From contig NZ_CP017077.1 of NCBI RefSeq assembly GCF_001742225.1, positions 434,001 through 498,000 on the forward strand: a DNA stretch of 64,000 bases. Reading direction: 5' to 3'. A program made the position numbers and the translations under genes. Origin of the DNA: Novosphingobium resinovorum (GTDB lineage Bacteria; Pseudomonadota; Alphaproteobacteria; Sphingomonadales; Sphingomonadaceae). Positions 1-64,000 of this stretch are shown here, one piece after another; position 1 is the first letter of the stretch, and the number at the start of each line of letters is the position of its first letter. The notes under the pieces were generated by a model, which was given only the letters and a program-made list of their open reading frames with translations, searched no databases and had not been told where the DNA came from.

Positions 1-636
1 GGGGACGTGGCGGTCGTCCAGCCCCTCGGCCGGCGCGCCGGGGAAACCGGGGCCGACGACGTTCTTTGAGCCCACCGCGTTGATACTCAGCCCTTCGCCC
101 GCATGTTCGAGCGCGGCGGCCTGTACGAGAAAACTCTGGCCTGCACGCACGGCGCCGTAGATCGACCAGCCGGGTTCGGGGCGAGCGCCGGCGTCGCTGG
201 TGAAGACGACGATCTGGCCGCCGCCCGCTGCCCGCAGGGGCGGGATCAGGACCTGCAGTGCGTGCAGCGTGCTCGTCGCATAGCCGGCGAGTTCGGTGAG
301 ATCGGAAGGGGCGGCGGCCAGCAGCGGTCCGCTGCAGAAGACCGCAGCAGTCCCGCTCGGCGGATAGATCGCCGCGCAATCGAGGCGGCCGAAACGGGCG
401 AGCGCGCCATCGACCAGGCGTCGCCAGCCCGTTGCCTCGGCAAGCGAGCCGGGCCCGGTGAGCGGCACTTCGGCGAGGCCGATCGCACAGACCTGCGTTT
501 GCCCGCCCAGTTCCTCCACCAACGCTTCGTCGGCGCCATGGAGGACGAGCGAATGGCCACCCGCGGCGAGCGCTCGGGCCAAGGCCGGCCCGACGTATTC
601 ACCGGCCCGAGTCACCAGCGCAACGCGATGGTCCAT
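1..636 (-). CDS. Atypical SDR with halohydrin-dehalogenase-like fingerprint (3' end outside window)
   Basis: Read on the minus strand from ATG at 636 (GAGAGGAG upstream) to the window edge, 212 codons, no stop. The Rossmann glycine motif of SDRs is replaced by T9-x4-Y14-x-G16, and the catalytic site reads S147-x12-Y160-x3-R164 rather than Y-x3-K. As I recall the family, T-x4-[FY]-x-G plus S-x12-Y-x3-R is the signature of halohydrin dehalogenases, which turn vicinal haloalcohols into epoxides and halide without NAD(P). It is divergent from the amidohydrolase operon. It could instead be a non-dehalogenating atypical SDR. The C-terminal region that helps family assignment is cut off. SDR fold is secure; dehalogenase role is inference. 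Confidence 0.7.
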   Translation of the reverse strand, partial: MDHRVALVTRAGEYVGPALARALAAGGHSLVLHGADEALVEELGGQTQVCAIGLAEVPLTGPGSLAEATGWRRLVDGALARFGRLDCAAIYPPSGTAAVFCSGPLLAAAPSDLTELAGYATSTLHALQVLIPPLRAAGGGQIVVFTSDAGARPEPGWSIYGAVRAGQSFLVQAAALEHAGEGLSINAVGSKNVVGPGFPGAPAEGLDDRHVP

Positions 637-703
637 GCGAAAATTTCTCCTCTCTCCGGCGCAATCCGCGCTTTCGCGCCAGTTTCCCGGCAGCGCCGCG
701 CCC

Positions 704-732
704 TTGCGTTGCTATCAGGATCGGACTATAAA
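704..732 (+). promoter_or_regulatory. Candidate sigma-70 promoter for the amidohydrolase operon
   Basis: TTGCGT (704-709) and TATAAA (727-732) are separated by exactly 17 bases in the divergent intergenic region, placing a start site near 740, about 30 bases before the chosen start codon. The AT-rich stretch around it stands out from the GC-rich surroundings. Confidence 0.5.
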
Positions 733-769
733 TTAATACAAGTAATTTCACAATCTCGTGGAGTGGATG

Positions 770-1882
770 ATGAAAAACCGCATTTTCAGCGCGGACGCGC
801 ATATCGTCGAGCCGCGCACGCTGTTTCTCGACGGACTGCCCGCCAGCCTCCAGAAGCACGCCGTCAGCGCCGCGATGGAAGACGGCTACATGAAGATGAA
901 AGTCGGCCCCGACGTCGTCCACCGCCAGCGTCTGTCGGCCGCCGCGCCCGATGGAGGAGACATCGGCCGCTCCAAGCGCAAGGGGGCCTCCAACCTCGTC
1001 GGCCGCCTGGAAGACATGGAGATGGAGGGCATCGACTGCGAACTGGTGTTCCCGACGCTTGGCCTCGTGCTCTACTTCGTGCGCGACCGCGAGGCCGCGG
1101 TGGCCTCCAGCCAGCTCTACAACGACTGGGCGCTGCAGTTCTTCGGGGAGCACCGGCACATGTTCGTGCCCTCTGCGATGCTGCCCGCGCTCGCGATCGA
1201 GGATATCCTCGCCGAACTGCGCCGGGTGGGCACGCTGGGCTACACCGCCGCGATGCTGCCCACGATTACCGGCGCGGCGCTGCCCGCCTACAACGACGAG
1301 GCGTGGGATCCGGTGTTCCGCCTTGCCGGCGACCTCGGCATCGTCTTCACTTTCCACACCGGCACCGGCGACCGGCCGTGGATTTCGGAGCGGGGCCCGG
1401 GCGCGGCGGTCATCAACTACGCGACGCAGATGAACGAGGGGATCGACGCGACGATGCGGCTGGTCTCGGGCGGAGTGCTCGATCGCAATCCCGATACGAA
1501 GATCTGCTTCGTGGAAAGCGGCGCGAGCTGGCTCGCCGCGCTCGCCGAGCGGATGGACGAGGTCTACGAGGCGCACAACTACTACGTGCGCCCGGTGCTG
1601 AGCCTCAAGCCCAGCGAGATCATCCAGCGGCAGGTGAGCTGTGCGTTCCAGCACGACCGCGCCTGCATCATGTCGCGCGAGGTCACGGGCCTGAAGTCGC
1701 TGCTCTGGGCGACCGACTACCCGCACGCCGAAGGCACTTTCCCGAAATCGCGCAAAGTCGCCGCACACTTGTTCGACGGGATCGAGATCGGCGAGGATGA
1801 GAAGGCGGCGATCCTGGGCGGCAACGCTTTTGACCTGTTCCGTCCCGCCCCGCCGCCGCAGGGAATCAAGGCGGCGGCCTGA
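770..1882 (+). CDS. Amidohydrolase-2 family metal-dependent hydrolase/decarboxylase
   Basis: A protein of about 370 aa of the amidohydrolase_2 (ACMSD-like) TIM-barrel family. The N-terminal strand carries D9-A-H11 in place of the classical HxH, a central histidine lies in TFHTG, and the C-terminal metal aspartate lies in WATDYPH. Members hydrolyse or decarboxylate cyclic or aromatic acids; the substrate cannot be read here. The start is ATG 770, six bases after GGAG; ATG 767 and GTG 758 are in-frame alternatives. It leads a plus-strand set with SDR, acyl-CoA dehydrogenase, kinase and flavoprotein genes, which suggests a ring-cleavage or side-chain step feeding CoA chemistry. Confidence 0.85.
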   Translation: MKNRIFSADAHIVEPRTLFLDGLPASLQKHAVSAAMEDGYMKMKVGPDVVHRQRLSAAAPDGGDIGRSKRKGASNLVGRLEDMEMEGIDCELVFPTLGLVLYFVRDREAAVASSQLYNDWALQFFGEHRHMFVPSAMLPALAIEDILAELRRVGTLGYTAAMLPTITGAALPAYNDEAWDPVFRLAGDLGIVFTFHTGTGDRPWISERGPGAAVINYATQMNEGIDATMRLVSGGVLDRNPDTKICFVESGASWLAALAERMDEVYEAHNYYVRPVLSLKPSEIIQRQVSCAFQHDRACIMSREVTGLKSLLWATDYPHAEGTFPKSRKVAAHLFDGIEIGEDEKAAILGGNAFDLFRPAPPPQGIKAAA

Positions 1883-1908
1883 GCGGAACGGCATTTTCGG
1901 TCCATTCG

Positions 1909-1933
1909 CGGTGCCGCCAGGTTGGCGGCACCG
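1909..1933 (+). repeat. Perfect 11-bp stem hairpin between amidohydrolase and SDR
   Basis: CGGTGCCGCCA (1909-1919), loop GGT, TGGCGGCACCG (1923-1933). It lies 27 bases after the amidohydrolase stop and is not followed by a T-tract. It could attenuate or protect the upstream message; an intrinsic terminator is unlikely without U residues. Confidence 0.6.
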
Positions 1934-1991
1934 TTGGCGCGGGCGTTCGAGACGCGCGGGGCTGACCGGATTATTCGAGAAGGATGAAGGC

Positions 1992-2753
1992 ATGGAATTG
2001 CAAGGGGTGGGGGCGATCGTGACCGGCGGCGCTTCGGGGCTGGGCGGTGCGACCGCAAGGATGCTGGCGAGCCACGGCGCTAAAGTGGCGATCTTCGATC
2101 TCAACGAGGAGGTGGGCAGTCAGACCGCGGAAGCGATCGGCGGCATCTTCTGCAAGGTGGACGTGGCCAACGAGGCCAGCGTCGTCGCCGGGATCGACAA
2201 GGCGCAAGACGCCCATGGCGTCGCGCGCGTGCTGGTGAACTGCGCGGGCGTGGCGCCGGCGATCAAGACGGTGGGCAAGGAGAACGTGCCCCATCCGCTC
2301 GACGCCTATCGCCGCGCGATCGAGATCAACCTGATCGGGACCTTCACCGTCATCAGCAGGTTCGCCGCCCGGCTCGCCGATGCCGATCCGCTCGGCGAGG
2401 AGCGCGGGGTGATCGTCAACACCGCATCGGTCGCCGCCTACGACGGGCAGGTGGGGCAGGCTGCCTATGCCTCCTCGAAAGGCGGGGTGGTGGGCCTGAC
2501 GCTGCCGGTCGCGCGCGATCTGGCGCAGCACCGAATCAGGGTCATGACCATCGCGCCGGGCATCTTCCTCACGCCCATGCTGATGGGGCTGCCGCAGGCG
2601 GCGCAGGATAGCCTGGGCACGCAAGTTCCCCATCCCAGCCGGCTCGGCAGGCCCGAGGAATATGCCCAGCTGGTCGAGAGCATCATCGCCAATCCGATGC
2701 TCAACGGCGAAGTCATCCGTCTCGACGGCGCCATCCGGATGGCGCCGCGATGA
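1992..2753 (+). CDS. SDR, 3-hydroxyacyl-CoA dehydrogenase type 2 (HSD10-like)
   Basis: A classical SDR of 253 aa with TGGASGLG cofactor motif, NCAG, and active-site Tyr-x3-Lys in YASSK. The sequence around VNTASVAAYDGQVGQAAYAS resembles the HSD17B10/3-hydroxyacyl-CoA dehydrogenase type 2 group, which oxidises 3-hydroxyacyl-CoAs with NAD. The start ATG 1992 follows AGGATGAAGG. Its stop overlaps the next start (ATGA, 2750-2753), so it is coupled to the acyl-CoA dehydrogenase. Exact substrate is not determinable; a role after hydroxyl migration or hydration in the same small operon is inferred. Confidence 0.85.
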   Translation: MELQGVGAIVTGGASGLGGATARMLASHGAKVAIFDLNEEVGSQTAEAIGGIFCKVDVANEASVVAGIDKAQDAHGVARVLVNCAGVAPAIKTVGKENVPHPLDAYRRAIEINLIGTFTVISRFAARLADADPLGEERGVIVNTASVAAYDGQVGQAAYASSKGGVVGLTLPVARDLAQHRIRVMTIAPGIFLTPMLMGLPQAAQDSLGTQVPHPSRLGRPEEYAQLVESIIANPMLNGEVIRLDGAIRMAPR

Positions 2754-3937
2754 GCGACGCGGCCGTGCTTTCGATCGATGCCGAAGCGATCGCCGACCGG
2801 GTAGAGGCTTTCGTGCGCGAGGTCGTGGTGCCTTACGAGAAGGACCCGCGCATCGCCGTTCACGGCCATGGGCCGCCCGAGGACCTCGTCGTCGAACTGC
2901 GGGCGAAGGCGCGGGCGGCGGGCGTGCTCACCCCGCATATCCTGCCCGGCGGCGCGCACCTGACGCAGCGTGACACGGCGAAAGTGCTGATCCGTTCGGG
3001 CCTGTCTCCGCTGGGACCCGTCGCGGTCAACACCATGGCGCCCGACGAGGGCAACATGTACCTGCTGGGCAAAGTCGGCTCGGCCGAGCAGAAGACACGG
3101 TTCCTCGATCCGCTGGTGCGCGGCGAGGCGCGCTCGGCCTTCTTCATGACCGAACCGGCGGCCGAAGGGGGCGCCGGTTCCGATCCTTCGATGATGCGCA
3201 CGACTTGCGAGATGGACGGCAACCACTGGGTCATCAACGGGCGCAAGGCGTTCATCACCGGCGCGCAAGGGGCCAGGGTGGGCATCGTGATGGCGAAATC
3301 GCAGGACGGCGCCTGCATGTTCCTGGTCGACCTTCCCGATCCGGCGATCCGCATCGAGCGGGTGCTCGACACCATCGACAGTTCGATGCCGGGCGGCCAC
3401 GCGATCATCGCCATCGAGAACCTGCGCGTTCCCGCCGACCAGATGCTCGGCGCCAGCGGCGAGGGGTTCCAGTACGCGCAGGTCCGCCTGTCGCCGGCGC
3501 GCCTGTCGCACTGCATGCGCTGGCTGGGCGCCTGCATCCGCGCGAACGAGATCGCCACCGCCTATGCCTGCACCCGCCAGGCCTTCGGCAAGCTGCTGGT
3601 CGACCACGAGGGCGTGGGCTTCATGCTGGCGGACAATCTCATCGACCTGCGCCAGTGCGAGCAGATGATCGACTGGTGCGCCGGGATACTCGACGGCGGC
3701 TCGCTGGGCACGGCGGAAAGCTCGATGGCCAAGGTCGCGGTCTCCGAAGCGCTGATGCGGGTGGCGGATCGCTGCGTGCAGGTGATGGGCGGCACCGGGG
3801 TTTCGGGCGACACCATCGTCGAGCAGGTCTTCCGCGAGATCCGGGCCTTCCGCATCTACGATGGGCCCACCGAAGTCCATAAATGGTCGCTGGCCAAGAA
3901 AGTGAAGCGCGATTTCCTGAAGGCCAAAGCCGCATGA
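2750..3937 (+). CDS. Acyl-CoA dehydrogenase, ACAD10/11-like
   Basis: A 395-aa FAD acyl-CoA dehydrogenase with FFMTEP (about 131-136), GAGSDP and the C-terminal segment YDGPTEVHKW. At the position where medium-chain enzymes carry the catalytic Glu (YEG), this protein has D371 (YDG), as I recall for the ACAD10/11 branch. Human ACAD10/11 fuse this domain to an APH-type kinase; here the kinase is the next gene, overlapping by ATGA. In Pseudomonas putida levulinate catabolism a kinase and an ACAD of this sort act on 4-hydroxyacyl-CoA. I infer a similar 4-hydroxyacyl-CoA step here. Confidence 0.88.
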   Translation: MSDAAVLSIDAEAIADRVEAFVREVVVPYEKDPRIAVHGHGPPEDLVVELRAKARAAGVLTPHILPGGAHLTQRDTAKVLIRSGLSPLGPVAVNTMAPDEGNMYLLGKVGSAEQKTRFLDPLVRGEARSAFFMTEPAAEGGAGSDPSMMRTTCEMDGNHWVINGRKAFITGAQGARVGIVMAKSQDGACMFLVDLPDPAIRIERVLDTIDSSMPGGHAIIAIENLRVPADQMLGASGEGFQYAQVRLSPARLSHCMRWLGACIRANEIATAYACTRQAFGKLLVDHEGVGFMLADNLIDLRQCEQMIDWCAGILDGGSLGTAESSMAKVAVSEALMRVADRCVQVMGGTGVSGDTIVEQVFREIRAFRIYDGPTEVHKWSLAKKVKRDFLKAKAA

Positions 3938-5004
3938 GCGGATTGCCGGACGAGAACGTCGGGACCACGGCGGTGCGCGAAGGCTATGGCTTCGACGAGG
4001 CGGCCCTGGCGGACTGGATGCGCGGCCATGTCCCCGGCTATGCGGGGCCGCTGCAGGTCGAGCAGTTCCGCGGGGGCCAGTCCAACCCGACCTACAAGCT
4101 GGTCACGCCGGGCAGGACCTATGTCCTGCGTCGCAAGCCGCCGGGCCTGTTGCTCAAAGGTGCGCATGCCGTAGAGCGCGAGGCCAAGGTGCTGACGGGG
4201 TTGGAAAAGGCAGGGTTTCCGGTTGCCCACGTCCATGCCCTATGTACCGACGACGCGGTGATCGGGACGTGGTTCTACGTCATGGACATGGTCGAGGGGC
4301 GGATCTTCTGGGATGCCACGGTGCCCGGCGTCCCGGCCGGTGAGCGGGCGGCGATCTTCGATGCGATGAACGCGGCCATGGCCAGCCTGCACATGGTCGA
4401 CTACGCCGCCGTCGGCCTTGCCGACTACGGAAAGTCCGGAAACTACTTCGCCAGGCAGATCGCCCGGTGGTCCCGGCAGTACCTCGACGATAGCGAGGCA
4501 GGGCGGGACCCGAACATGGACCGCCTGCTGGAGTGGCTGCCCGCCAATATCCCCGTCGGCGACGATGCCACCACCATCACCCATGGCGATTTCCGCATCG
4601 ACAACATGATCTTCCATCCCACCGAGCCGCGCGTGCTCGCGGTGCTCGACTGGGAACTTTCGACGCTGGGGCATCCCGGCGCCGACTTCGCGTACAATGC
4701 GATGATGTACCGGATGCCACCGTATATCGTGGCGGGGCTCGGCGGTGCGGACATCGCCGCGCTGGGGATTCCCGGCGAGGAGGAATACGTCGCTGCCTAT
4801 TGCGCCCGCACGGGGCGCGAGTCGCTGCCGGGGTACGACTTCTACGTCGCGTTCAATTTCTTCCGCCTCGCGGCGATCTTCCACGGCATCAAGGGACGGG
4901 TCCTGCGCGGCACCGCCTCTTCGGCGCAGGCGCACGAGCGGGTGCGGATCCTGCCCGAACTTATGGAACTGGCCTGGCAGCAGGCGCGGCGGGCAGGGGC
5001 GTGA
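3934..5004 (+). CDS. APH-family kinase, ACAD10/11 partner type
   Basis: A protein of 356 aa with the aminoglycoside phosphotransferase/choline kinase fold: GGQSNPTY near residue 48, the Brenner motif HGDFRIDN (D219, N224) and the metal site LDWELS (D239). ATG 3934 overlaps the acyl-CoA dehydrogenase stop (ATGA), implying a partnership. The family is often misannotated as antibiotic resistance; the ACAD10/11 and LvaA precedents point to phosphorylation of a hydroxyacyl-CoA. Antibiotic phosphorylation is much less likely in this context. Confidence 0.85.
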   Translation: MSGLPDENVGTTAVREGYGFDEAALADWMRGHVPGYAGPLQVEQFRGGQSNPTYKLVTPGRTYVLRRKPPGLLLKGAHAVEREAKVLTGLEKAGFPVAHVHALCTDDAVIGTWFYVMDMVEGRIFWDATVPGVPAGERAAIFDAMNAAMASLHMVDYAAVGLADYGKSGNYFARQIARWSRQYLDDSEAGRDPNMDRLLEWLPANIPVGDDATTITHGDFRIDNMIFHPTEPRVLAVLDWELSTLGHPGADFAYNAMMYRMPPYIVAGLGGADIAALGIPGEEEYVAAYCARTGRESLPGYDFYVAFNFFRLAAIFHGIKGRVLRGTASSAQAHERVRILPELMELAWQQARRAGA

Positions 5005-5074
5005 CAGGCGATGCACGCGGGCCATCGCCGCATGCGCGCCGCACCGCGCCGTGCGGCAGACTTCATGGGAGTGA

Positions 5075-6082
<1,008 letters not shown>

Positions 6083-6125
6083 ATCGGAAATCGCGCCGGT
6101 TTGATCGATGAAGCCGACGCGGGGA

Positions 6126-6353
6126 TCACTTGGCCGCAAGTTCCCCCTTCGACACCGGCGAGGCCATGGTGATTTCGGTGGTAGCACCAAACCTGAGGTG
6201 GGCGGTGATCTTGCCCAACCTGTCCAGCAGCACGCCCTCGCGGTTGCGCACATAGCTGCCGTCGACGACAGTCACCTGGTCGGGCGCCGCGCTTGCCACC
6301 GCCCCGCCCGGGTGGCCCTGGAAATGGCTGCCAGCACGGCACTCGGTCGCAAC
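6126..6353 (-). pseudogene. C-terminal tail of an unidentified gene, truncated
   Basis: About 75 codons on the minus strand from just after an in-frame TAG (6354-6356) to a TGA at 6126-6128. The reading includes GSHFQGHPGG and ends in KGELAAK. No start codon or ribosome site is present and the upstream part is replaced by transposase DNA, so this is the 3' remnant of a gene lost through insertion or deletion. I do not recognise the family. Confidence 0.45.
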
Positions 6354-6391
6354 CTAATTAGAGCTACGTCGCGGCTTTCACCGGCTTGCGA

Positions 6392-6556
6392 TTACCCATA
6401 AGTTTCGAGCCCCACGCCGATCTGGATGTCGGCAAGTCGACGTAGGCCGCGCCAGACGACGGTGTTACCCGGGGCGGGTCTGAAGTTCTTGCGAGATAAC
6501 CGCCGAGACGGGCCAATTTCATTCGCTCGTCGTTCGTATTCTGGGTTTGCATCGGC
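6392..6556 (-). pseudogene. IS4/Tn5-type transposase C-terminal remnant
   Basis: The minus strand reads MKLARLGGYLARTSDPP, then after a one-base shift PGNTVVWRGLRRLADIQIG to a TAA at 6392-6394. ARLGGYLARTxDPPPGN followed by WRGxxRLxDI is the recognisable C-terminal dimerisation segment of IS4-family transposases. The 5' part is missing because the IS30 element begins at 6557, so an older IS4-type copy was hit by, or fused to, a younger IS30 element. Confidence 0.65.
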
Positions 6557-6580
6557 GGGTTCAACGGGTGGCGGCAACAC
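6557..6580 (+). repeat. IS30 left terminal inverted repeat
   Basis: Begins GGGTTCAACGGGTGGCGGCA and pairs with the reverse complement of 7716-7739 with two mismatches. The transposase stop codon lies inside it (6561-6563), which is normal for compact insertion sequences. Confidence 0.85.
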
Positions 6581-7684
6581 AAGCTTGAAAGCGCTCTGCG
6601 GGTATTTGGTATTCGAGCGTTTTCCTTGGTCGTTCGTTGAGTTGCCGGGCAACGGCACTCAGCTTGGTCTTGGCTGTATAGCTACAGATCGGTTCCTCTG
6701 GGGAAATACTGTCGCAGCAGGCGATTGGTGTTTTCGTTTGATCCTCGCTGCCAGGGCGATTGCGGATCGCAGAATGATCGGCCAGTTCCTTGCCGCGATC
6801 CCAGGTGAGCGACTTGTAGAGTTCGCGCGGCAGGCGCTGCGTCTGCCTGATCAGCGCAGATACGACGCTCCTTGTGTCCTTGTTGGCGACCTTGACCAGC
6901 ATCACATAGCGCGAATGGCGTTCGACCAGCGTGGCGATGTAGCTGTTCTTCGTGCCTCCGATCAGGTCGCCTTCCCAGTGGCCGGGAATGGCGCGGTCCT
7001 CGACAGAGGCGGGGCGCTCGCTGATCGACACGGTATCCCTGATCTGGCCGAGGCCATTGCGCTTGAGGCTGGCGTGCCGCGATCGGCGGATGGTGCGCCG
7101 GGCTCGCAGATGGTCCAGCAGTTCCTTCTTCAGAACTCCCCGCGCCTGTATGTACAGGCTTCTGTAGATGGTCTCGTGCGACACCTGCCTGTGGGGCTCC
7201 TAGGGAAAGCTGCGCCTGAGCCACCCCGCAATCTGTTCCGGTGACCATTTGCGGCGCAGCTTCGCCGATACTGCCTTGGCCATGGCGGCGAGCAAGCCAG
7301 CTTGCAGGGCTTGGGCCGCAAGACACGGTCCCATGCCGCCTGATCGGACGCGGTCGCGCGATACCGTGCAAGGCCGCCGTTACGCCCGACTTCGCGACTG
7401 ATCGTCGAGGGCGCGCGGCCCAGTCGCCGTGCTATCGCACGCAAGGGTTCACTGGCGCTCAGGCCGCGCGATATCTCCTCCCGCTCGGCAAGGTTCAGCG
7501 CACGGCTGCCACGCTTGCGATCGGCGGGCCGGATACCGCCGGTCGGCGAAATCACCGAGAATACCCACAATGACTCGCGATCGAACCTTCGTCCAATCGA
7601 ACTCATCGACTCCCCGCGCTGCCAACGATCCCATATCTCCGCTCGCTGGCTGGCCGTGTAATATATCCGACGACGCTGCTTCAT
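6561..7684 (-). pseudogene. IS30-family transposase, multiply disrupted
   Basis: The N-terminal part from ATG 7684 (MKQRRRIYYTASQRAEIWDR) holds the helix-turn-helix region with [14 protein letters not shown]. The frame is lost near 7290 (SPPWPR should continue as [12 protein letters not shown]), an in-frame TAG interrupts [14 protein letters not shown] near 7201, and near 6770 the segment after [10 protein letters not shown] has lost about a dozen residues and changed frame, so the DDE glutamate in [10 protein letters not shown] is in another frame. A further shift restores ARQLNERPRKTLEY. The first two acidic residues lie in GHWEGDLI and TWDRGKEL. The enzyme cannot be functional as read. Confidence 0.88.
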
Positions 7685-7715
7685 CGCGGCACTCCATCTT
7701 ACCCAAAGGATTAAA

Positions 7716-7739
7716 GTGTTGCCTCCACTCGTTGAACCC
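7716..7739 (+). repeat. IS30 right terminal inverted repeat
   Basis: GTGTTGCCTCCACTCGTTGA and four further bases, the mate of 6557-6580. It sits 31 bases upstream of the transposase start codon. Confidence 0.85.
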
Positions 7740-7784
7740 ACCATCCACTAGTGGACGTTTCGTATCGCATGCGACACGCATCAA

Positions 7785-8058
7785 TTAAGAAGGGACATCA
7801 TTACATCGACCTTCTAGAGATTGAACCAACACCCGGTGTTTCGGAATTTGATCCTGATTGGCATTCGGTTCGAAAAGAAAGGTGAAACTGTCACTTTCAG
7901 GAGCAGGAAGCCACGGGATGCTCGCGTCGGATAAGTGATCCTTTGGTACTTCAAAACTGGTGCCCAGCAACACTTTGATGGGTGGCTTATGCAAGTGCTC
8001 CTGCCGCCGCCCATAGCGTTGCTGCTGCTCCGATAGCTACCGTAACGGCTTTCATCAT
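7785..8058 (-). pseudogene. Small exported protein with frameshift at the signal-peptide junction
   Basis: From ATG 8058 the minus strand reads a clear signal peptide (MMKAVTVAIGAAATLWAAAG, then ALA) and hits TAA. One base away the frame continues HKPPIKVLLGTSFEVPKDHL to a stop at 7785. Fusing the two frames gives a secreted protein of about 91 aa; a single missing base between ALA and HK explains the break. I do not recognise the family. It may be a real pseudogene, a sequencing error or, less likely, programmed frameshifting. Confidence 0.5.
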
Positions 8059-8187
8059 CGCGCCTTGCTGCACCACGCCGAGCCTTGTCGCAAACGTCCG
8101 TGATGGGGTGGTTGCTGCCGAAAGCCAAGGCTAGGCTTCAGTCAGGCAGGTAGGGGTCCCTTTCTGTGCCAGCCGGTCCGCTCCTAA

Positions 8188-8206
8188 ATATATTTTTCAA
8201 ATATAT
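8188..8206 (-). terminator. AT-rich hairpin after the P-type ATPase gene
   Basis: ATATATTT (8188-8195), loop TTC, AAATATAT (8199-8206), 12 bases past the ATPase stop. The stem is all A/T and therefore weak; it may mark the transcript end, but the call is tentative. Confidence 0.35.
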
Positions 8207-8217
8207 ACAGGGCCTTA

Positions 8218-10926
8218 CTATGGGTCGGGTTGGGGCTCCGCTTTGGCGTCGATATACAGTTCACGCTGGCGCAGAAGCAGTTTTTCTGCTTCGAGCACGA
8301 GGAAAAGCAGCAATCCGGCCGCAAGCACCATCACCCAGTCGATGAGGGACATGGGACGGCTGGCAAAGGCGGCGTGCATGAAGGGCGCATAAGTGAACAG
8401 CAACTGGGCACCCGCCACGACGCCGATCGCGCCGAGTACGGCGGGGGTCCCCAGCGCGCCGTGCCAGGTCATCGAGCGCATGTGCAGGTAGCGCACGTTG
8501 AACAGGTAGAACACCTGTCCGACCACTAGGGTGTTCACGAAGATGGTCCGTGCAGTGTCGAGGTCGCGGCCCGTGCCGATCGCCTGGAAGAACATGCCCA
8601 GGCCGAGCCCCGCCAGCAATAACGAGACGAGCAGGGTCCGCCATAACAGGAACGAAGAGATCAACGGCGCATCGCGGTGGCGCGGGGCGCGGTCCATGAC
8701 ACCGGGTTCCGATGGCTCTAACGCCAGGGCCAGGCCAAGCGTGACCGCGCAGATGAGGTTGATCCACAGTATCTGCGTCGGGGTCATCGGAAGGGTGAAG
8801 CCGGCAAGGATCGCCAGCACCACGGCGAGGGCCTCGCCGCCATTCGTCGGCAGTGTCCAGGCGATGACCTTGCGGATGTTGTCATGCACCGTCCGACCCT
8901 CGCGCACGGCAGCGACGATCGATGCGAAATTGTCGTCGAGCAATACCATTCCGGCGGCTTCCTTGGCGGCTTCGGTGCCCTTGTCGCCCATCGCCGTGCC
9001 GACATCGGCCTGCTTGAGCGAAGGGGCGTCGTTCACGCCGTCGCCCGTCATGGCCACGATCAGCCCGTGGTACTGCAGGGCGCGCACGATGCGCAGCTTG
9101 TGCTCAGGATTGGTGCGGGCGAAAACATCGATCTCCAGCACAGCATCCGACAGCGCGGCATCCGACAGTCGTTCGAGCGCGGAGCCGGTAGTGACGTGCG
9201 GTTCGTCGGCGATGCCCAACTGGCGGGCGATCGCCAGGGCGGTGGCGGCATGGTCGCCCGTTATCATCTTCACGGCGATGCCGGCGCGGCGACATTGGGC
9301 GATGGCCGCCGCCGCTTCGGGGCGCGGGGGATCGACGAAGCCCATCAGGCCCAGGAACTCGACGTCGCTCGCGAGGTCGTCGAAAACGAGGCGCGTGGTC
9401 GGCGTGGTCAGGCGTTTCCTGGCAAAGCCCAGCAGGCGCTCTCCATCCCGCGCCGCTGCGGCGATCCCGAAGGCCCAGGCCGCGGGCTCGATGCCGGCGA
9501 TGGCCATCACTTCTTCGGGGGCGCCCTTGATGAAGATCGTCGGTTCGCCGCCGGGGCCGACATTGAGCGTCGCCATGAAGCGATAGGATGCATCGAAGGG
9601 GATTTCGTCGATGCGCTTCCATTCGCTCCGGGCGTGATCGCAATCGAGGCCCGCCTTTGCCGCCAGGGCCACCAGGGCTCCCTCCATGGGATCGCCGTTC
9701 ACCCACCATCGCCCCGTTTCCTGCGCCAGGGTCGCGTCGTTGCACAGGAGGCCGCAGGCGATGATCGGGATGGCCCTGGCGATCGCGGCGGCATCGTCCT
9801 GTCCGCCCTCGCTGGTGAACCCGCCTTCCGGTGCATAGCCCGAGCCGCCGACGAGAATCTCGTCCCGGTCGATCAGGATGCGGCGTACCGTCATCTCGTT
9901 GCGGGTGAGGGTGCCGGTCTTGTCCGAACAGATCACCGATACTGCGCCCAGCGTCTCCACGGCGGGAAGTCTGCGGATCACGGCATTGCGCCGGGCCATG
10001 CGCTGGACGCCGATCGCCAGGGTGATAGAGATGACTGCCGGAAGGCCTTCCGGGATGATGCCTACGGCCAGCGCGACGACGGCCAGCAGCGCATCGCCCC
10101 ACTCGTACCCGCGCAGCGCGATGGCGAAGGCGAACAACGCCAACGCGCCCATGGCGACGAGCGCAGTGAAACGGCGGGCAAAGCGGTCGATCTGGCTCAA
10201 CAGGGGCGGCCGGGCGACCTTGACGGATTGGAGCAGACTGCCGATCCGCCCGATCTGGCTATGCGGGCCCGTCGCCACCACTACGCCGCTTGCCCGGCCC
10301 GCCGAAACCAGCGTGCCGGAAAACGCCATGTTGCTCCGATCGGCGACCTGGGCGGATGCAGCGACGGGGGCCTGCCCCTTTTCGGCGGGAACCGATTCAC
10401 CCGTCAAGGCGGCTTCGTCGATGCGCAGGCCATGGACGCGCAGCAGGCGCACGTCCGCAGGAACCCGGTCGCCCGCTTTGAGCGAAACGATGTCGCCCGG
10501 GACCAGTTCGGAAACCGGGCACCTGCGGCGTATCCCGTTGCGCAGGACCAGGGCATGGGGCGCGATCATGTCGCGGATGGCGGCGAGCGCGCCTTGCGCC
10601 CTTCCTTCCTGGACGAACCCGACCACCGCATTGATGAGCACCACCGCGACGATCACGATCGCGTCGACATGATGGCCCAGCAATGCCGCCGCGACCGAAG
10701 CGGCGAGCAGGGCGTAGATGAGGGCGCTGTCGAACTGGGCGAGGAAGCGCCTGAGCGGATGGACGGCGGCTTCCACCGGCAGGGCATTCGCTCCGTGAAG
10801 CCGAAGCCGGTTGCGGGCTTCCATCTCGTCGAGGCCGGCCGGGCCGGTGTTCAGGCCGAGGAGGACCGTCTCGGCCGGCAGCTCGTGCCAGATCGTCTTG
10901 TCGGCGGCTTTCATCGCTCGGGGCAT
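8218..10926 (-). CDS. P2-type cation-transporting ATPase (CtpF-like)
   Basis: An inner-membrane pump of 902 aa: N-terminal cation-ATPase domain, membrane hairpins near 68-108, actuator TGES (175-178), PEGLP (292-296) in M4, phosphorylation site D335-KTGT, hinge TGDGVND, and C-terminal M5-M10. In M6 the sequence WINLICAVTLGLALALEP retains the Asn of calcium pumps but has Ala where SERCA has its key Asp, similar to what I remember for mycobacterial CtpF-type pumps, so the ion is uncertain. ATG 10926 or ATG 10914 may be the start. It follows the receiver gene by 18 bases and probably shares its FixJ-box promoter. Confidence 0.9.
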   Translation of the reverse strand: MPRAMKAADKTIWHELPAETVLLGLNTGPAGLDEMEARNRLRLHGANALPVEAAVHPLRRFLAQFDSALIYALLAASVAAALLGHHVDAIVIVAVVLINAVVGFVQEGRAQGALAAIRDMIAPHALVLRNGIRRRCPVSELVPGDIVSLKAGDRVPADVRLLRVHGLRIDEAALTGESVPAEKGQAPVAASAQVADRSNMAFSGTLVSAGRASGVVVATGPHSQIGRIGSLLQSVKVARPPLLSQIDRFARRFTALVAMGALALFAFAIALRGYEWGDALLAVVALAVGIIPEGLPAVISITLAIGVQRMARRNAVIRRLPAVETLGAVSVICSDKTGTLTRNEMTVRRILIDRDEILVGGSGYAPEGGFTSEGGQDDAAAIARAIPIIACGLLCNDATLAQETGRWWVNGDPMEGALVALAAKAGLDCDHARSEWKRIDEIPFDASYRFMATLNVGPGGEPTIFIKGAPEEVMAIAGIEPAAWAFGIAAAARDGERLLGFARKRLTTPTTRLVFDDLASDVEFLGLMGFVDPPRPEAAAAIAQCRRAGIAVKMITGDHAATALAIARQLGIADEPHVTTGSALERLSDAALSDAVLEIDVFARTNPEHKLRIVRALQYHGLIVAMTGDGVNDAPSLKQADVGTAMGDKGTEAAKEAAGMVLLDDNFASIVAAVREGRTVHDNIRKVIAWTLPTNGGEALAVVLAILAGFTLPMTPTQILWINLICAVTLGLALALEPSEPGVMDRAPRHRDAPLISSFLLWRTLLVSLLLAGLGLGMFFQAIGTGRDLDTARTIFVNTLVVGQVFYLFNVRYLHMRSMTWHGALGTPAVLGAIGVVAGAQLLFTYAPFMHAAFASRPMSLIDWVMVLAAGLLLFLVLEAEKLLLRQRELYIDAKAEPQPDP

Positions 10927-10944
10927 CTCCGCTGCAGATCGCGC

Positions 10945-11334
10945 TCAGGCACGACCCGTCGCCCGGTCGACGCAGGCGAGCAGGCGATGGTCGAGGAGCG
11001 GTTTTTCGAAGACCTCGTCGAACTGCGTGCCGTCATCGCCCAGCGCGACGGCGTCGCGCCGGTAGGCGGTGATGAGGATGGCCGGGCGCCGCCAGCCCGC
11101 CACGCGCAGGCCACGGAGCAATTCGGCGCCGCTCATGTCGATCATGCGATAGTCGGTGATGAGGCAGGCGGCCTCACCGACCGCGGGGTCCGCCAGCGCC
11201 GCGACTCCGCTGGCAAAGGCGCGCACTTCGTACCCGCGCGCCTGCAGCATCAACTGGATGGATCGGCGCACGGCGCTGTCGTCCTCCACGAGAAGGACGC
11301 TAGGACGCTGTGCGGGTAGTGCCGGAACCGTCAT
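10945..11334 (-). CDS. Single-domain response regulator (receiver only)
   Basis: A 129-aa CheY-like receiver: acidic pair E18-D19-D20 context in LLVEDDS, phospho-acceptor D61 in LITDYRM, Thr in LITAYRR and Lys in VFEKPL. There is no output domain. Start ATG 11334 has GGAG eight bases upstream, which is preferred over an upstream in-frame ATG at 11526. It is separated from fixJ by 210 bases containing a TACGTAG element and a hairpin, and is co-directional with the ATPase gene. It may act as a phosphate sink or protein-interaction partner for the FixLJ system; no partner can be read from sequence. Confidence 0.85.
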   Translation of the reverse strand: MTVPALPAQRPSVLLVEDDSAVRRSIQLMLQARGYEVRAFASGVAALADPAVGEAACLITDYRMIDMSGAELLRGLRVAGWRRPAILITAYRRDAVALGDDGTQFDEVFEKPLLDHRLLACVDRATGRA

Positions 11335-11404
11335 GGTGACATCTCCATGGCCCATCACGCTGGATCGGCCGATGCCACCATGCGATTGTTGTGTCGCCCC
11401 GTCG

Positions 11405-11411
11405 CTACGTA
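11405..11411 (-). promoter_or_regulatory. Candidate FixJ box upstream of the receiver/ATPase operon
   Basis: On the minus strand ATACGTAG (11412-11405) lies about 71 bases before the receiver start codon. Rhizobial FixJ is reported to favour GTAMGTAG-like cores, so this matches seven of eight positions. The gene for FixJ is immediately upstream, supporting autoregulated activation of this unit. Proposed on motif and context only. Confidence 0.45.
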
Positions 11412-11451
11412 TTGGTACTAGAGTGGGATGACGTAACGTCGACCCGCCTTT

Positions 11452-11491
11452 CGTCGTTGCGACCCCGGCCTGCGCCGCGGTCGCAATGACG
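11452..11491 (+). repeat. REP-like hairpin after fixJ
   Basis: Arms CGTCGTTGCGACC (11452-11464) and GGTCGCAATGACG (11479-11491) pair at 12 of 13 positions around a 14-base loop. The CGTCATTGCGA core matches the larger hairpin at 40371-40447, suggesting one dispersed palindromic repeat family. It lies 54 bases past the fixJ stop and may end that transcript. Confidence 0.6.
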
Positions 11492-11544
11492 ATCCAACGT
11501 AAAGACATCACGCTCCAGGCGCGCAATAATGGAGTGCGTGCGGA

Positions 11545-12168
11545 TCAGTTCTCGTCCATGCCCAGGCCGGCCGAGAAGGCGATGCGCAACGCTTCCGAAA
11601 GCGATCTGACCTGCAGCTTGGCCATCAGGTTGGCGCGATAGACCTCGACGGTGCGGGCCGATATTTCGAGATCGTAGGCGATCGTCTTGTTGGGCAGGCC
11701 CTTGGCCATTCCTGCAAGGACGTCGCGCTCGCGAGCAGTCAGGCCGGCGATGGCGACTGCGGCTTCGCGGGCGGAAGCGGCCTTGCGGTCCTGATCCTCG
11801 GCTTGCGCGAAGGCGGCCTGGATCGCATGGAGCAGGGCAGTGCGTTCGAACGGCTTCTCCAGGAAATCGACGGCACCGGCCTTCATCGCCCGCACCGCGA
11901 TCCCGACGTCGGCATGTCCGGTCAAAACGACCACTGGCATCGCCACGCCCCGTTGCGCCAGGATCTGCTGGATTTCAAGCCCGTCCATCTCGGGCATCCG
12001 CACGTCCAGCAGGATACAGCCGTCCGCAGCGTGGCGCGCGGCCTTGAGAAAATCGACCCCCGAAGCCCAGGTTCGGACCGCATAGCCGGCGCTCTTGAGA
12101 AGGAAGCTCGTCGAGCGGCGGATTGCATCCTCGTCGTCGATGACGTGGACGGTACGTCTATCCTCCAT
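11545..12168 (-). CDS. fixJ: Two-component response regulator FixJ
   Basis: A 207-aa FixJ/NarL-type regulator. The receiver occupies about 1-125 with D12/D13, phospho-acceptor D55 (LLDVRMPEMDG) and K in FLEKPF; a LuxR-type helix-turn-helix follows at about 142-190 (LTARERDVL ... ISARTVEVYRANLM). The start overlaps the fixL stop by 11 bases, so sensor and regulator are translationally coupled. It is expected to activate microaerobic promoters; TACGTA elements before phaB and before the receiver gene are candidate targets. Confidence 0.93.
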   Translation of the reverse strand: MEDRRTVHVIDDEDAIRRSTSFLLKSAGYAVRTWASGVDFLKAARHAADGCILLDVRMPEMDGLEIQQILAQRGVAMPVVVLTGHADVGIAVRAMKAGAVDFLEKPFERTALLHAIQAAFAQAEDQDRKAASAREAAVAIAGLTARERDVLAGMAKGLPNKTIAYDLEISARTVEVYRANLMAKLQVRSLSEALRIAFSAGLGMDEN

Positions 12169-14050
12169 CGGAGCCCTCCGTGGCCATGTGGATCAGGGTG
12201 AAATGAAACCGGGTGCCGCCGGGCTTTTGGCTTTCGGCCCAGATTCGCCCGCCATGGGCTTCCACGATAGTCCGGCAGATCGACAGGCCCAGCCCCATGC
12301 CTTCGCTCTTGGTGCTGAGGAAGGCCTGGAAGAGCTGGCCGGCGATCTCGTGGGCCAGCCCGGCCCCGGTGTCGGCCACGGTGACGCGCACGAAGCCGGG
12401 GCTGTCGATCGCGGTCCGGATGGTCAGGACGCGCTCTTCGCTATCGGCCATCGCTTCGGCGGCGTTGCGGATGAGGTTGACCAGCACCTGCTCGATCTGG
12501 ACACGGTCGGCAAGGACCGGGGTGGCGGCCGGATCGAGCAGCAGCACCGGCGTCACCCCGTTCGCGCGCAGGCCCGCCAGGCCCAGCGAACAGGCCTCGT
12601 GGATCAGCGCCGGGAGGTCCTCGACCTGCTTGTGGACCTCGCCCCGCGCGACGAAATCGCGCAGCCGGCGCACGATATGGCCGGCCCGCAGCGATTGCAG
12701 CGCGGCTTCCTCCAGCGCGCCGCGCACCAGTTCGATGGCTTGCGGGGTGGCGTCTTCGAGCAGCACACTGGCCGTCTCGACATAATTCACCACGGCGGTG
12801 ATCGGCTGGTTGAGTTCGTGCGCAAGGGTCGATGCCATGGCCCCCATCGCGCTGACCCGCGAGACGTGGATGAGTTCGGACTGCAACTCCTTCAGCCGCA
12901 GGTCGGTGGCATCCTGCTGGGTGAGATCGCGCATGAAACCGGTGAACAGGCGGCGCCCGCCGGCGGCGGTCTCGCCGATCGCCAGTTCGTGGGCGACCAG
13001 CGAGCCGTCCTTGCGCCGACCGATCACGCGGCGGTTCCGGCCCATAACCCGGTGCTCCCCGGTGGCGAGGAAACGCGCGATGTAGCCGTCGTGCGCCTCG
13101 CGGTCGGGGGAGGGCATCAGCATCGCGATGTTGCGCCCCAGCACTTCGGGCTCGGCATAGCCGAACATTCGCTCGGCGGCGCGGCTGAACGACAGCATCG
13201 TGCCTTCCTCGTCGATCACCACCATCGCGTCGGGCACGGTGGCGAGGATCGAGTTGAGATGCGCCTCGCGCGCTTCGATGGCGCGTTCTGCGGCCTTCTG
13301 GTCGGTGATGTCACGCACGATCTTGGCGAAGCCGCGCAAGGTCCCGTGCTCGTCGCGCAGTGCGGTGATCGTCATGTCGGCGAGGAATTCCGAGCCGTCC
13401 TTGCGTACGCGCCAGCCCTCTTCCAGCACCCGGCCTTGCGCGCGCGCGCGGTCGAGATCGGCATAGGGCTTGCCCGTGACGACTTCCTCGGCCGGATAGA
13501 AGATGGCGGTCGACTGGCCCAGGACCTCCTCCTCGGTCCAGCCCTTGATCCGCTCCGCGCCCTTGTTCCAGATGGTGACGCGGCCCTGGGGATCGAGCAT
13601 GTAGATCGCGTAAGTGGTCGCCCCGTCGATCAGCAGGCCGAGTTCCTCCGCCGTCTCGCGGGCCTCGCGCGACTTCTGCTCCGCTTGCGCCGCGTGGGCG
13701 CTGGCCGCCTGGCGCCAGTGCGCCATGCGTGCCTTCAGGGCGATGATGGCGAGCGAGACCAGCGCGAACCCGGCCGCGTCGACGAGATAGTCGGGATCGC
13801 GCAAGGATGCGCCCGGCAGCAACAGGCCGGTCAGCGAGGCGAGGAACAGCGCGAAAGCGGCCGGCCGCCATCCCTCCATCCACGCCGAACCGAGGATGGC
13901 GAGCGCCAGGAGCGGCCAGATGGGCCGGTTGGCCATCACCGATTCGAGCATCAGCGCCGCCGCCGCCGCCAGCGCGACCGCCGCCGCCGCCAACCCGCGT
14001 GCTCCCAGTGCTCCGGCGAGCCCGGGCCGGTGGTCCGGGGCGCCGGTCAC
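12158..14050 (-). CDS. fixL: Oxygen-sensor histidine kinase FixL
   Basis: A 630-aa kinase: hydrophobic N-terminus (about 20-105, several membrane segments), PAS-1 (about 135-250), PAS-2 (about 262-380), HisKA with H411 in STLAHELNQP, then HATPase_c with N-box NLIRNAAEAM, DTGAGL and GMGLGLS. PAS-2 has the FixL haem motif: proximal His H320 in AHDGYIARF and Arg in GRNRRVIGRRKDG, matching rhizobial FixL (His and distal Arg). So a haem oxygen sensor is likely, not merely a FixL-like PAS kinase. Start is GTG 14050, overlapping the pldA stop (GTGA). It sits at the end of the PHB/acetate operon. Confidence 0.93.
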   Translation of the reverse strand: MTGAPDHRPGLAGALGARGLAAAAVALAAAAALMLESVMANRPIWPLLALAILGSAWMEGWRPAAFALFLASLTGLLLPGASLRDPDYLVDAAGFALVSLAIIALKARMAHWRQAASAHAAQAEQKSREARETAEELGLLIDGATTYAIYMLDPQGRVTIWNKGAERIKGWTEEEVLGQSTAIFYPAEEVVTGKPYADLDRARAQGRVLEEGWRVRKDGSEFLADMTITALRDEHGTLRGFAKIVRDITDQKAAERAIEAREAHLNSILATVPDAMVVIDEEGTMLSFSRAAERMFGYAEPEVLGRNIAMLMPSPDREAHDGYIARFLATGEHRVMGRNRRVIGRRKDGSLVAHELAIGETAAGGRRLFTGFMRDLTQQDATDLRLKELQSELIHVSRVSAMGAMASTLAHELNQPITAVVNYVETASVLLEDATPQAIELVRGALEEAALQSLRAGHIVRRLRDFVARGEVHKQVEDLPALIHEACSLGLAGLRANGVTPVLLLDPAATPVLADRVQIEQVLVNLIRNAAEAMADSEERVLTIRTAIDSPGFVRVTVADTGAGLAHEIAGQLFQAFLSTKSEGMGLGLSICRTIVEAHGGRIWAESQKPGGTRFHFTLIHMATEGSDGG

Positions 14051-15330
14051 CGCACCAGCGCCAGGCCGATCCTGAAGCGGGTCATCCGCTTGTCGTAGTC
14101 CAGCAGGTTCTCGCCGTAGCCGACGAAGCTCTGCCCGAAGAGATAGAAATCCGGTCCGCCCCCCAGCAGGCGGGCGAGGGGATAGGACACGTCGGCGTTG
14201 AGCGCGCCCTTGCCGCGGGAAAAGTTGAAGCGGGTCGTGGTGCTCAGGCGCCAGCCCTCGTCCTCGCCCAATTCGAGGAACAGGCCGGTGTTGCCGCGAT
14301 AGCGGGCGATATCGGGATTGTCGCTGCGGTCGCCGACGTAGAACTGCAGCCGGGGCGCGACGGTGAGACGGAGCCTGCCGCCCAGCGGGATCGCGACCAT
14401 CGGCGCGACATAGACGCTGTTGATGCTGCGCGAGGCGTCACCGTCCCGCCCGTTCGATTCGTGGCGGATGCCCGCCTGGCCGCTCAGGGTGATTCCGCTG
14501 GCGAAGCTGGCCGACGGGGTGATGTAGATCAGTTCGGGCTGGTAATCGATGTTGCGGAAGGGCGAGGATTGCGCGCCCAGGTCCCAGAACATGCGCTGGG
14601 TATAGGCAAAGTGCAGCCCGTCGCGCCAGGACCGGGGCAGGCCTTCGGTACGGCGCGATCCGAACAACAGGTACTTGAAGCTGAACTGGATGCGGGCCTC
14701 GCTGTCGGTGCCAGGGCCGTAGACGGCGTAGATCGGCTCGTGGGCGGACAGGTTGGCGACGAAGGCATTGCCCGCCGTCCGATCCGAAGGGGGCGGAGCG
14801 GCCACAGCCAGTTCGGCGGCATCCATTGGGGCATCCGCTGGGGCATCCATTGGGGTATCCACTGCGGCGACGCGCGGTGCGGTCGGCACCGCGCGCACGA
14901 CGACCTGCTGGCGGCTCCAGGCGGGAATAGACAGCTTCAGTCCTTCCGGCGCGGCGAGGGGAGAGGACGGCAGGCGATATTGGGCCCGCGCGAAGCTGCC
15001 GGGGGCCACTTCGAGCCGGGCCGGGCTGGTTGCCGCGCGTTCGATCCAAACGGTCCCGCCGCCCGGTTCCAGGCGGGCCTCGATCCGATCGGGCAGGATC
15101 ACGGGCTGCGGTGTTGCGGTGCCGTTGAGGAAGCGCAGGTCGACCAGCACCCGGCCGTCCGCGTCGAGCGCGCCGGCATCGCCGATGAGCGTCTCGACGG
15201 CGAGCGCGGTTTCCGGCTGCGGCGCGGGAGCGGCCAAGGCGGGGAGCGCCGGCAAGGCGAGGAAAGCCGGCAAGGCGAGGAAAGCCGGCAAGGCGAGGGC
15301 AGGCATGCAGCAGCGCAAGGCGTGGCTCAT
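14047..15330 (-). CDS. pldA: Outer-membrane phospholipase A (OMPLA-like)
   Basis: A 427-aa exported protein. A signal peptide (about 1-33, ALPAFLALPAFLALPA) is followed by a non-conserved linker region and a C-terminal beta-barrel of about 12 strands with the OMPLA active site GIRHESNGR, H290 and S292. OMPLA hydrolyses phospholipids in the outer membrane as a calcium-dependent dimer. ATG 15330 overlaps the fabI stop (ATGA) and the stop overlaps fixL GTG, so it is fixed in the hypoxia operon, next to a lipid-synthesis enzyme. Small in-frame repeats occur in both the signal peptide and the linker. Confidence 0.88.
   Translation of the reverse strand: MSHALRCCMPALALPAFLALPAFLALPALPALAAPAPQPETALAVETLIGDAGALDADGRVLVDLRFLNGTATPQPVILPDRIEARLEPGGGTVWIERAATSPARLEVAPGSFARAQYRLPSSPLAAPEGLKLSIPAWSRQQVVVRAVPTAPRVAAVDTPMDAPADAPMDAAELAVAAPPPSDRTAGNAFVANLSAHEPIYAVYGPGTDSEARIQFSFKYLLFGSRRTEGLPRSWRDGLHFAYTQRMFWDLGAQSSPFRNIDYQPELIYITPSASFASGITLSGQAGIRHESNGRDGDASRSINSVYVAPMVAIPLGGRLRLTVAPRLQFYVGDRSDNPDIARYRGNTGLFLELGEDEGWRLSTTTRFNFSRGKGALNADVSYPLARLLGGGPDFYLFGQSFVGYGENLLDYDKRMTRFRIGLALVR
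14819..14866 (+). repeat. 12-bp tandem repeat in pldA linker
   Basis: Four imperfect copies of GGGCATCCATTG (minus-strand coding) give the VDTP-MDAP-ADAP-MDAA run in the linker of PldA (about residues 157-172). In-frame units change linker length without breaking the gene. Confidence 0.65.
15248..15299 (+). repeat. 18-bp tandem repeat in pldA signal peptide
   Basis: The unit GCCGGCAAGGCGAGGAAA is present 2.9 times; on the coding strand it gives the repeated LPAFLA hydrophobic core of the signal peptide. Slippage here would alter h-region length in steps of six residues. Confidence 0.8.
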
Positions 15331-16106
15331 GCGAACAGGTGCTGCCCGCTGTCGACCGGGATCACGGTGCCGGTGATCCGCCGCGCCGCGTCGCTGACCA
15401 GGAAGGCGGCCAGTCCGCCGACGTCGTCGATGTCCACCAGTTGGCGTTGCGGCACTTGCGCGGCGGCGCGTTCCAGCAGTTCGTCGAAGCGGTCGATCCC
15501 GCTGGCCGCGCGCGTGGCGATCGGGCCGGGCGAGATGGCATGCGCGCGAATGCCCTTGCCGCCCAGTTCGGCGGCGACATAGCGCGTGGCGCTTTCCAGC
15601 GCCGCCTTGACCGGCCCCATGAGGTTGTAGTGCTCCACCACGCGCTCCGAACCGTAGAAGGTGACGCACAGCAGGCAGCCGCCATCGGTCATCAGCGGCT
15701 CGGCCAGCCGGGCCATGCGCAGGAAACTGTGGCACGACACGTCCATCGCCACCGCGAAACCTTCGGCCGAGGAATCCACGACGCGCCCGTGCAGGTCCTC
15801 CTTGGGCGCGAAGGCGATGGAATGGAGCAGGAAATCGATGCCGCCCCATTCGCGCCGGGCCCGTTCGAACAGTGCTTCGAGCTGCCCCGGCACCCGCACG
15901 TCGCAAGGCGCGGTCCATTCCACGCCCAGTTCCTCGGCCACCGGGGCGACCCACTTCTCGGCCTTGTCGTTGAGATAGGTCGCGGCGAGCCGGGCACCGC
16001 AGCGGGCGAAAGCCCGCGCGCAGCCGGCGGCGATGCTGGTGTCGTTGGCGATGCCGATGACGAGGCCGCGCTTGCCGGCCAAGTCTACCAGGGGGGCGTT
16101 GGTCAT
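15327..16106 (-). CDS. fabI: Enoyl-ACP reductase (FabI type)
   Basis: A 259-aa FabI-family SDR: N-terminal GLVIGIANDTSIA cofactor loop, HSIAFAP (95-101), and active-site Y160-x6-K167 within ERVVEHYNLMGPVK. It reduces enoyl-ACP with NADH in fatty-acid synthesis. Overlaps with ackA (16103) and pldA (15330) stops/starts show it is one message. It is probably a second, hypoxia-associated copy rather than the housekeeping gene, since it is embedded in the PHB/acetate block; the housekeeping copy cannot be seen here. Confidence 0.88.
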   Translation of the reverse strand: MTNAPLVDLAGKRGLVIGIANDTSIAAGCARAFARCGARLAATYLNDKAEKWVAPVAEELGVEWTAPCDVRVPGQLEALFERARREWGGIDFLLHSIAFAPKEDLHGRVVDSSAEGFAVAMDVSCHSFLRMARLAEPLMTDGGCLLCVTFYGSERVVEHYNLMGPVKAALESATRYVAAELGGKGIRAHAISPGPIATRAASGIDRFDELLERAAAQVPQRQLVDIDDVGGLAAFLVSDAARRITGTVIPVDSGQHLFA

Positions 16107-17290
16107 GCGTTCTCCTCGATCAGGCGCAGGGTGTGGAGCGCGATCATGCGTTCCTCGTCGGTGGGCACGACCCGCACGGTGATCCCGGCCCCCGGAGGCG
16201 ATATGATCGGTCGATGTCGGGCATTCGCCGTTTCATCCACCGCAACGCCCGCCCATGCAAGGCCCTGGCATATCCGGGCGCGGATATCGGCATTGTTTTC
16301 GCCGATGCCGGCAGTGAAGACGATCCCGTCCAGCCCGCCGATCGAGGCGATCAGCCCCGCCATCTCGCGCGTCGCGCGCCATGCGAAAAGATCGATCGCC
16401 TCCCGCGCTTCGGGGGCGGAACTCTGCGACAGCGCGCGCATGTCGCTGGAGAGGCCCGAGACGCCCAGCAGCCCCGAGCGCTTGTAGAGCAGGTCCTCGA
16501 CTTCGGCGGGGGAAAGACCGCAGCGCGTCTGGAGATGGAGCACGACGCCGGGATCGAGGCTGCCGCTGCGGGTGCCCATCATCAGCCCGTCGAGCGCGGT
16601 GAAGCCCATCGTCGTGTCCACGCTGCGGCCTGCGCGCATGGCGCACAGGCTGGCACCGTTGCCCAGGTGCGCGGCGATCACCCGCCCGGCCGCCATGGCC
16701 GGATCGACTTGCGCCAGTCGGGCCGCGACGTATTCGTAGGACAGGCCGTGAAAGCCGTAGCGGCGGATGCCCTCGTCGTGCAGTGCGCGGGGCAGGGCGA
16801 AGCGCGTCGCGACTTCGGGCCGGTCGTGATGGAACGCGGTGTCGAAGCAGGCGATCTGGGGCAGGTCCGGGCGCAGCGCGGCGATGGTGCGGATCGCCGA
16901 CAGGTTGTGCGGCTGGTGCAGCGGGGCGAGCGGGGACAGCGCGTCGAGCGCATCGAGCAGGGCCGGATCGACACGGCGCGGCGCGGCGAAGGCGGTGCCG
17001 CCGTGGACGACGCGGTGCCCCACCGCGATCACCTCGTGGTCGCCCAGGTGATCGACGCCCCAGGCGAACAGGGTTTCGAGCAGCGCACCATGGTCGGGCG
17101 CGGCATCGGCGGGCCAGGTGCGATCGGCCACCACGACCCCGGCCGCATCGCGCGCGGTAAGCCTGGGCGCGGTGCCGATGCCTTCGATCTTGCCGCCCGC
17201 CGCCAGCACCGGGCCGCCCCGTGCGTCCAGCGTGTAAAGCGCGAACTTGATGCTCGACGAGCCCGAATTGAGGCTGACGACGGCCTTCAT
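16103..17290 (-). CDS. ackA: Acetate kinase
   Basis: A 395-aa ASKHA-fold kinase: N-terminal NSGSSSIKFAL, GHRVVHGG (about 89-96), the catalytic region FDTAFHH, RYGFHGLSYEY, and AHLGNGASL, ending with GIGENN. It converts acetyl phosphate and ADP to acetate and ATP. Start ATG 17290 overlaps the maoC-pta stop (ATGA), so phosphotransacetylase and kinase are made together, giving substrate-level ATP when respiration is limited, consistent with the linked FixLJ genes. Confidence 0.93.
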   Translation of the reverse strand: MKAVVSLNSGSSSIKFALYTLDARGGPVLAAGGKIEGIGTAPRLTARDAAGVVVADRTWPADAAPDHGALLETLFAWGVDHLGDHEVIAVGHRVVHGGTAFAAPRRVDPALLDALDALSPLAPLHQPHNLSAIRTIAALRPDLPQIACFDTAFHHDRPEVATRFALPRALHDEGIRRYGFHGLSYEYVAARLAQVDPAMAAGRVIAAHLGNGASLCAMRAGRSVDTTMGFTALDGLMMGTRSGSLDPGVVLHLQTRCGLSPAEVEDLLYKRSGLLGVSGLSSDMRALSQSSAPEAREAIDLFAWRATREMAGLIASIGGLDGIVFTAGIGENNADIRARICQGLAWAGVAVDETANARHRPIISPPGAGITVRVVPTDEERMIALHTLRLIEENA

Positions 17291-18687
17291 GCGGGCGCGG
17301 CCTGTGCCGTCCCGCGCACCAGCAGCACCGCGATCGCGCAGGAGGCGAGGCGGGTGCGCAGGCTGTCGGCACGGCTGGTGAGGATGATCGGCACGCGCGC
17401 CCCCAGCACCACGCCCGCCGCGTCCGCGCCGCCCAGGAAGGTGAGCTGCTTGGCCAGCATGTTGCCGGCTTCCAGATTGGGCACGACGAGTACGTCCGCC
17501 TTGCCCGCCACCGGAGAGGCGATGCCCTTCTCGCGCGCGGCGGCCTCGCTGATCGCGTTGTCGAAGGCCAGCGGCCCGTCGAGCAGGCCGCCGGTGATCT
17601 GGCCGCGATCCGCCATCTTGCACAGCGCGGCGGCGTCCAGCGTCGATGGCATGGCGGGATTCACCGTCTCCACCGCCGCCAGGATGGCGACGCGGGGAAC
17701 CTCGATGCCGATCGCATGGGCCAGGTCGATGGCGTTGCGGATGATGTCCGCCTTTTCCGCCAGGGTCGGGGCGATGTTGATCGCGGCGTCGGTGATGATG
17801 AGCGGGTTGGGATGGTCGGGCACGTCCATCAGGTAGGCATGGCTGATGCGCCGCTCGGTGCGCAGGCCCGTGGCCGTGGCGACGACGGCACCGATCAGCT
17901 CGTCGGTATGCAGCGATCCCTTCATCAACAGCGCTGCCTCGCCCGCCCGCACCAGCGCGACCGCCTGCGCGGCCGAGGCATGGCTGTGCGCCACAGGGAC
18001 GAGGCGGTAGGCGGAGATGTCCCTGTCGGCCTCGGCAGCGGCGGCGCGGATGCGCGGTTCGGGACCGATCAGGATCGGGTCGATCAGGTTCGCCTGCGCG
18101 GCGTCGACCACGGCGATGATCGCGGCGGCGCTGCAGGGGTGGGCCACGGCCGTCTTCACCGGCTCGCCCGCGCGGGTCCGTTCGATCAGGCGGCGATAGC
18201 CGTCATGGTCGGAGACGCGGATGTCGGGCAGGGCCATGCGCGCACGGCGGACCTTCTCGGTGGGCGCCTTCACTTCGGCCTCGCCGGTGATGACGTCCTT
18301 GCCGTCCTGGTTGACGCAGCGGCAGTCGAGCACGACGTGCCCGTGTTCGCGCTTCTCCCGGACCGTGACCGAGGTAGTGATGGTATCGCCCACCCCTACC
18401 GGCCGCACGAAGCGCAGCGACTGGTTGAGATAGATCGCGCCCGGTCCCGGCAGTTCGGTTCCCAGCACGGCGGAGATCAGGCCGCCGCCCCACATGCCAT
18501 GCGCGATCACGCGCTGGAACATGTCCGTCGCGGCATATTCGGCATCGAGGTGCGCGGGGTTCACGTCGCCGGAGACGAGCGCGAAGAGCTGGATGTCCTC
18601 GGTCGTCAGCGTGCGGGTGGTGCTGGCGGTGTCTCCCACCCTCAGCTCGTCGTAAGTGCGGTTCTCGATCATCTCTGCGTCGTTCAT
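17287..18687 (-). CDS. pta: Bifunctional MaoC-domain / phosphate acetyltransferase
   Basis: A 466-aa fusion. The N-terminal hot-dog domain (about 1-140) carries the MaoC hydratase dyad region SGDVNPAHLDAEYA and AHGMWGGGLIS; the C-terminal PTA_PTB domain (about 150-466) runs to the end. The fusion type is common in alphaproteobacteria. It would turn acetyl-CoA (or butyryl-CoA) plus phosphate into the acyl phosphate for AckA, while the MaoC domain may hydrate crotonyl-CoA to (R)-3-hydroxybutyryl-CoA, a PHB precursor. ATG 18687 is one base after the phaC stop. Confidence 0.9.
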   Translation of the reverse strand: MNDAEMIENRTYDELRVGDTASTTRTLTTEDIQLFALVSGDVNPAHLDAEYAATDMFQRVIAHGMWGGGLISAVLGTELPGPGAIYLNQSLRFVRPVGVGDTITTSVTVREKREHGHVVLDCRCVNQDGKDVITGEAEVKAPTEKVRRARMALPDIRVSDHDGYRRLIERTRAGEPVKTAVAHPCSAAAIIAVVDAAQANLIDPILIGPEPRIRAAAAEADRDISAYRLVPVAHSHASAAQAVALVRAGEAALLMKGSLHTDELIGAVVATATGLRTERRISHAYLMDVPDHPNPLIITDAAINIAPTLAEKADIIRNAIDLAHAIGIEVPRVAILAAVETVNPAMPSTLDAAALCKMADRGQITGGLLDGPLAFDNAISEAAAREKGIASPVAGKADVLVVPNLEAGNMLAKQLTFLGGADAAGVVLGARVPIILTSRADSLRTRLASCAIAVLLVRGTAQAAPA

Positions 18688-18688
18688 G

Positions 18689-20446
18689 TCAGTGCTCCAG
18701 CACATAGGAGCCGGGGGCGGCCATCAGCGCGGCATAGCCCTTGTCCGGCGCGCCGACCGGCGGCGGGGCGACCGGGGTGCCCGAACGGGCATCGAGCCAT
18801 GCGCCCCATTCGGTCCACCAGCTTCCCTCCTTGCGCTCGGCGCGTTCGCGCCATTCCTCTGGGTCATAGGCGGTGCCGCCAGCCTCGCGCGCCAGCACCG
18901 CATAGCGTCGTCCCTTGTGCCCCGGTTCGGAGACGATGCCCGCATTGTGGCCCCCGCTGGTCAGCACGAAGCGGATTTCGGCCGGCGAAAGCATGTGGAT
19001 CTTGTGGACCGACCGCCAGGGCGCGACATGGTCGCGCTCGGTCCCGACCGCGAAGATCGGCAGGCGCAGGGCGGAAAGCGAGATGGTGCTGCCCTCGACC
19101 TTGTACTTGCCCTCGGCCAGGTCGTCCTCCAGGAACAGGCGGCGCAGGTACTGGCTGTGCATCGCATAGGGCATCCGGGTGCCATCGGCGTTCCAGGCCA
19201 TCAGGTCGTTCAGCGGCGCGCGCTCGCCCATCAGGTACGTGTTGAGCACCCGCGACCAGACCAGGTCGTTGGACTTGAGGATCTGGAACGCGCCGCCCAT
19301 CTGCGCGCTGTCGAGGTAGCCCCGGCTCCACATCATGTTTTCGAGCACGTTGAGCTGGGCCTCGTCGATGAACAGGCCAAGCTCGCCGGGCTCGCTGAAC
19401 TCGGTCTGCGCGGCCAGCAGGGTCATGCTGGCGAGCCGGTCGTCGCCGTCGCGCGCCATGGCCGCCGCCGCGATCGAAAGCAGCGTTCCGCCCAGGCAAT
19501 AGCCGGCGGCGTGGATCGCCCCCGCCCCGGTGATCGCCCCGATCGCATCGAGCGCCGCCATCGGGCCGAGCCCGCGATAGTCCTCCATGTCGAGGTTGCG
19601 ATCGCCGCCGCCGGGGTTGAGCCACGAGATCATGAAGACCGTGTAGCCCTGCCCGGTCAGCCATTTCACCAGCGAGTTCTGGGGCGACAGGTCGAGGATA
19701 TAGAACTTCATGATCCAGGCGGGCACGATCAGCACCGGCTCGGGACGGACCTTGTCGGTCGTCGGTTCGTACTGGATCAGCTCGATCAGGCGATTGCGGT
19801 AGACCACCTTGCCGGGTGCCGTCGCAACCGTTTCGCCCACGACGAAGGCGTCGGTGCCGATCGGCGGAGTGCCGCGCACTGCCTGCTGGATGTCCTCGAA
19901 CAGGCGGTGGAACCCTTCGACCAGGCACTGGCCGCCGGTTTCGAAGATGCGCTGCTGCAGGACGGGGTTGGTGGCGAGGAAGTTGCCCGGCGCCAGCGTG
20001 TCGAGCAACTGGCGGGCGGCGAATTCCACCATGTCCTCATGATGCTTGGTTATCCCGCCGATGCCGGTGGTCGCGGCGTGCCACCACTGCTGGTTGAGCA
20101 GGAAGGCCTGGACGAACAGGTTGAACGGCGCCGCGCGCCAGGCCGGATCGGCGAAGCGCTGGTCCTGGGGCAGCGGCGCGATCGCCGGTTCTGCGTCGGG
20201 ATCGCTGGCGCTGCGCACCGCGTAGTCGGCCAGGCGCATGACCTTGCGGCCGGTCTTGGCGGCGAGTTGCAGTTGCTTGCCCGGCGAGAACGCCAGGTGG
20301 ATCGCCCAGTCGGACCAGGCCTGCATCAGCGTGGCCGGGGACAGCCCATGCGTGATCTGCGCCAGCGCGGCGATCGCGGCGCGGTCGAGGGTTTCGGCGA
20401 TGCCGTCGAGCGGATCGGGTGCTTGCTGCGTGGGGGAAGCAGTCAT
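18689..20446 (-). CDS. phaC: Class I poly(3-hydroxyalkanoate) synthase
   Basis: A 585-aa PHA polymerase: N-terminal PhaC_N domain (about 90-260), then an alpha/beta hydrolase core with lipase-like box G-Y-C317-L-G-G, D472 (GTERDHVAPW) and H500 (SGGHNAG). It polymerises (R)-3-hydroxybutyryl-CoA on granules. Its size and single-subunit form fit class I. It is followed immediately by maoC-pta and is in the same direction as phasin and phaB upstream, with the efflux genes between them. Regulation through the FixLJ genes downstream is inferred. Confidence 0.95.
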   Translation of the reverse strand: MTASPTQQAPDPLDGIAETLDRAAIAALAQITHGLSPATLMQAWSDWAIHLAFSPGKQLQLAAKTGRKVMRLADYAVRSASDPDAEPAIAPLPQDQRFADPAWRAAPFNLFVQAFLLNQQWWHAATTGIGGITKHHEDMVEFAARQLLDTLAPGNFLATNPVLQQRIFETGGQCLVEGFHRLFEDIQQAVRGTPPIGTDAFVVGETVATAPGKVVYRNRLIELIQYEPTTDKVRPEPVLIVPAWIMKFYILDLSPQNSLVKWLTGQGYTVFMISWLNPGGGDRNLDMEDYRGLGPMAALDAIGAITGAGAIHAAGYCLGGTLLSIAAAAMARDGDDRLASMTLLAAQTEFSEPGELGLFIDEAQLNVLENMMWSRGYLDSAQMGGAFQILKSNDLVWSRVLNTYLMGERAPLNDLMAWNADGTRMPYAMHSQYLRRLFLEDDLAEGKYKVEGSTISLSALRLPIFAVGTERDHVAPWRSVHKIHMLSPAEIRFVLTSGGHNAGIVSEPGHKGRRYAVLAREAGGTAYDPEEWRERAERKEGSWWTEWGAWLDARSGTPVAPPPVGAPDKGYAALMAAPGSYVLEH

Positions 20447-20494
20447 TGGCCATACTCCAGGCGGATGATGGGAGGGAAGGGCGCGGCCCTCGCG

Positions 20495-20602
20495 TTACAG
20501 CCTGGCGAGGATCGCCACGAAGATGAACACGAGCAGGCCGAAGGCGACGAACGCGACCGTGAGGACGTCGAGCGATCGCAGAAAGCGGGTGATGATCTTC
20601 AT
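20495..20602 (-). CDS. 35-aa single-span membrane peptide
   Basis: MKIITRFLRSLDVLTVAFVA starts the peptide, followed by a strongly hydrophobic stretch ending ILARL; one membrane span covers about residues 13-33 with a basic N-terminus. ATG 20602 has GGAG about nine bases upstream and lies 13 bases after the permease stop. It is too short for most pipelines. Function unknown; it might be a subunit-like peptide of the adjacent ABC exporter or a granule/membrane factor. Confidence 0.55.
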   Translation of the reverse strand: MKIITRFLRSLDVLTVAFVAFGLLVFIFVAILARL

Positions 20603-20615
20603 GTCCGTGGCTCCG

Positions 20616-21734
20616 TCATCCCATCGCGCCGATCGTCCTGCGGAAGCGCGCAAGGGCGATGGCGAAGAAAAAGCCGCCAATGACGACCAGCGCCAGCAAC
20701 TGCGGCCACACCACGTCGAGCCCGGCGCCGCGATAGAGGATTGCCTGCGCCATCTTGACGAAGTGGGTGGTGGGCGCGGCGAGCATCAGTTGCTGCACGA
20801 TTTCGGGCATGCTCTCGCGCGGGGTCATGCCGCCCGACAGCAGTTGCAGCGGCAACAGCACCAGCATCAGCAACAGGCCGAACTGCGGCATGGAGCGTGC
20901 GATCGTGCCCATGAAGATGCCCATCGAGGTTGTCGCGAACAGGTGCAGGGCGGCCCCTGCCAGGAACAGCGGGATCGACCCTTCGATCGGCACCTGCAGG
21001 ATACCCTGGATCACTCCCGTCAGCGCGAAGGCGCAGGCCACGAGGACGACGACGCCCATCGACCACACCTTGCTGGCCATGATCTCGAACGGGGTGACCG
21101 GCATGACCAGCAGGTGCTCGATGGTGCCGTGCTCGCGCTCGCGGATGAGCGCTGCGCCGGTCAGCACGATCGACAGCATCGTAACGTTGTTGATGATCTC
21201 CATGACCGAGCCGAACCAGCTCTGCGCCAGGGTGGGATTGAAGCGTGCGCGCAGGGCGAGGTCGACCGGCGGCACCGTGGCCTTACGGGTGCCGCGCATG
21301 AATTCGCTGACTTCGCCCTGGACGATCTGCTGGATGTAGCTGCTGCCGGTGAAGGCCTGGCTCATGCGTGTGGCATCGACGTTGAGCTGGACACTGGGCT
21401 GGCGGCCGGCCAGCACGTCGCGCTGGAAGTCGGGCGGGATGTCCAGCGCGAAGGTATAGTCGCCCGCGTCCATGCCCGCGTCGGCCTCGCCCAGGCCGGT
21501 CATGGCGGGCGCGGTGAAGTGCGGGGGATAGAAGGCCCCGGCGATGCGGTTGGCCAGCGGCGACTGGTCCTCGTCGACGATTGCGATCGGCGCCTTGTGC
21601 AGCGTTTCGGGCATGCTCGACGCGGCGACGTAGATGCCCAGCGAAAAGGCATAGGCGATGAGCAGCAGCATCATCGGATCGCGCCACAGGCTGCGCAGTT
21701 CCTTGACGCCCAGGTTGAGGATGTTGGCGAGCAC
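20616..21734 (-). CDS. ABC-2 type permease (YhhJ-like)
   Basis: A 372-aa ABC-2 permease: one N-terminal span (about 23-40), a large periplasmic domain (about 45-175) with ALDIPPDFQRDVLAG, and a cluster of five spans in the C-terminal half. It begins three bases after the stop of the double-ATPase ABC gene and resembles its fused permease domain, so the two probably form a heteromeric exporter with the HlyD and outer-membrane factor genes upstream. Substrate unknown. Confidence 0.88.
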   Translation of the reverse strand: MLANILNLGVKELRSLWRDPMMLLLIAYAFSLGIYVAASSMPETLHKAPIAIVDEDQSPLANRIAGAFYPPHFTAPAMTGLGEADAGMDAGDYTFALDIPPDFQRDVLAGRQPSVQLNVDATRMSQAFTGSSYIQQIVQGEVSEFMRGTRKATVPPVDLALRARFNPTLAQSWFGSVMEIINNVTMLSIVLTGAALIREREHGTIEHLLVMPVTPFEIMASKVWSMGVVVLVACAFALTGVIQGILQVPIEGSIPLFLAGAALHLFATTSMGIFMGTIARSMPQFGLLLMLVLLPLQLLSGGMTPRESMPEIVQQLMLAAPTTHFVKMAQAILYRGAGLDVVWPQLLALVVIGGFFFAIALARFRRTIGAMG

Positions 21735-21737
21735 GGG

Positions 21738-24500
21738 TCAGCCCTCCTGCTTCTTGAGCAGCAGGGTGCAGGTGCCCAGCAGCACCGGCACCGCCAGCCC
21801 CAGCGCCAGCAGCGCCGGCCCTAGGTCGGCGAAGCCCAGCCCCTTGGAGAAGACGCCCCGGCAGATCGTCACGAAGTGAGTGGTGGGGAAGATCGTGCCG
21901 ATGATCTTGCCGCTGCCTTCCAGCGAAGACACCGGGTTGATAAGCCCCGAAAACTGCACGGCGGGCAGGATCGTGCCGATGGCGGTGGCGAAGATCGCGG
22001 CGATCTGGCTGCGCATGAAGATCGAGAACAGCAGGCCCAGTGCCGTCGCGCACAGGACGTAGAGCACCGCGCCGAGGGTCATCGCGGCGATGCTGCCGGT
22101 GATCGGCACGCCGAAGGGCAGCACTGCCAGCAGCACCAGCAGCACGTAGTTCAGCAAGGCCAGCGCGACATAGGGCAACTGCTTGCCCAGCAGGAACTCG
22201 ATCCGGCTGATCGGGGTCACGTAGAAGTTGATGATCGAGCCCAGTTCCTTCTCGCGCACCACGCTGAGCGCGGTGAGCATGGCGGGCAGCAGCAGCAGCA
22301 GGACCGGGATCACCGCCGGCGCGATGGCCACCAGGCTCTTGACGTCGGGGTTGTAGCGAAATCGCGTCTCCACCGTGACCAGCCCTGCGGCTGGCCGTGC
22401 GCCCAGTTCCTGCACGGCCATGTCGCCGAGCCATTGGGCGTGCATCGCCTGGATATAGCCCTGCACGGTTTCGGCCCGCTGGGGCATGGCACCGTCCATC
22501 CAGACGCCGATCTGCACCGGGTCGCCGCGTCGCAGGTCGCGCGCGAAGCCAGGCGGCAATTCGACGGCGAGGCTCAGTTCGCCCGAGCGCATCCGCTTGT
22601 CGAGCTGGGCATAGTCGGTGATCGGCGGACGTTCGATGAAATAGCGCGATCCCGAAAGGTTCAGTGCGTAGTTCTGGCTGGTCGATGTGCCGTCACGGTC
22701 GAGCACCGCGAAAGGCAGGTCCTCGACGTCCATGCTGATGCCGTAGCCCATGATGAACATCAGGATCACGCTGCCCAGCAGCGCCAGCGTAGCGCGGATG
22801 GGATCGCGGCGTAGCTCCAGCGCCTCGCGCCGGGAATAGCTGAGCATCCGCCGGGTGCTGAAACCGCGCCGGGGCTGGTGGCCGGGATCGGGAGCGGGAG
22901 GCGCTTCCCGGGCGGTCTGCGTCGCGGGGGCCGGGCGCTGTTCACCGACGGCATCCTCCAGGTAGGCGATGAACGCCTCTTCCAGGGTGGCGCTGCCGCG
23001 CTGCCGCACGATGCCTGCGGGGGTATCGCTGACCAGCACTTTGCCTGCGTGCATCAGCGAGATACGGTCGCAGCGCTCCGCCTCGTTCATGAAGTGGGTC
23101 GAGATGAAGATCGTCACCCGGTCGTTTCGCGACAGGTCGATCATCATTTGCCAGAACTGGTCGCGCGCGATCGGATCGACGCCTGAGGTCGGCTCGTCGA
23201 GGATCAGCATATCGGGCTTGTGGATCATCGCCACCGCGAGCGAGAGGCGCTGACGCTGGCCGAGCGGCAACCCATCGGGCAGTGCGTCCATGATGTCCGC
23301 CAGGCCGAAGCGCTGGGCCATTTCCGTCACGCGGTCCTCGATCCGGGGCGCCGGAACGTGGAACAGGCGGGCGTGAAGCTCCAGGTTCTGCCGCACGCTC
23401 AGTTCGGAGTAGAGCGAGAACGCCTGGCTCATGTAGCCCACCCGTTGCCGGGTGGCCATGTCTTCGTTCTCCACCTCGCGGCCGAACAGCCAGGCCTGCC
23501 CCTCGCTGGCCTTTAGCAGGCCGGTGAGCATCTTCATGGTGGTCGACTTGCCGCAGCCGTTGGAGCCGAGGAACCCGAAAATCTCGCCACGCTCGATGCG
23601 AAAGTCGACGTGGTCGACGGCGGTGAAGTCTCCGAAGCGCATGGTGAGGCCCTTCGCCTCGATCGCCACGTCGTCGTCCACGTCCTGCCTAGGCGGGATG
23701 GAAACCGCCTTGTGCCCGCGCCGCCGGTCTTCGGGCAGGAGCGCGATGAACGCCTTTTCCAGCGTCTGTTCGCCGGTCTTCTCGTAGAAATCCCCGGTCG
23801 TGCCCGTCGCCAGGACTTTCCCGGCGTCTATCGCGACCAGCCAGTCGAAGCGCTCGGCTTCCTCCATGTAGGCGGTGGCGACCAGTACGCTCATTTGCGG
23901 GCGATCGGCGCGGATGCGGTCGATCAGGTCCCAGAACTGGGCGCGAGACAGCGGATCCACGCCGGTTGTCGGCTCGTCCAGCAGCAGGAAGTCGGGATCG
24001 TGGATCAGCGCGCAGCACAGGCCCAGCTTCTGCTTCATCCCGCCCGACAGCTTGCCGGCCGGCCGGTCGCGGAAAGGGGCGAGGCCGGTCGCTTCCAGCA
24101 GGTCGGTGATGCGCCGCGCGCGCTCCGCACCGTCCTGCCCGAACAGGCGGCCGAAGAACTCCAGGTTCTCCACCACCGACAGCGTGGGATAGAGGTTCTT
24201 GCCCAGCCCCTGCGGCATATAGGCGATGCGCGGGCAGACCGCTTCGCGGTGGCGACGTTCGGCCATATCGCCGTCCAGCACCTCGACGCGCCCCTCCTGG
24301 ATCACGCGGGCACCGGCGATGAGCGAGAAGAGGCTGGACTTGCCGACCCCGTCCGGCCCGATCAGCGCCACCATGCGCCGGGCCGGGATGACGAGGTCGA
24401 CGCCGTCGAGCGCGCGGGTCCGGCCATAGGACTGGACCACGCCGGTCAGCCGGGCCGCCGCTTGCCCGGAATCGTCGATCTGCGGCGGGGAGGGGGTCAT
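21738..24500 (-). CDS. ABC exporter with two ATPase domains fused to a permease (RbbA/YhiH-like)
   Basis: A 920-aa protein: first ATPase with a variant Walker [10 protein letters not shown] and signature LSGGMKQK, second ATPase with GSNGCGKST and [12 protein letters not shown] (signature altered from LSGGQ), then an ABC-2 permease (about 560-920) with its own periplasmic loop. Start ATG 24500 overlaps the HlyD stop (ATGA); an upstream in-frame start at 24533 is less likely. Same layout as yhiI-yhiH-yhhJ of enterics. With HlyD and the outer-membrane factor it forms a tripartite efflux pump; the cargo is not known. Confidence 0.9.
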
Positions 24501-25570
24501 CGCGCGACATTCACCATGAGATTGGCAGGCCACTCGATCCTGGGATCGATGCGCACGTAGGCCATGCCGGGCAGCCCGGTCTTGACTTGCGCGATGTGCT
24601 TGTCGAGCAGCGCCGGATCGATCCGCGCCTTGACGCGGAACATCAGCTTCTGGCGCTCATTCTCGGTTTCGACGGTCTTGGGCGTGAACTGCGCGACGTC
24701 CGCCACGAACGAGACCTTGGCGGGGATGACATAGCCCGAGGCGGCATCCAGGACGATCCGCACGTCGCTGCCCAGCGCCACGCGGCCGGCCACCGTTTCG
24801 GGCAGGAAGAACGTCATGTAGACGTCCGACAGGTTGACCAGGTTGAGCACGCGCCCGCCGCCGGCCACCACTTCGCCGGGCTGGGCGACGCGGTACTGGA
24901 CCCGCCCGGCGCGCGGCGCCTTGAGCGCGCTGTCGGCGATGTCGGCATCCAGCCTGCGGATCGTCGCGCGGACGGCGTCGACGTTCGAGCGCGCGCCGAT
25001 CACTTGGCTGCGGGCGGTGCCGATGGCGGCGTCCACGGCGGCAAGCTGCGCGCGCGAGGCTTCCAGCGAGGCCGCCGTACCTTCTACGCGGGCCTGGTCG
25101 TCGTCGCGCTCCTGCACCGGGGTCGCGCCTTCGCGCGCCAGAGTCTCGGAGCGCCCGAGGCGCTTGCGCGCGGCGTTCAGTTCGGCCTCGCGCTGGCGCA
25201 CGCCGGCCATCGCGGCGGCGCGTTCGCTCTGGCGCTGGGAGACCTGGCTTTCGGCGATCTGGATCGCGTTGACCGCTTGCTGCAACTGCGCCTCGGCTTC
25301 CTGGCGCTGCGCGTTCAGGACATCGACATCCATGTGGGCGACCACTTGTCCCGCCTTCACGAAATCGCCCTCTTCGGCGACGATATCGAGGATGCGGCCC
25401 GGCGACTTGGCGGAAACGTCGATTTCCACCGCCTCGATCCGGCCGTTCCCGCCGATGATCCCTTCGGGCAGGCCACCCGGCTTGAAGGTCTGCCACAGCA
25501 GGAATCCACCCAGCAGCACCACCGCGGCGATGCCCCCGCGTGCGAGCCAGCGTCGGTCGATCGTCTTCAT
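24497..25570 (-). CDS. HlyD/EmrA-type membrane fusion protein
   Basis: A 357-aa periplasmic adaptor: N-terminal anchor (about 13-27), biotinyl-lipoyl half ([20 protein letters not shown]), a long alanine/glutamine-rich coiled-coil hairpin (about 85-210), second lipoyl half ([14 protein letters not shown]) and beta-barrel. It links the ABC exporter to the outer-membrane factor. It overlaps both neighbours by ATGA, showing strict co-translation. Confidence 0.9.
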
Positions 25571-27024
25571 CGTGTCTGTTCCCCCTCGGGACGGGTATTG
25601 TCCTGCGGCGCGGCGTCATCGGCGAAGCCCCCGCCGAGCGCTGCGTAAAGCGCGACCGCGCTGGCGAAATGGGCGCGCCGCAACTGGACCAGCGCCTGTT
25701 CGGTCTCGAACAGGTCGCGCTGGGCGTCGAGCACTTCCAGATAGGCGGAACGGCCGTAGTCGAAGCGCAATTGCGCAAGGCGCGCGCGTTCCTGCAGGGC
25801 GTCGAGCATCTGGCTCATGCTGCCGATCTGCAGCGCCAACTTGCGGCGGCGCACCAATGCATCGGAAACGTCGCGGAAGGCGCCCTGGATCGTGCGTTCG
25901 TAATCGGCCACGGCGATTTCGCGGCGGGCCTTGGCCAGGTCCAGGTTGGCCGCGTTACGTCCGCCGTTGAAGATCGGCAGGGTGATCGTCGGGGTGAACG
26001 ACCAGACGCGGCTGCTGCTCTCGAATAGGCCGTCAAGTTCGGTGCTCGCGGTGCCGAACGCACCGGTGAGATTGATGTTGGGCAGGAACGCCGCGCGCGC
26101 CGCGCCGATGTTGGCGTCGGCCGCGCGCAAGGCGTGCTCGGCGGCCAGCACGTCGGGGCGGTGGACCAGCAGGTCCGATGGCAGCCCCGCCGGCAGGTAT
26201 GCCTCGGACGTGGCTTCCGCGAGCCCCACCGGGCCGGGCGTGATCGTCACCGGCGCGCCGACCAGCAGCGCCAGCGCGTTGCGGTTGATCGCGCGGTCCT
26301 GGCCCAGGGCTTGCTGCGCCGTCTGCGCCTGCGCGAGCAGGGTCTGCGCCTGCGTCATTTCCAGCTTCGAGCCCGCGCCCGTCTCATAGCGGCGACGCAT
26401 GATCCGCAGCGAATCCTCGCGCGTGGCGATCGTGCGGTCGGCGAGGGCGAGGCGTTCCTCGTATTCGCGTTCCAGCAGGTAGCCGTTGGCGACCTGGGCG
26501 ACCAGGCCCGTGGCGACGGCGCGCCTCGCCTCCTCGCTTGCCAGGAACTGCCAGCGAGCGGCATCGCGCAAGTTGCGCAGCCGGCCCCAGAAGTCGATCT
26601 CCCAACCGGCGCTCAACTGCGCCGAGAGTTGCCTGGCCTCGAATGTGCCGGCATTTCCGGGCAGGTTGATGAACGAATCCCCGCGCGTTCCGGTGCCCAC
26701 TGCATCGAGCTGCGGATAGAGCGGCGCGCCCTGGATGCGATAGGCGGCGCGCGTTTCGGCAACCCGGCCGGCGGCAACCCGCAAGTCGCGATTGTGATCG
26801 AGCGCCTGCGCGATCAGGGTTCGAAGCTGGGGCTCGGGAAAGAAATCGTGCCATCCGATGCGCGCGATCGAGGGCCCTCTGGCGATCACTTCGCCATAGG
26901 CCGGCGGCACCGGCGGCTCGGGCGTGACATGCGCCGGAGCGAACGAACAGGCATCCAGTAGCAGTACGACCGGCAGCATGGCCAGCCACGGTGCACCTGG
27001 GGGCCCGATATTCGCATGTCTCAC
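25567..27024 (-). CDS. Outer-membrane efflux factor lipoprotein (NodT/OprM family)
   Basis: About 485 aa from GTG 27024, seven bases after GGAG; the longer reading to 27450 lacks support and would overlap the phasin gene. The N-terminus carries a lipobox, LLLDAC26, then two OEP repeats with typical ANLDLAKARREIAVADYE and DAQRDLFETEQALVQL. It forms the trimeric outer-membrane channel of the tripartite pump with the HlyD and ABC genes, to which its stop is coupled (ATGA). Confidence 0.9.
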   Translation of the reverse strand: MRHANIGPPGAPWLAMLPVVLLLDACSFAPAHVTPEPPVPPAYGEVIARGPSIARIGWHDFFPEPQLRTLIAQALDHNRDLRVAAGRVAETRAAYRIQGAPLYPQLDAVGTGTRGDSFINLPGNAGTFEARQLSAQLSAGWEIDFWGRLRNLRDAARWQFLASEEARRAVATGLVAQVANGYLLEREYEERLALADRTIATREDSLRIMRRRYETGAGSKLEMTQAQTLLAQAQTAQQALGQDRAINRNALALLVGAPVTITPGPVGLAEATSEAYLPAGLPSDLLVHRPDVLAAEHALRAADANIGAARAAFLPNINLTGAFGTASTELDGLFESSSRVWSFTPTITLPIFNGGRNAANLDLAKARREIAVADYERTIQGAFRDVSDALVRRRKLALQIGSMSQMLDALQERARLAQLRFDYGRSAYLEVLDAQRDLFETEQALVQLRRAHFASAVALYAALGGGFADDAAPQDNTRPEGEQTR

Positions 27025-27122
27025 ATGGTTTCTCCGCGCCGATGGATATGACCGGCCCCCGCTCGGCGGGTGGCGGGGGCCGGTCGGCCCGAGGAAGGGT
27101 GCGACCCTCAGGCTTTCGGGGC

Positions 27123-27545
27123 TCAGGCTTTCGGGGGTGTCTTCGCGGCGCCGCTCGTCGCGGGTGCCTTGGCGGGCGCGGCGGCGCCCTTCAGCCAAGG
27201 CGATGTGGCGCGTTCGAAGTAGGCGGCGAATTGGCTGGCGTCGCTCGTCTGCGCGAAAGCGGCGGCCCATGCGGCCTGCCATTCCTCGAAGGCCTGACGG
27301 GTGCCGGCAAGGGCTTCGTCGCGGTACGCTTCGAGGCCGGCCAGGGTTTCCCTGGCGGACGCGTCGCTGAACTTCGGGAACTTGCCCGGTTCCAGCCCCT
27401 TGAACTGCCCGAGGGCATCGGTGAACGACTTGCGGCCGATCTCGGCGCATTGGGTGCCGCCCGTCCGGGCGATTTCGGCAAGCGCGAGGGCAAGCTGGCC
27501 GTTGGCCCTGGCGAGGGTGACGAACTGTTCGATGGGGTATGTCAT
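27123..27545 (-). CDS. phaP: Phasin
   Basis: A 140-aa phasin-family protein: amphipathic helices (about 5-105) with EQFVTLARANGQLALALAEI, and a low-complexity Ala/Pro/Lys tail. Phasins coat PHB granules and steer granule size. It lies 65 bases after phaB and 98 before the efflux factor, same strand, so granule coat, precursor supply and polymerase genes are together. Start ATG 27545 is preferred because the upstream extension to 27665 runs into phaB. Confidence 0.85.
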   Translation of the reverse strand: MTYPIEQFVTLARANGQLALALAEIARTGGTQCAEIGRKSFTDALGQFKGLEPGKFPKFSDASARETLAGLEAYRDEALAGTRQAFEEWQAAWAAAFAQTSDASQFAAYFERATSPWLKGAAAPAKAPATSGAAKTPPKA

Positions 27546-27610
27546 GGCGGCGTCCTTTCTGGAAGAATGGCGCAGGCTGTCCCGGGGGGCTGGGCAGGCG
27601 GCGCCGGGTT

Positions 27611-28339
27611 TCAGCCGTTGGCGATGTACTGGCCGCCGTTGACGGTCAGCACCGAGCCCGTGCAAAAGGCTGCCCTGGGAGAGGCGAGATAAGTGACGGT
27701 CTGCGCGATCTCGTCGGGATCGGCGAGGCGACCCACCGGAATTTCGGCGATGATCGCGGCGCGCACGGCTTCAGGCACGGCGGCGACCATTTCGGTGTCG
27801 GCATAGCCGGGGCAGACCGCGTTGACGGTTATCCCGCGCGCGGCGGTCTCGCGCGCCAGCGCCTTGGTGAAGCCGATGACCCCGGCCTTGGCGGCGGAGT
27901 AGTTGACCTGGCCCGATTGCCCCTTCTGCCCGTTGATCGAGGAGATGTTGATGATGCGCCCCGAGCGCCGCTCGCGCATGCCTTCGATGACCGCGCGGGT
28001 CATCGTGAACATGGAATCGAGATTGGTGGCGAGCACCGCGCGCCATTGCGCCAGGTCCATCTTGTGGAACATGCTGTCGCGGGTGATGCCGGCATTGTTG
28101 ACCAGGATCGAGACCGGCCCGATCTGCTGCTCGACCCTGGCGATCCCTTGATAGCACGACGTTTCGTCGGCTACATCCCAGCGGAATACGGGAATCTGGG
28201 TGTCGCGGGTAAAGCGCCCGGCGGCTTCTTCGTTGCCATGGTAGGTCGCCGCGACCGCATAGCCGTCGTTCTTCAGGGCGCGGCATATGGCCGACCCGAT
28301 ACCACGCGTTCCACCGCTTACCAATGCGACAACCGCCAT
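27611..28339 (-). CDS. phaB: Acetoacetyl-CoA reductase
   Basis: A 242-aa SDR of the PhaB group: SGGTRGIG (8-15), NNAGITRD, catalytic Ser in INISSINGQKGQSGQ and Y-S-A-A-K. It makes (R)-3-hydroxybutyryl-CoA from acetoacetyl-CoA using NADPH for PhaC. It is the first gene of the minus-strand hypoxia block, so the region 28340-28440 should hold the main promoter; that region has a TACGTA palindrome and a tandem repeat. No phaA thiolase is present. Confidence 0.93.
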   Translation of the reverse strand: MAVVALVSGGTRGIGSAICRALKNDGYAVAATYHGNEEAAGRFTRDTQIPVFRWDVADETSCYQGIARVEQQIGPVSILVNNAGITRDSMFHKMDLAQWRAVLATNLDSMFTMTRAVIEGMRERRSGRIINISSINGQKGQSGQVNYSAAKAGVIGFTKALARETAARGITVNAVCPGYADTEMVAAVPEAVRAAIIAEIPVGRLADPDEIAQTVTYLASPRAAFCTGSVLTVNGGQYIANG

Positions 28340-28401
28340 TATTCCAATGCCTCAGGATGCAGTATGTTCGGTCAGTCCATCGCCGGAAGCCTCTTCGCGG
28401 G

Positions 28402-28437
28402 ACATACGTATGTTTACGGATAAGTTGTGTTTACGGA
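28402..28437 (-). promoter_or_regulatory. Operator-like region upstream of phaB: palindrome plus tandem 10-mer
   Basis: ACATACGTATGT (28402-28413) is a perfect 12-bp palindrome with a TACGTA core like the element at 11405. TGTTTACGGA occurs at 28411-28420 and again at 28428-28437, a 17-bp period. The block is 63-98 bases before the phaB start codon, a typical activator position. FixJ is the likeliest binder of TACGTA; the tandem repeat could bind another regulator such as an FNR/FixK-independent factor. No FixK-type TTGAT-N4-ATCAA was seen. Confidence 0.5.
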
Positions 28438-28439
28438 GA

Positions 28440-28714
28440 GGTTGTCGCCATTTCGCGGCGTGACCGATGATCTCGCCTCACGTGGGTCTATGGCTGGGAC
28501 CCACCCGTCGATCGTCGGATGGAGCGTGAATGCGAACCTCGAGAACACGCTGGGACAGAAGATAGAACCAGGTGCATGGCCTGCATCGCAGGACTTTGGC
28601 AGTTCGCGCAAGCCCATGGGTCTCAAGGCCAAGATCGACGCGTTGCGGACAGGCTTCAACCAGACCCGCCTCACCTGTCCTTGGGGGGCACGACGTCTGC
28701 CGAATTTACTGCTT
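28440..28714. other. Gene-free stretch after the phaB promoter
   Basis: No coding frame with recognisable motifs or ribosome site was found on either strand; open frames here look like chance in GC-rich DNA. It separates the hypoxia block from decayed genes. Confidence 0.5.
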
Positions 28715-28736
28715 CGGGCGGGGTTGCCCCCGCCCG
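28715..28736 (-). terminator. GC hairpin downstream of the GMC remnant
   Basis: CGGGCGGGG (28715-28723), loop TTGC, CCCCGCCCG (28728-28736), a perfect 9-bp stem 26 bases after the remnant stop codon. There is no strong T-tract, so termination strength is uncertain. Confidence 0.5.
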
Positions 28737-28761
28737 TCCAGAACTCCGACTGGTCAATGGG

Positions 28762-29149
28762 TCATTGGCCGACGCGTTGATCGAGTATAAGTTCTGCCGC
28801 GCGCCACGCGAAGGCCATGCAGGGACCGTTGATATTGCCCGAGATCGCCGTAGGTATCCATACACAATCGACTACCCGCAACCCGTCGATGCCATGGACG
28901 CGCAGGCGCGCATCGACCACTCCCTCACCTTCGCAGCCCATCCGGCAGGTCCCCGTACCATGCAGGCCGGTGCTGAGCAGCCAGTTGCTGCGTCTTCGAT
29001 CGCGGCGTCGCTATCGTCCGCATCGCCGGGCACTGTCTTCTCTCCTATATAGGGGCGCAGGCCGTCCTGTCGGGCGAAGATCGCCGTTAAGGTCGGCCAC
29101 CTCTGCATGCTCGCTGTCGTGCGCCACCTTGCCAAAGGCGCCTTTCCGT
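28762..29149 (-). pseudogene. GMC oxidoreductase C-terminal remnant with frameshift
   Basis: The minus strand reads LARWRTTASMQRWPTL ... GLRPYIGEKTVPGDADDS, shifts frame near 29000, and continues LLSTGLHGTGTCRMG, LRVHGIDGLRVVDCVW and SGNINGP to a TGA at 28762. These are the C-terminal motifs of GMC (glucose-methanol-choline) FAD alcohol oxidoreductases, including the catalytic His in LHGTGTCRMG. The FAD-binding N-terminus is missing; the upstream side is fused to an FG-GAP gene fragment, so a deletion joined two genes. Confidence 0.8.
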
Positions 29150-29403
29150 CAAGTCAGCTGGCCGTGCCCGTCGTTGAGGTAGAGCTGGTTCACGCCATAT
29201 TCCACGGCGACCGCGACATCGAGGTCGCCGTCCCTATCGAAATCGACGAAGGCGGCATCGAGCGCGTGAAGCCAGGGCGCAAGCGGCACGTTTACGCGCG
29301 TTGCGTCGGTATACTCGCTGGAGGGTTTTTCCTGAGCTGCCGCGGCGTGAAGCGAGGCGAAGCTGGCGCAGGTTAACAGGACGTAGCGGAAAGTGCGGAT
29401 CAT
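29149..29403 (-). pseudogene. FG-GAP/VCBS-repeat exported protein, N-terminal fragment
   Basis: An 84-aa reading from ATG 29403 (GGAG upstream) with signal peptide (about 1-23, ending AAAAQ), then one FG-GAP/VCBS-like blade: AAFVDFDRDGDLDVAVAVEY, with the DxDxDGDxD calcium-binding pattern, followed by NQLYLNDGHGQL. The full family has several blades; here the frame stops at the junction with the GMC fragment. A deletion endpoint near 29150 best explains this. Confidence 0.7.
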
Positions 29404-29433
29404 CGGGTAACTCCGTGGATTGACGGCGGAGGA

Positions 29434-29790
29434 TCAGGGAGCCTTGAATTCGCCGATATAGAGGCCGCCTTTGCCAGCAATCTCGGGACTGGTGCGCGGA
29501 TCGACGACATAGGCGATGCGCATGCCATCAGGGGCGATGACCGATTGCCGGGCGGTGGCTCCGAATTCGCCCATGTCGGCCAAACGGCGCGCCGGCGCGG
29601 ATCCATCGATGCGGACGATGGACAGATCAAAAGGGCGGTCGAAGCCTTTATTGCGACCGTGCGGTGCATAATCGGCAAGCTCGGCAGGAGTCGGCAACGG
29701 TAGTGACGCCCGTTTCGCCATGAACGTTATGAAATTTGCCGGATGGCTACTGATGCCGCGCCACTTGCCGAAGGGGTGGGAGGCGCGGTT
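29434..29790 (-). pseudogene. C-terminal part of a PD40/TolB-like propeller protein
   Basis: The minus-strand frame ends GKGGLYIGEFKAP and contains FDLSIVRIDGS, SVIAPDGMRIAYVVDP, a PD40 (WD40-like/TolB) blade pattern. No credible start with ribosome site exists; the reading fades upstream of about 29790. It ends 30 bases before the FG-GAP fragment start, so the two were probably in one operon for exported proteins before decay. The ORF stays open to 29934 but those residues look random. Confidence 0.45.
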
Positions 29791-30073
29791 GGCCTCCTCG
29801 AGGCATAGCGCTCGTCGGCGAAGATCTAAGTCTCGGTATGCGCAGGGTCCTCGTAGAGAGGTGTTACAACACCCAGAGTCCGCACTCGAGCCTTGCCGGC
29901 CACCCCGGTCCAGGCCTATCGCCGGATCGGTCAATCAGATCATGGGGGGCATGAAAGACAACCGGGATTAGCTTAACTCAGCCGCCAAACTGGCCAAGAA
30001 GGCGCCACCACCTCAGTGCTTAGGTGGCACTATGTAATCACCACGCAGTCAAAAGCTTTCGGATGCCTATTAT
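29791..30073. other. Non-coding scar between propeller remnant and IS5 element
   Basis: No recognisable gene. A dyad GGTGTT-AC-AACACC sits at 29860-29873. It resembles half of the TetR-type operators further right but has no intact gene next to it. Confidence 0.4.
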
Positions 30074-30840
30074 GAGACCTGTGCGCGGGTGGGCGTAGAC
30101 ATGGGTGTCAGTTATTGATTCTATAGGCTTTCTAAGCAGGAGAGCTGCCGATGGCGCGTCGTTCGATTGGGCAGGAGCAATTGGGATTTGCTGGCCGAGA
30201 GCATGCCGCTTCTTCGCTGGACGCGCTTGCCTCGCTGATCGACTGGAGCGCCGTGGATGCGCTTCTCAATCCCCTCTATCCTGCCTCCAAAGGTGAGCCT
30301 GCCTGGCCGCCGCTTGCCATGCTCAAGGCACTCCTTGTGTCTATCTGGTACGATCTGTCGGATGTGAAGCTGGCCGAGGCGCTCGACGATCGCGCCTCCT
30401 TTCGTCGGTTCTGCGAATTCGCTGCGAACGAGGCCACACCCGAACGGACGGCCTTCGTCAGATTCCGACGACTGCATGTTGCACACAAGCTCGATCGAAC
30501 TCTGTTCGAAGTTGTGACTTTGCAGCTCAGATCGAAGGCGGTGACGGTCAAGACCGGCACGCTGGTCGATGCGACCATCATCGCGTCGGCCAGCGAGAGT
30601 GACGGTGATGCACGCTGGGTGAAGCACAAAGGAAAGCGCGCCGTTCACGCTTCAAGGCCCATGTCGGCGCCGATGCCGATACGGCGCTGATCGAGGAGAT
30701 CTCGGTCACCTCGCCCAACATCAACGACGGCAAGGCAGGTCCTGGAGCGTTGCCCGACAATCTTGGCGAGGTGTTTGCCGATAGCCGCCTACCGCGGCGC
30801 GCAATTTCGTGATGCCGTGCGGGCGAAGGGCGGCATCCCC
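30074..30840 (+). mobile_element. IS5-family insertion sequence, 3'-truncated
   Basis: Starts at GAGACCTGTGCGCGGGT (30074 onward), an end like those of IS5-family elements. The transposase starts at 30151. No matching right end was found; the coding similarity stops near 30840, so the 3' third is missing. Confidence 0.65.
30151..30840 (+). pseudogene. IS5-family transposase, frameshifted and truncated
   Basis: ATG 30151 follows AGGAGAGCTGCCG. The reading MARRSIGQEQLGFAGREHAA and SLIDWSAVDALLNPLYPASK is typical of the N-terminal DUF772/HTH region; the first catalytic Asp is in TLVDATIIA. A one-base loss near 30650 shifts AVH|FKAHVGADADTALIEEI, a base gain near 30786 disrupts DS|AYRGAQFRDAVRAKGG, and the remainder with the last catalytic Glu is gone. 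Confidence 0.85.
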
Positions 30841-30906
30841 TGACCTGCCCCCCGGCGGTCCCTCGCTCATAACGAGAGTCTTGCGGTTGAATATTCCGGC
30901 ACGCTC

Positions 30907-30972
30907 GCCTGCACAAGCGCGTCGGGCGTGATGCTATCGTCCTGCACGAACGTCCGACGCGCTTGTGCAGGC
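30907..30972. repeat. Perfect 19-bp inverted repeat
   Basis: GCCTGCACAAGCGCGTCGG (30907-30925) and its exact reverse complement (30954-30972), 28-base spacer; the stem extends about four more bases inward with one mismatch. It lies in the 170-base scar between the truncated IS5 and the Tn3-type left end. It may be an end or recombination site of a lost element; no gene is attached. Confidence 0.7.
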
Positions 30973-31013
30973 GTTCGATTTCCCAGCGATGAGTGGGGCC
31001 GAACATGGTTGTA

Positions 31014-31051
31014 GGCCTCACCTCAAGATTTGTTCGCCAGACAACGCTAAG
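31014..31051 (+). repeat. Tn3-type inverted repeat, left
   Basis: Inner half TTCGCCAGACAACGCTAAG is identical to the right repeat; the outer bases GGCCT replace GGGGG, so the outer end has diverged. Confidence 0.8.
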
Positions 31052-31071
31052 CTGGACATACTGAGAACATC

Positions 31072-34037
31072 CTAGGCGACGAGCCGAAGTCTGCCGTTCG
31101 GGTCGTGGAGTGCTCGGTACCCGCGGTTGCCGCTGAAAGATGCATCTTCCCAAAGGTAGTCACCTGTGAGGCCGATATGCGACCAACCCAGAGGTGAGAC
31201 GTGCGCTAGCAGTGTTTCGTCGATCTCAATTCCCGAGTACCGCAGGTGATCGGCGGCCCGGCCGAGATAGAGGGCATTCCAGTATGCAATGGCGGCGATG
31301 AGCAAGTTGAGCCCAGATGCGCGGTATTGCTGGTTCTCAAGAGTTCGATCGGTGAACCGGCCCTGGCGGTTGGTGTAGACGGCGTCTGCCAGAGCGTGCC
31401 GGGCCTCTCCCTTGTTCAATCCGGCTTGGCAGGCGCGGCGCAAATCCGGCTGTTCCAGCCAGTCGAGCGTGAACAACGTCCGCTCGATGCGGCCAAGTTC
31501 GCGAAGGGCAAGGTCAAGCTTGTTCTGCCGGCGATAGGCGGAAAGCTTGCGCAGGATGATAGATGGAGCAACAGTTCCTTCCCGAATTGAGGCGGCCATT
31601 CGGACGAGATCATCCCACTCTGCCTCAATGGTGCCGACCTTGATCGCCTGGCCGAACAGACATTCGATGCCTTTGTAGTTTGCACCGGATACGATGGTTC
31701 CGAGCCGCCGGTCTGCAAGATCACGCATTCGAGGGACGAAACGGAACCCGAGCAGGTGGCACAGGCCAAAGACGTGATCCGACGCACCGCCGGTATCGGT
31801 ATACAGCTCCTTCAGTGGCAATTCGCGGGCCCCTAGCATCAGGCCGTCGAGCACGTATGGGGCTTCGTTTGCGGTGGCAGACATGATGCGCGAACTGAAC
31901 GAGGCAAAATGGTCGGAAAGGTGCGAGTAAATTTTGATACCTGGCTCGTGACCGTATTTTGCGTTGATCTCGGCTGCGCCCGATCGGATCCGGCCGGTGC
32001 GGAAGAACTGGCCGTCGGATGATGCACTGACACCTTCGCCCCAGTTTCGCGCGAACGGGAGGCGGTGATGTTCGCACACAATCTGGGCCAGAGCAGCCTC
32101 GTAGTTCTCGGGCGAGATATACCAGTTTTGGGTCCAGGCGAGCTGCGCATATGTGACGCCCTGGCTGGCGTTGGCCATGCGTTCGACGCCGAGATTCGTA
32201 CCATCCGCCAGAATGGCGGCGAGCACGGCAGCGGGCTTATCGTGCTCCTTGCCCGAGCGGACATCCCGAAATGCAAAGAGAAATCCGGTACGTTCAGCGA
32301 CTTCGAGCAGGAGTTCGGTAATTCGGACGCGCGGGAGTAGGGCATCGAGTTTGCGGTCAAGAGCTTCCGCTTCTGGTGGAGTCGCCGCTTGCAGCGGAAC
32401 GACTTTCAGCTTTTCGCGAACGAGCGTCACGCCAGGCAAGCGGCCGGTCCGCAGCTGATGCGCGAAGTGACGCAATCGCCGATCAAGTTCGGCGCTCTTA
32501 TGAGCCAGATATTCTCCGGAATTCACGTTGATCGGCAGTTCGGAGATTGCCGATTGTGCGGCCTTGCGGGGGAGCAGATAGGCGTCGAAACGCTGGTAAG
32601 CCCGCGTTCCTTCGACCCAGACATCGCCCGCTCGCAGTTTATCTCGAAGTGTCGCCAGCACGGCCGTCTCGTAGCGCGGACGGCTGACCTTTCCTCCCTC
32701 CATTATCAATTTGGACCAATGCCGATTGGAAAAGGGCATCGGCGGGTTTGCTGGCAACTGCGTACCCCAACTGCCGTTGGCCTGCTTGAGGAGATCGAGA
32801 GCGGAGAGCAGGTTGGTCCCGCTGCCCGAGGCCTTGAACGTGAATGTGTCGAGGAAGTTGCGGGAGAACCGGCGCAGTGTAGCGTATCGCTCGGTTGCAA
32901 GAACCAGAGTGTCCTCCCGAGATCCGCCAAGGCATCGACGTGCGGACGGGCTGCCATCAGGCGATGCCAGCCCACCATCTCATCGACCAGGACCAGCGGA
33001 TCGCCGCCAGTTTCCTCTGCCATATCCAGCGCCGCGATCGTTGCACCAAACAGTCGCATGAGCTTGCCGACCGAAGGTGCTGTGTCCTGATAGCGGCGTT
33101 CCTGGCTACGCTTGGCTCGGGTGAACAGCCCGCCAATGAGGCGCTCGAACATCAGGATTGCGGCATCTGCAAGCTTGACCTCGAGATTGACGACCGCGGC
33201 TGCCAGCGTCGCTCTGCGGCGATTGTGGGAATAGTCGGCCAACAGAAACGGCGGAGCGACGCTGCCCTCGCGCACGAATTGGCCAAAGCGGAAGCCCGTG
33301 GTTGCTAGGCTGATTGCCGGTTCAATCCCGAGATCACGTATGAACCGCAGCCGCTTGAGAAGCGCATTCATGTTCTTGGTTGACGGAGATCCGGGCATAT
33401 CCCGCAACCAAGCCAGCGGCGTCATACCAAGGGCTGGGTCATTGATCAGGAGTGCGTCGAGCAACTCCAATGTACTGCCGCCCAGTTCGGCGACGATTTC
33501 CGATGCTGCGCGCTTACGAGCGCGTGCTCTCCCGGCAAGCCCGGCCCGCTCGAGGGTGTCGGGCAGGGGCAGAATAAAGCGCTCCGCCTTCAGGTTATCC
33601 ATCAAGGATCTGGCAATTGTTTCTCCGCGGTCACTGCGCATGGCTGCACGGGCTGCAAGTTCAATAGCGTGGGCAACATCCGCGCGTGTGAACGGCCTAA
33701 GACCGAGGTAATCAGCGGCAATTGAGCTGTGGTCGGTTCGCGTTTGCGGACGTTGGCCATAGGCACCGTATGTGCCCGGAGCGACGCCAAGCTGCGCAGA
33801 CAGGTAGTTGAGTATAGCATCGGGGATGTCCGAGTTCGTGCGCAGCCCAAACCCAGGATGCCGCAGTAAGGCAAGGTGAGCAGCAATACCGAGCCGATTA
33901 ACGGGGCCTCGTCGCTTTCCGATGATATCCAGGTCTTCGACCGTCAGCGTGTAGTTCCTGATGATCGAGAAGTGGTCGGTTCTTGGTAGGAATAGCCGCT
34001 CGCGCTCTTCCCGCGTCAGTAAATTGCGCCGCGCCAT
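31072..34037 (-). pseudogene. tnpA: Tn3-family transposase TnpA with one frameshift
   Basis: About 988 codons from ATG 34037 (MARRNLLTREERERLFLPRT). N-terminal DUF4158 region (about 1-170), then the frame breaks near 32920: DALADLGR should run on as EDTLVLATERYATLRRF, which is found one frame over and continues NFLDTFTFKASGSGTNLLSA into the large C-terminal half (to GRLRLVA, stop at 31072). The C-terminal DDE_Tnp_Tn3 domain (GHEPGIKIYSHLSDHFA, YTDTGGASDHVFGL, LNLLIAAIAYWNALYL) is intact. A single indel separates this from a full-length enzyme. Confidence 0.92.
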
Positions 34038-34143
34038 GTTGTACCCCGCCTGAGTCGGAATGACCCCCAATCGGTCAGGCTAGACCCGCGCAATGGGGCA
34101 GGCATGCAAAAAGGTTATTGCAGAGTTTCAGAGACATCTCCGG

Positions 34144-34181
34144 CTTAGCGTTGTCTGGCGAACGAACCTTGAGGTGCCCCC
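34144..34181 (-). repeat. Tn3-type inverted repeat, right
   Basis: Minus strand begins GGGGGCACCTC and ends ACAACGCTAAG, the canonical GGGG...TAAG layout. It lies 107 bases upstream of tnpA. Confidence 0.85.
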
Positions 34182-34289
34182 AAGCACAAGACCAGACGAA
34201 AGCGCGAGGGAGCCTATCACGACCCTGAGCTGTACGAGTGCTTCGGCCTCGTACCTCTGGCGAGCTTGGCCGCAGCCCGCCGTGGGTGA
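34182..34289 (+). pseudogene. Group II intron-encoded protein, C-terminal tail
   Basis: Plus-strand frame KHKTRRKREGAYHDPELYEC then FGLVPLASLAAARRG and TGA at 34287. A final KHK...Y(L/H)...LYE.LGLV segment is the usual C-terminus of bacterial group II intron reverse transcriptases. The rest of the protein is missing beyond the Tn3-type right end. Confidence 0.6.
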
Positions 34290-34309
34290 AGGCGTGATAT
34301 CTTGTCCGA

Positions 34310-34342
34310 GAGCCGGATGCGGGAGATCTGCACGTCCGGTTC
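34310..34342 (+). ncRNA. Group II intron domain V
   Basis: GAGCCGGATGCGGGAGATCT then GCACGTCCGGTTC folds as the 33-34 nt domain V hairpin: GAGCCGGA pairs with TCCGGTTC, and the AGC-type catalytic triad lies in the first strand (GAGC). It is 20 bases after the intron protein stop, the normal spacing. Domains I-IV are absent, so the ribozyme is a dead 3' remnant. Confidence 0.75.
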
Positions 34343-34493
34343 GATGAGCAGGGAGTGGAAACGGATCGTCTGGCAAGCCCCACAGGCGCGCCGCACAACA
34401 CCGCGCCACTTCCTGTTGGGGTGGACGGCTCCCAACGGCATCGCAATGTGCCAGATTGAGCTTGTCGAAAGACTCAAACGATGGAGGCCGTCC

Positions 34494-35539
34494 GTGGAGC
34501 AGATTACCCGTATTGGCGTCGACACGTCAAAGAATGTCTTTCAGTTGCATGGCGTGAACGCGGAGGAAAAGCCCGTTCTCCGCGAGAAGCTGACCCGCAC
34601 GCAGATGCTTGCTTTCTTCAAGGATCTGCCACCAACCGTCATCGCGATCGAAGCATGCGGCAGCGCTCATCACTGGGCAAGGCACCTTGGCTCACTCGGG
34701 CATGAGGTGAAATTGATCGCTCCGCAGTTGGCCAAACCGTACGTGAAGCGGGGAAAGAATGATGCGGCCGATGCCGAGGCCCTCTGTGAGGCGATGAGCC
34801 GCCCGACGATGCGCTTCGTGCCGGTCAAGACTGCGGACCAGCAAGCGGCTCTGATGCTGGTAGGTATGCGAGACAGGCTGGTCCGGAACAGAACCCAGCT
34901 GGCTAACGCAATTCGCGGTTATGCCGCCGAGTTCGGGCTTACGGCAGCTAGAGGCATATCGAGGATTGAGCTGCTTCTTGGCGATATCGCCTCCGATGGT
35001 AGTTTGCCGGAGCTTGCCCGTGAACTATTCGCGTTTCATCGGCGCGAGTATGAGCTGTTGCAGGCAGAAATCAAAAAAGTCGAAGCCAAACTCATGGAGT
35101 GGCATCGCAACGATGAATGTAGCCAGCGTCTTGCCCGGATACCGGGCGTAGGCCCGATTGGCGCATCCCTGCTGATGATGAAAACCCCTGATCCCAGGCT
35201 GTTCAAATCGGGGCGTGACTTCGCGGCCTGGATTGGTCTCACGCCCAGGGATCATTCCACGGCAGGTCGGGCTCGTCCCGGCCGTATCACGCGCGCTGGA
35301 GATGAACACTTGCGAAGCGTGTTGGTCGTGGGCGCCACCTCCGTTCTCAAAAATATGAGGGCGGGGCGCGGCAAGAACTCGTCGCCCTGGCTCGTCAAGC
35401 TTTGGAACGGAGCCAGAAGCCCAAACTTGTGGCCGTCGCTCTGGCGAACAGGATCGCACGCATCGCCTGGAAGCTGATGGTGAGCGGCGAAAGCTACAGG
35501 GCGATAACCGCCCAACCAGTTCTGAAAAAGGCAGCGTGA
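34494..35539 (+). pseudogene. IS110-family transposase with 3' frameshift
   Basis: GTG 34494 opens EQITRIGVDTSKNVFQLHGV, the DEDD-type N-terminal domain of IS110/IS1111 enzymes (first Asp in GVDTSK, later KRGKNDAADAEAL). The C-terminal transposase_20 domain (RLARIPGVGPIGASLL, WIGLTPRDHSTAGRARPGRI) is in frame until about 35402, where WLVKL should continue LERSQKPKLVAVALANRIA, which lies one frame over and ends at a TGA at 35537-35539. One indel near the end; catalytic residues otherwise appear present. Confidence 0.85.
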
Positions 35540-35874
35540 GAGATTGGCCTGTCATGGTGAGCAATCATAGAGTGCTACCGTGCTGAGCTGATGTGGGATC
35601 TTGCAAGAAACGAGTAGGTGGTTTGATCGATCGATCCGTAACGTGAGACACTCCGTTAGAGTCAGTGGCTGTCAAACAGTCGCCTTCCTGTTTGGAACTC
35701 ACCTCGCGGAAACCATCTTGGCCAGCGGCTATACACGGCCGCAAAGACAGGTCGGACATATGGTAGCAAGCGATCTGGTCAAAATAACCGCTCAAACGTC
35801 TTGCAAGAGGGAACCGTCCACATACGACTCTACCGTTGTCGCAAGCTGCCGTCGCTTCCACTTGCCAAATCGTG
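35540..35874. other. Gene-free right flank of the IS110 copy
   Basis: Contains GATCGATCGATC at 35626 region and short open frames on the plus strand without ribosome sites or known motifs. Probably the untranslated end of the insertion sequence plus decayed DNA. Confidence 0.4.
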
Positions 35875-35896
35875 CCCCCCGCTCAGCCTGAGCGGG
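35875..35896 (-). terminator. Terminator hairpin after the receptor-SDR unit
   Basis: CCCGCTCA, loop GCC, TGAGCGGG (8-bp stem 35878-35896, with flanking C and G runs that can lengthen it), 21 bases past the SDR stop on the minus strand. Confidence 0.6.
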
Positions 35897-35916
35897 AGGG
35901 GGGGGAGGTCAGCCGC

Positions 35917-36669
35917 CTAATGGACCCGCGCCAGTGCGCCGCCGTCGACTGCGAGGCCGTGGCCGGTGACGAACGAGGCGTCGTCCGAGGCGAGGAACAG
36001 GAAGGCGCTCGCCAGTTCCCTCGGTTCGCCCATGCGGCCCATCACGCCGAGGTCGGCGTAGGCGGTCTCCAGTGCCGGATTTCCGTCGATCCACGGCTGG
36101 GTCATGCCGGTGCGCACGGCGCCGGGCAGGATGTAGTTGGCGGTGGTCCCGTCGGTCCCCAGTTCGAGCGCCAGCGTCTTGGTCAGGCCAGCCACCGCAT
36201 GCTTCGAGGCATTGTAGGCGCCCAGTTCCACCGTCGCCTGATGGCCCATGATCGAGGAGGTGTTGATGATCCGCCCCCGGCCGCTTTCGCGCAGCGCCGG
36301 GATGGCCGCGCGGCACAGCCTGAACATGGCGGTGACGTTGACCGCCATCGTCCGGTCCCAGTTGTCGTCGGTGGTCTGGTCCATCGGCTGGTGCAGGCAC
36401 ACGCCCGCGTTGTTGACGAGGATGTCGAGCCTGCCGAACGCTTCCATCGCGCGGCGCACGATGCCCTCGGCGGCGCCCGGCGCGGCGATGTCCTGCGCCA
36501 GCAGCTCCAGCGTTTCGCCGGCCTGATGCGCTGCCGCCAGCTTCGCCGCATCGAGATCGACGGCGAGCACTTTCGCGCCTTCGCTGCAGAAGCGCTCGAC
36601 GATGGCGCGGCCGATCCCGCTCGATGCCCCGGTCACGATCGCGACCCTGTCTTCCAGGCGACCTGTCAT
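35917..36669 (-). CDS. SDR family oxidoreductase
   Basis: A 250-aa classical SDR: TGASSGIG (about 14-21), NNAGVC, catalytic Ser in INTSSIMG, Y-N-A-S-K, C-terminal FVTGHGLAVDGG. NAD(P)-dependent alcohol/ketone chemistry; substrate not determinable. ATG 36669 is 20 bases after the stop of the TonB receptor, so it is the distal gene of an operon starting at 39026 and ends in a hairpin. Confidence 0.87.
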   Translation of the reverse strand: MTGRLEDRVAIVTGASSGIGRAIVERFCSEGAKVLAVDLDAAKLAAAHQAGETLELLAQDIAAPGAAEGIVRRAMEAFGRLDILVNNAGVCLHQPMDQTTDDNWDRTMAVNVTAMFRLCRAAIPALRESGRGRIINTSSIMGHQATVELGAYNASKHAVAGLTKTLALELGTDGTTANYILPGAVRTGMTQPWIDGNPALETAYADLGVMGRMGEPRELASAFLFLASDDASFVTGHGLAVDGGALARVH

Positions 36670-36689
36670 GTTCTGCCTCTCCTTCTGCA

Positions 36690-39026
36690 TCAGATCTTCC
36701 AGCCCAGCTGGATGCCGTACGTCACCGGCTTGCCGGTGAAGCGGATGTAATAGTCCTGCGTCTGCAGGGCGTTGGACCACCAGTAGGTATTGGTGACGTT
36801 GCGGCCGAAGACCGAGACCTTCCAGCGCCCGTCCGCATCCTCGATACCGGCGCGCAGGTCGAGCAGGGCATAGGCCTTGATGCGCAGTTCGGGGATGTCG
36901 CCGATGCTGGCATTGGCCTTGCTGTTGTAGGTCAGGTTGCTGCCGACGAAGGCGTTGACGCGGTCGTTGAGCGCGAAGTCGTACTGCACGTCGGCGATCA
37001 GCTGCAGCTTGGGCGCATAGGGGAATTCGGCGCCCGCGAAGTCTTCGATCACGCCGGCGTTGTTGTAGCCGGTGAACTGCTTGATCTTCGTATCGAGGTA
37101 GGTCGCCGCCACGTTGAAGCGCAGGCCGTCGAAGGGCCGCGCCTGGATTTCCGCCTCGGCGCCCCAGACGCGCGACTTGGGCACCTGCACCAGCGCATCG
37201 AGCGGGCCGAACACCATGTCGAGGATGCGGCCGCGCAGCTGCTTGTTGGTGTAGTCGTAGTAGAACAGCGCGCCGTTGACCTGCAGGCGGTTGTCGATCG
37301 GCATCTTGAAGCCGGTTTCGTAGGCGATTAGCGATTCCTGCACGACCGGCTTGTACTGGTCGATGTTGGCGGCCGAAGTGGTCGGGAAGCTGCCCGCCTT
37401 GTACCCCTTGCTGACGGTGGCGTAGACGAGGCCGCGATTGGCGGTCTTGTAGTTGATGCCTGCGCGCCACGACAGGTTGTTTTCGTGCAGGCTGTCCTGG
37501 ATCGGCGTGATCGTTGGCGCGAACGTCTCGTCAAGGACGGTGCAGTTCCGTTCGCCGATGGGCACGAACGGCAGCGAGGGATCGCGCAGCTGCGATTCCA
37601 GATATTCGAACACCGCGTCGGTATTGCCGCCCGGCTCGTTCCTGGTGCAGCCGGTGAACGAGCGCCGGGTGTCGGTGTAGCGCAGGCCGCCGGTCAGCGT
37701 CAGCGCATCGGTCAGCTTGTATTCGGCATTGCCGAAGGCGGCGAGGGTGCGGATGTTCTGCTGCGAGAAGTTGGAGCTGTAGCCCATGTGCAGCGGCCCG
37801 ACCCACGACGTCGTCGCGTCCCAGAACCAGTAATAGAGCTGGTCGTAGGTCTCGTCCTTCTCGTAGCTGCCGCCGACGACCCAGTTCAGCGGGCCGGTGT
37901 CGCCCGACAGGCGCAGTTCCTGCGAATAGGTGTCGATCCGGCCGATCGTGCGGTTGTCGGCGATGTTGCGGTCGGTGCCGTCGAAGTCGGAGTAGGAGTC
38001 CGAACGATAGCGTTCGTACGCCGATACGCTGGTCAGTTTGACCGCGTCCGACAGTTCCACTTCGGCGCGCAGGGCTGTCTGGAAGAAGCGGTCGTCGTGG
38101 CGCTGCGGATTGACGTTCTCGTCCACGCCGTTGCCAAGGCTCGTTGCCCAGTCGGCGGCACGGGCGGTCTGCGGCGGGGTGGGATAGGCGCGGTTGGCGG
38201 CTTCCTCGGGGCTGCCGGGGACCGAGATGTAGGTCGCGATGCGCTGCGGCGCCTGCGAGTCCGAACGGTCGGTCCAGCCGTTGAGGTTGAGCGAGAGCGC
38301 TACCGGCCCCGACTGGTAGTCGAACAGCGCGCGGCCCTGGAACATGCGCGTCGCGCCGTTGGTGTCGCCGGGGCGGGTGATGCTGTACTGCCAGGCGCCG
38401 CCCTCGACGATGCGCGCGGCGACGCGGGCTTTCAGGTCGCCCGCAACCGGGCCGCTGATGAAGGCCTGCGCGTCGACCTGCCCGAAGCGGGCATAGCTGG
38501 CATCGACCCCGGCCTTGAATTCGTCGGTCGGCTTGTTGGCGACGAAGTTGATCGCGCCGCCGGTGGTGTTGTTGCCGAACAGCGTGCCTTGCGGGCCCTT
38601 GAGCACTTCGACACGCTCGACGTCGAGCGCGGCGGCCTTGGTCATGGCGCTGAAGGGCAGGGTCACTTCGTCGGTGTAGACGACGACCGTGGGCGAGGCC
38701 GCGATCGAGGATTCGTAGAAGCCGACGCCGCGCAAGGTATAGACCGGCGTGTTGAACGGCGAGGGCTGGGCGGTAAGGCCGGGCACCACGCGCGCAAGGT
38801 CCGCCGCGCTCTGGACGCCCGCGGCCACCAGCGCGTCGCCGCTGGCGGTGGTGATCGTCATCGGCACGGTGTTGATCGACTGTTCGCGCTTGTTGGCGGT
38901 GACGATGATCTCGTTGACCTCGTTCGAGCCCGGCTTTGCCGGTGCCTCCTGCGCTCCGGCCGAAGTGGCCGCGACGGCGATTGAAAACATGGATGTGCAC
39001 GCAAGCAATGGGCGAATACGCCGCAT
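36690..39026 (-). CDS. TonB-dependent outer-membrane receptor 1
   Basis: A 778-aa receptor: signal peptide ending AGAQ (about 1-25), TonB box NEIIVTANKR (about 38-47), plug domain with ERVEVLKGPQGTLFGNNTTGG, and a 22-strand barrel ending LGWKI. It lacks an N-terminal STN signalling domain. It is a close paralogue of receptor 3 (shared VSKGYKAGSFPT, FGPLDALVQVPKSRVWG versus FGPLNALVNVPKSHIIG). In sphingomonads such receptors import organic substrates besides iron chelates. A TetR-type operator lies 77 bases upstream, linking it to the island regulon. Confidence 0.93.
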   Translation of the reverse strand: MRRIRPLLACTSMFSIAVAATSAGAQEAPAKPGSNEVNEIIVTANKREQSINTVPMTITTASGDALVAAGVQSAADLARVVPGLTAQPSPFNTPVYTLRGVGFYESSIAASPTVVVYTDEVTLPFSAMTKAAALDVERVEVLKGPQGTLFGNNTTGGAINFVANKPTDEFKAGVDASYARFGQVDAQAFISGPVAGDLKARVAARIVEGGAWQYSITRPGDTNGATRMFQGRALFDYQSGPVALSLNLNGWTDRSDSQAPQRIATYISVPGSPEEAANRAYPTPPQTARAADWATSLGNGVDENVNPQRHDDRFFQTALRAEVELSDAVKLTSVSAYERYRSDSYSDFDGTDRNIADNRTIGRIDTYSQELRLSGDTGPLNWVVGGSYEKDETYDQLYYWFWDATTSWVGPLHMGYSSNFSQQNIRTLAAFGNAEYKLTDALTLTGGLRYTDTRRSFTGCTRNEPGGNTDAVFEYLESQLRDPSLPFVPIGERNCTVLDETFAPTITPIQDSLHENNLSWRAGINYKTANRGLVYATVSKGYKAGSFPTTSAANIDQYKPVVQESLIAYETGFKMPIDNRLQVNGALFYYDYTNKQLRGRILDMVFGPLDALVQVPKSRVWGAEAEIQARPFDGLRFNVAATYLDTKIKQFTGYNNAGVIEDFAGAEFPYAPKLQLIADVQYDFALNDRVNAFVGSNLTYNSKANASIGDIPELRIKAYALLDLRAGIEDADGRWKVSVFGRNVTNTYWWSNALQTQDYYIRFTGKPVTYGIQLGWKI

Positions 39027-39388
39027 GGTTGTCCTCCCCGGTTATCTCTCCCTCCGCGCGGAATATCTACCTCCCGCGTCGGATGCCGGGTTTGGAGCAT
39101 AATAATAACGTGTTGTAAAATAGATTCGGAATCGAATTTCCGGATGGGGCGCCCGGCGCTACTCTTCCGCCTGCGATCGTGTAAAATCGTCAGACGATAA
39201 TACGCTGAAATTTATACATAATGGCTTAAAATAGCCGATACTAGGCCAATTTTTGATCCAAAGTGACTCCGAGTTTCAACTAGGGGGCGTCATCATATAA
39301 AGATACGTCGCGTTGTCATAATGGACTCGAAGAAAATCCCGGTGTAGACTCCCGCAAAAGACGTTCACAAACGTATGGGAGAGTGGAG
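39027..39388. promoter_or_regulatory. Divergent control region between receptor 1 and TfdA-type gene
   Basis: An AT-rich 362-bp region that must hold promoters for both directions. It contains the operator-like site at 39103-39118 on the receptor side; no second copy is near the dioxygenase. ACGTTCACAAACGT (39361 region) is a small dyad 18-31 bases before the dioxygenase start. Confidence 0.5.
39103..39118. promoter_or_regulatory. TetR-type operator candidate (receptor 1)
   Basis: TAATAACGTGTTGTAA: right arm GTTGTAA fits 6 of 7 of the island consensus TTGYAAC-RY-GTTRCAA, left arm 5 of 7. About 77 bases before the receptor 1 start codon. Confidence 0.55.
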
Positions 39389-40323
39389 ATGAGCTTCAGG
39401 ACCACGCCGCTGCTTGCGGGCCGCGAGTTCGGACTGGTGATCGACAATGTCGCGCAGGAGCATCTGGACGACGAGACCGCGCGCGCCTGCTTGCGCGACT
39501 TGTGGGCGCGGCACGGGCTGCTGATCTTCAAGGGCATCTCGACGATCGCCTTCCAGCTCGACCTCAGCCGGGTGTTCGGCCCGCTGGAGCCGCATACCGT
39601 GCGCGAACTGCGTGATGGCGAGTACCCCGAGCTTTACCGGCTGAAGTACGATCCGGACAACGATCCGTGGCTCTACGACGTGGGCGGCGAAGTGCTTGGC
39701 GGGTTCACGCCCTGGCATTTCGATCTTGCCTTCGTGCCGCTGAGCAATCGCGGGGCGATGCTGCGGTCGGTGCGGCTGCCGGGCGCCGGGGGCAAGACCG
39801 GCTTCATCGACGGCGTCGAGGCCTACGACCGCCTGCCCGCCGCGCTGAAGGCGCAGGTGGACGACGTGGAGATCGTCTACCAGATGGATTCGACCACGCG
39901 CGCAACCCCTTCGCGCTGCGTGCCGCGCGCCGTCCGATCACCGTGCTGCGCGAGAACGAGAGCATCCGCTCGATGCTCGACCGGCAGCAGCGGGACTATC
40001 CGCCGGTGGTCTTTCCCGCCGTGGTGCGGCACCCGGAAAGCGGGCGCAAGATGCTGCACATCTCGCCGCTGTTCGCGCAGCATATCCTCGGGCTGGAGGC
40101 GGCGGCGAGCAACGACCTGCTCGGGCAGTTGATCGATCACATCACCGACGACAGCCTCGCCTATTACCACGACTGGAAGAACGACGAGCTGGTGCTGTGG
40201 GACAACTTCCGCACCATCCACTCCGCCGAGGGCGTGCCGCAGGGCGAAAGCCGCGAGATGCACCGCACGACGATCTCGGCGACGTACGAACTGGGCCGCT
40301 ATCTGGGACCGCAGGCGGCGTGA
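39389..40323 (+). pseudogene. TfdA/TauD-type Fe(II)/2-oxoglutarate dioxygenase with frameshift
   Basis: Start ATG 39389 with GGAG upstream. The first frame has the facial-triad HxD in WHFDLAF and the 2-oxoglutarate substrate fold to VDDVEIVYQMD; near 39895 one T appears missing (GATTCGACC where GATTTCGACC would read DFDHARNPF). The second frame continues NPFALRAARRPITVLRENES to the C-terminal His region (SREMHRTTISATYELGRYLG). Rejoined length is about 311 aa, normal for the family. Such enzymes hydroxylate or cleave ethers and acids. Loss may be recent or a base-calling error since both halves are clean. Confidence 0.85.
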
Positions 40324-40370
40324 TGGGCGTAGGGCCGGGGGCGTGAGGGCGCTTCCGGTCCTGTATGCCC

Positions 40371-40447
40371 CGTCATTGCGAGCGTAGCGGAGCAATCCAG
40401 AGCGGCTCAGGACTGCCCTGGATTGCTTCGCTGCGCTCGCAATGACG
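40371..40447. repeat. REP-like 30-bp inverted repeat between convergent genes
   Basis: Arms 40371-40400 and 40418-40447 pair at 28 of 30 positions around 17 bases; they start CGTCATTGCGAGCG and share the core with 11452-11491. It is the only sizeable structure between the dioxygenase and oxidoreductase stops, so it probably works as a two-way terminator. The CGTCATTGCGAGCG-type palindrome is a widespread interspersed bacterial repeat. Confidence 0.8.
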
Positions 40448-40473
40448 AAAGGGTGGTGTATCCGGCGGCTGCG

Positions 40474-43400
40474 TCAGGCGCCCTGTCCGACCGGGATTGG
40501 CGTCTGCTGCGCCTCGACCATCGACTTCGGCTGCGTCAGTTCGCCGACTTTCGCGCGATAGGCGGCGATATTACCGAGCTTCACGTCCTCGTAGCCCCGG
40601 ATCAAGTCCGGCAGGGCGGCCAGCGCCAGCACCGTCTCCGGCTCCGTGGCGAGCCGGGGTAGTATGCTGCGGATCATCGCGCGGTATTCGCCGATCAGCG
40701 CCTTTTCCTGCGACCGGACCACGCCGATGCCGAACAGGTCGAGCGGACCGCCGCGCACGCGCCGGGCCCATGCCAGAAGACGCGCCATGGGTACGAACCA
40801 GCGGCCCATCTTCACCTTCCTGCGCACGCCCAGACGGCGCAGGAAGGTCGGGTGCAGCCACCACTGGAACGCCTGCCCGCGCGCGATCCGGCCGCTGGCG
40901 ACGTCGCGGTCGTACGCCTCGACGAAGAGACGCGCGACCTCGTATTCGTCCTTGTAGGCCATCAGCTTGTAGAGGTTGACGCCCAGCGTCTCGACCAGCG
41001 CCGCGCGGTGCGGGGAGCCGATGGCGGCCCCGGCGATCTCCTCGACGAAGGCCAGCCATTCCTCCGCATAAGCGCGGCTCTGGAAGGCTTCGAGTTCGCC
41101 GAAGCGCAGTTGCAGGCGTTCGGTCGCGGCGACAGGCAGGGCGAGCGCGTGAACCCTTGCGGCAGCATCGTCGGCGATCACCGGCGCGGGGACGGGCGGA
41201 TTCGCGCGCGCGTCAACGGCGGAATCGAAGGCGGCGCGGTCGAGCACGGCGAAGCGGCCCCAGCGGAACGCGGCGATATTGGTCTTCACCGCGACGCCGT
41301 TCAGGGTCATCGCCCGCTCCAGCGCGGCAGCGGAGATGGGCAGCGCGCCGGCCTGATACGCCGCGCCGATCATCATCATGTTCGCCGCCACCTCGTTGCC
41401 GAACAGCAGCCGCGCCGCGCGCAGGCCGTCGACCGCAATCGCGGTGGAGCGCATGTGCGCGCCGATCCGCGAGAGCAGGATCTCCTTCTCGGGATAGGGC
41501 GTGCGGACATTCGTGACGGTGCCGCCGGTGGGCACCGGATCGCAGTTGCCCACGAAGATCGTGCGGTCGGGTCGCGCCACTTTCAGATGTACCGGATCGG
41601 CGCCGGTCAGCAGGTCGAAGGCGACGTAGGCGTCGGCCTGCCCATCGGCGATGCGCACGGCCCCGGCGACGGGCGCGCGGTCGATATGCAGCATGGACAC
41701 CACCGGCCCGGCCTTCTGGCTGGAGCCGATCTGGTCGATCGAGCGCACGTGCAGCCCTTCCAGCGCGGCGGCCATGCCGAGCACTTGGTTGACCGTCACC
41801 ACACCGGTCCCGCCGATCCCTGCCATCAGCATCGCATAGCCGCGATCGGGCAGCACCGCGCCGGGATCGACGAGGGTGACGGGCGGCTCGCCCACCGGCT
41901 CGACCCTGGCCTCCTGCATCCCGCCGTCGACAGTGATGAACGAGGGGCAATCGCCCAGCAGGCACGAGAAGTCCGAATTGCACGAAGTCTGGTTGATCCG
42001 CGTCTTGCGGCCGAATTCGGTCTCGAACGGCTCGACGCTGAGGCAGTTGGACTTGACCCCGCAATCGCCGCAGCCTTCGCAGATGCGCGGGTTGATATAG
42101 ACCTTGTCGGTCTTCACCGCGAGATTGCCGCGCTTGCGCAGGCGGCGCTTCTCGGCGGCGCACTGCTGGTCGTTGATGAGCACGGTGACGCCCTTGACCG
42201 CCGCCAGTTCCCCCTCGACCGCGAGCAGGTCGTCGCGGTGGCGCACCGAGGCGAGTGCGGGCAGGGCGAGGCCCTTGTAGCGCTCCGGCTCGTCGGTGGT
42301 GACAACGATGCGCTGGACGCCTTCGGCCTTCAGCTGGTCGATGATGCCGGGCACGCTCTTGCCCGCGAACACGTCCTGCCCGCCGGTCATCGCCACGGCA
42401 GAATTGTAGAGCAGCTTGTAGGTGATGTTGATCCCCGCCGCCGCCGCGAAGCGGATCGCCAGGCTGCCCGAATGGGCATATGTCCCGTCGCCCAGGTTCT
42501 GGAAGAAGTGCTCGGTCCCGGTGAAGCGGTGGGCGCCGACAAACTGCGCGCCTTCGCCGCCCATCTGAGTATAGCCGGTGACTTCGCCCATGATCGGGCC
42601 CATCCACAAGGTCATGATGTGGCAGCCGATCCCGGCGCCGACGACCGACCCCTCCGGCACGCGGAGTGACCGGTTGTGCGGGCAGCCCGAGCAGAAATAG
42701 GGCTGGCGCGTGGTGGAAAGCGGCGCGTTCACCGCGCCGGGGTTCGCCGGTGCAGGGGCGCGCTCGATGCTCAGCCATGTCGCCAGCGCGGTCGCCATGA
42801 TCTCCACCGAGAGCTCGCCGCAGGCGGTCAGCAGCAGGCGGCCTTCGGGATCGTTGCGACCCCAGATGACCGGCGCGTCGGGCTTGCCGTAAAGCATGTC
42901 CTTGAGCGCGAGTTCGAGGAACGGGCGCTTGTCCTCCACCACGAAGATGCTTTCCAGCCCGGCCGCGAATTCGCCCGCCGTCTCGTGGTCGAAGGGATAG
43001 AGCATGCCCATCTTGAGGATGCGGATGCCGCGTGCCTCCAGTTCGGCGTCGTCGATGCCGAGCAGGCGCAGCGCCTCACGCAGGTCGTAGTAGCTCTTGC
43101 CGCCGACGAGGATGCCGTGCCTTGCCCGCTCGCCCGCGCCGAGCACGCGGTTGAGGCCGTTGAGCCGACCATAGGCACGCGCGATTTCGAGGCGGCCGTA
43201 ATAGATCTCCCGCTCACGCGCGATCATCGGCGGCCCCGCCTCGTTCGCGTGGAAGCGGGGGGTATAGGGGCGGCCGTCGTATTCGATCGCGGGGATGACG
43301 GGCTGCACCCGGTCCGGCCCGAGGTCGGCGGTGGCGGCGGAATCGGCGACGTCGGCGATCAGCTTGAAGCCCACCCACAGCCCCGCCGCGCGCGACAGGG

Positions 43401-43968
43401 CATAGCCGTGGCGGCCGTAGTCGAGCACCTCTTGCACGTTCCCCGGCGCCAGCACCGGCATGTAGAAGCTGCTGAAGATGGTGTTGGAATCGGACGGCAG
43501 GATGGTGGAGCGCGCATGGGGATCGTCGCCCGCCACGCACAGCACCCCGCCATGGGCGGCGGTGCCGTGGAAGTTGGCGTGGTGGAAGGCGTCGGCCGCG
43601 CGGTCGACGCCCGGCGCCTTGCCGAACCACAGGCCGAAGACGCCGTCGAATTTGGGCTTCGGAAGTTCCCCCACCATCTGCGTGCCGTAGAGCGCGGTGG
43701 CGGCCAGTTCCTCGTTCAGCCCCAGCTGGTGGAACACGTTCTCGGCCTCGAAATGCGGCGCATTACGCATCATCTCGCTGTCGACCCCGCCGAGCGGCGA
43801 GCCGGGATAGCCGGACACCAGCCCGGCCGTGCTCAACCCCGCCGCGCGGTCGGCGCGGGCCTGGTCGATCAGCACGCGCAGCATCGCCTGCATGCCCGTG
43901 AGGTACGTGCGCCCGCTCGCCTGCGTGTAGCGTTCCTTCAGGCTGATCGGCAGCAATTCGTTCGTCAT
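40474..43968 (-). CDS. Fused 2-oxoacid (indolepyruvate-type) ferredoxin oxidoreductase
   Basis: A 1,164-aa single-chain enzyme: N-terminal pyrimidine domain, then the TPP region YFCSGCPHNRSLRVPEG and GIGCHIMTLWMG, an iron-sulphur segment ICEGCGDCGVKSNCLSVEPF plus further Cys, and a gamma domain (MLMAGIGGTGVVTVNQVLGM). The family oxidatively decarboxylates aryl- or alkyl-2-oxoacids to acyl-CoA with ferredoxin. It follows enolase-type gene 1 by 25 bases, which supports a dehydratase-to-oxoacid-to-acyl-CoA sequence. Indolepyruvate itself is not implied; the substrate is probably the product of the enolase-superfamily enzymes. Confidence 0.9.
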   Translation of the reverse strand: MTNELLPISLKERYTQASGRTYLTGMQAMLRVLIDQARADRAAGLSTAGLVSGYPGSPLGGVDSEMMRNAPHFEAENVFHQLGLNEELAATALYGTQMVGELPKPKFDGVFGLWFGKAPGVDRAADAFHHANFHGTAAHGGVLCVAGDDPHARSTILPSDSNTIFSSFYMPVLAPGNVQEVLDYGRHGYALSRAAGLWVGFKLIADVADSAATADLGPDRVQPVIPAIEYDGRPYTPRFHANEAGPPMIAREREIYYGRLEIARAYGRLNGLNRVLGAGERARHGILVGGKSYYDLREALRLLGIDDAELEARGIRILKMGMLYPFDHETAGEFAAGLESIFVVEDKRPFLELALKDMLYGKPDAPVIWGRNDPEGRLLLTACGELSVEIMATALATWLSIERAPAPANPGAVNAPLSTTRQPYFCSGCPHNRSLRVPEGSVVGAGIGCHIMTLWMGPIMGEVTGYTQMGGEGAQFVGAHRFTGTEHFFQNLGDGTYAHSGSLAIRFAAAAGINITYKLLYNSAVAMTGGQDVFAGKSVPGIIDQLKAEGVQRIVVTTDEPERYKGLALPALASVRHRDDLLAVEGELAAVKGVTVLINDQQCAAEKRRLRKRGNLAVKTDKVYINPRICEGCGDCGVKSNCLSVEPFETEFGRKTRINQTSCNSDFSCLLGDCPSFITVDGGMQEARVEPVGEPPVTLVDPGAVLPDRGYAMLMAGIGGTGVVTVNQVLGMAAALEGLHVRSIDQIGSSQKAGPVVSMLHIDRAPVAGAVRIADGQADAYVAFDLLTGADPVHLKVARPDRTIFVGNCDPVPTGGTVTNVRTPYPEKEILLSRIGAHMRSTAIAVDGLRAARLLFGNEVAANMMMIGAAYQAGALPISAAALERAMTLNGVAVKTNIAAFRWGRFAVLDRAAFDSAVDARANPPVPAPVIADDAAARVHALALPVAATERLQLRFGELEAFQSRAYAEEWLAFVEEIAGAAIGSPHRAALVETLGVNLYKLMAYKDEYEVARLFVEAYDRDVASGRIARGQAFQWWLHPTFLRRLGVRRKVKMGRWFVPMARLLAWARRVRGGPLDLFGIGVVRSQEKALIGEYRAMIRSILPRLATEPETVLALAALPDLIRGYEDVKLGNIAAYRAKVGELTQPKSMVEAQQTPIPVGQGA

Positions 43969-43993
43969 CGCATCCTGCTCCGCGGGGCCACCG

Positions 43994-45133
43994 TCAGGTC
44001 CAGGCCGTCTTGCGGCCCTCGATCCGCGCGCCTTCCTCCAACTCGCCGACTTCGAGGAGTTCGACCGTCAGGCGCTCGATCTCGTCCATGTCGGCCTCGT
44101 ATCCCAGCCCCGGCTTGGTGGGCGCGCTGACCCAGCCGTCGGCATCGATCCACAGCTTGTCCTTCATGCCGATGTCGAGGCAACCCTGCGGCACCGCGAT
44201 CTCGACGAAATCGCAGTAATGGGTGGAGAGCATGACGTGCAGGTGCGCGGCCATGACGCTGACGGTGCCGTAGCTGTGCGGCTCGAACTTCATCTGGTTC
44301 GCCTCGCAGAAGGCGGCGGCCTTGCGCATGGCGGAGATGCCGCCGATCCAGTCGCCGATGGCGCGGATGGAATCGACCGCGCCGACGTACTTGGGATAGG
44401 CGCGCAGGCCCTGCTCGACGCTCTCCACCGCCGTCACCGGCAGGTCCAGCGCCTCACTCAGCATGCGCAGGCCCGGGATGTCGGAATCGGGCAGCGGCGT
44501 TTCGTACCAGTAGAAGTTCAGCTCATCGAGCGCGCGGCCCACCTTGAGCGCGCCCTGCCGGTCGTATTCGTTGATCGGGTCGAGCATCAGGTCCATCGTG
44601 TCGCCCACCGCCTCGCGCACCTTGCGGCAGATCTCGATGTCCTTGTCGGGGATGCCGGAGGGGTGGATCTTGTAGGCGTTGAAGCCCTGATCGCGGCATT
44701 CGAGCGCCAGCTGGCAGTATTCCTCGGGCGTGGCATAGTAGAAGGTGCTGGCATAGGCGCGGATGCGGTTGCGCGCGGCGCCGAGCAGGCGGTAGATCGG
44801 CTCGCCGTGGGCCTTGCCGATGAGATCCCACAGGCAGATGTCGATGGCGCTGGCGACGGGCGTGGGGCGCTCCAAACGGTCGGTCAGTTCGAACGAGATC
44901 GCCTCCACCTCATGCGGGTCGCGGCCGATCAGCACCGATTGCAGGCCGGGGAGGGCGTATTTGAACTCCATCGGGCTCATCAGGTAGGTCAGGCACTGGC
45001 CCTCGACACCCGGCACGTCGGTCAGCAGGCGCACGAAGACATGGTCTAGGCTGCGCGCCGCCCATTGCTCCTTCCATTTGTAGATCGGCTCGGTGCGCTT
45101 GAGGATGTGGGCCTTGATGCCGGTGATCTTCAT
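43994..45133 (-). CDS. Enolase-superfamily (mandelate racemase-like) protein 1
   Basis: A 379-aa barrel enzyme. Metal ligands D185, E211 and E237; the second strand shows K155-I-H157 where mandelate racemase has K-x-K; the base pair is D261 and H286 (EPHSYG). Acid-sugar dehydratases of this group turn 2,3-dihydroxy acids into 2-oxo-3-deoxy acids. The K-x-H variant is shared with protein 3 of this window but not protein 2. Start ATG 45133, 25 bases after the crotonase stop. It precedes the oxoacid oxidoreductase gene, which fits dehydration to a 2-oxoacid. Confidence 0.88.
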   Translation of the reverse strand: MKITGIKAHILKRTEPIYKWKEQWAARSLDHVFVRLLTDVPGVEGQCLTYLMSPMEFKYALPGLQSVLIGRDPHEVEAISFELTDRLERPTPVASAIDICLWDLIGKAHGEPIYRLLGAARNRIRAYASTFYYATPEEYCQLALECRDQGFNAYKIHPSGIPDKDIEICRKVREAVGDTMDLMLDPINEYDRQGALKVGRALDELNFYWYETPLPDSDIPGLRMLSEALDLPVTAVESVEQGLRAYPKYVGAVDSIRAIGDWIGGISAMRKAAAFCEANQMKFEPHSYGTVSVMAAHLHVMLSTHYCDFVEIAVPQGCLDIGMKDKLWIDADGWVSAPTKPGLGYEADMDEIERLTVELLEVGELEEGARIEGRKTAWT

Positions 45134-45158
45134 CTGAATGCTCTCCCAAATGTCCGTC

Positions 45159-46004
45159 TTATGCGGTCTTGCCCGAGGATCGGGCGCGGAAGGCGGCAAG
45201 TGCCGCCTCGAATTCCGGTTCGTAGGTACACAGGATCTGGTTGCGGTCTTCCAGCGCGATGACCTGCTCCAGCCCGCCTGCGTCGATGGCGCAATTGAGC
45301 GCCTCCTTGGTCAGTCGCAGGCCGAGCGGGGCGGTGGCCAGCATGTCGTCCACGAAACCCTGCACCATCGCGTCGATCTCGTCCGGCGGGGCGACGGCGG
45401 AGACGAGGCCGCCGTTGAGGGCGCGGGCCGCGTCGATGAAGCGGCCGGTCATCAGGAACTCGGCGGCGAACCCGGCCCCGGCGATGCGCGGCAGGAAGTA
45501 GCTGACGCCGATGTCGCAGCCGCTGAGGCCGATCTTCACGAAGGCGGCGTTCATCCGCAGGTCCGGCGTGGCGACGCGCACGTCTGCCGCCAGTGCCAGT
45601 GCGAAGCCGCCGCCGCTGGCCGCGCCGGTAAGGTGAGCGATGATCGGCTGCGGGCAGCGGCGCATGGCGATGACGATCTCGCTGATCCGCCGCTGGGCGA
45701 TGAGCGAACCGGCGGCGGTGGGATCGGCGCGGCCCTGCCGCTCCTTCATGTCGAGCCCGGCGCAGAAGTGCTTTCCGGTAGAACCCAGCACCACCACGCG
45801 GATGTCGTTGCGCCAATAGAGCCCCGCGAACAGGCGGCCGAGTTCGGCGATCAGCCGGTCGCTCAGGCTGTTCGCGGCATTCGGACGGTCGATGGTGACG
45901 CGCAACACCGCGCCGTCGCGGCGCAGCATGAGGTCGTGGAAGCTGGTGGGGTCAAGCGCGTCGTGCCCGTCAAGCAGGCGCGCAGGATCGGTTGTGTCCG
46001 ACAT
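45159..46004 (-). CDS. Crotonase-fold enoyl-CoA hydratase/isomerase
   Basis: A 281-aa crotonase with HFCAGLDMKE (oxyanion site 1) and GAASGGGFALALAADVR (site 2). The two hydratase glutamates are not conserved (the positions read A and K), but GCDIGVSYFLPR places an Asp like that of dienoyl-CoA isomerases. So isomerase or ring-type chemistry is likelier than plain hydration. It heads a three-gene operon (crotonase, enolase-type 1, oxidoreductase) with an operator 49 bases upstream. Confidence 0.85.
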   Translation of the reverse strand: MSDTTDPARLLDGHDALDPTSFHDLMLRRDGAVLRVTIDRPNAANSLSDRLIAELGRLFAGLYWRNDIRVVVLGSTGKHFCAGLDMKERQGRADPTAAGSLIAQRRISEIVIAMRRCPQPIIAHLTGAASGGGFALALAADVRVATPDLRMNAAFVKIGLSGCDIGVSYFLPRIAGAGFAAEFLMTGRFIDAARALNGGLVSAVAPPDEIDAMVQGFVDDMLATAPLGLRLTKEALNCAIDAGGLEQVIALEDRNQILCTYEPEFEAALAAFRARSSGKTA

Positions 46005-46052
46005 GGTCTGTTATCACTCTCCTTGAGGACGGCATAACATGGCCGGATAATA

Positions 46053-46068
46053 TTACAACACGTTTTCC
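46053..46068. promoter_or_regulatory. TetR-type operator candidate (crotonase operon)
   Basis: TTACAACACGTTTTCC: left arm fits 6 of 7 of the consensus, the right arm is poor. It lies two bases after the ABM gene stop and 49 bases before the crotonase start. Confidence 0.5.
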
Positions 46069-46069
46069 A

Positions 46070-46357
46070 TCATGCCACGACTTCCAGCTCCTCGATATGC
46101 GGCGGCTCGGTCAGGAATCCTTCGAGCAGGGGCATCAGTTCGACGACAAGCGGCTGCGCAAGGTGGCTGTCGGACGCTGCCATGTCGCGCCAGACTTCGA
46201 TCACAGTCCAGCGCCCGGCCTCGTCCGCGAACAGATCGTAGCGGATGCAGCCGGGTTCCTTGCGGGTTTCGGTGACGAGGGCCTTCAGGCGCTCGCCCAG
46301 TTCCGCGTGGCTTTCGCGGCGGGTGGTGAAGCGGACGATCCTGGGGATCTGCGGCAT
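46070..46357 (-). CDS. Antibiotic biosynthesis monooxygenase (ABM) domain protein
   Basis: A 95-aa ABM ferredoxin-like barrel protein: RIVRFTTRRESHAEL start, EPGCIRYDLFADEAGRWTVI, EVWRDMAASDSHL. Such small dimeric proteins oxidise quinols, act on aldehydes, or serve as accessory enzymes. Start ATG 46357 with GGGAG nine bases upstream; an in-frame ATG at 46381 overlaps the operator and is unlikely. It is divergent from the MFS gene, with a shared operator between them. Confidence 0.82.
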   Translation of the reverse strand: MPQIPRIVRFTTRRESHAELGERLKALVTETRKEPGCIRYDLFADEAGRWTVIEVWRDMAASDSHLAQPLVVELMPLLEGFLTEPPHIEELEVVA

Positions 46358-46375
46358 TCTGATTCTCCCGTTCAA

Positions 46376-46391
46376 TTGCATCGTGTTGCAA
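46376..46391. promoter_or_regulatory. TetR-type operator candidate (ABM/MFS divergent)
   Basis: TTGCATCGTGTTGCAA, a near-perfect dyad (6 of 7 left, 7 of 7 right). It lies 19 bases before the ABM start codon and 57 before the MFS start codon, so one repressor dimer could govern both. Confidence 0.65.
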
Positions 46392-46447
46392 TCTTGATAA
46401 CCCCGCTCTAATCATCGCGACAAGAGCAGAATCGAGAGAGGTCCGGC

Positions 46448-47713
46448 GTGGCAGAGGCACGGAGCGAATTGGGGCGCGACTGGAAGCTGGTCCTGACCTG
46501 CACCAGCGGCGTCGCGCTGGGGGCGATGAGCATCCCCATCTACACCATCGGCGCCTTCGTGCGGCCGCTGCAGGAGGCGTTCGGCTGGTCGCGCCCGGCG
46601 ATCCAGGCTTCGATCCTCGTCTCGCAGCTGTGCGTGGGGATCGGCGCGATCGCCTGCGGCTGGCTGCTGCGGCGCTATTCGATGCGGGCGATGGCGGCGA
46701 CCGGGCTGAGTGCGATTGCCATCGGCTTCCTGCTGGCCGCGCTTTCGGGCGGATCGCTGGCGTGGTTCTATTTCGCCTATGGCTTCGCGGCGCTCGTCGG
46801 CTGCGGCAGCGGGCCGGTGGTGTGGTGCCGGGCGATCACCCTGCGCTTCGAGAAGCAGCGCGGCATCGCGCTTGCCATCGCGCTGATCGGCACCGGCCTT
46901 GCGGGCCTGATCCTGCCGCCGCTGACCGTGGCGGTGGTCGACGGCGCGGGCTGGCGCACGGCTTACGTGATGCTGGCGCTGCTGCCGCTGTGCATCGCGG
47001 TGCCCGCCGCGCTGGTGCACCTGCGCGGGTTTCCCCGGGACCGAAGCGCCGACCCCGAAGCGCCTGCGACGGCAACGTCGGAATGGGGCGTCACCCCGCG
47101 CGATGCCGTGCGCTCCTACCGCTTCTGGCTGATCCTGCTGTCTGTGATCGTGCTCTATCTCTCGCTCGCGGGCTTCGTCCCCAACCTGATCCCGGCGCTG
47201 GAGGACAAGGGCCTGACCCCCTCCGAGGCCGCGATGGCACAGAGCAGCTTCGCCGCTGCGCTGATCGTCGGGCGGCTGGGGCTGGGCTACTTCCTCGACC
47301 GCTACTGGGCGCCGTTCGTGGCGCAGTTCACGCTGCTGCCCGCAGCGGCTGGGTGCCTGCTGCTCTCAGGCACGCCTGCGCCGATGACAGCGGCGGCTGC
47401 TGCGGCGATGGTGGGGCTGGCATCGGGCGCCGAGCTGGACCTGCTGGCCTACCTCACCGCGCGCTATTTCGGACGGCTCCATTTCGCGCGGATTTACGGA
47501 TTGCTCTACTTCGGCGTGGCGGCGGCCGCGGGTTCCGGACCGGTGCTGTTCGCGTGGGTTTATGGCCTGCCGGGCGGCGGGCGGACCGCGTTCCTGATCG
47601 CGATGGTGTTCTTCGTGGCAGGCGCGCTGGCGCTGCCCATGCTCGGCCGCTACCCCGGCACGGCGGCCGAGGACAGCGAGCCATCCCTGCCTAAAGGTGC
47701 CATCCCCCGGTGA
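46448..47713 (+). CDS. MFS transporter (oxalate/formate- or monocarboxylate-like)
   Basis: A 421-aa carrier with about 12 membrane spans in two halves; the central loop (about 195-220) separates them. Features include SRPAIQASILVSQLC in TM2 and GFVPNLIPALEDKG in TM8. Likely proton-driven transport of an organic acid. The start is GTG 46448 with GAGAGAGG upstream. The 3' end overlaps the convergent SDR by 23 bases. Controlled from the divergent operator at 46376. Confidence 0.88.
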   Translation: MAEARSELGRDWKLVLTCTSGVALGAMSIPIYTIGAFVRPLQEAFGWSRPAIQASILVSQLCVGIGAIACGWLLRRYSMRAMAATGLSAIAIGFLLAALSGGSLAWFYFAYGFAALVGCGSGPVVWCRAITLRFEKQRGIALAIALIGTGLAGLILPPLTVAVVDGAGWRTAYVMLALLPLCIAVPAALVHLRGFPRDRSADPEAPATATSEWGVTPRDAVRSYRFWLILLSVIVLYLSLAGFVPNLIPALEDKGLTPSEAAMAQSSFAAALIVGRLGLGYFLDRYWAPFVAQFTLLPAAAGCLLLSGTPAPMTAAAAAAMVGLASGAELDLLAYLTARYFGRLHFARIYGLLYFGVAAAAGSGPVLFAWVYGLPGGGRTAFLIAMVFFVAGALALPMLGRYPGTAAEDSEPSLPKGAIPR

Positions 47714-48368
47714 AGGGGACCATCGCGCCGGTCACGAAATCGCTTTCGTCGGAGGCCAGGAACAGCGCCAGCAGCGCGTCTTCCTCCCCCGTGGCGAGAC
47801 GACCGGCGGGGCAGTCCTCCAGCCACTTCGCGCATTCCGCGCTTTCGGCGAAATCGTCGGGGAAGTAGCTGGGATTGCGCGTAAAATGCTGCGCGATCAG
47901 GTTGACCTGCACGTTGTGCGGCGCCGCTTCTCCGGCAAGCGAGCGGACATAGCCGACTTGCGCCGTACGCGCCGCCGAATAGCCGGAGACGCCCTTCACC
48001 AGCCGGATGCCGCTGGCGCTGCCGAACACCACGATCTTGCCTTTGCGGCGCGCATACATCTGCGGCATGGCGGCGCGGCACATCGCGTGGAGCGGATGGA
48101 CCATGGTGTCGAACATGTGGTGCCAGGCATCGTCGGCGATGTCCTGCGTCGGCGCGTAAGGATCGATGGTGCAGGCGAGATTGGCGACGAGGATGTCGAT
48201 GTGCCCCGCCTCCGCCACCATGGCTTCGGCCGCGCCGGGCCGGGTGAGGTCGCGGCGGTCGGCGACGACATGCGCGCCCTCCCGCTCGAACAGGTCGATC
48301 GTGGCCGGGCCCATGTAGAGTTCGGCCATGCTCACCAGTACGCGCTTTCCCGCAAGACGCTGCGCCAT
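47691..48368 (-). CDS. Halohydrin-dehalogenase-like atypical SDR
   Basis: A 225-aa protein, length like HheB-type enzymes. In place of TGxxxGxG it has S13-x4-Y18-x-G20 and its triad is S117-x12-Y130-x3-R134, not Y-x3-K. The segment LIAQHFTRNPSYFP sits where halohydrin dehalogenases have GPNYLHSEDSPYFYP-like halide-site residues. This matches the published-type fingerprint I recall (T/S-x4-F/Y-x-G; S-x12-Y-x3-R). The next gene upstream is an epoxide hydrolase, 11 bases away, the classical partner in haloalcohol catabolism. Other SDR-derived lyases or epoxide-forming enzymes remain possible. Confidence 0.72.
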   Translation of the reverse strand: MAQRLAGKRVLVSMAELYMGPATIDLFEREGAHVVADRRDLTRPGAAEAMVAEAGHIDILVANLACTIDPYAPTQDIADDAWHHMFDTMVHPLHAMCRAAMPQMYARRKGKIVVFGSASGIRLVKGVSGYSAARTAQVGYVRSLAGEAAPHNVQVNLIAQHFTRNPSYFPDDFAESAECAKWLEDCPAGRLATGEEDALLALFLASDESDFVTGAMVPFTGGWHL

Positions 48369-48379
48369 CGGCTGCTCCT

Positions 48380-49564
48380 TCAGTTTGTCGTGATGTCCCT
48401 GAGCGTGCGGCCGAAAGCCTGCAGTTCCTGCGCGAAGACGTCGGGCACCTCCAGCGCCGCGAAGTGGCCGCCGCGCGGGGCCGCGTTCCAGTGGACGAGG
48501 TGGTATTCGCGCGTCGCCCAGCTGCGCGGGCTGCGCCAGATTTCGGCGGGGTAGTCGGTGATCCCGGTCGGGACCGGCGGGCAGGGCACCTGCGGCCCTT
48601 GCCCCGCGAACACCGCGTCGAAATATTCGCGGTAGAGCCGGATCGACGAGCCGATCGAGCGCGTCATCCAGTAGAGCGAGATGTTGCACAGCAGCCAGTC
48701 GCGCCCGGGGCCATCAAGGAAGGGCGCGGCGTCATCCGTCCACGCGAAGAACTTCTCGGCGATCCATGCGGCAAGGCCCGCCGGGGAATCGCTCAGCGCA
48801 TAGGCGAGCGTCTGCGGCCTCGTGCCCTGTTCGTGTGAATAGCCCGAGACGGAGAAATCGCGGGCGCGCGCCTGCTCTAGCGCGGCGCGTTCCGCTTCGG
48901 TCAGCAGGTTTTCGGAATCGTCCACCCCGGCGGGCGGGGTTGGCATCACCAGATTGTAATGCACGCCGATCAGGCTGTCGGGGCAGACTTCGGGCATGAA
49001 CCGGGCGACCAGCGCGCCCCAGTCGCCGCCCTGCACGACATAGCGCGCATAGCCCAGCGCCTGCATCAGCGCATCGTGCCGCGCCGCGATCGCGCGCGGT
49101 CCCATGCCCCGGTGCCGCGCGGGTTCGGAATAGCCGTAGCCGGGGAGCGAGGGGCACACGACATGGAAGGCGTCTGCCGCATCGCCGCCATGGGCTACCG
49201 GATCGGTCAGGCGGGGGATCGCTTCCCAGAACTCGAACACCGATCCCGGCCAGCCGTGCATCATCAGCAGCGGTCTGGCCTCCGGGTGCGGCGAGCGGAC
49301 ATGGACGAAGTGCGTGGTCAGCCCGTCGATATCGATGGTGTACTGATCGAAGCGGTTGAAGAACCTTTCCGCCGCGTCCCAGTCGAACCCCTCGGCCCAG
49401 TAGGCGAGGAGATCGCGCAGATAGGCCTGCGGCACGCCGTAATCCCACGCATCCGCTTCGCCGTGGTTGAGTTCCTGCGGCCAGATCGTCTCCGACAAGC
49501 GGCGGCGCAAGTCGGCGATGCGGGCAGGGTCGAACCGGGCGGCGAAGCGGGTGGGCGCGGTCAT
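48380..49564 (-). CDS. Epoxide hydrolase, EHN-domain type
   Basis: A 394-aa alpha/beta hydrolase with EHN N-terminal domain (about 1-105). Oxyanion HGWPGS (103-108), nucleophile D181 in QGGDWG, catalytic His H367 in GGHFAALE. Two lid tyrosines are plausible but not assigned. It converts epoxides to diols. It lies two bases from the enolase-type 2 stop side and is followed by the halohydrin-dehalogenase-like SDR, so epoxide intermediates are strongly suggested for this island. Confidence 0.88.
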   Translation of the reverse strand: MTAPTRFAARFDPARIADLRRRLSETIWPQELNHGEADAWDYGVPQAYLRDLLAYWAEGFDWDAAERFFNRFDQYTIDIDGLTTHFVHVRSPHPEARPLLMMHGWPGSVFEFWEAIPRLTDPVAHGGDAADAFHVVCPSLPGYGYSEPARHRGMGPRAIAARHDALMQALGYARYVVQGGDWGALVARFMPEVCPDSLIGVHYNLVMPTPPAGVDDSENLLTEAERAALEQARARDFSVSGYSHEQGTRPQTLAYALSDSPAGLAAWIAEKFFAWTDDAAPFLDGPGRDWLLCNISLYWMTRSIGSSIRLYREYFDAVFAGQGPQVPCPPVPTGITDYPAEIWRSPRSWATREYHLVHWNAAPRGGHFAALEVPDVFAQELQAFGRTLRDITTN

Positions 49565-49566
49565 GG

Positions 49567-50664
49567 TCAGTACCGCGCGATCGTGGCGTTATCGATGACG
49601 TCCCAGTCTATCTCGTAGCCGAGGCCCGGCGCGGTGGGGGCGTGAACCCAGCCGTTTTCGTCGATGTGGACGATGTCCTTCATGCCGAAGTCGAGGCCGT
49701 GGCGGGGATAGGGCATCTCGAAATAGGTGCAGTTCCGGCACGAGAGCATGTAGTGCAGGTGCGCCGCCTGAACGATGGTGGAGCCATAGGCGTGCGGCTC
49801 CATGCGGCGGCCGAGCATTTCCGCCGTGGCGCCGATCTTGCGCATGCCGGTGATGCCGCCGATCAGATCGCCGACGCCGCGCACCGAATCCGCTGCGCCT
49901 TCGACAAGGATGCTGCCCAGCTGCTGCGGCCCGCGCATCATCGCCTCGCCCATCAGCACCGGAATGTCGAGCGACTGGCACAACTGCCGGAAACCGGCGA
50001 TGTCCCAGTCGGGCATCGGGTCTTCGTACCAGAAGAAGTCCAGCTTCTCGAGCGCGCGGCCGACCTTGATCGCGTCTTCCCAGTCGTAGCTGTTGGTGGC
50101 GTCGAACATCAGCACGAAGTCGGGGCCCACGGCCTCGCGGGCGAGGCGGGCGGCCTCGATGTCCATCTTCGGATCGGGCTTGGCGCGTAGCTTGGCGGCG
50201 GGAACGCCGCGCTGCTTGGCCGCGAGGATCAGGTCGGCGACCTCCTGCGCGGTGTCCTGCGACTGCATGGTGTCGTAGACCGGCACTTTGTCGCGATAGG
50301 CGCCCAGCAGCTTGTAGACCGGCAGGTTCGCCATCTTGCCGGCGATGTCCCACAGCGCGAAGTCGATCTGGCTGGCGGCCTTGGGCGGGATCAGGAAGCG
50401 CGCCATGCCCATCATGTCGTGCCACAGCTTCTCGCGGTCGAGCGGGTCCTGGCCCATTATCATGGGCTTGAGGAAGTGATCGGCGGACTGCGCGATCTCG
50501 TGCGGGGCGGCGGGCAGCCAGGAGGTGGAGTAGCCGGTGATGCCTTCGTCGGTTTCCAGCTCGAACACGGTCATCGTCATGCTCACGGGCGGCAAGTCTT
50601 TGCGCCACATGAACTTGAAGTCGTCGGGCTGGACCACCCGGATCTTGAGGTCGGAGATACGCAA
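49567..50664 (-). CDS. Enolase-superfamily (mandelate racemase-like) protein 2
   Basis: A 365-aa barrel protein: K158-L-R160 on the second strand, metal ligands D188, E214, E240, and the D266/H291 (EPHAYG) pair. It is less like proteins 1 and 3 than they are to each other. Start ATG 50664, with the 11-bp direct repeat and a G9 run between it and the upstream SDR stop. Probably a dehydratase on another acid of the same pathway; epimerase activity is an alternative. Confidence 0.87.
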   Translation of the reverse strand: MRISDLKIRVVQPDDFKFMWRKDLPPVSMTMTVFELETDEGITGYSTSWLPAAPHEIAQSADHFLKPMIMGQDPLDREKLWHDMMGMARFLIPPKAASQIDFALWDIAGKMANLPVYKLLGAYRDKVPVYDTMQSQDTAQEVADLILAAKQRGVPAAKLRAKPDPKMDIEAARLAREAVGPDFVLMFDATNSYDWEDAIKVGRALEKLDFFWYEDPMPDWDIAGFRQLCQSLDIPVLMGEAMMRGPQQLGSILVEGAADSVRGVGDLIGGITGMRKIGATAEMLGRRMEPHAYGSTIVQAAHLHYMLSCRNCTYFEMPYPRHGLDFGMKDIVHIDENGWVHAPTAPGLGYEIDWDVIDNATIARY

Positions 50665-50691
50665 GACAATCCCTTTCGCAGCGATGGGTTC

Positions 50692-50720
50692 TAAAATTCA
50701 GGGGGGGGGTAAAATTCAGG
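50692..50720. repeat. 11-bp direct repeat flanking a G9 tract
   Basis: TAAAATTCAGG occurs at 50692-50702 and 50710-50720, with nine G at 50701-50709. It lies between the SDR stop and enolase-type 2 start. Length changes in the G tract would alter the spacing of these genes, but no coding frame is crossed. Confidence 0.55.
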
Positions 50721-51474
50721 CCATGACTCCGCCGCCGTTGACCTGGATGACCTCGCCGGTCGTCCAGCTGGCGCGCGAACTGGCGAGGAACAGCACGGCC
50801 TCGGTCACTTCCTCCGGGGTGCCGCGCCGTTGCATCGGGATGCCCCGGCTGACTTCGTCGACGGCGCCGGTGGTGTCGCTCTCGGTCATGGCAATCGCGG
50901 TTTCGGTGAGGAGCGGGCCCGGCGAGACGCAGTTGACGCGCACGGCGGGCGCCAGCTCGGCGGCGATGGCGCGGCTGAACGCCTCGACCGCGCCCTTGCT
51001 GGCGGCATAGAGCGAGAGCCCCGGCGTCGGCGTGCGCGCGGCGATGGACGAGATGTTGACGATGCTGCCCTTGCCGCGATGCGCCATGCCCGGCGCGATC
51101 TCGCGGCAGATGCGGAACAGGGCGTCGAAGTTGCAGGTCATCACGTCGCGCAGCATCGCATCGTCGGCATCGGCGAGTAGGGCGGCGGGGAAGATCCCGG
51201 CGTTGTTGACGAGGATGGTCGCCCCGCCCAGCGCATCGGCCGCCTCGCGCAGCCGCGCCGCCATGCCCGCATCGTCGAACGATGCGGCGACGCAGCGGAC
51301 CTCGACGGCGAAGTCGGAACGGATGCCCGCCGCGATTTCCTCCAGCCGCGCCGGGTCGCGCGCGGTGATGACGAGGGCGGCGCCCTCCTGCGCCATCCGC
51401 CGCGCGACGACGAGGCCGAGGCCGCGCGAACAGCCGGTGATGACGGCGACTTCGCCGCCGAGGATTCCAGTCAT
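50716..51474 (-). CDS. Classical SDR oxidoreductase
   Basis: A 252-aa SDR: TGCSRGLG (about 13-20), NNAGIF, catalytic Ser in VNISSIAARTPTPGLS and Y-A-A-S-K. Ordinary NAD(P) alcohol dehydrogenase features, unlike the neighbouring atypical SDR at 47691. Lies after the aldehyde dehydrogenase gene in the same message. Candidate step: oxidation of a secondary alcohol or diol. Confidence 0.85.
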   Translation of the reverse strand: MTGILGGEVAVITGCSRGLGLVVARRMAQEGAALVITARDPARLEEIAAGIRSDFAVEVRCVAASFDDAGMAARLREAADALGGATILVNNAGIFPAALLADADDAMLRDVMTCNFDALFRICREIAPGMAHRGKGSIVNISSIAARTPTPGLSLYAASKGAVEAFSRAIAAELAPAVRVNCVSPGPLLTETAIAMTESDTTGAVDEVSRGIPMQRRGTPEEVTEAVLFLASSRASWTTGEVIQVNGGGVMA

Positions 51475-51562
51475 CGTCTTCTCCCCCGGATGCGGTCGTT
51501 TGCGTGCCGCCCCGTAGCGTTGAGGTATCGTTGTGGTACCGTTAGGTGCCGCTGGGTGCCGT

Positions 51563-53044
51563 TCAGGCCAGTTGCGGATCGAGCATGATCGCCTTGGTCT
51601 CGCAGAACGATTTCAGCCCGTCGAACCCGCCTTCGCGGCCGATTCCGGACTGCTTGAAGCCGCCGAACGAGACGCCGAAGTCCATCCGGTGCAGGTTCTG
51701 CCCGAACGTTCCGGTGCGCACCTGACGCCCGACCGAATAGGCCTTTTCCCGGTCGTTGGTGAACACCGCGCCGTCGAGGCCGTAGTGGCTCTGGTTGGCG
51801 ATACGCACCGCGTCTTGCTCGTCCTTGGCGCGCAGCACGACGACGACGGGACCGAAGATTTCCTCCTGCGCGATGCGGGCACCGGGGTCGACGTCGGTGA
51901 AGATCGTCGGCTGGACATAGTAGCCTCGATTTAGTTCGGCCGGGCGCGAACCGCCTGTAATCATTCGACCTTCTCCCTGTCCGATGGCGATGTAGTCCAT
52001 CACCCGGTCGAACTGGCGGGACATTGCGAGCGGGCCCATCTGGCTGCCTTCGGCATAAGGATCGCCGACCTGGATCTGGTCGAAGCGGGTCTTCAGCGCC
52101 TCCACCATGGCATCGTGGTTGCGGTCGGTCACGACCACGCGGCTCAGCGCGGCGCAGACCTGATTGGTCATGTAAGCGGTTGAATTGGCAAGAGTCGTAG
52201 CCGCCTTGTCGACGTCGTAGTCATCCATCACCAGCGCCGCGGACTTGCCGCCCAGTTCCAGCGTGAAGCGCGCCACGCGCTCGGCGCAGAGCGAGCCGAT
52301 GCGCTTGCCCGCCGCCGTGCTGCCGGTGAAGCTTATCTTGTCCACGCCGGGATGGCGCACCAGACGTTCCGACGCCTCGCGGTCGGCGGTGACGAAGTTG
52401 ACGACGCCCGGCGGCAGGCCGATCTGGTCGATCATGTCCATGATGACATAAGGCCCCAGCGGCGCCTCCGGGGAAGCTTTGAGCACAACCGTGCAGCCCG
52501 CCAGCAGCGCCGGGGTCATCTTCACCAACGCGAGGATGAAGGCCGCGTTCCACGGGATGATCGCGCCGACGACGCCCACCGGTTCGCGCACCAGCAGCGC
52601 CTCGCCGCCAAGGCCGTCGGTGGTGGGCTGGGTCTCCTGCCAGGGGAAGGTTTCGGCGAAGCGCACGTGCTGGTCGATGTACCCGGCGAAGGCCGCGCCG
52701 CCGCCCTGCGAGACGGCATGGACGATGCCCATCTCGCGCGTCCAGGCATGGCCGAGTTCGACCGATCCGGCGCGCACGAGATCGGCTAGCTTGACCAGAT
52801 AGCCCGCGCGTTCCCTGGGCGTCATGCGCGGCCAGGGGCCGTTGTCGAAGGCGTCGCGCGCGGCGGCGACGGCGCGGTCGATGTCCTCGGCGGTGGCCTC
52901 GGCGATGTCGACCTGCACTTCCTCGGTCGCGGGATCGACGTGGTGGAACACCCGGCCGCTGAGCGGGGCGACCCACTCGCCGCCGATGTAGAAGCGATCG
53001 GGGTGAGCGATGGAGAACGCACCGTCCGCAGAAGTCCAGGTCAT
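51563..53044 (-). CDS. Aldehyde dehydrogenase
   Basis: A 493-aa NAD(P) aldehyde dehydrogenase with N166 (IIPWNAAF), E263 (LELGGKSA) and nucleophile C297 (TNQVCAAL). Start ATG 53044, eight bases after GAGGAG; an in-frame TTG at 53050 is less likely. It would convert the aldehyde made by the PQQ alcohol dehydrogenase gene upstream into an acid for the enolase-type enzymes. Confidence 0.92.
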   Translation of the reverse strand: MTWTSADGAFSIAHPDRFYIGGEWVAPLSGRVFHHVDPATEEVQVDIAEATAEDIDRAVAAARDAFDNGPWPRMTPRERAGYLVKLADLVRAGSVELGHAWTREMGIVHAVSQGGGAAFAGYIDQHVRFAETFPWQETQPTTDGLGGEALLVREPVGVVGAIIPWNAAFILALVKMTPALLAGCTVVLKASPEAPLGPYVIMDMIDQIGLPPGVVNFVTADREASERLVRHPGVDKISFTGSTAAGKRIGSLCAERVARFTLELGGKSAALVMDDYDVDKAATTLANSTAYMTNQVCAALSRVVVTDRNHDAMVEALKTRFDQIQVGDPYAEGSQMGPLAMSRQFDRVMDYIAIGQGEGRMITGGSRPAELNRGYYVQPTIFTDVDPGARIAQEEIFGPVVVVLRAKDEQDAVRIANQSHYGLDGAVFTNDREKAYSVGRQVRTGTFGQNLHRMDFGVSFGGFKQSGIGREGGFDGLKSFCETKAIMLDPQLA

Positions 53045-53110
53045 CGACAATCTCCTCTATTTCGGCCGTTGCCGGGCCGATCTTATTGTTGGGTCAGGCG
53101 AATCTATCCC

Positions 53111-54256
53111 TCAGGAAAGCGTCCGCCCGATGACTTCCTTCAGCACTTCGGATGTGCCGCCGTAGATCCGCTGCACCCGCGCATCGCGCCAGAGCCGGGC
53201 GATCGTGTACTCGTTCATGTACCCGGCGCCTCCGTGGATCTGCAGCGCCTCGTCGGTGATCTTCCACTGCATTTCGGTGTGCCACAGCTTGGCGGCGCAG
53301 GCCTCTTCGTTGGTCAGGCGTTCCTCGGCCATGCGGGTGATGCAGTGGTCGAGGTGCGCCCAGCCGACCTGCAGCATCGCACGGTGTTCGGCGAGGGTGA
53401 AGCGGGTGTTCTGCATGTCGAGCAGCGTGGTGTTGAACAGCTTGCGGTCGCGCGCGAAGCCGAGCGCCTCGTCGAAAGCCCGCTGCGCGCCGGCCTGACC
53501 CATGACCGCCTGACTGAGCCGTTCCTGGGGAATCAGTGTCATCACCTGAATGAAGCCGTTGTTCTCCTGCCCGAGCAGGTTTTCGGCGGGAATGCGCACG
53601 TCGTCGAAGAACAGTTCGGAGGTATCCGCCGAATGCTGGCCGATCTTGTCCAGCTTGCGCCCCTTGGCGAAGCCCGGCGTGCCCTCGTCGACGAGGAACA
53701 GGCTGAGCCCGCGCGCGCCGAGGTCCGGGTCGGTCTTGGCCAGCACGATCACCACGTCGCAGTGCTTGCCGCTGGAAATGTAGGTCTTCGACCCGTTAAT
53801 GACGTAGTCGCCGCCATCGCGCCGGGCGCTGGTCTTGATGCCCTTGAGATCGGACCCCGCGCCCGGCTCGGTCATGGCGATGGCGGTGACGACCGAGCCG
53901 TCCACCATGCCGGGCAGGTAGCGCAGCTTCTGCTCCTCTGTGCCGAAATCGACGAAGTAATCGGCGATGATGTCGGACTGCAGCGGCAGGCTGGCGGACG
54001 ATCCGGCGTAGGACAGCTCCTCCGTCACCACCGCGTTGTAGCGGAAGTCCAGACCCAGCCCGCCGTAAGCCTCGGGCACGGTGGGGCAGAGCAGGCCCGC
54101 TGCGCCCGCCGCGCGCCAGAAATCGCGGTCCACTTCGCGCTGGTCCTCGAACCGGTCGAGGTTGGGAAGGAGGTGCTGCGCGAAGAACTTGCGCACACTG
54201 TCGCGAAACATCGCGTGTTCTTCGCCATAGCAGCCCCGCTCTAAGGGAATGGGCAT
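53111..54256 (-). CDS. Acyl-CoA dehydrogenase (long-chain/IVD-type active site)
   Basis: A 381-aa FAD enzyme: AMTEPGAGSDLKGIKT (127-142), YISSGKH, IHGGAGY. At the usual catalytic site the sequence is IYGGTSE (no Glu), but E245 in LIPQERLSQA is at the location used by long-chain and isovaleryl-CoA dehydrogenases. Start ATG 54256 lies 20 bases after the PQQ dehydrogenase stop. It oxidises an acyl-CoA produced by the oxidoreductase branch. Confidence 0.88.
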   Translation of the reverse strand: MPIPLERGCYGEEHAMFRDSVRKFFAQHLLPNLDRFEDQREVDRDFWRAAGAAGLLCPTVPEAYGGLGLDFRYNAVVTEELSYAGSSASLPLQSDIIADYFVDFGTEEQKLRYLPGMVDGSVVTAIAMTEPGAGSDLKGIKTSARRDGGDYVINGSKTYISSGKHCDVVIVLAKTDPDLGARGLSLFLVDEGTPGFAKGRKLDKIGQHSADTSELFFDDVRIPAENLLGQENNGFIQVMTLIPQERLSQAVMGQAGAQRAFDEALGFARDRKLFNTTLLDMQNTRFTLAEHRAMLQVGWAHLDHCITRMAEERLTNEEACAAKLWHTEMQWKITDEALQIHGGAGYMNEYTIARLWRDARVQRIYGGTSEVLKEVIGRTLS

Positions 54257-54276
54257 AGGCCTCCTTGCGTCCTTCC

Positions 54277-56448
54277 TTACTTGCTGCCGAACTCGACGCT
54301 CTTGTGCGCCTGGTCGATGACGTAGGCGCGGATCGCGTTGACCTCTGCCGGGGTGTAGTTGGGGGCGAAGCTGACCATGCCCTGATCCTTGAGCAGTCCT
54401 TGCAGGACCACGGAATCCCATGCTTCCTGATTGCCCAGCGTGCCCGAATAGCGCAGGTCGGGCAGCACGCCGCCGCTCATCGCGCCGTAGCCGTGGCAGC
54501 CGTAGCAGGAACGGTGGTAGATCTGCCGTCCCTCCTCGATCGTCGCGGCATCGGCGAACTGGGGCGGCGGGGAGAGGGTGTTGTCGGCCCCGGCCTTCAT
54601 CGCGGGCAGGGCGGCCTTGCCGTCCAGCGCGAACGTCAGCACGCGGCTGATGTTGCGGCGCGGGCCGGTCTTGCCCCAGTTGATCGGGCCGACGCCGAGG
54701 CCCTCGGTCGTGCCCCAGCCCACCATGATGGTGACGTACTGCGTGCCGTCCTTCGCCCAGCTGATCGGCGCCGCGACGATGCCGGACTGTGCGTCGAAGC
54801 TCCACAGCTTGCGGCCGTCCTTGACGTCGTAGGCGTTGAAGTAGCCGGTCGATCCGCCCTGAAACACGAGGCCGCCCGCGGTGCTGAGCACGCCGCCGTT
54901 GGCGCCGTTGGGCATCGGCACGCGCCACGCGGCCTTGCCCTTCACCGGATCCCACGCGGTGAGGAAGCCTTTGACCGTCTCGCGCGCCTTCTCCAGCTTG
55001 ACCGGCTCCACGGGCAGCTTGTTGACCGAGACGTCGGAGCCGATGTTGTACCCGCGCGGCAGTGGCTTGAAGTTCTTCGCCAGCTCGTAAGTGAAGCCGA
55101 TCTCCTGCGTGGGCAGGTAGACGAGGCCGGTCTGCGGGTTGAACGACATCGGTGGCCAGCCATGCGCGCCCTGCGGTCCGGGCACCGAACTCCACGGCTT
55201 GCCGGTGAGCGAATAGTTCGCCTCCCGCCTGGTGCGCGGGCGGCCGGTCTTGAGATCGACGCCGTCGGCCCACGTCACCTTGGAATACGGCTCGGCCGAG
55301 ATCAGCTTTCCGTTCTGCCGGTCGAGCACGTAGAAGAAGCCGTTCTTGGGCGCCTGCATCAGCACCTTGCGCACTTTGCCGTCGATCTTGAGATCGGCCA
55401 GGATCATGTGCTGGGTGGACGTATAGTCCCACTGGTCGCCAGGCGTCGCCTGATAGTGCCAGACGTATTCGCCCGTCTCGGGCCGCAGCGCGAGGATCGA
55501 GGCGACGAAGAGGTTGTCGTTGTTGCCGCCCGGATAGGGGTTCGGGCTGCGGTACTTCTGCGGCCAGTAGCTGCCATTGCCGACGCCGACGTAAAGCAGG
55601 TCCAGATCGGGATCGTAGGCCATCGAATCCCAGACCGTGCCGCCGCCGTTGCCGTTGCTGATCTTCCAGTGATCCTTGTCCCAGGTCTTCTTCGCCAGCT
55701 TGTCGAGGATGGCGTCGGACGCGGCATTGTCCGGGTGTTCCGGGTCGCCGGGCACGGTGTAGAAGCGCCATGCCATCGTGCCGGTGTCGGCGCGATAGGC
55801 CGAGACGTAGCCGCGCACGCCGAATTCGGCACCGCCGTTGCCGATCATCACCAGCCCCTTGACGATGCGCGGGGCGCCGGTGATCGAATAGGGCTTGTTG
55901 GGATCAATCGTCATCGTCGACCAGACCTGCTGGCCGGTCTTGGCGTTGATGGCGATCAGGCGGCCGTCGATGGTGCCGACGAAGACCTTGCCGTCCCAGT
56001 AGGCAACGCCGCGATTGACGACGTCGCAGCAGGCGTTGACGGCGGCATCGCCGGGCACCTTTGGGTCGAACTGCCACAGCAGCTTGCCGGTCACACCGTC
56101 GAAAGCCTGCACCTTCGACCAGGCGCTGGAGGTGTAGATCACGCCGTCGACGACGATCGGGGTCGATTCCTGCCCGCGATTGGTGTCCAGATCGTAGGAC
56201 CACGCCAGCTTGAGCTCGCCGATGTTGCTCTGGTTGATCGAATCGAGCGGGCTGAACCGGGTTTCCTGATAATTGAGGCCGGTGGTCAGCCAGTTGCCCG
56301 GCTCCTTGGCGGCAGCGACGATCCGCTCGCCGAAAGTGGTGTCGAGCGGGGCATCGTTGGCGTCGCCCGAACCGGGCGCCTTTCCGCAACCGGCGCTTGC
56401 CAGCAGGGCAAGCACGCAGGCGGATTGTAGCAGCGTACGGCTAATCAT
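54277..56448 (-). CDS. PQQ-dependent quinohaemoprotein alcohol dehydrogenase
   Basis: A 723-aa periplasmic enzyme: signal peptide (about 1-20, possible lipidation at C21), eight-bladed PQQ propeller with the vicinal disulphide C140-C141, catalytic-site NDNLF (Asp followed by N-L, so not the D-x-D lanthanide signature), and a C-terminal cytochrome c domain with CYGCH (about 648-652) and a distal Met in GMVSF. It oxidises alcohols and passes electrons to the haem domain. ATG 56448 is preferred (GAGAGGA); ATG 56463 is possible. Operator 111 bases upstream. Confidence 0.92.
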
Positions 56449-56558
56449 CGGTCCTCTCATCATCCCACCGGTTCTTTTCGCTTTTTGTCAGGGATGCCGC
56501 TCTTCGGCTGTGGCCGGAGCGGCGTCCCTGTGCTCGGTTCCCAAATGCGTAAGGTATT

Positions 56559-56574
56559 TTGTAACGTGTTGCAA
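56559..56574. promoter_or_regulatory. TetR-type operator candidate (PQQ operon)
   Basis: TTGTAACGTGTTGCAA, left arm 7 of 7 and right arm 6 of 7 to the consensus, the best-scoring copy. It is 111 bases before the PQQ dehydrogenase start; from here genes to 47691 are co-directional. Confidence 0.68.
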
Positions 56575-56674
56575 TTGTTTGGTGCTATCGGCGCGATGTT
56601 TATAAAAATATCTATTTAAAACAGATGTATGTATGATCGTCCGAGTAGGAACTATCGCGCCGAATCCGCGTCCG

Positions 56675-57793
56675 TCAGAAGTAGTGCATGGAAGCCGGTT
56701 CGTTGGCCGACAGCATGCGGACGGTGAGATCGTCGATGGCGTCCTCGTCGATCTCGTAGCCGAGGCCGGGCTTGGTCGGCGCGGGGACGCAGCCGTCGGC
56801 ACCGACGCGCAGCGAGTCCTTCATGCCGATGTCGAGGATGCCCGTGGGCACCGGCAGTTCGACCAGTTCGCAGTTGTGGACCGAGAGCATCACATGGAAA
56901 TGCGCGGCCTGGATCAGCGTCGATCCGTAGCTGTGCGGTTCGTAGTTAATGCCGAAAGCCTCGCACAAGTGCGCGGTCTTGCGCATGGCGCTGATGCCGC
57001 CGACCCAGTCGCCGATCGCACGCACCGAATCGACTGCCTGCGCGGTGAGATAAGGCGGCACCGCCTTGAAGCCGAGGCGTAGGCTTTCCAGCCCGGCGAT
57101 CTGCACGCGGAAGCTGCGCGACAGGTCGGCAAGGCCCTGGATATCGGTGTCGTCGATCGGCGCCTCGTACCAGAAGAAGTTCATCTCCTCGAGCGCGGCG
57201 CCCACTTCGAAGGCTTCGCGGCGGTTGTAGGCGTTCACCGGGTCGAGCATCAGGTCCATGCTGTCGCCCACCGCCGCGTGGACGGCGCGGCACACCTCGA
57301 TGTCCCGCTTCGCTTCGCCCCAGGCGTGTAGCTTGAACGCGGTGAAGCCTTCGGCGCGGCATTCGTGGGCCAGCTTCACGTAGTCGTCGACGGTGGGATA
57401 GGTCACGGTGCTGGCATAGGCGCGCACCTTGTGCCGCGCGGCGCCGAGCACCTTGTAGACCGGCAGGCCCGCCGCCTTGCCGATCAAGTCCCACAAGGCG
57501 ATGTCGATGGCCGAGGCGATCGAGGTCGGCTGCGTGAGGCGATCGGTCAGTTCGTAGGACAGTGCCTCCACGTCATGCGGGCTGCGTCCGATCAGGATGC
57601 CGCGCAGCCGCGCCAGCGCGTCCTCGACATGGCCGGGGCCGGTCAGCCAGGTGATGCACTGGCCTTCGATCCCTTCGTCGGCGATGATCCTGAACAGCAG
57701 CATCCCGATCGATTTCTCGGGCCAGTCTTCCTTCCATTTGAAGCCGGTATCGAGCGGCTTGAGCTGCTGCACTTTCAGATCGACGATCTTCAT
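56675..57793 (-). CDS. Enolase-superfamily (mandelate racemase-like) protein 3
   Basis: A 372-aa barrel protein: K154-L-H156, metal ligands D184, E210, E236, and D262/H287 (EPHSYG). Closest to protein 1 of the window (shared FKWKEDWPEKS/YKWKEQWAARS start, GLGYE end). Start ATG 57793; the longer open frame to 58003 has no ribosome site. Its own operator lies 73 bases upstream and it is divergent from receptor 2. Same pathway role inferred: dehydration of a hydroxy acid. Confidence 0.88.
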   Translation of the reverse strand: MKIVDLKVQQLKPLDTGFKWKEDWPEKSIGMLLFRIIADEGIEGQCITWLTGPGHVEDALARLRGILIGRSPHDVEALSYELTDRLTQPTSIASAIDIALWDLIGKAAGLPVYKVLGAARHKVRAYASTVTYPTVDDYVKLAHECRAEGFTAFKLHAWGEAKRDIEVCRAVHAAVGDSMDLMLDPVNAYNRREAFEVGAALEEMNFFWYEAPIDDTDIQGLADLSRSFRVQIAGLESLRLGFKAVPPYLTAQAVDSVRAIGDWVGGISAMRKTAHLCEAFGINYEPHSYGSTLIQAAHFHVMLSVHNCELVELPVPTGILDIGMKDSLRVGADGCVPAPTKPGLGYEIDEDAIDDLTVRMLSANEPASMHYF

Positions 57794-58108
57794 CCGGTTT
57801 CTCCCAATTGTGTCCGATCCTGCGGTCTTTGGATGGTCCGCTGGAGCAGTGCTTACCACGCATAAGAAAAACATGTTGTAAAAAATATCGAGTCGTGTTT
57901 CATTTTGGGGGCAAGATGGAAACGACCGGCAGGGATGCTGCACGGATTCGCAGGGCACGAAAGATACTGCCCGCGAATAGGGAGAGCGGTGAAATTCCTG
58001 CAAATTGCTGGATTTGAAGACCTGAATTCCGCTTTACGGCACTGCCGGAGGCGGGTCTCTAAAAGATAAAGACGCTCGGGGAGAGCGGTCCAGAGAGAGG
58101 ATTGTAAC
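57794..58108. promoter_or_regulatory. Divergent control region between enolase-type 3 and receptor 2
   Basis: AT-rich on the enolase side (poly-A around 57867-57885) with an operator at each end. No gene was seen; the open frames through it lack start signals. Confidence 0.5.
57866..57881. promoter_or_regulatory. TetR-type operator candidate (enolase-type 3)
   Basis: GAAAAACATGTTGTAA: right arm 6 of 7, left arm weak (AAC only). 73 bases before the enolase-type 3 start. Confidence 0.45.
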
Positions 58109-58117
58109 ATGTGCTCA
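58102..58117. promoter_or_regulatory. Operator half-site over the receptor 2 start
   Basis: TTGTAACATGTGCTCA: perfect left arm TTGTAAC, degenerate right arm. It covers the start codon at 58109, so binding would block initiation directly; its status is uncertain. Confidence 0.3.
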
Positions 58118-60247
58118 TTTACGAGCCGAAACGCCATGGCTATCGCCTGCGTCGTGGCGGCGACGCCGAACATCGCCTTCGCCCAGTCGACCCCGCCGCC
58201 AGAGCGGGCGCCACAGGCCAACGCCGCGATCGAGGAAATCGTCGTCACCGCGCAGAAGCGCTCCGAGCGCATTCAGGACGTGCCGATCTCGATCACCGCG
58301 ATCACCGGCGATTCCGTGACCCGGCGCGGCATCAACACGGCGGACGAACTGACCACCGCGGTGCCCTCTCTGACCTGGCAGAAGAGCTACAACGGTGCGC
58401 CGTTCATTCGCGGTGTCGGCAAGCCGATCGTCACGGCGGGCAACGAGTCCTCAGTCGGCATCTTCGTCGACGGGGTGCTGCAGATCAGCCCGCTGATGAC
58501 CAATTTCGCACTCAACAACGTCGAGCGGGTGGAAGTGCTGAAAGGGCCGCAGGGCACGCTGTTCGGCCGAAATTCCAACGGCGGCGTCATCAACATCACC
58601 ACCCGCGAGCCCAGCCACAAGCCCACGCTCGACGCCTCGATCGGCTATGCCAACTACGAGACGGTGGAAGGCAAGTTCTACGCCTCCACCGGCCTCAGCG
58701 ATACGCTCGCGGTGAGCGTGGCGGGGGCCTATTACGATCAGAGCGACGGCTGGGGCCGCAACGTCACCACCGGCGAGGATGCCTATACGGAGAAGTCGCA
58801 CGACGTTCGCGCCAAGCTGCTGTGGGAGCCGACGGATCGCACGAAGATCACGCTGACCGGCGAGTATCACTTCATGCGCAGCCAGTCGAACGCCTATAGC
58901 CCGATGGCCGGGACGACGGCGCTGGATGGTTCGACCACGGCGGGTTTCTACAACCTCACCTCCGACTACGATACCTATGTGCGCACGAAAGTCGGCGCGG
59001 GCAGCCTTTCGGTCCGTCACGACATGGGCTGGGCGCAACTGGTGTCGATCAGCGCCTATACCGACGTGCGTACCTTCTGGCCCTACGATTCCGACGGCTC
59101 GCCGACCGCGAACTTGCAGGGGCCGATATGGGAAACCGCGAAGGGCTTTACGCAGGAAGTCCAGCTGGTGTCGCCCAGCCAAGGCAACTTCAAGTGGGTT
59201 GCCGGTCTTTACTACATGTACTTCGACGCGGCGTTCAATCCGATCGAGCTGAACGGCGCCGAACTGGGCGGTGCGAAGCTGGAAATCTTCGGCGACACAA
59301 AGGCCAACTCCTACGCCGGTTTCGGCGAGGCGACCTGGACGTTCCTGCCCAACACCAACCTGATCGTCGGCGGTCGCATGACTTTCGACAGCCGGTCGGT
59401 CAGCGGCCACACCGACGTCGATGGCGCGCCGGGTGCAGTCACTCGGCAGTCGAAGAACTTCAGCCAGCCGACATGGCGCGTCACCCTGAACCACAGCTTC
59501 GATCCTGACCTGATGGTCTACGGCACCGTGAGCACGGGCTACAATTCCGGCCAGTTCAACACCGGCAACGCCGCCGCGCCCGCCGTCCAGCCCGAGAAGC
59601 TGACCGCCTACGAAGTGGGCTTCAAGGCGCAGCTGTTCGATCGCCGTTTCCAGCTCAATGCCTCGGCCTTCCATTACGATTACAAGGACTTGCAGGTCAC
59701 CATCGTCGAGAACGCGGTGACGCTGCAGACCAATGCGGCGAAGGCCAAGATCGACGGCTTCGAGGTGGAATCGACGATCGTGCCGATCCCCGGCCTCTAT
59801 CTCGACGCTTCGGTGGCTTACACCAATGCGCGCTACAGCGATTACGAGAATGCGCAGTTCTACGTGCCGCTGACGGGCGGCGGCTATACCACCACGACCG
59901 GCGACGCGACCGGGAACCGGCTGCAGTCCGCGCCCAGGTGGTCTATGACCGCCGGTGCCCGCTACGATATCGAGACCGACGCGGGCCGCTTCACGCCCGC
60001 CGTCAACTACACCCGGCGCGGGCCTTATTACTGGGACACGCAGAACATCGTGCGCGAGCCGACGCAGAACCTGCTCGGCGCCTCGCTGACGTACACCAGC
60101 CCGGACGATCGCTGGTCGCTGCGGCTCTGGGGCAAGAACCTGCTGAACGACAAGATCCGCGCATGGACGATCCAGCGCGTGGAGCTGTTCGGATCGACCC
60201 CCTCGGCCCCGCGTACGTACGGGGCGACGCTGGGCGTGAAGATGTAG
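58109..60247 (+). CDS. TonB-dependent outer-membrane receptor 2
   Basis: A 712-aa receptor: signal peptide to about residue 26 (ending FAQ), TonB box EEIVVTAQKR, plug with ERVEVLKGPQGTLFGRNSNGG, and barrel ending TYGATLGVKM. Start ATG 58109 has GAGAGG eight bases upstream. It differs from receptors 1 and 3, which resemble each other. Together with receptor 3 it forms a plus-strand pair before the TetR gene. Confidence 0.93.
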   Translation: MCSFTSRNAMAIACVVAATPNIAFAQSTPPPERAPQANAAIEEIVVTAQKRSERIQDVPISITAITGDSVTRRGINTADELTTAVPSLTWQKSYNGAPFIRGVGKPIVTAGNESSVGIFVDGVLQISPLMTNFALNNVERVEVLKGPQGTLFGRNSNGGVINITTREPSHKPTLDASIGYANYETVEGKFYASTGLSDTLAVSVAGAYYDQSDGWGRNVTTGEDAYTEKSHDVRAKLLWEPTDRTKITLTGEYHFMRSQSNAYSPMAGTTALDGSTTAGFYNLTSDYDTYVRTKVGAGSLSVRHDMGWAQLVSISAYTDVRTFWPYDSDGSPTANLQGPIWETAKGFTQEVQLVSPSQGNFKWVAGLYYMYFDAAFNPIELNGAELGGAKLEIFGDTKANSYAGFGEATWTFLPNTNLIVGGRMTFDSRSVSGHTDVDGAPGAVTRQSKNFSQPTWRVTLNHSFDPDLMVYGTVSTGYNSGQFNTGNAAAPAVQPEKLTAYEVGFKAQLFDRRFQLNASAFHYDYKDLQVTIVENAVTLQTNAAKAKIDGFEVESTIVPIPGLYLDASVAYTNARYSDYENAQFYVPLTGGGYTTTTGDATGNRLQSAPRWSMTAGARYDIETDAGRFTPAVNYTRRGPYYWDTQNIVREPTQNLLGASLTYTSPDDRWSLRLWGKNLLNDKIRAWTIQRVELFGSTPSAPRTYGATLGVKM

Positions 60248-60316
60248 GCGGCAGGATTTTTCCGGAAAATCTCCAACCTTCGGGGTCAACGAGAGATGAA
60301 CAGGGGAGAGAGTAGA

Positions 60317-62638
60317 ATGACGGTTCGAGTTTCACCGCGCCATGCCCTTGCGGCATCGGTCGCCACCATCGCGCTGGCCGCGGCGCCTGCCATGGCACAG
60401 CAGGCACCTGCCAACGAGCGCGAGATGCAGGAGATCATCGTCACCGCGCAGAAGCGCGAGCAGTCGATCAAGGATGTCGGCATGTCGATCCAGGCGACCT
60501 CAGGCGAGGAGCTGAGCCGCACCGGCATCACCGACGTCGCCGGCCTGTCGAAAGTGACTGCCGGGTTCTTCGCCAATGAATCGATCTACCAGACGCCGGT
60601 CTACACGATCCGCGGCATCGGCTTCCAGGACTCCGCGCTGGGTGCGGGGCCGACCGTCAGCGTCTATACCGACCAGGCGCCGATCCCGTTCTCGGCCGAG
60701 ACGCAGGGCGTGACCCTCGACCTTCAGCGCGTGGAGGTGCTGAAGGGGCCGCAGGGTACGCTGTTCGGGCAGAACTCCACCGGCGGCGCGGTCAACTACA
60801 TCGCCAATACGCCGACCGATCACCTGAGCGCCGGGCTCAACGCCAGCCTCGGCCGGTTCTGGACGACCGACGTCGAAGGCTTCGTCAGCGGCCCGATCTC
60901 CGACACGCTGCGCGTGCGCCTTGCGGGCCGCACGATCCAGAGCGGCAGCTGGCAGTACGACTATGTCAACGGCGACAAGCTGGGGAAGAAGGACTTCCTC
61001 AACGGCCGATTCCTTGCCGAGTTCGAGCCGAGCAGCGCGGTCAAGTTCACGCTCAACGTCAGCGGCTGGCGCGATCGGTCCGAGGAAGTGATCCCGCAGT
61101 TCTTCGGCGTCGAGCTGAACGGTACGAACGTGGCGCCGCCCGACGGCTACCTGAACTATCCGGTGGCGCCGAAGAACACCCGCGCGGCCAGTTGGGACAA
61201 GGGGCGCGACTGGCGGCGCAACAATCACATGGTCTTCACCTCACTGCGCGGCGACTTCGACCTTGGCGGCGTGACGGTGACTTCGCTGACATCGTATCAG
61301 GACTTCCATCGCTTCCAGCCGATCGACGGCGACGGCACCAGCTACACCAATATGTACGTGCCGCAGACCGGCGACATCGAGACGTTCTATCAGGAACTGC
61401 GCGTCTCTGGCGATTTCGGCGGGCGCGGGTCGTGGATGATCGGCGGCAATTACGAGCACGACAAGGTGTTCGACCAGTTCTACCAGGAGTTCCCCGATTC
61501 CAGCGCGGCCTACGTGTTCGGCCTGCCGCTCGGCACTAACTACGATTATTCGCGCCAGAAGATCCGCACTTTCGCGGCGTTCGCCAATGTCGAATATCCG
61601 CTGACCGATCGCCTGACCCTGCTGGCAGGCGCGCGCTACACCAAGTCCAAGCGCAATTACGAAAGCTGCGGCTACGATGCCGGTGACGGCAATGCCGCCG
61701 CCGTGTTCGAAGCGATCTCGGACTATCTGCGCGGGCTCAACGGCCTGCCGCCTGCCGCGCAGATCGGCGTGGGCCAGTGCTTCTCGCTGACGGGCGCGCC
61801 GGACTATCTCCCCGCGCTCGAACGCAACACGCTGACCGAGGACAACGTCTCGTGGCGCGCGGGGCTCAACTACAAGCTGGACCGTGCGACGCTGCTCTAT
61901 GCCAACATCAGCAAGGGCTACAAGGCGGGCAGCTTCCCGACGATCTCGGTCAGTTTCAACCGCCCGCAGCTGTTGCCGGTGACGCAGGAGAGCGTGCTGG
62001 CCTACGAACTGGGCATCAAGAGCACGCAGGCGCAGGGCCGCATCTCGTTCGATCTTTCGGGCTTCTATTACGACTATCGCAACAAGCAGCTGCTGGGCGC
62101 CGTGCTCGATCCGATCTTCGGGCCGCTAAATGCGCTGGTCAACGTGCCCAAGTCGCACATCATCGGCTTCGATCTGGCCGCCACGCTGATCCCGGTGGAC
62201 GGGCTGACGATCAAGCCGATGCTGGCCTTTACCAAGACACGGATCGACGGCAACTTCGTCAATTACGACTACAGCGGCGCGCTCGGCAATTTCACGGGCG
62301 AGCCTTTCCCCTTCGCGCGCAAGTGGCAGGGCAACGTCGATGTCGAATATCGCTTCCCGGTGGCCGACGATCGCGAGGTCTTCCTCGGCGCCAACGTCGA
62401 TTATGCCGGGGCGTCCAACTCCAAGCTGGGCGAGCCCGAGCGGTTCAAGCTCAACGCACGGGCGCTGCTGGACCTTCGCGCAGGGATCGAGATGGGCGAC
62501 GTGACGTTCAGCATCTGGGGCCGCAACGTGACCGACAAGTTCTACATCACCAACTCGCTGCGCCAGAACGACGCCGACATCCGCTTTGTCGGTGCCCCGG
62601 CGACCTATGGCGCGACCGTCAACGTCAGGTTCCAGTGA
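60317..62638 (+). CDS. TonB-dependent outer-membrane receptor 3
   Basis: A 773-aa receptor: signal peptide ending PAMAQQ, TonB box QEIIVTAQKR, plug with QRVEVLKGPQGTLFGQNSTGG, and barrel ending ATVNVRFQ. ATG 60317 with GGGGAGAGAG upstream is preferred to ATG 60296. Paralogue of receptor 1. A hairpin at 62677 ends the transcript. Likely imports the substrate or a related compound of this island. Confidence 0.93.
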   Translation: MTVRVSPRHALAASVATIALAAAPAMAQQAPANEREMQEIIVTAQKREQSIKDVGMSIQATSGEELSRTGITDVAGLSKVTAGFFANESIYQTPVYTIRGIGFQDSALGAGPTVSVYTDQAPIPFSAETQGVTLDLQRVEVLKGPQGTLFGQNSTGGAVNYIANTPTDHLSAGLNASLGRFWTTDVEGFVSGPISDTLRVRLAGRTIQSGSWQYDYVNGDKLGKKDFLNGRFLAEFEPSSAVKFTLNVSGWRDRSEEVIPQFFGVELNGTNVAPPDGYLNYPVAPKNTRAASWDKGRDWRRNNHMVFTSLRGDFDLGGVTVTSLTSYQDFHRFQPIDGDGTSYTNMYVPQTGDIETFYQELRVSGDFGGRGSWMIGGNYEHDKVFDQFYQEFPDSSAAYVFGLPLGTNYDYSRQKIRTFAAFANVEYPLTDRLTLLAGARYTKSKRNYESCGYDAGDGNAAAVFEAISDYLRGLNGLPPAAQIGVGQCFSLTGAPDYLPALERNTLTEDNVSWRAGLNYKLDRATLLYANISKGYKAGSFPTISVSFNRPQLLPVTQESVLAYELGIKSTQAQGRISFDLSGFYYDYRNKQLLGAVLDPIFGPLNALVNVPKSHIIGFDLAATLIPVDGLTIKPMLAFTKTRIDGNFVNYDYSGALGNFTGEPFPFARKWQGNVDVEYRFPVADDREVFLGANVDYAGASNSKLGEPERFKLNARALLDLRAGIEMGDVTFSIWGRNVTDKFYITNSLRQNDADIRFVGAPATYGATVNVRFQ

Positions 62639-62676
62639 CGGCGTGAGATATCGAGTGATCGTGCTTCCTCCCCTGG

Positions 62677-62698
62677 CCCGGACCGATCGAGGTCCGGG
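62677..62698 (+). terminator. Terminator after receptor 3
   Basis: CCCGGACC, loop GATCGA, GGTCCGGG (perfect 8-bp stem) followed by TCTGTTT. 38 bases after the receptor stop. Confidence 0.75.
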
Positions 62699-62780
62699 TC
62701 TGTTTCCCTAGGGAGGGAGCGGGGTAAAAATCCATCGCAGGGCGTTGTGATATGCGATACAGGACGAAATCGAGTAAAAA

Positions 62781-62796
62781 TTGCAACGAGTTTCGG
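62781..62796. promoter_or_regulatory. TetR-type operator candidate (regulator autoregulation)
   Basis: TTGCAACGAGTTTCGG: perfect left arm TTGCAAC, right arm 4 of 7. 111 bases before the TetR start; an expected place for autoregulation. Confidence 0.5.
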
Positions 62797-62906
62797 TCCA
62801 TGAGGCCGGTTGGAAAGCGTCCTGTAAAAATGCCCTTGTCATTCCGCCACGCCTCGCCGTCCAATGGAATCGGTTCCTTGCGCTACGCTGGAAGCGAGGT
62901 GGCATC

Positions 62907-63704
62907 GTGAGCTTTCCGCAGGATATTGAGCTTCTGGCGATCCAGAAGATGATCAACAGCAGCGAGGCGATGTTCGACCGCCGTCGCCGCATCCTGCGCG
63001 AGGCGCGGCGGATCATCAGCGAGAACGGGCTCGATCAGATGAACATGCGCGAACTCGCGCGCCGGGCCGATGTCTCGACCAAGACCGTCTACAATGCCTT
63101 CGGCAGCAAGGAGATGGTCATCGCCCTGGCGATCTATACCTATTTCGAGCAGTTCGTCACTCACACCGAATTCGACGAGGACGTGCAGACCTTCCCCGGT
63201 GCGCTGGCCCGCCAGACGACGAGCACGCTGCGCGACATCGACATTCCCAACTATATGCGCGCTGTCATCGCGCTCTACTTCTCGCCGACCGTGCATCCGA
63301 CCATCCACGCGGTTCTGATCGACCTTGCCACCCGCTCATGGCTCGGCTGGCTTAAGGGCGTGGAGGACCGGCGCGAACTGCATCCCGGCGTGGTCGTGCG
63401 CGAACTGTTGGTCGATCTGTCGAACGTGCAGTACGGCCGCATCCACGAATGGAGTGCGGGCGGTATCGACGACGACGTATTCATGCGCCGCTCGCTTTCC
63501 AGCATCCTCATGTTGCTGATGGGCGCCACCGTCGGCGCGGCGCATGAGGAAGTCCGCCAAGCCTTTACCGCCGCGCAGAGCGACGCCCGCTATCGCGAGG
63601 AAATCTTCGGTGCCGCTCGCCAGCGGATCGATGCCGCGCTCTCCGCGCTGGACAGCAAGTCCAAGGCCAAGCGCTCGCGCCTCACGGCCAAGGTGCTGCT
63701 CTGA
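62907..63704 (+). CDS. TetR/AcrR-family transcriptional regulator
   Basis: A 265-aa regulator. The N-terminal helix-turn-helix (about 20-70) has [20 protein letters not shown] and [20 protein letters not shown]; the C-terminal ligand domain is unassigned. Start GTG 62907 is preferred, since the longer frame to 62781 runs through the operator. It is the only regulator in the 36-64 kb island, and dyads of one type lie before most units of that island and before this gene. I infer it as their repressor, relieved by a pathway CoA ester or substrate. Confidence 0.88.
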
Positions 63705-64000
63705 GCGAGGCGGCGGCCGCGCCGCTGCGCCTCGATCGGCGCGGCCGGGTCGCGGTGGTGACGCTGAACCGGCCCGCCGCGCGCAATGCGCTTTCGCTCG
63801 CGCTACAGCATGCCATCGTCGATGTCTTCGGCGCGCTGGCGGTGGACGCGGATGTCGCCGCGATCGTGCTGACAGGTGCCGGTCAGCATGCCTTCTGTGC
63901 CGGTCTGGACCTCAAGGAACTGGCCGCGGGCGTCGATCTCGTCAACCTCGCGATCGACCCGGTTGCGGCCGTCGCGGCGGTGGGAAAGCCGGTGATCGCG
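63701..64000 (+). CDS. Enoyl-CoA hydratase/isomerase, N-terminal part
   Basis: 100 codons to the window edge: [20 protein letters not shown] and the oxyanion motif [10 protein letters not shown]. No ATG, GTG or TTG precedes this in frame; CTG 63701, which overlaps the TetR stop as CTGA, is the only position giving a normal N-terminus (S-E-A-A-A). If so, it is coupled to the regulator gene through a rare CTG start; an internal GTG near 63755 is the alternative. The C-terminal half is outside the window. Confidence 0.8.

Follow-up and report, generated by a model that had tools for sequence, protein, structure and literature searches.

Which compound would call for a halohydrin dehalogenase-like protein, an epoxide hydrolase, three enolase-superfamily proteins and a fused 2-oxoacid ferredoxin oxidoreductase in one stretch of DNA, and do these genes work as one catabolic unit? 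They lie in a 64,000-nucleotide segment of Novosphingobium resinovorum (NZ_CP017077.1, positions 434,001 to 498,000), hereafter the window, to which all positions refer. An initial annotation had placed co-regulated units at 40474..57793 and assigned them a path from a diol through a hydroxy acid and a 2-oxoacid to an acyl-CoA. All of the enzyme families that it named were recovered at or near their given places through profile and structure-database matches. The predicted co-regulation also gained sequence support, with perfect operator matches confined to the island, but the limits shifted: the set appears wider on both sides, spanning about 35.9-66.3 kb and reaching beyond the 64-kb window.

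Gene content and extent of the island

The larger unit adds three TonB receptors, an MFS transporter and a TetR gene, and to the right of the window it continues with a Zn-alcohol dehydrogenase (Zn-ADH) and crotonases. Within 40474-57793, an ABM-domain gene, an ordinary SDR and the plus-strand MFS transporter join the families already named. Its genes within the window are as follows.

35917..36669, minus: SDR0, ordinary NAD(P) short-chain dehydrogenase, downstream of TBDR0 (Pfam; PRK07231 226.7 bits, cut-off 215)
36690..39026, minus: TBDR0, TonB-dependent receptor (Pfam; operator about 76 bp upstream)
39386..40323, plus: TauD/TfdA-like dioxygenase gene, frameshifted (Pfam halves and sequence)
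40474..43968, minus: IOR, fused 2-oxoacid (indolepyruvate-type) ferredoxin oxidoreductase (NF009589, motifs)
43994..45133, minus: ENO1, enolase superfamily (MR/MLE) (profile matches, alignment, tree)
45159..46004, minus: ECH, crotonase-family protein (profile matches)
46070..46381, minus: ABM-domain small protein, whose start may be further in (domain match)
46448..47713, plus: MFS transporter, nearest to lactate/oxalate types, below cut-off (profile matches)
47691..48368, minus: HHDH-like SDR, halohydrin dehalogenase B-like (PDB matches, motifs)
48380..49564, minus: EH, microsomal/juvenile-hormone-type epoxide hydrolase (Pfam, PDB matches, GGDWG motif)
49567..50664, minus: ENO2, enolase superfamily (MR/MLE) (profile matches, alignment, tree)
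50716..51474, minus: SDR2, ordinary NAD(P) short-chain dehydrogenase (PRK07231 218.7 bits, cut-off 215)
51563..53044, minus: ALDH, aldehyde dehydrogenase (profile matches)
53111..54256, minus: ACAD, acyl-CoA dehydrogenase (Pfam/NCBIfam matches)
54277..56463, minus: PQQ-ADH, type II quinohaemoprotein alcohol dehydrogenase with C-terminal cytochrome c (Pfam/NCBIfam; motifs CC, CYGCH)
56675..57793, minus: ENO3, enolase superfamily (MR/MLE) (profile matches, alignment, tree, structure model)
58109..60247, plus: TBDR1, TonB-dependent receptor (Pfam)
60296..62638, plus: TBDR2, TonB-dependent receptor (Pfam)
62781..63704, plus: TetR-family regulator, ORF as called, true start probably internal (Pfam, NCBIfam)

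SDR0 is the C-terminal part of a longer ORF (35917-37470), the TauD/TfdA-like gene is broken by a frameshift near 39.9 kb into two halves in two frames, and the starts of ENO3 and ACAD were corrected to 57793 and 54256. Of the 13 gene frames in 40474-57793, simple coding-composition scoring chose 11; for the HHDH-like SDR and ACAD it preferred opposite-strand ORFs, so that these two frames rest on protein matches. The plus-strand MFS transporter (46448-47713) divides the minus-strand genes into separate runs, and PQQ-ADH, ACAD, ALDH, SDR2, ENO2, EH and the HHDH-like SDR form a single tight run with gaps of 2 to 88 bp. Transposase genes lie to the left of the island and a relaxase gene to the right. 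A composite transposon with matching IS copies at both ends was considered and dropped; comparison of the window with 40 kb to the right and 20 kb to the left gave only one common match, of 0.7 kb at 5.1-5.8 kb.

A predicted operator and its candidate repressor

A short putative operator, ACRTGTTGYAAWW, is matched perfectly at exactly four places in the 6.92-Mb genome, all of them inside the island. The pattern was written from three of these sites, and the fourth (46051) is independent. A related palindrome was derived from two island sites. The predicted sites within the window are the following.

39103..39118, plus: interval between TBDR0 and the TauD-like gene; two mismatches to the palindrome, exact core
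46051..46063, minus: upstream of ECH-ENO1-IOR; not a source of the motif
46376..46391, plus: palindrome in the ABM/MFS interval; one mismatch; one source of the palindrome
56559..56574, plus: exact copy of the palindrome, ahead of the PQQ-ADH run; one of the two sites behind the pattern
57871..57883, plus: operator core in the ENO3/TBDR1 interval

A further site with one mismatch, about 55 bp before the Zn-ADH, took no part in deriving the pattern, and an operator-like site stands ahead of each unit in the region. The palindrome taken at up to three mismatches shows no enrichment across the genome (54 places versus 48 for the control). There is strong sequence support for co-regulation of the island genes through this common predicted operator, and the tight gene run together with the island-confined perfect matches supports the earlier suggestion of one catabolic unit.

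The helix-turn-helix of the island TetR is closest to KstR among the NCBIfam models, at 34.9 bits against an equivalog cut-off of 280. Position 56560 reads TnnAACnnGTTnnA, the published KstR motif. This motif occurs exactly once in the window and the 20 kb that follow, ahead of the PQQ-ADH run, and the remaining island sites differ from it. The regulator and the putative operator are thus mutually compatible, and we regard the TetR protein as the candidate repressor of the island.

Enzymes and the proposed route to acyl-CoA

The SDR that had been called dehalogenase-like is best matched by halohydrin dehalogenase B: the best two of its 469 PDB matches are HheB (4zd6, 3e-72; 5b12, 1.7e-71). PDB 7b73 we take to be HheD2. 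The gene of the HHDH-like SDR directly follows that of the epoxide hydrolase, and a pattern search finds no glycine-rich NAD-binding motif in its product, whereas SDR0 and SDR2 each have one. Under the halohydrin dehalogenase motif definitions of the available parts of PMC4989007 and PMC11976700, motif 2 (S-X12-Y-X3-R, the catalytic Ser-Tyr-Arg) has an exact match at residue 119 of the chosen frame, while in motif 1 (T-X4-F/Y-X-G) Ser replaces Thr (SMAELYMG). This Thr is present in all six aligned relatives; the available part of PMC11976700 reports natural variants at the position and detectable activity in Ser-for-Thr mutants of HheC and HheG. Because of the substitution, we call the protein HHDH-like and not a strict halohydrin dehalogenase, and propose that it may interconvert a haloalcohol and an epoxide. 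EH carries the EHN domain (PF06441, 6.3e-35), an alpha/beta hydrolase domain (PF00561) and the Asp nucleophile motif GGDWG, the features tested for EHN-type epoxide hydrolases, and its closest solved structures are epoxide hydrolases (5f4z, 1.2e-99); we propose that it would open an epoxide to a diol. This family is common on plasmids (408 of 72,556 plasmid records at E <= 1e-50).

With these two enzymes at the front, the pathway probably starts from a vicinal haloalcohol or an epoxide, and a diol would be an intermediate. Hence the path drawn in the initial annotation is retained from the hydroxy or dihydroxy acid onward but not in its entry point. We tentatively favour the reading that the island is one substrate-induced regulon for a vicinal haloalcohol or epoxide bearing a terminal alcohol, ending in acyl-CoA. 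The TonB receptors would import the substrate, the HHDH-like SDR would close the halohydrin to an epoxide and EH would open it to a diol; PQQ-ADH and ALDH would then oxidize the end carbon from alcohol to acid, and the three paralogous ENO proteins, probably serving different stereoisomers, would turn a 2,3-dihydroxy acid into a 2-oxo acid by dehydration. From this acid the fused IOR would form acyl-CoA and CO2, ACAD and the crotonases would begin a beta-oxidation-like breakdown, and the TetR protein would repress the genes via the common operator. Several points speak against this reading: the Ser in HHDH motif 1, the Ile or Val in ENO1-3 described below, the palindrome's lack of enrichment across the genome, the commonness of the EH family, the absence of a thiolase from the ORFs scanned and the failure to find a second such locus. 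A glycerol-type C3 substrate was considered and dropped, since three TonB receptors, ACAD and crotonases would presumably be superfluous for it.

IOR passes NF009589 (1317.4 bits, cut-off 816) and NF009588 (1118.7 bits, cut-off 952) and carries the GDG...N and CEGCGDC motifs, which by the NCBIfam subfamily cut-offs identifies it in sequence as a fused indolepyruvate-type 2-oxoacid ferredoxin oxidoreductase; we propose that it forms acyl-CoA and CO2 from a 2-oxo acid. In favour of this step, the island ORFs scanned include neither an AMP-binding ligase nor a CoA-transferase. A CoA ligase would be unneeded because the fused IOR would yield acyl-CoA directly.

Members of the mandelate racemase subgroup have Asp, Glu and Glu as metal ligands, a Lys on strand 2, and a His-Asp dyad on strands 7 and 6. 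ENO1-3 have both Pfam domains of the superfamily, and the alignment shows K154, D184, E210 and E236 kept in all three; in the ENO3 model (mean pLDDT 89.5) these residues lie in or adjoin strands by its secondary structure. In sequence ENO1-3 thus have the two-domain make-up and the Asp, Glu, Glu and Lys of the subgroup. H287 is also kept, but the usual place of the dyad Asp, in RxDVxxxGG, is Ile or Val, unlike in most aligned relatives; another Asp stands two residues past it in ENO1-3 and in one relative, L024. The three cluster together with SH-aLRT 90 in a tree from a quick search with SH-aLRT values only, in which the branch joining them is not among the starred ones; the tree kept 119 of 124 enolase-like places (300-480 residues, no X) and left out five.

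We infer that ENO1-3 act as dehydratases. A more specific version of the favoured route, possible but held with clearly less confidence, is a dedicated path that takes a multi-hydroxyl compound, halogenated or epoxidised, to acyl-CoA; an ENO trio with rearranged active sites would supply IOR with 2-oxo acids by removing water, or even halide, from 3-hydroxy- or 3-halo-2-hydroxy acids. Mandelate racemase is able to expel a leaving group, which lies behind the halide-loss reading. The alternative, nearer to the initial annotation and somewhat unlikely, is that a 1,2-diol is oxidized to a 2-hydroxy acid, that ENO1-3 are mandelate racemase-like racemases, and that the 2-oxo acid which IOR converts to acyl-CoA comes from an SDR or the Zn-ADH, with the HHDH-like SDR and EH acting on a second substrate or on side products. 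The PDB matches listed for ENO1 and ENO2 include mandelate racemase structures, and ENO3 has only putative mandelate racemases among the best 60 of its 176; the regulon or its immediate surroundings contain two ordinary SDRs and the Zn-ADH, and 2-hydroxyacid-oxidase-like genes lie near IOR in four of the 57 sampled IOR loci described below. Against racemases, no FMN- or FAD-type 2-hydroxyacid oxidase is found among the island ORFs scanned, and the NCBIfam models that score best with ENO1-3 are mostly those of acid-sugar dehydratases (for arabinonate, talarate/galactarate and others), though every listed hit is below cut-off, the highest being 150.9 bits versus 500 (ENO2). In Variovorax, moreover, the slot is taken by a protein scoring above the cut-off of a dihydroxy-acid dehydratase model, as shown below.

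Related loci and known systems

Conserved co-occurrence, a check named in the initial annotation, was not borne out: neighbourhood searches started from the enolases, crotonase, IOR, the HHDH-like SDR, EH and PQQ-ADH gave no second locus with the full set, and none of the literature titles and abstract openings listed describes the combination. Across 194 further genomes of the genus, a single enolase match, at 34% identity, reached E <= 1e-40. The regional tblastn scans took all 11 ENO2 hits and all 20 crotonase hits outside the own genome. None of 86 enolase-relative loci, some of them short, has an IOR match at 1e-15; a longer stretch of one of them (G017) does contain an IOR. The 57 IOR loci are a chosen part of the listed hits, some ending at contig ends and two (L201 and L251) having supplied query proteins; EH occurs in none of them, and a dihydroxy-acid dehydratase in one, namely the locus that supplied the query. 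None of the seven HHDH loci has an EH, MR/MLE, PQQ-ADH or IOR gene. Plasmid neighbourhoods were inspected among the best 20 matches per search (four for IOR, two for enolase, five for PQQ, with one record unannotated).

Some partial pairings were rejected as coincidental: MR/MLE genes near IORs in L162 and L194, the latter beside genes that resemble sugar-acid catabolism, and a PQQ-ADH near IOR in L228, with recA- and alaS-like genes around it (both neighbourhoods read from protein starts). Gene proximity alone is therefore weak evidence. One Pseudomonadales MAG (L062) has a TonB-dependent receptor, PQQ-ADH and MR/MLE in one run.

This lack of a conserved set would fit the alternative that the island contains two or more unrelated modules, one for haloalcohols or epoxides and another for sugar acids or aromatic acids, that share a regulator and a location but no intermediates, and the mobility genes on either flank fit such an assembly. 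We consider this unlikely: the genes from PQQ-ADH through the HHDH-like SDR form one closely spaced run, and an operator-like site of a pattern that has no perfect match elsewhere in the genome precedes each unit.

One of the closest parallels to the favoured route is on a plasmid of Variovorax paradoxus VAI-C (CP063167.1, 1594706-1608932), where ACAD, MFS, dihydroxy-acid dehydratase and IOR form one tight run with PQQ-ADH and ALDH nearby. We know of no earlier characterisation of this cluster. It shares with the island PQQ-ADH (51.5% identical), ALDH, ACAD, MFS and IOR and has a dedicated 2,3-dihydroxy-acid dehydratase, but the latter is of the IlvD/Edd type (NF004784, 877.6 bits, cut-off 539) and not of the enolase superfamily, the stretch has no annotated HHDH or EH, and its IOR is absent from the best 20 plasmid matches of the island IOR. 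By analogy, the cluster may follow the same pathway logic with an unrelated dehydratase, and together with the oxidase genes beside the Rhodococcus IORs described below it supports the path from a hydroxy or dihydroxy acid to acyl-CoA. Should ENO1-3 prove to be dehydratases, the link between dehydratase and IOR would have come about with enzymes of two unrelated families, and it would offer a way from polyols to acyl-CoA without a CoA ligase.

Further comparisons draw on the available parts of PMC7793797, PMC8700777, PMC4989007, PMC13188929, PMC3414701, PMC11976700 and PMC1995591. According to these, Agrobacterium radiobacter AD1 and Corynebacterium N-1074, the source of HheB, were enriched on epihalohydrins and haloalcohols and convert haloalcohol to epoxide to diol with HHDH and EH, as proposed for the island, this pair being the lower route described for an AD1-based strain. 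Unlike in those systems as described there, the island pair belongs to a run that also includes PQQ-ADH, ALDH, ACAD and an enolase-superfamily gene. The available part of PMC4989007 states that, of the HHDH genes known at the time, just two are in an operon with an EH, and it leaves room for further physiological roles. Since the HHDH-like gene stands with EH, oxidases and ACAD under a predicted common operator, its substrate could be sought through induction. The enolase-trio route, if true, would connect a halohydrin dehalogenase to CoA metabolism through a regulated physiological pathway. The ibc isobutylene pathway of Mycolicibacterium sp. ELW1 likewise leads from epoxide to diol to hydroxy acid by EH and alcohol and aldehyde dehydrogenases; as described in the text available, it starts with a monooxygenase and handles 2-hydroxyisobutyrate through a CoA ligase and a cobalamin-dependent mutase, with no mention of an IOR.

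The edc oestrogen cluster of Caenibius (Novosphingobium) tardaugens raises the alternative of a steroid- or terpenoid-type pathway, with IOR acting on a ring-cleavage product. It is a sphingomonad cluster with an IOR (EdcC), ACAD, a TonB receptor and a TetR repressor, and the KstR-nearest regulator of the island points the same way. We regard this as very improbable: the island ORFs scanned include no extradiol dioxygenase or P450, whereas the edc IOR is fed from ring meta-cleavage; the EdcR operator given there differs from that of the island, and the available text of the edc paper contains none of the terms enolase, epoxide hydrolase and PQQ.

The top-ranked plasmid match of the island IOR (46.6%) belongs to a mandelate-like cluster of Rhodococcus opacus VOC-14 (NZ_CP130954.1), a stretch that, unlike the island, has no annotated enolase-superfamily, EH or HHDH gene. 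There the IOR adjoins an annotated alpha-hydroxy acid oxidase, a benzoylformate decarboxylase and an FAD-linked oxidase, and in Rhodococcus DK17 an IOR also lies beside an FAD-linked oxidase.

Gene content of the island and the favoured route

The contig carrying the island, of which the window is bases 434001-498000, is 960,805 bases long in a 6.92 Mb genome of five contigs. The enzyme families named in the initial annotation are indeed present, as Pfam and NCBIfam scans confirm, and coding-composition scoring matches 11 of 13 genes, missing the frames of a halohydrin-dehalogenase-like short-chain dehydrogenase (HHDH-like SDR) and an acyl-CoA dehydrogenase (ACAD). The genes form two minus-strand runs, separated by a plus-strand MFS gene.

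Run 1, minus strand: enolase-superfamily (MR/MLE) gene ENO3, operator, quinohaemoprotein alcohol dehydrogenase (PQQ-ADH), ACAD, aldehyde dehydrogenase (ALDH), an ordinary SDR (SDR2), ENO2, epoxide hydrolase (EH), HHDH-like SDR
Run 2, minus strand: small ABM-domain gene, operator, crotonase (ECH), ENO1, fused 2-oxoacid (indolepyruvate-type) ferredoxin oxidoreductase (IOR)

The gaps from PQQ-ADH through ACAD, ALDH and SDR2 to ENO2 are 20 to 88 bp, measured from assigned starts, and those of ENO2-EH and EH-HHDH-like SDR are 2 bp and 11 bp. A TauD/TfdA-like dioxygenase gene of the putative regulon (39386-40323), hereafter the TauD-like gene, is broken over two frames, through either a frameshift or a sequencing error, so that an oxidative step may be missing or may be provided from elsewhere.

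The route that we favour, by analogy with other clusters, would lead from a dihydroxy acid to a 2-oxo acid and then to an acyl-CoA, in a step order and with a stereochemistry that we infer; neither a thiolase nor a CoA ligase was found among the scanned island ORFs. An analogue is found in Variovorax paradoxus VAI-C. There, ACAD, MFS, dihydroxy-acid dehydratase and IOR genes form one run (gaps 11-21 bp), and some 2.6 kb away lie a divergent ALDH and a PQQ-ADH that shares 51.5% identity with the one in the island.

Variovorax cluster, CP063167.1 1594706-1608932 (16707-30933 of locus L251): analogue with a different dehydratase family

The Variovorax dehydratase passes a dihydroxy-acid dehydratase model (877.6 bits against a cut-off of 539). 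In the island its slot would belong to an unrelated enzyme family, the pattern to be expected of a functional replacement, although Variovorax is a single case. On one Rhodococcus plasmid the IOR adjoins an annotated alpha-hydroxy acid oxidase and a FAD-linked oxidase, and on another a FAD-linked oxidase alone; these oxidases presumably supply the 2-oxo acid to the adjoining IOR. For EdcC, an IOR of the sphingomonad oestrogen cluster, deletion placed the step after ring cleavage, and the product on which it acts there is described as containing a 2-oxo acid moiety (PMC7793797).

The enolase-superfamily trio and a proposed epoxide module

ENO1 and ENO3 are 55-56% identical, and ENO2 and ENO3 42%. 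A tree of 122 sequences places the three together (SH-aLRT 90), a Bathyarchaeota protein being the next to join them (88), a grouping consistent with gene duplication for the sake of related substrates. Each of the three retains Lys154, Asp184, Glu210, Glu236 and His287 (ENO3 numbering). In the trio, Ile or Val takes the place of the Asp of RxDVxxxGG that most aligned relatives carry, and another Asp stands two residues beyond that position, features shared by the relative at locus L024. None of the three reached a curated NCBIfam dehydratase cut-off; the structure model of ENO3 is confident (mean pLDDT 89.5, pTM 0.90). Across 195 genus genomes, ENO1 matches of at least 40% occur in its own genome only, with one 34% match in the others at E <= 1e-40; among 196 order genomes there was no outside enolase match above 35% at E <= 1e-30, and the best among the matches listed on genome contigs was 40% (80 loci kept). 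On a Dehalococcoidia MAG contig (L014, 434-3818), three tandem MR/MLE genes are flanked by two genes that look glyoxalase-like in their first residues.

The two best solved structures for the HHDH-like SDR are the HheB entries 4zd6 (E 3e-72) and 5b12 (1.7e-71), followed by 7b73 (4.6e-56) and 8xxb (4.3e-52), both named SDR by their depositors; thereafter values fall to 1e-25 or weaker for other SDRs, a few of them named dehalogenases. The HHDH motif S-X12-Y-X3-R is exact and the glycine-rich NAD motif is absent. In motif 1, Ser replaces the Thr found in all six aligned class relatives; natural variants at this position are described, as are two HHDHs that retained detectable activity after the same Ser-for-Thr mutation (PMC11976700). 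Because the strict motif is absent, we do not class the protein as a strict HHDH member, and claim that it would work like an HHDH. The adjoining EH has epoxide hydrolases as its closest solved structures, juvenile hormone and microsomal types included. No epoxide-forming monooxygenase family was found among the scanned island ORFs, the small ABM-domain protein excepted, which argues for a haloalcohol or epoxide that is imported.

Candidate operators and the TetR protein

When seven intergenic regions were compared, a common word was found in the ENO3/TBDR1 and TBDR0/TauD regions (TBDR, TonB-dependent receptor), with a related word before PQQ-ADH; the comparison gave two hits, against one hit in one of 20 base-shuffled sets. 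From sites 39108, 57871 and 56564, together with 46382 (spotted by eye), we derived the pattern ACRTGTTGYAAWW, with which the complete genome was then searched. Its four perfect matches all fall inside the island; three are sources of the pattern, and the fourth, the candidate operator at 46051-46063, is not, and lies about 46 bp upstream of the ECH-ENO1-IOR run. With one mismatch there are 21 matches: 20 lie elsewhere, and the remaining one, at contig position 500304, is an operator-like site some 55 bp upstream of a Zn-alcohol dehydrogenase gene beyond the window edge. Perfect and one-mismatch matches together number 25, against 13 for a reversed-pattern control. The window contains five exact copies of the core CRTGTTGYAA, against 0.22 in shuffles; four of the five had been noticed beforehand.

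The operator alignment comprises six island sites. Sites 56559 and 46376 top the genome list for the palindrome TTGYAACRYGTTRCAA because it was built from them; every other listed place has at least two mismatches, and up to three mismatches the genome shows no enrichment (54 places against 48 for the control). The helix-turn-helix of the island TetR protein is closest to KstR, at 34.9 bits against an equivalog cut-off of 280. Site 56560 fits the published KstR motif TnnAACnnGTTnnA (PMC1995591), the sole exact fit in the window and the next 20 kb. We infer that this TetR protein regulates the candidate operators.

Distribution of the gene set and surroundings of the island

Conserved co-occurrence of these families, a check suggested in the initial annotation, did not emerge: the full set was found once among the genomes and plasmids searched. 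None of 86 enolase-relative loci, some only a few kb long, held an IOR match at 1e-15; for one of them (G017), a longer stretch holds an IOR about 6 kb off, beside sugar-acid-like genes. In a Pseudomonadales MAG (L062, 2514-8188), TBDR, PQQ-ADH and MR/MLE genes form a single tight run, with 4 bp between the last two. The best IOR relative on plasmids is 46.9% identical among the matches listed, and the best in the order and class samples 47% (partial) and 46%. Around 57 IOR loci, mostly examined up to about 8-12 kb per side, we found a 2-hydroxyacid-oxidase-like gene at four, MR/MLE at three, PQQ-ADH at two, dihydroxy-acid dehydratase at one and EH at none. Of 289 class genomes, 7 have a match to the HHDH-like SDR at E <= 1e-45, and of 149 genus genomes 2 have one at E <= 1e-40, its own genome counted in both; none of 72,556 plasmid records has a match at 1e-30. 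The seven HHDH-relative loci (3.6 to 20 kb each) had no EH, MR/MLE, PQQ-ADH or IOR at 1e-8.

Just left of the island, window 31072-35477 holds Tn3-type transposase fragments along with a transposase of the IS110 type, with third-position GC below that of island genes. Between the TauD-like gene and IOR, 40371-40447 is self-complementary (85% over 78 aligned bases), perhaps a REP-like element. Right of the window (stretch L097), 40-2249 holds the Zn-alcohol dehydrogenase and two crotonase genes, of which the first is interrupted where the window ends; a TrwC relaxase follows about 4-7 kb into the stretch. Further left, window 15327-20446 carries a run of PhaC-like synthase, MaoC-phosphotransacetylase fusion, acetate kinase and FabI-like genes, with similar runs on sphingomonad plasmids at about 75-78% DNA identity. 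For the left part of the window against plasmids, the six best-covered matches are sphingomonads (75.6-77.7% identity), which tentatively suggests a sphingomonad host, though the 141 matching records as a whole are mixed.
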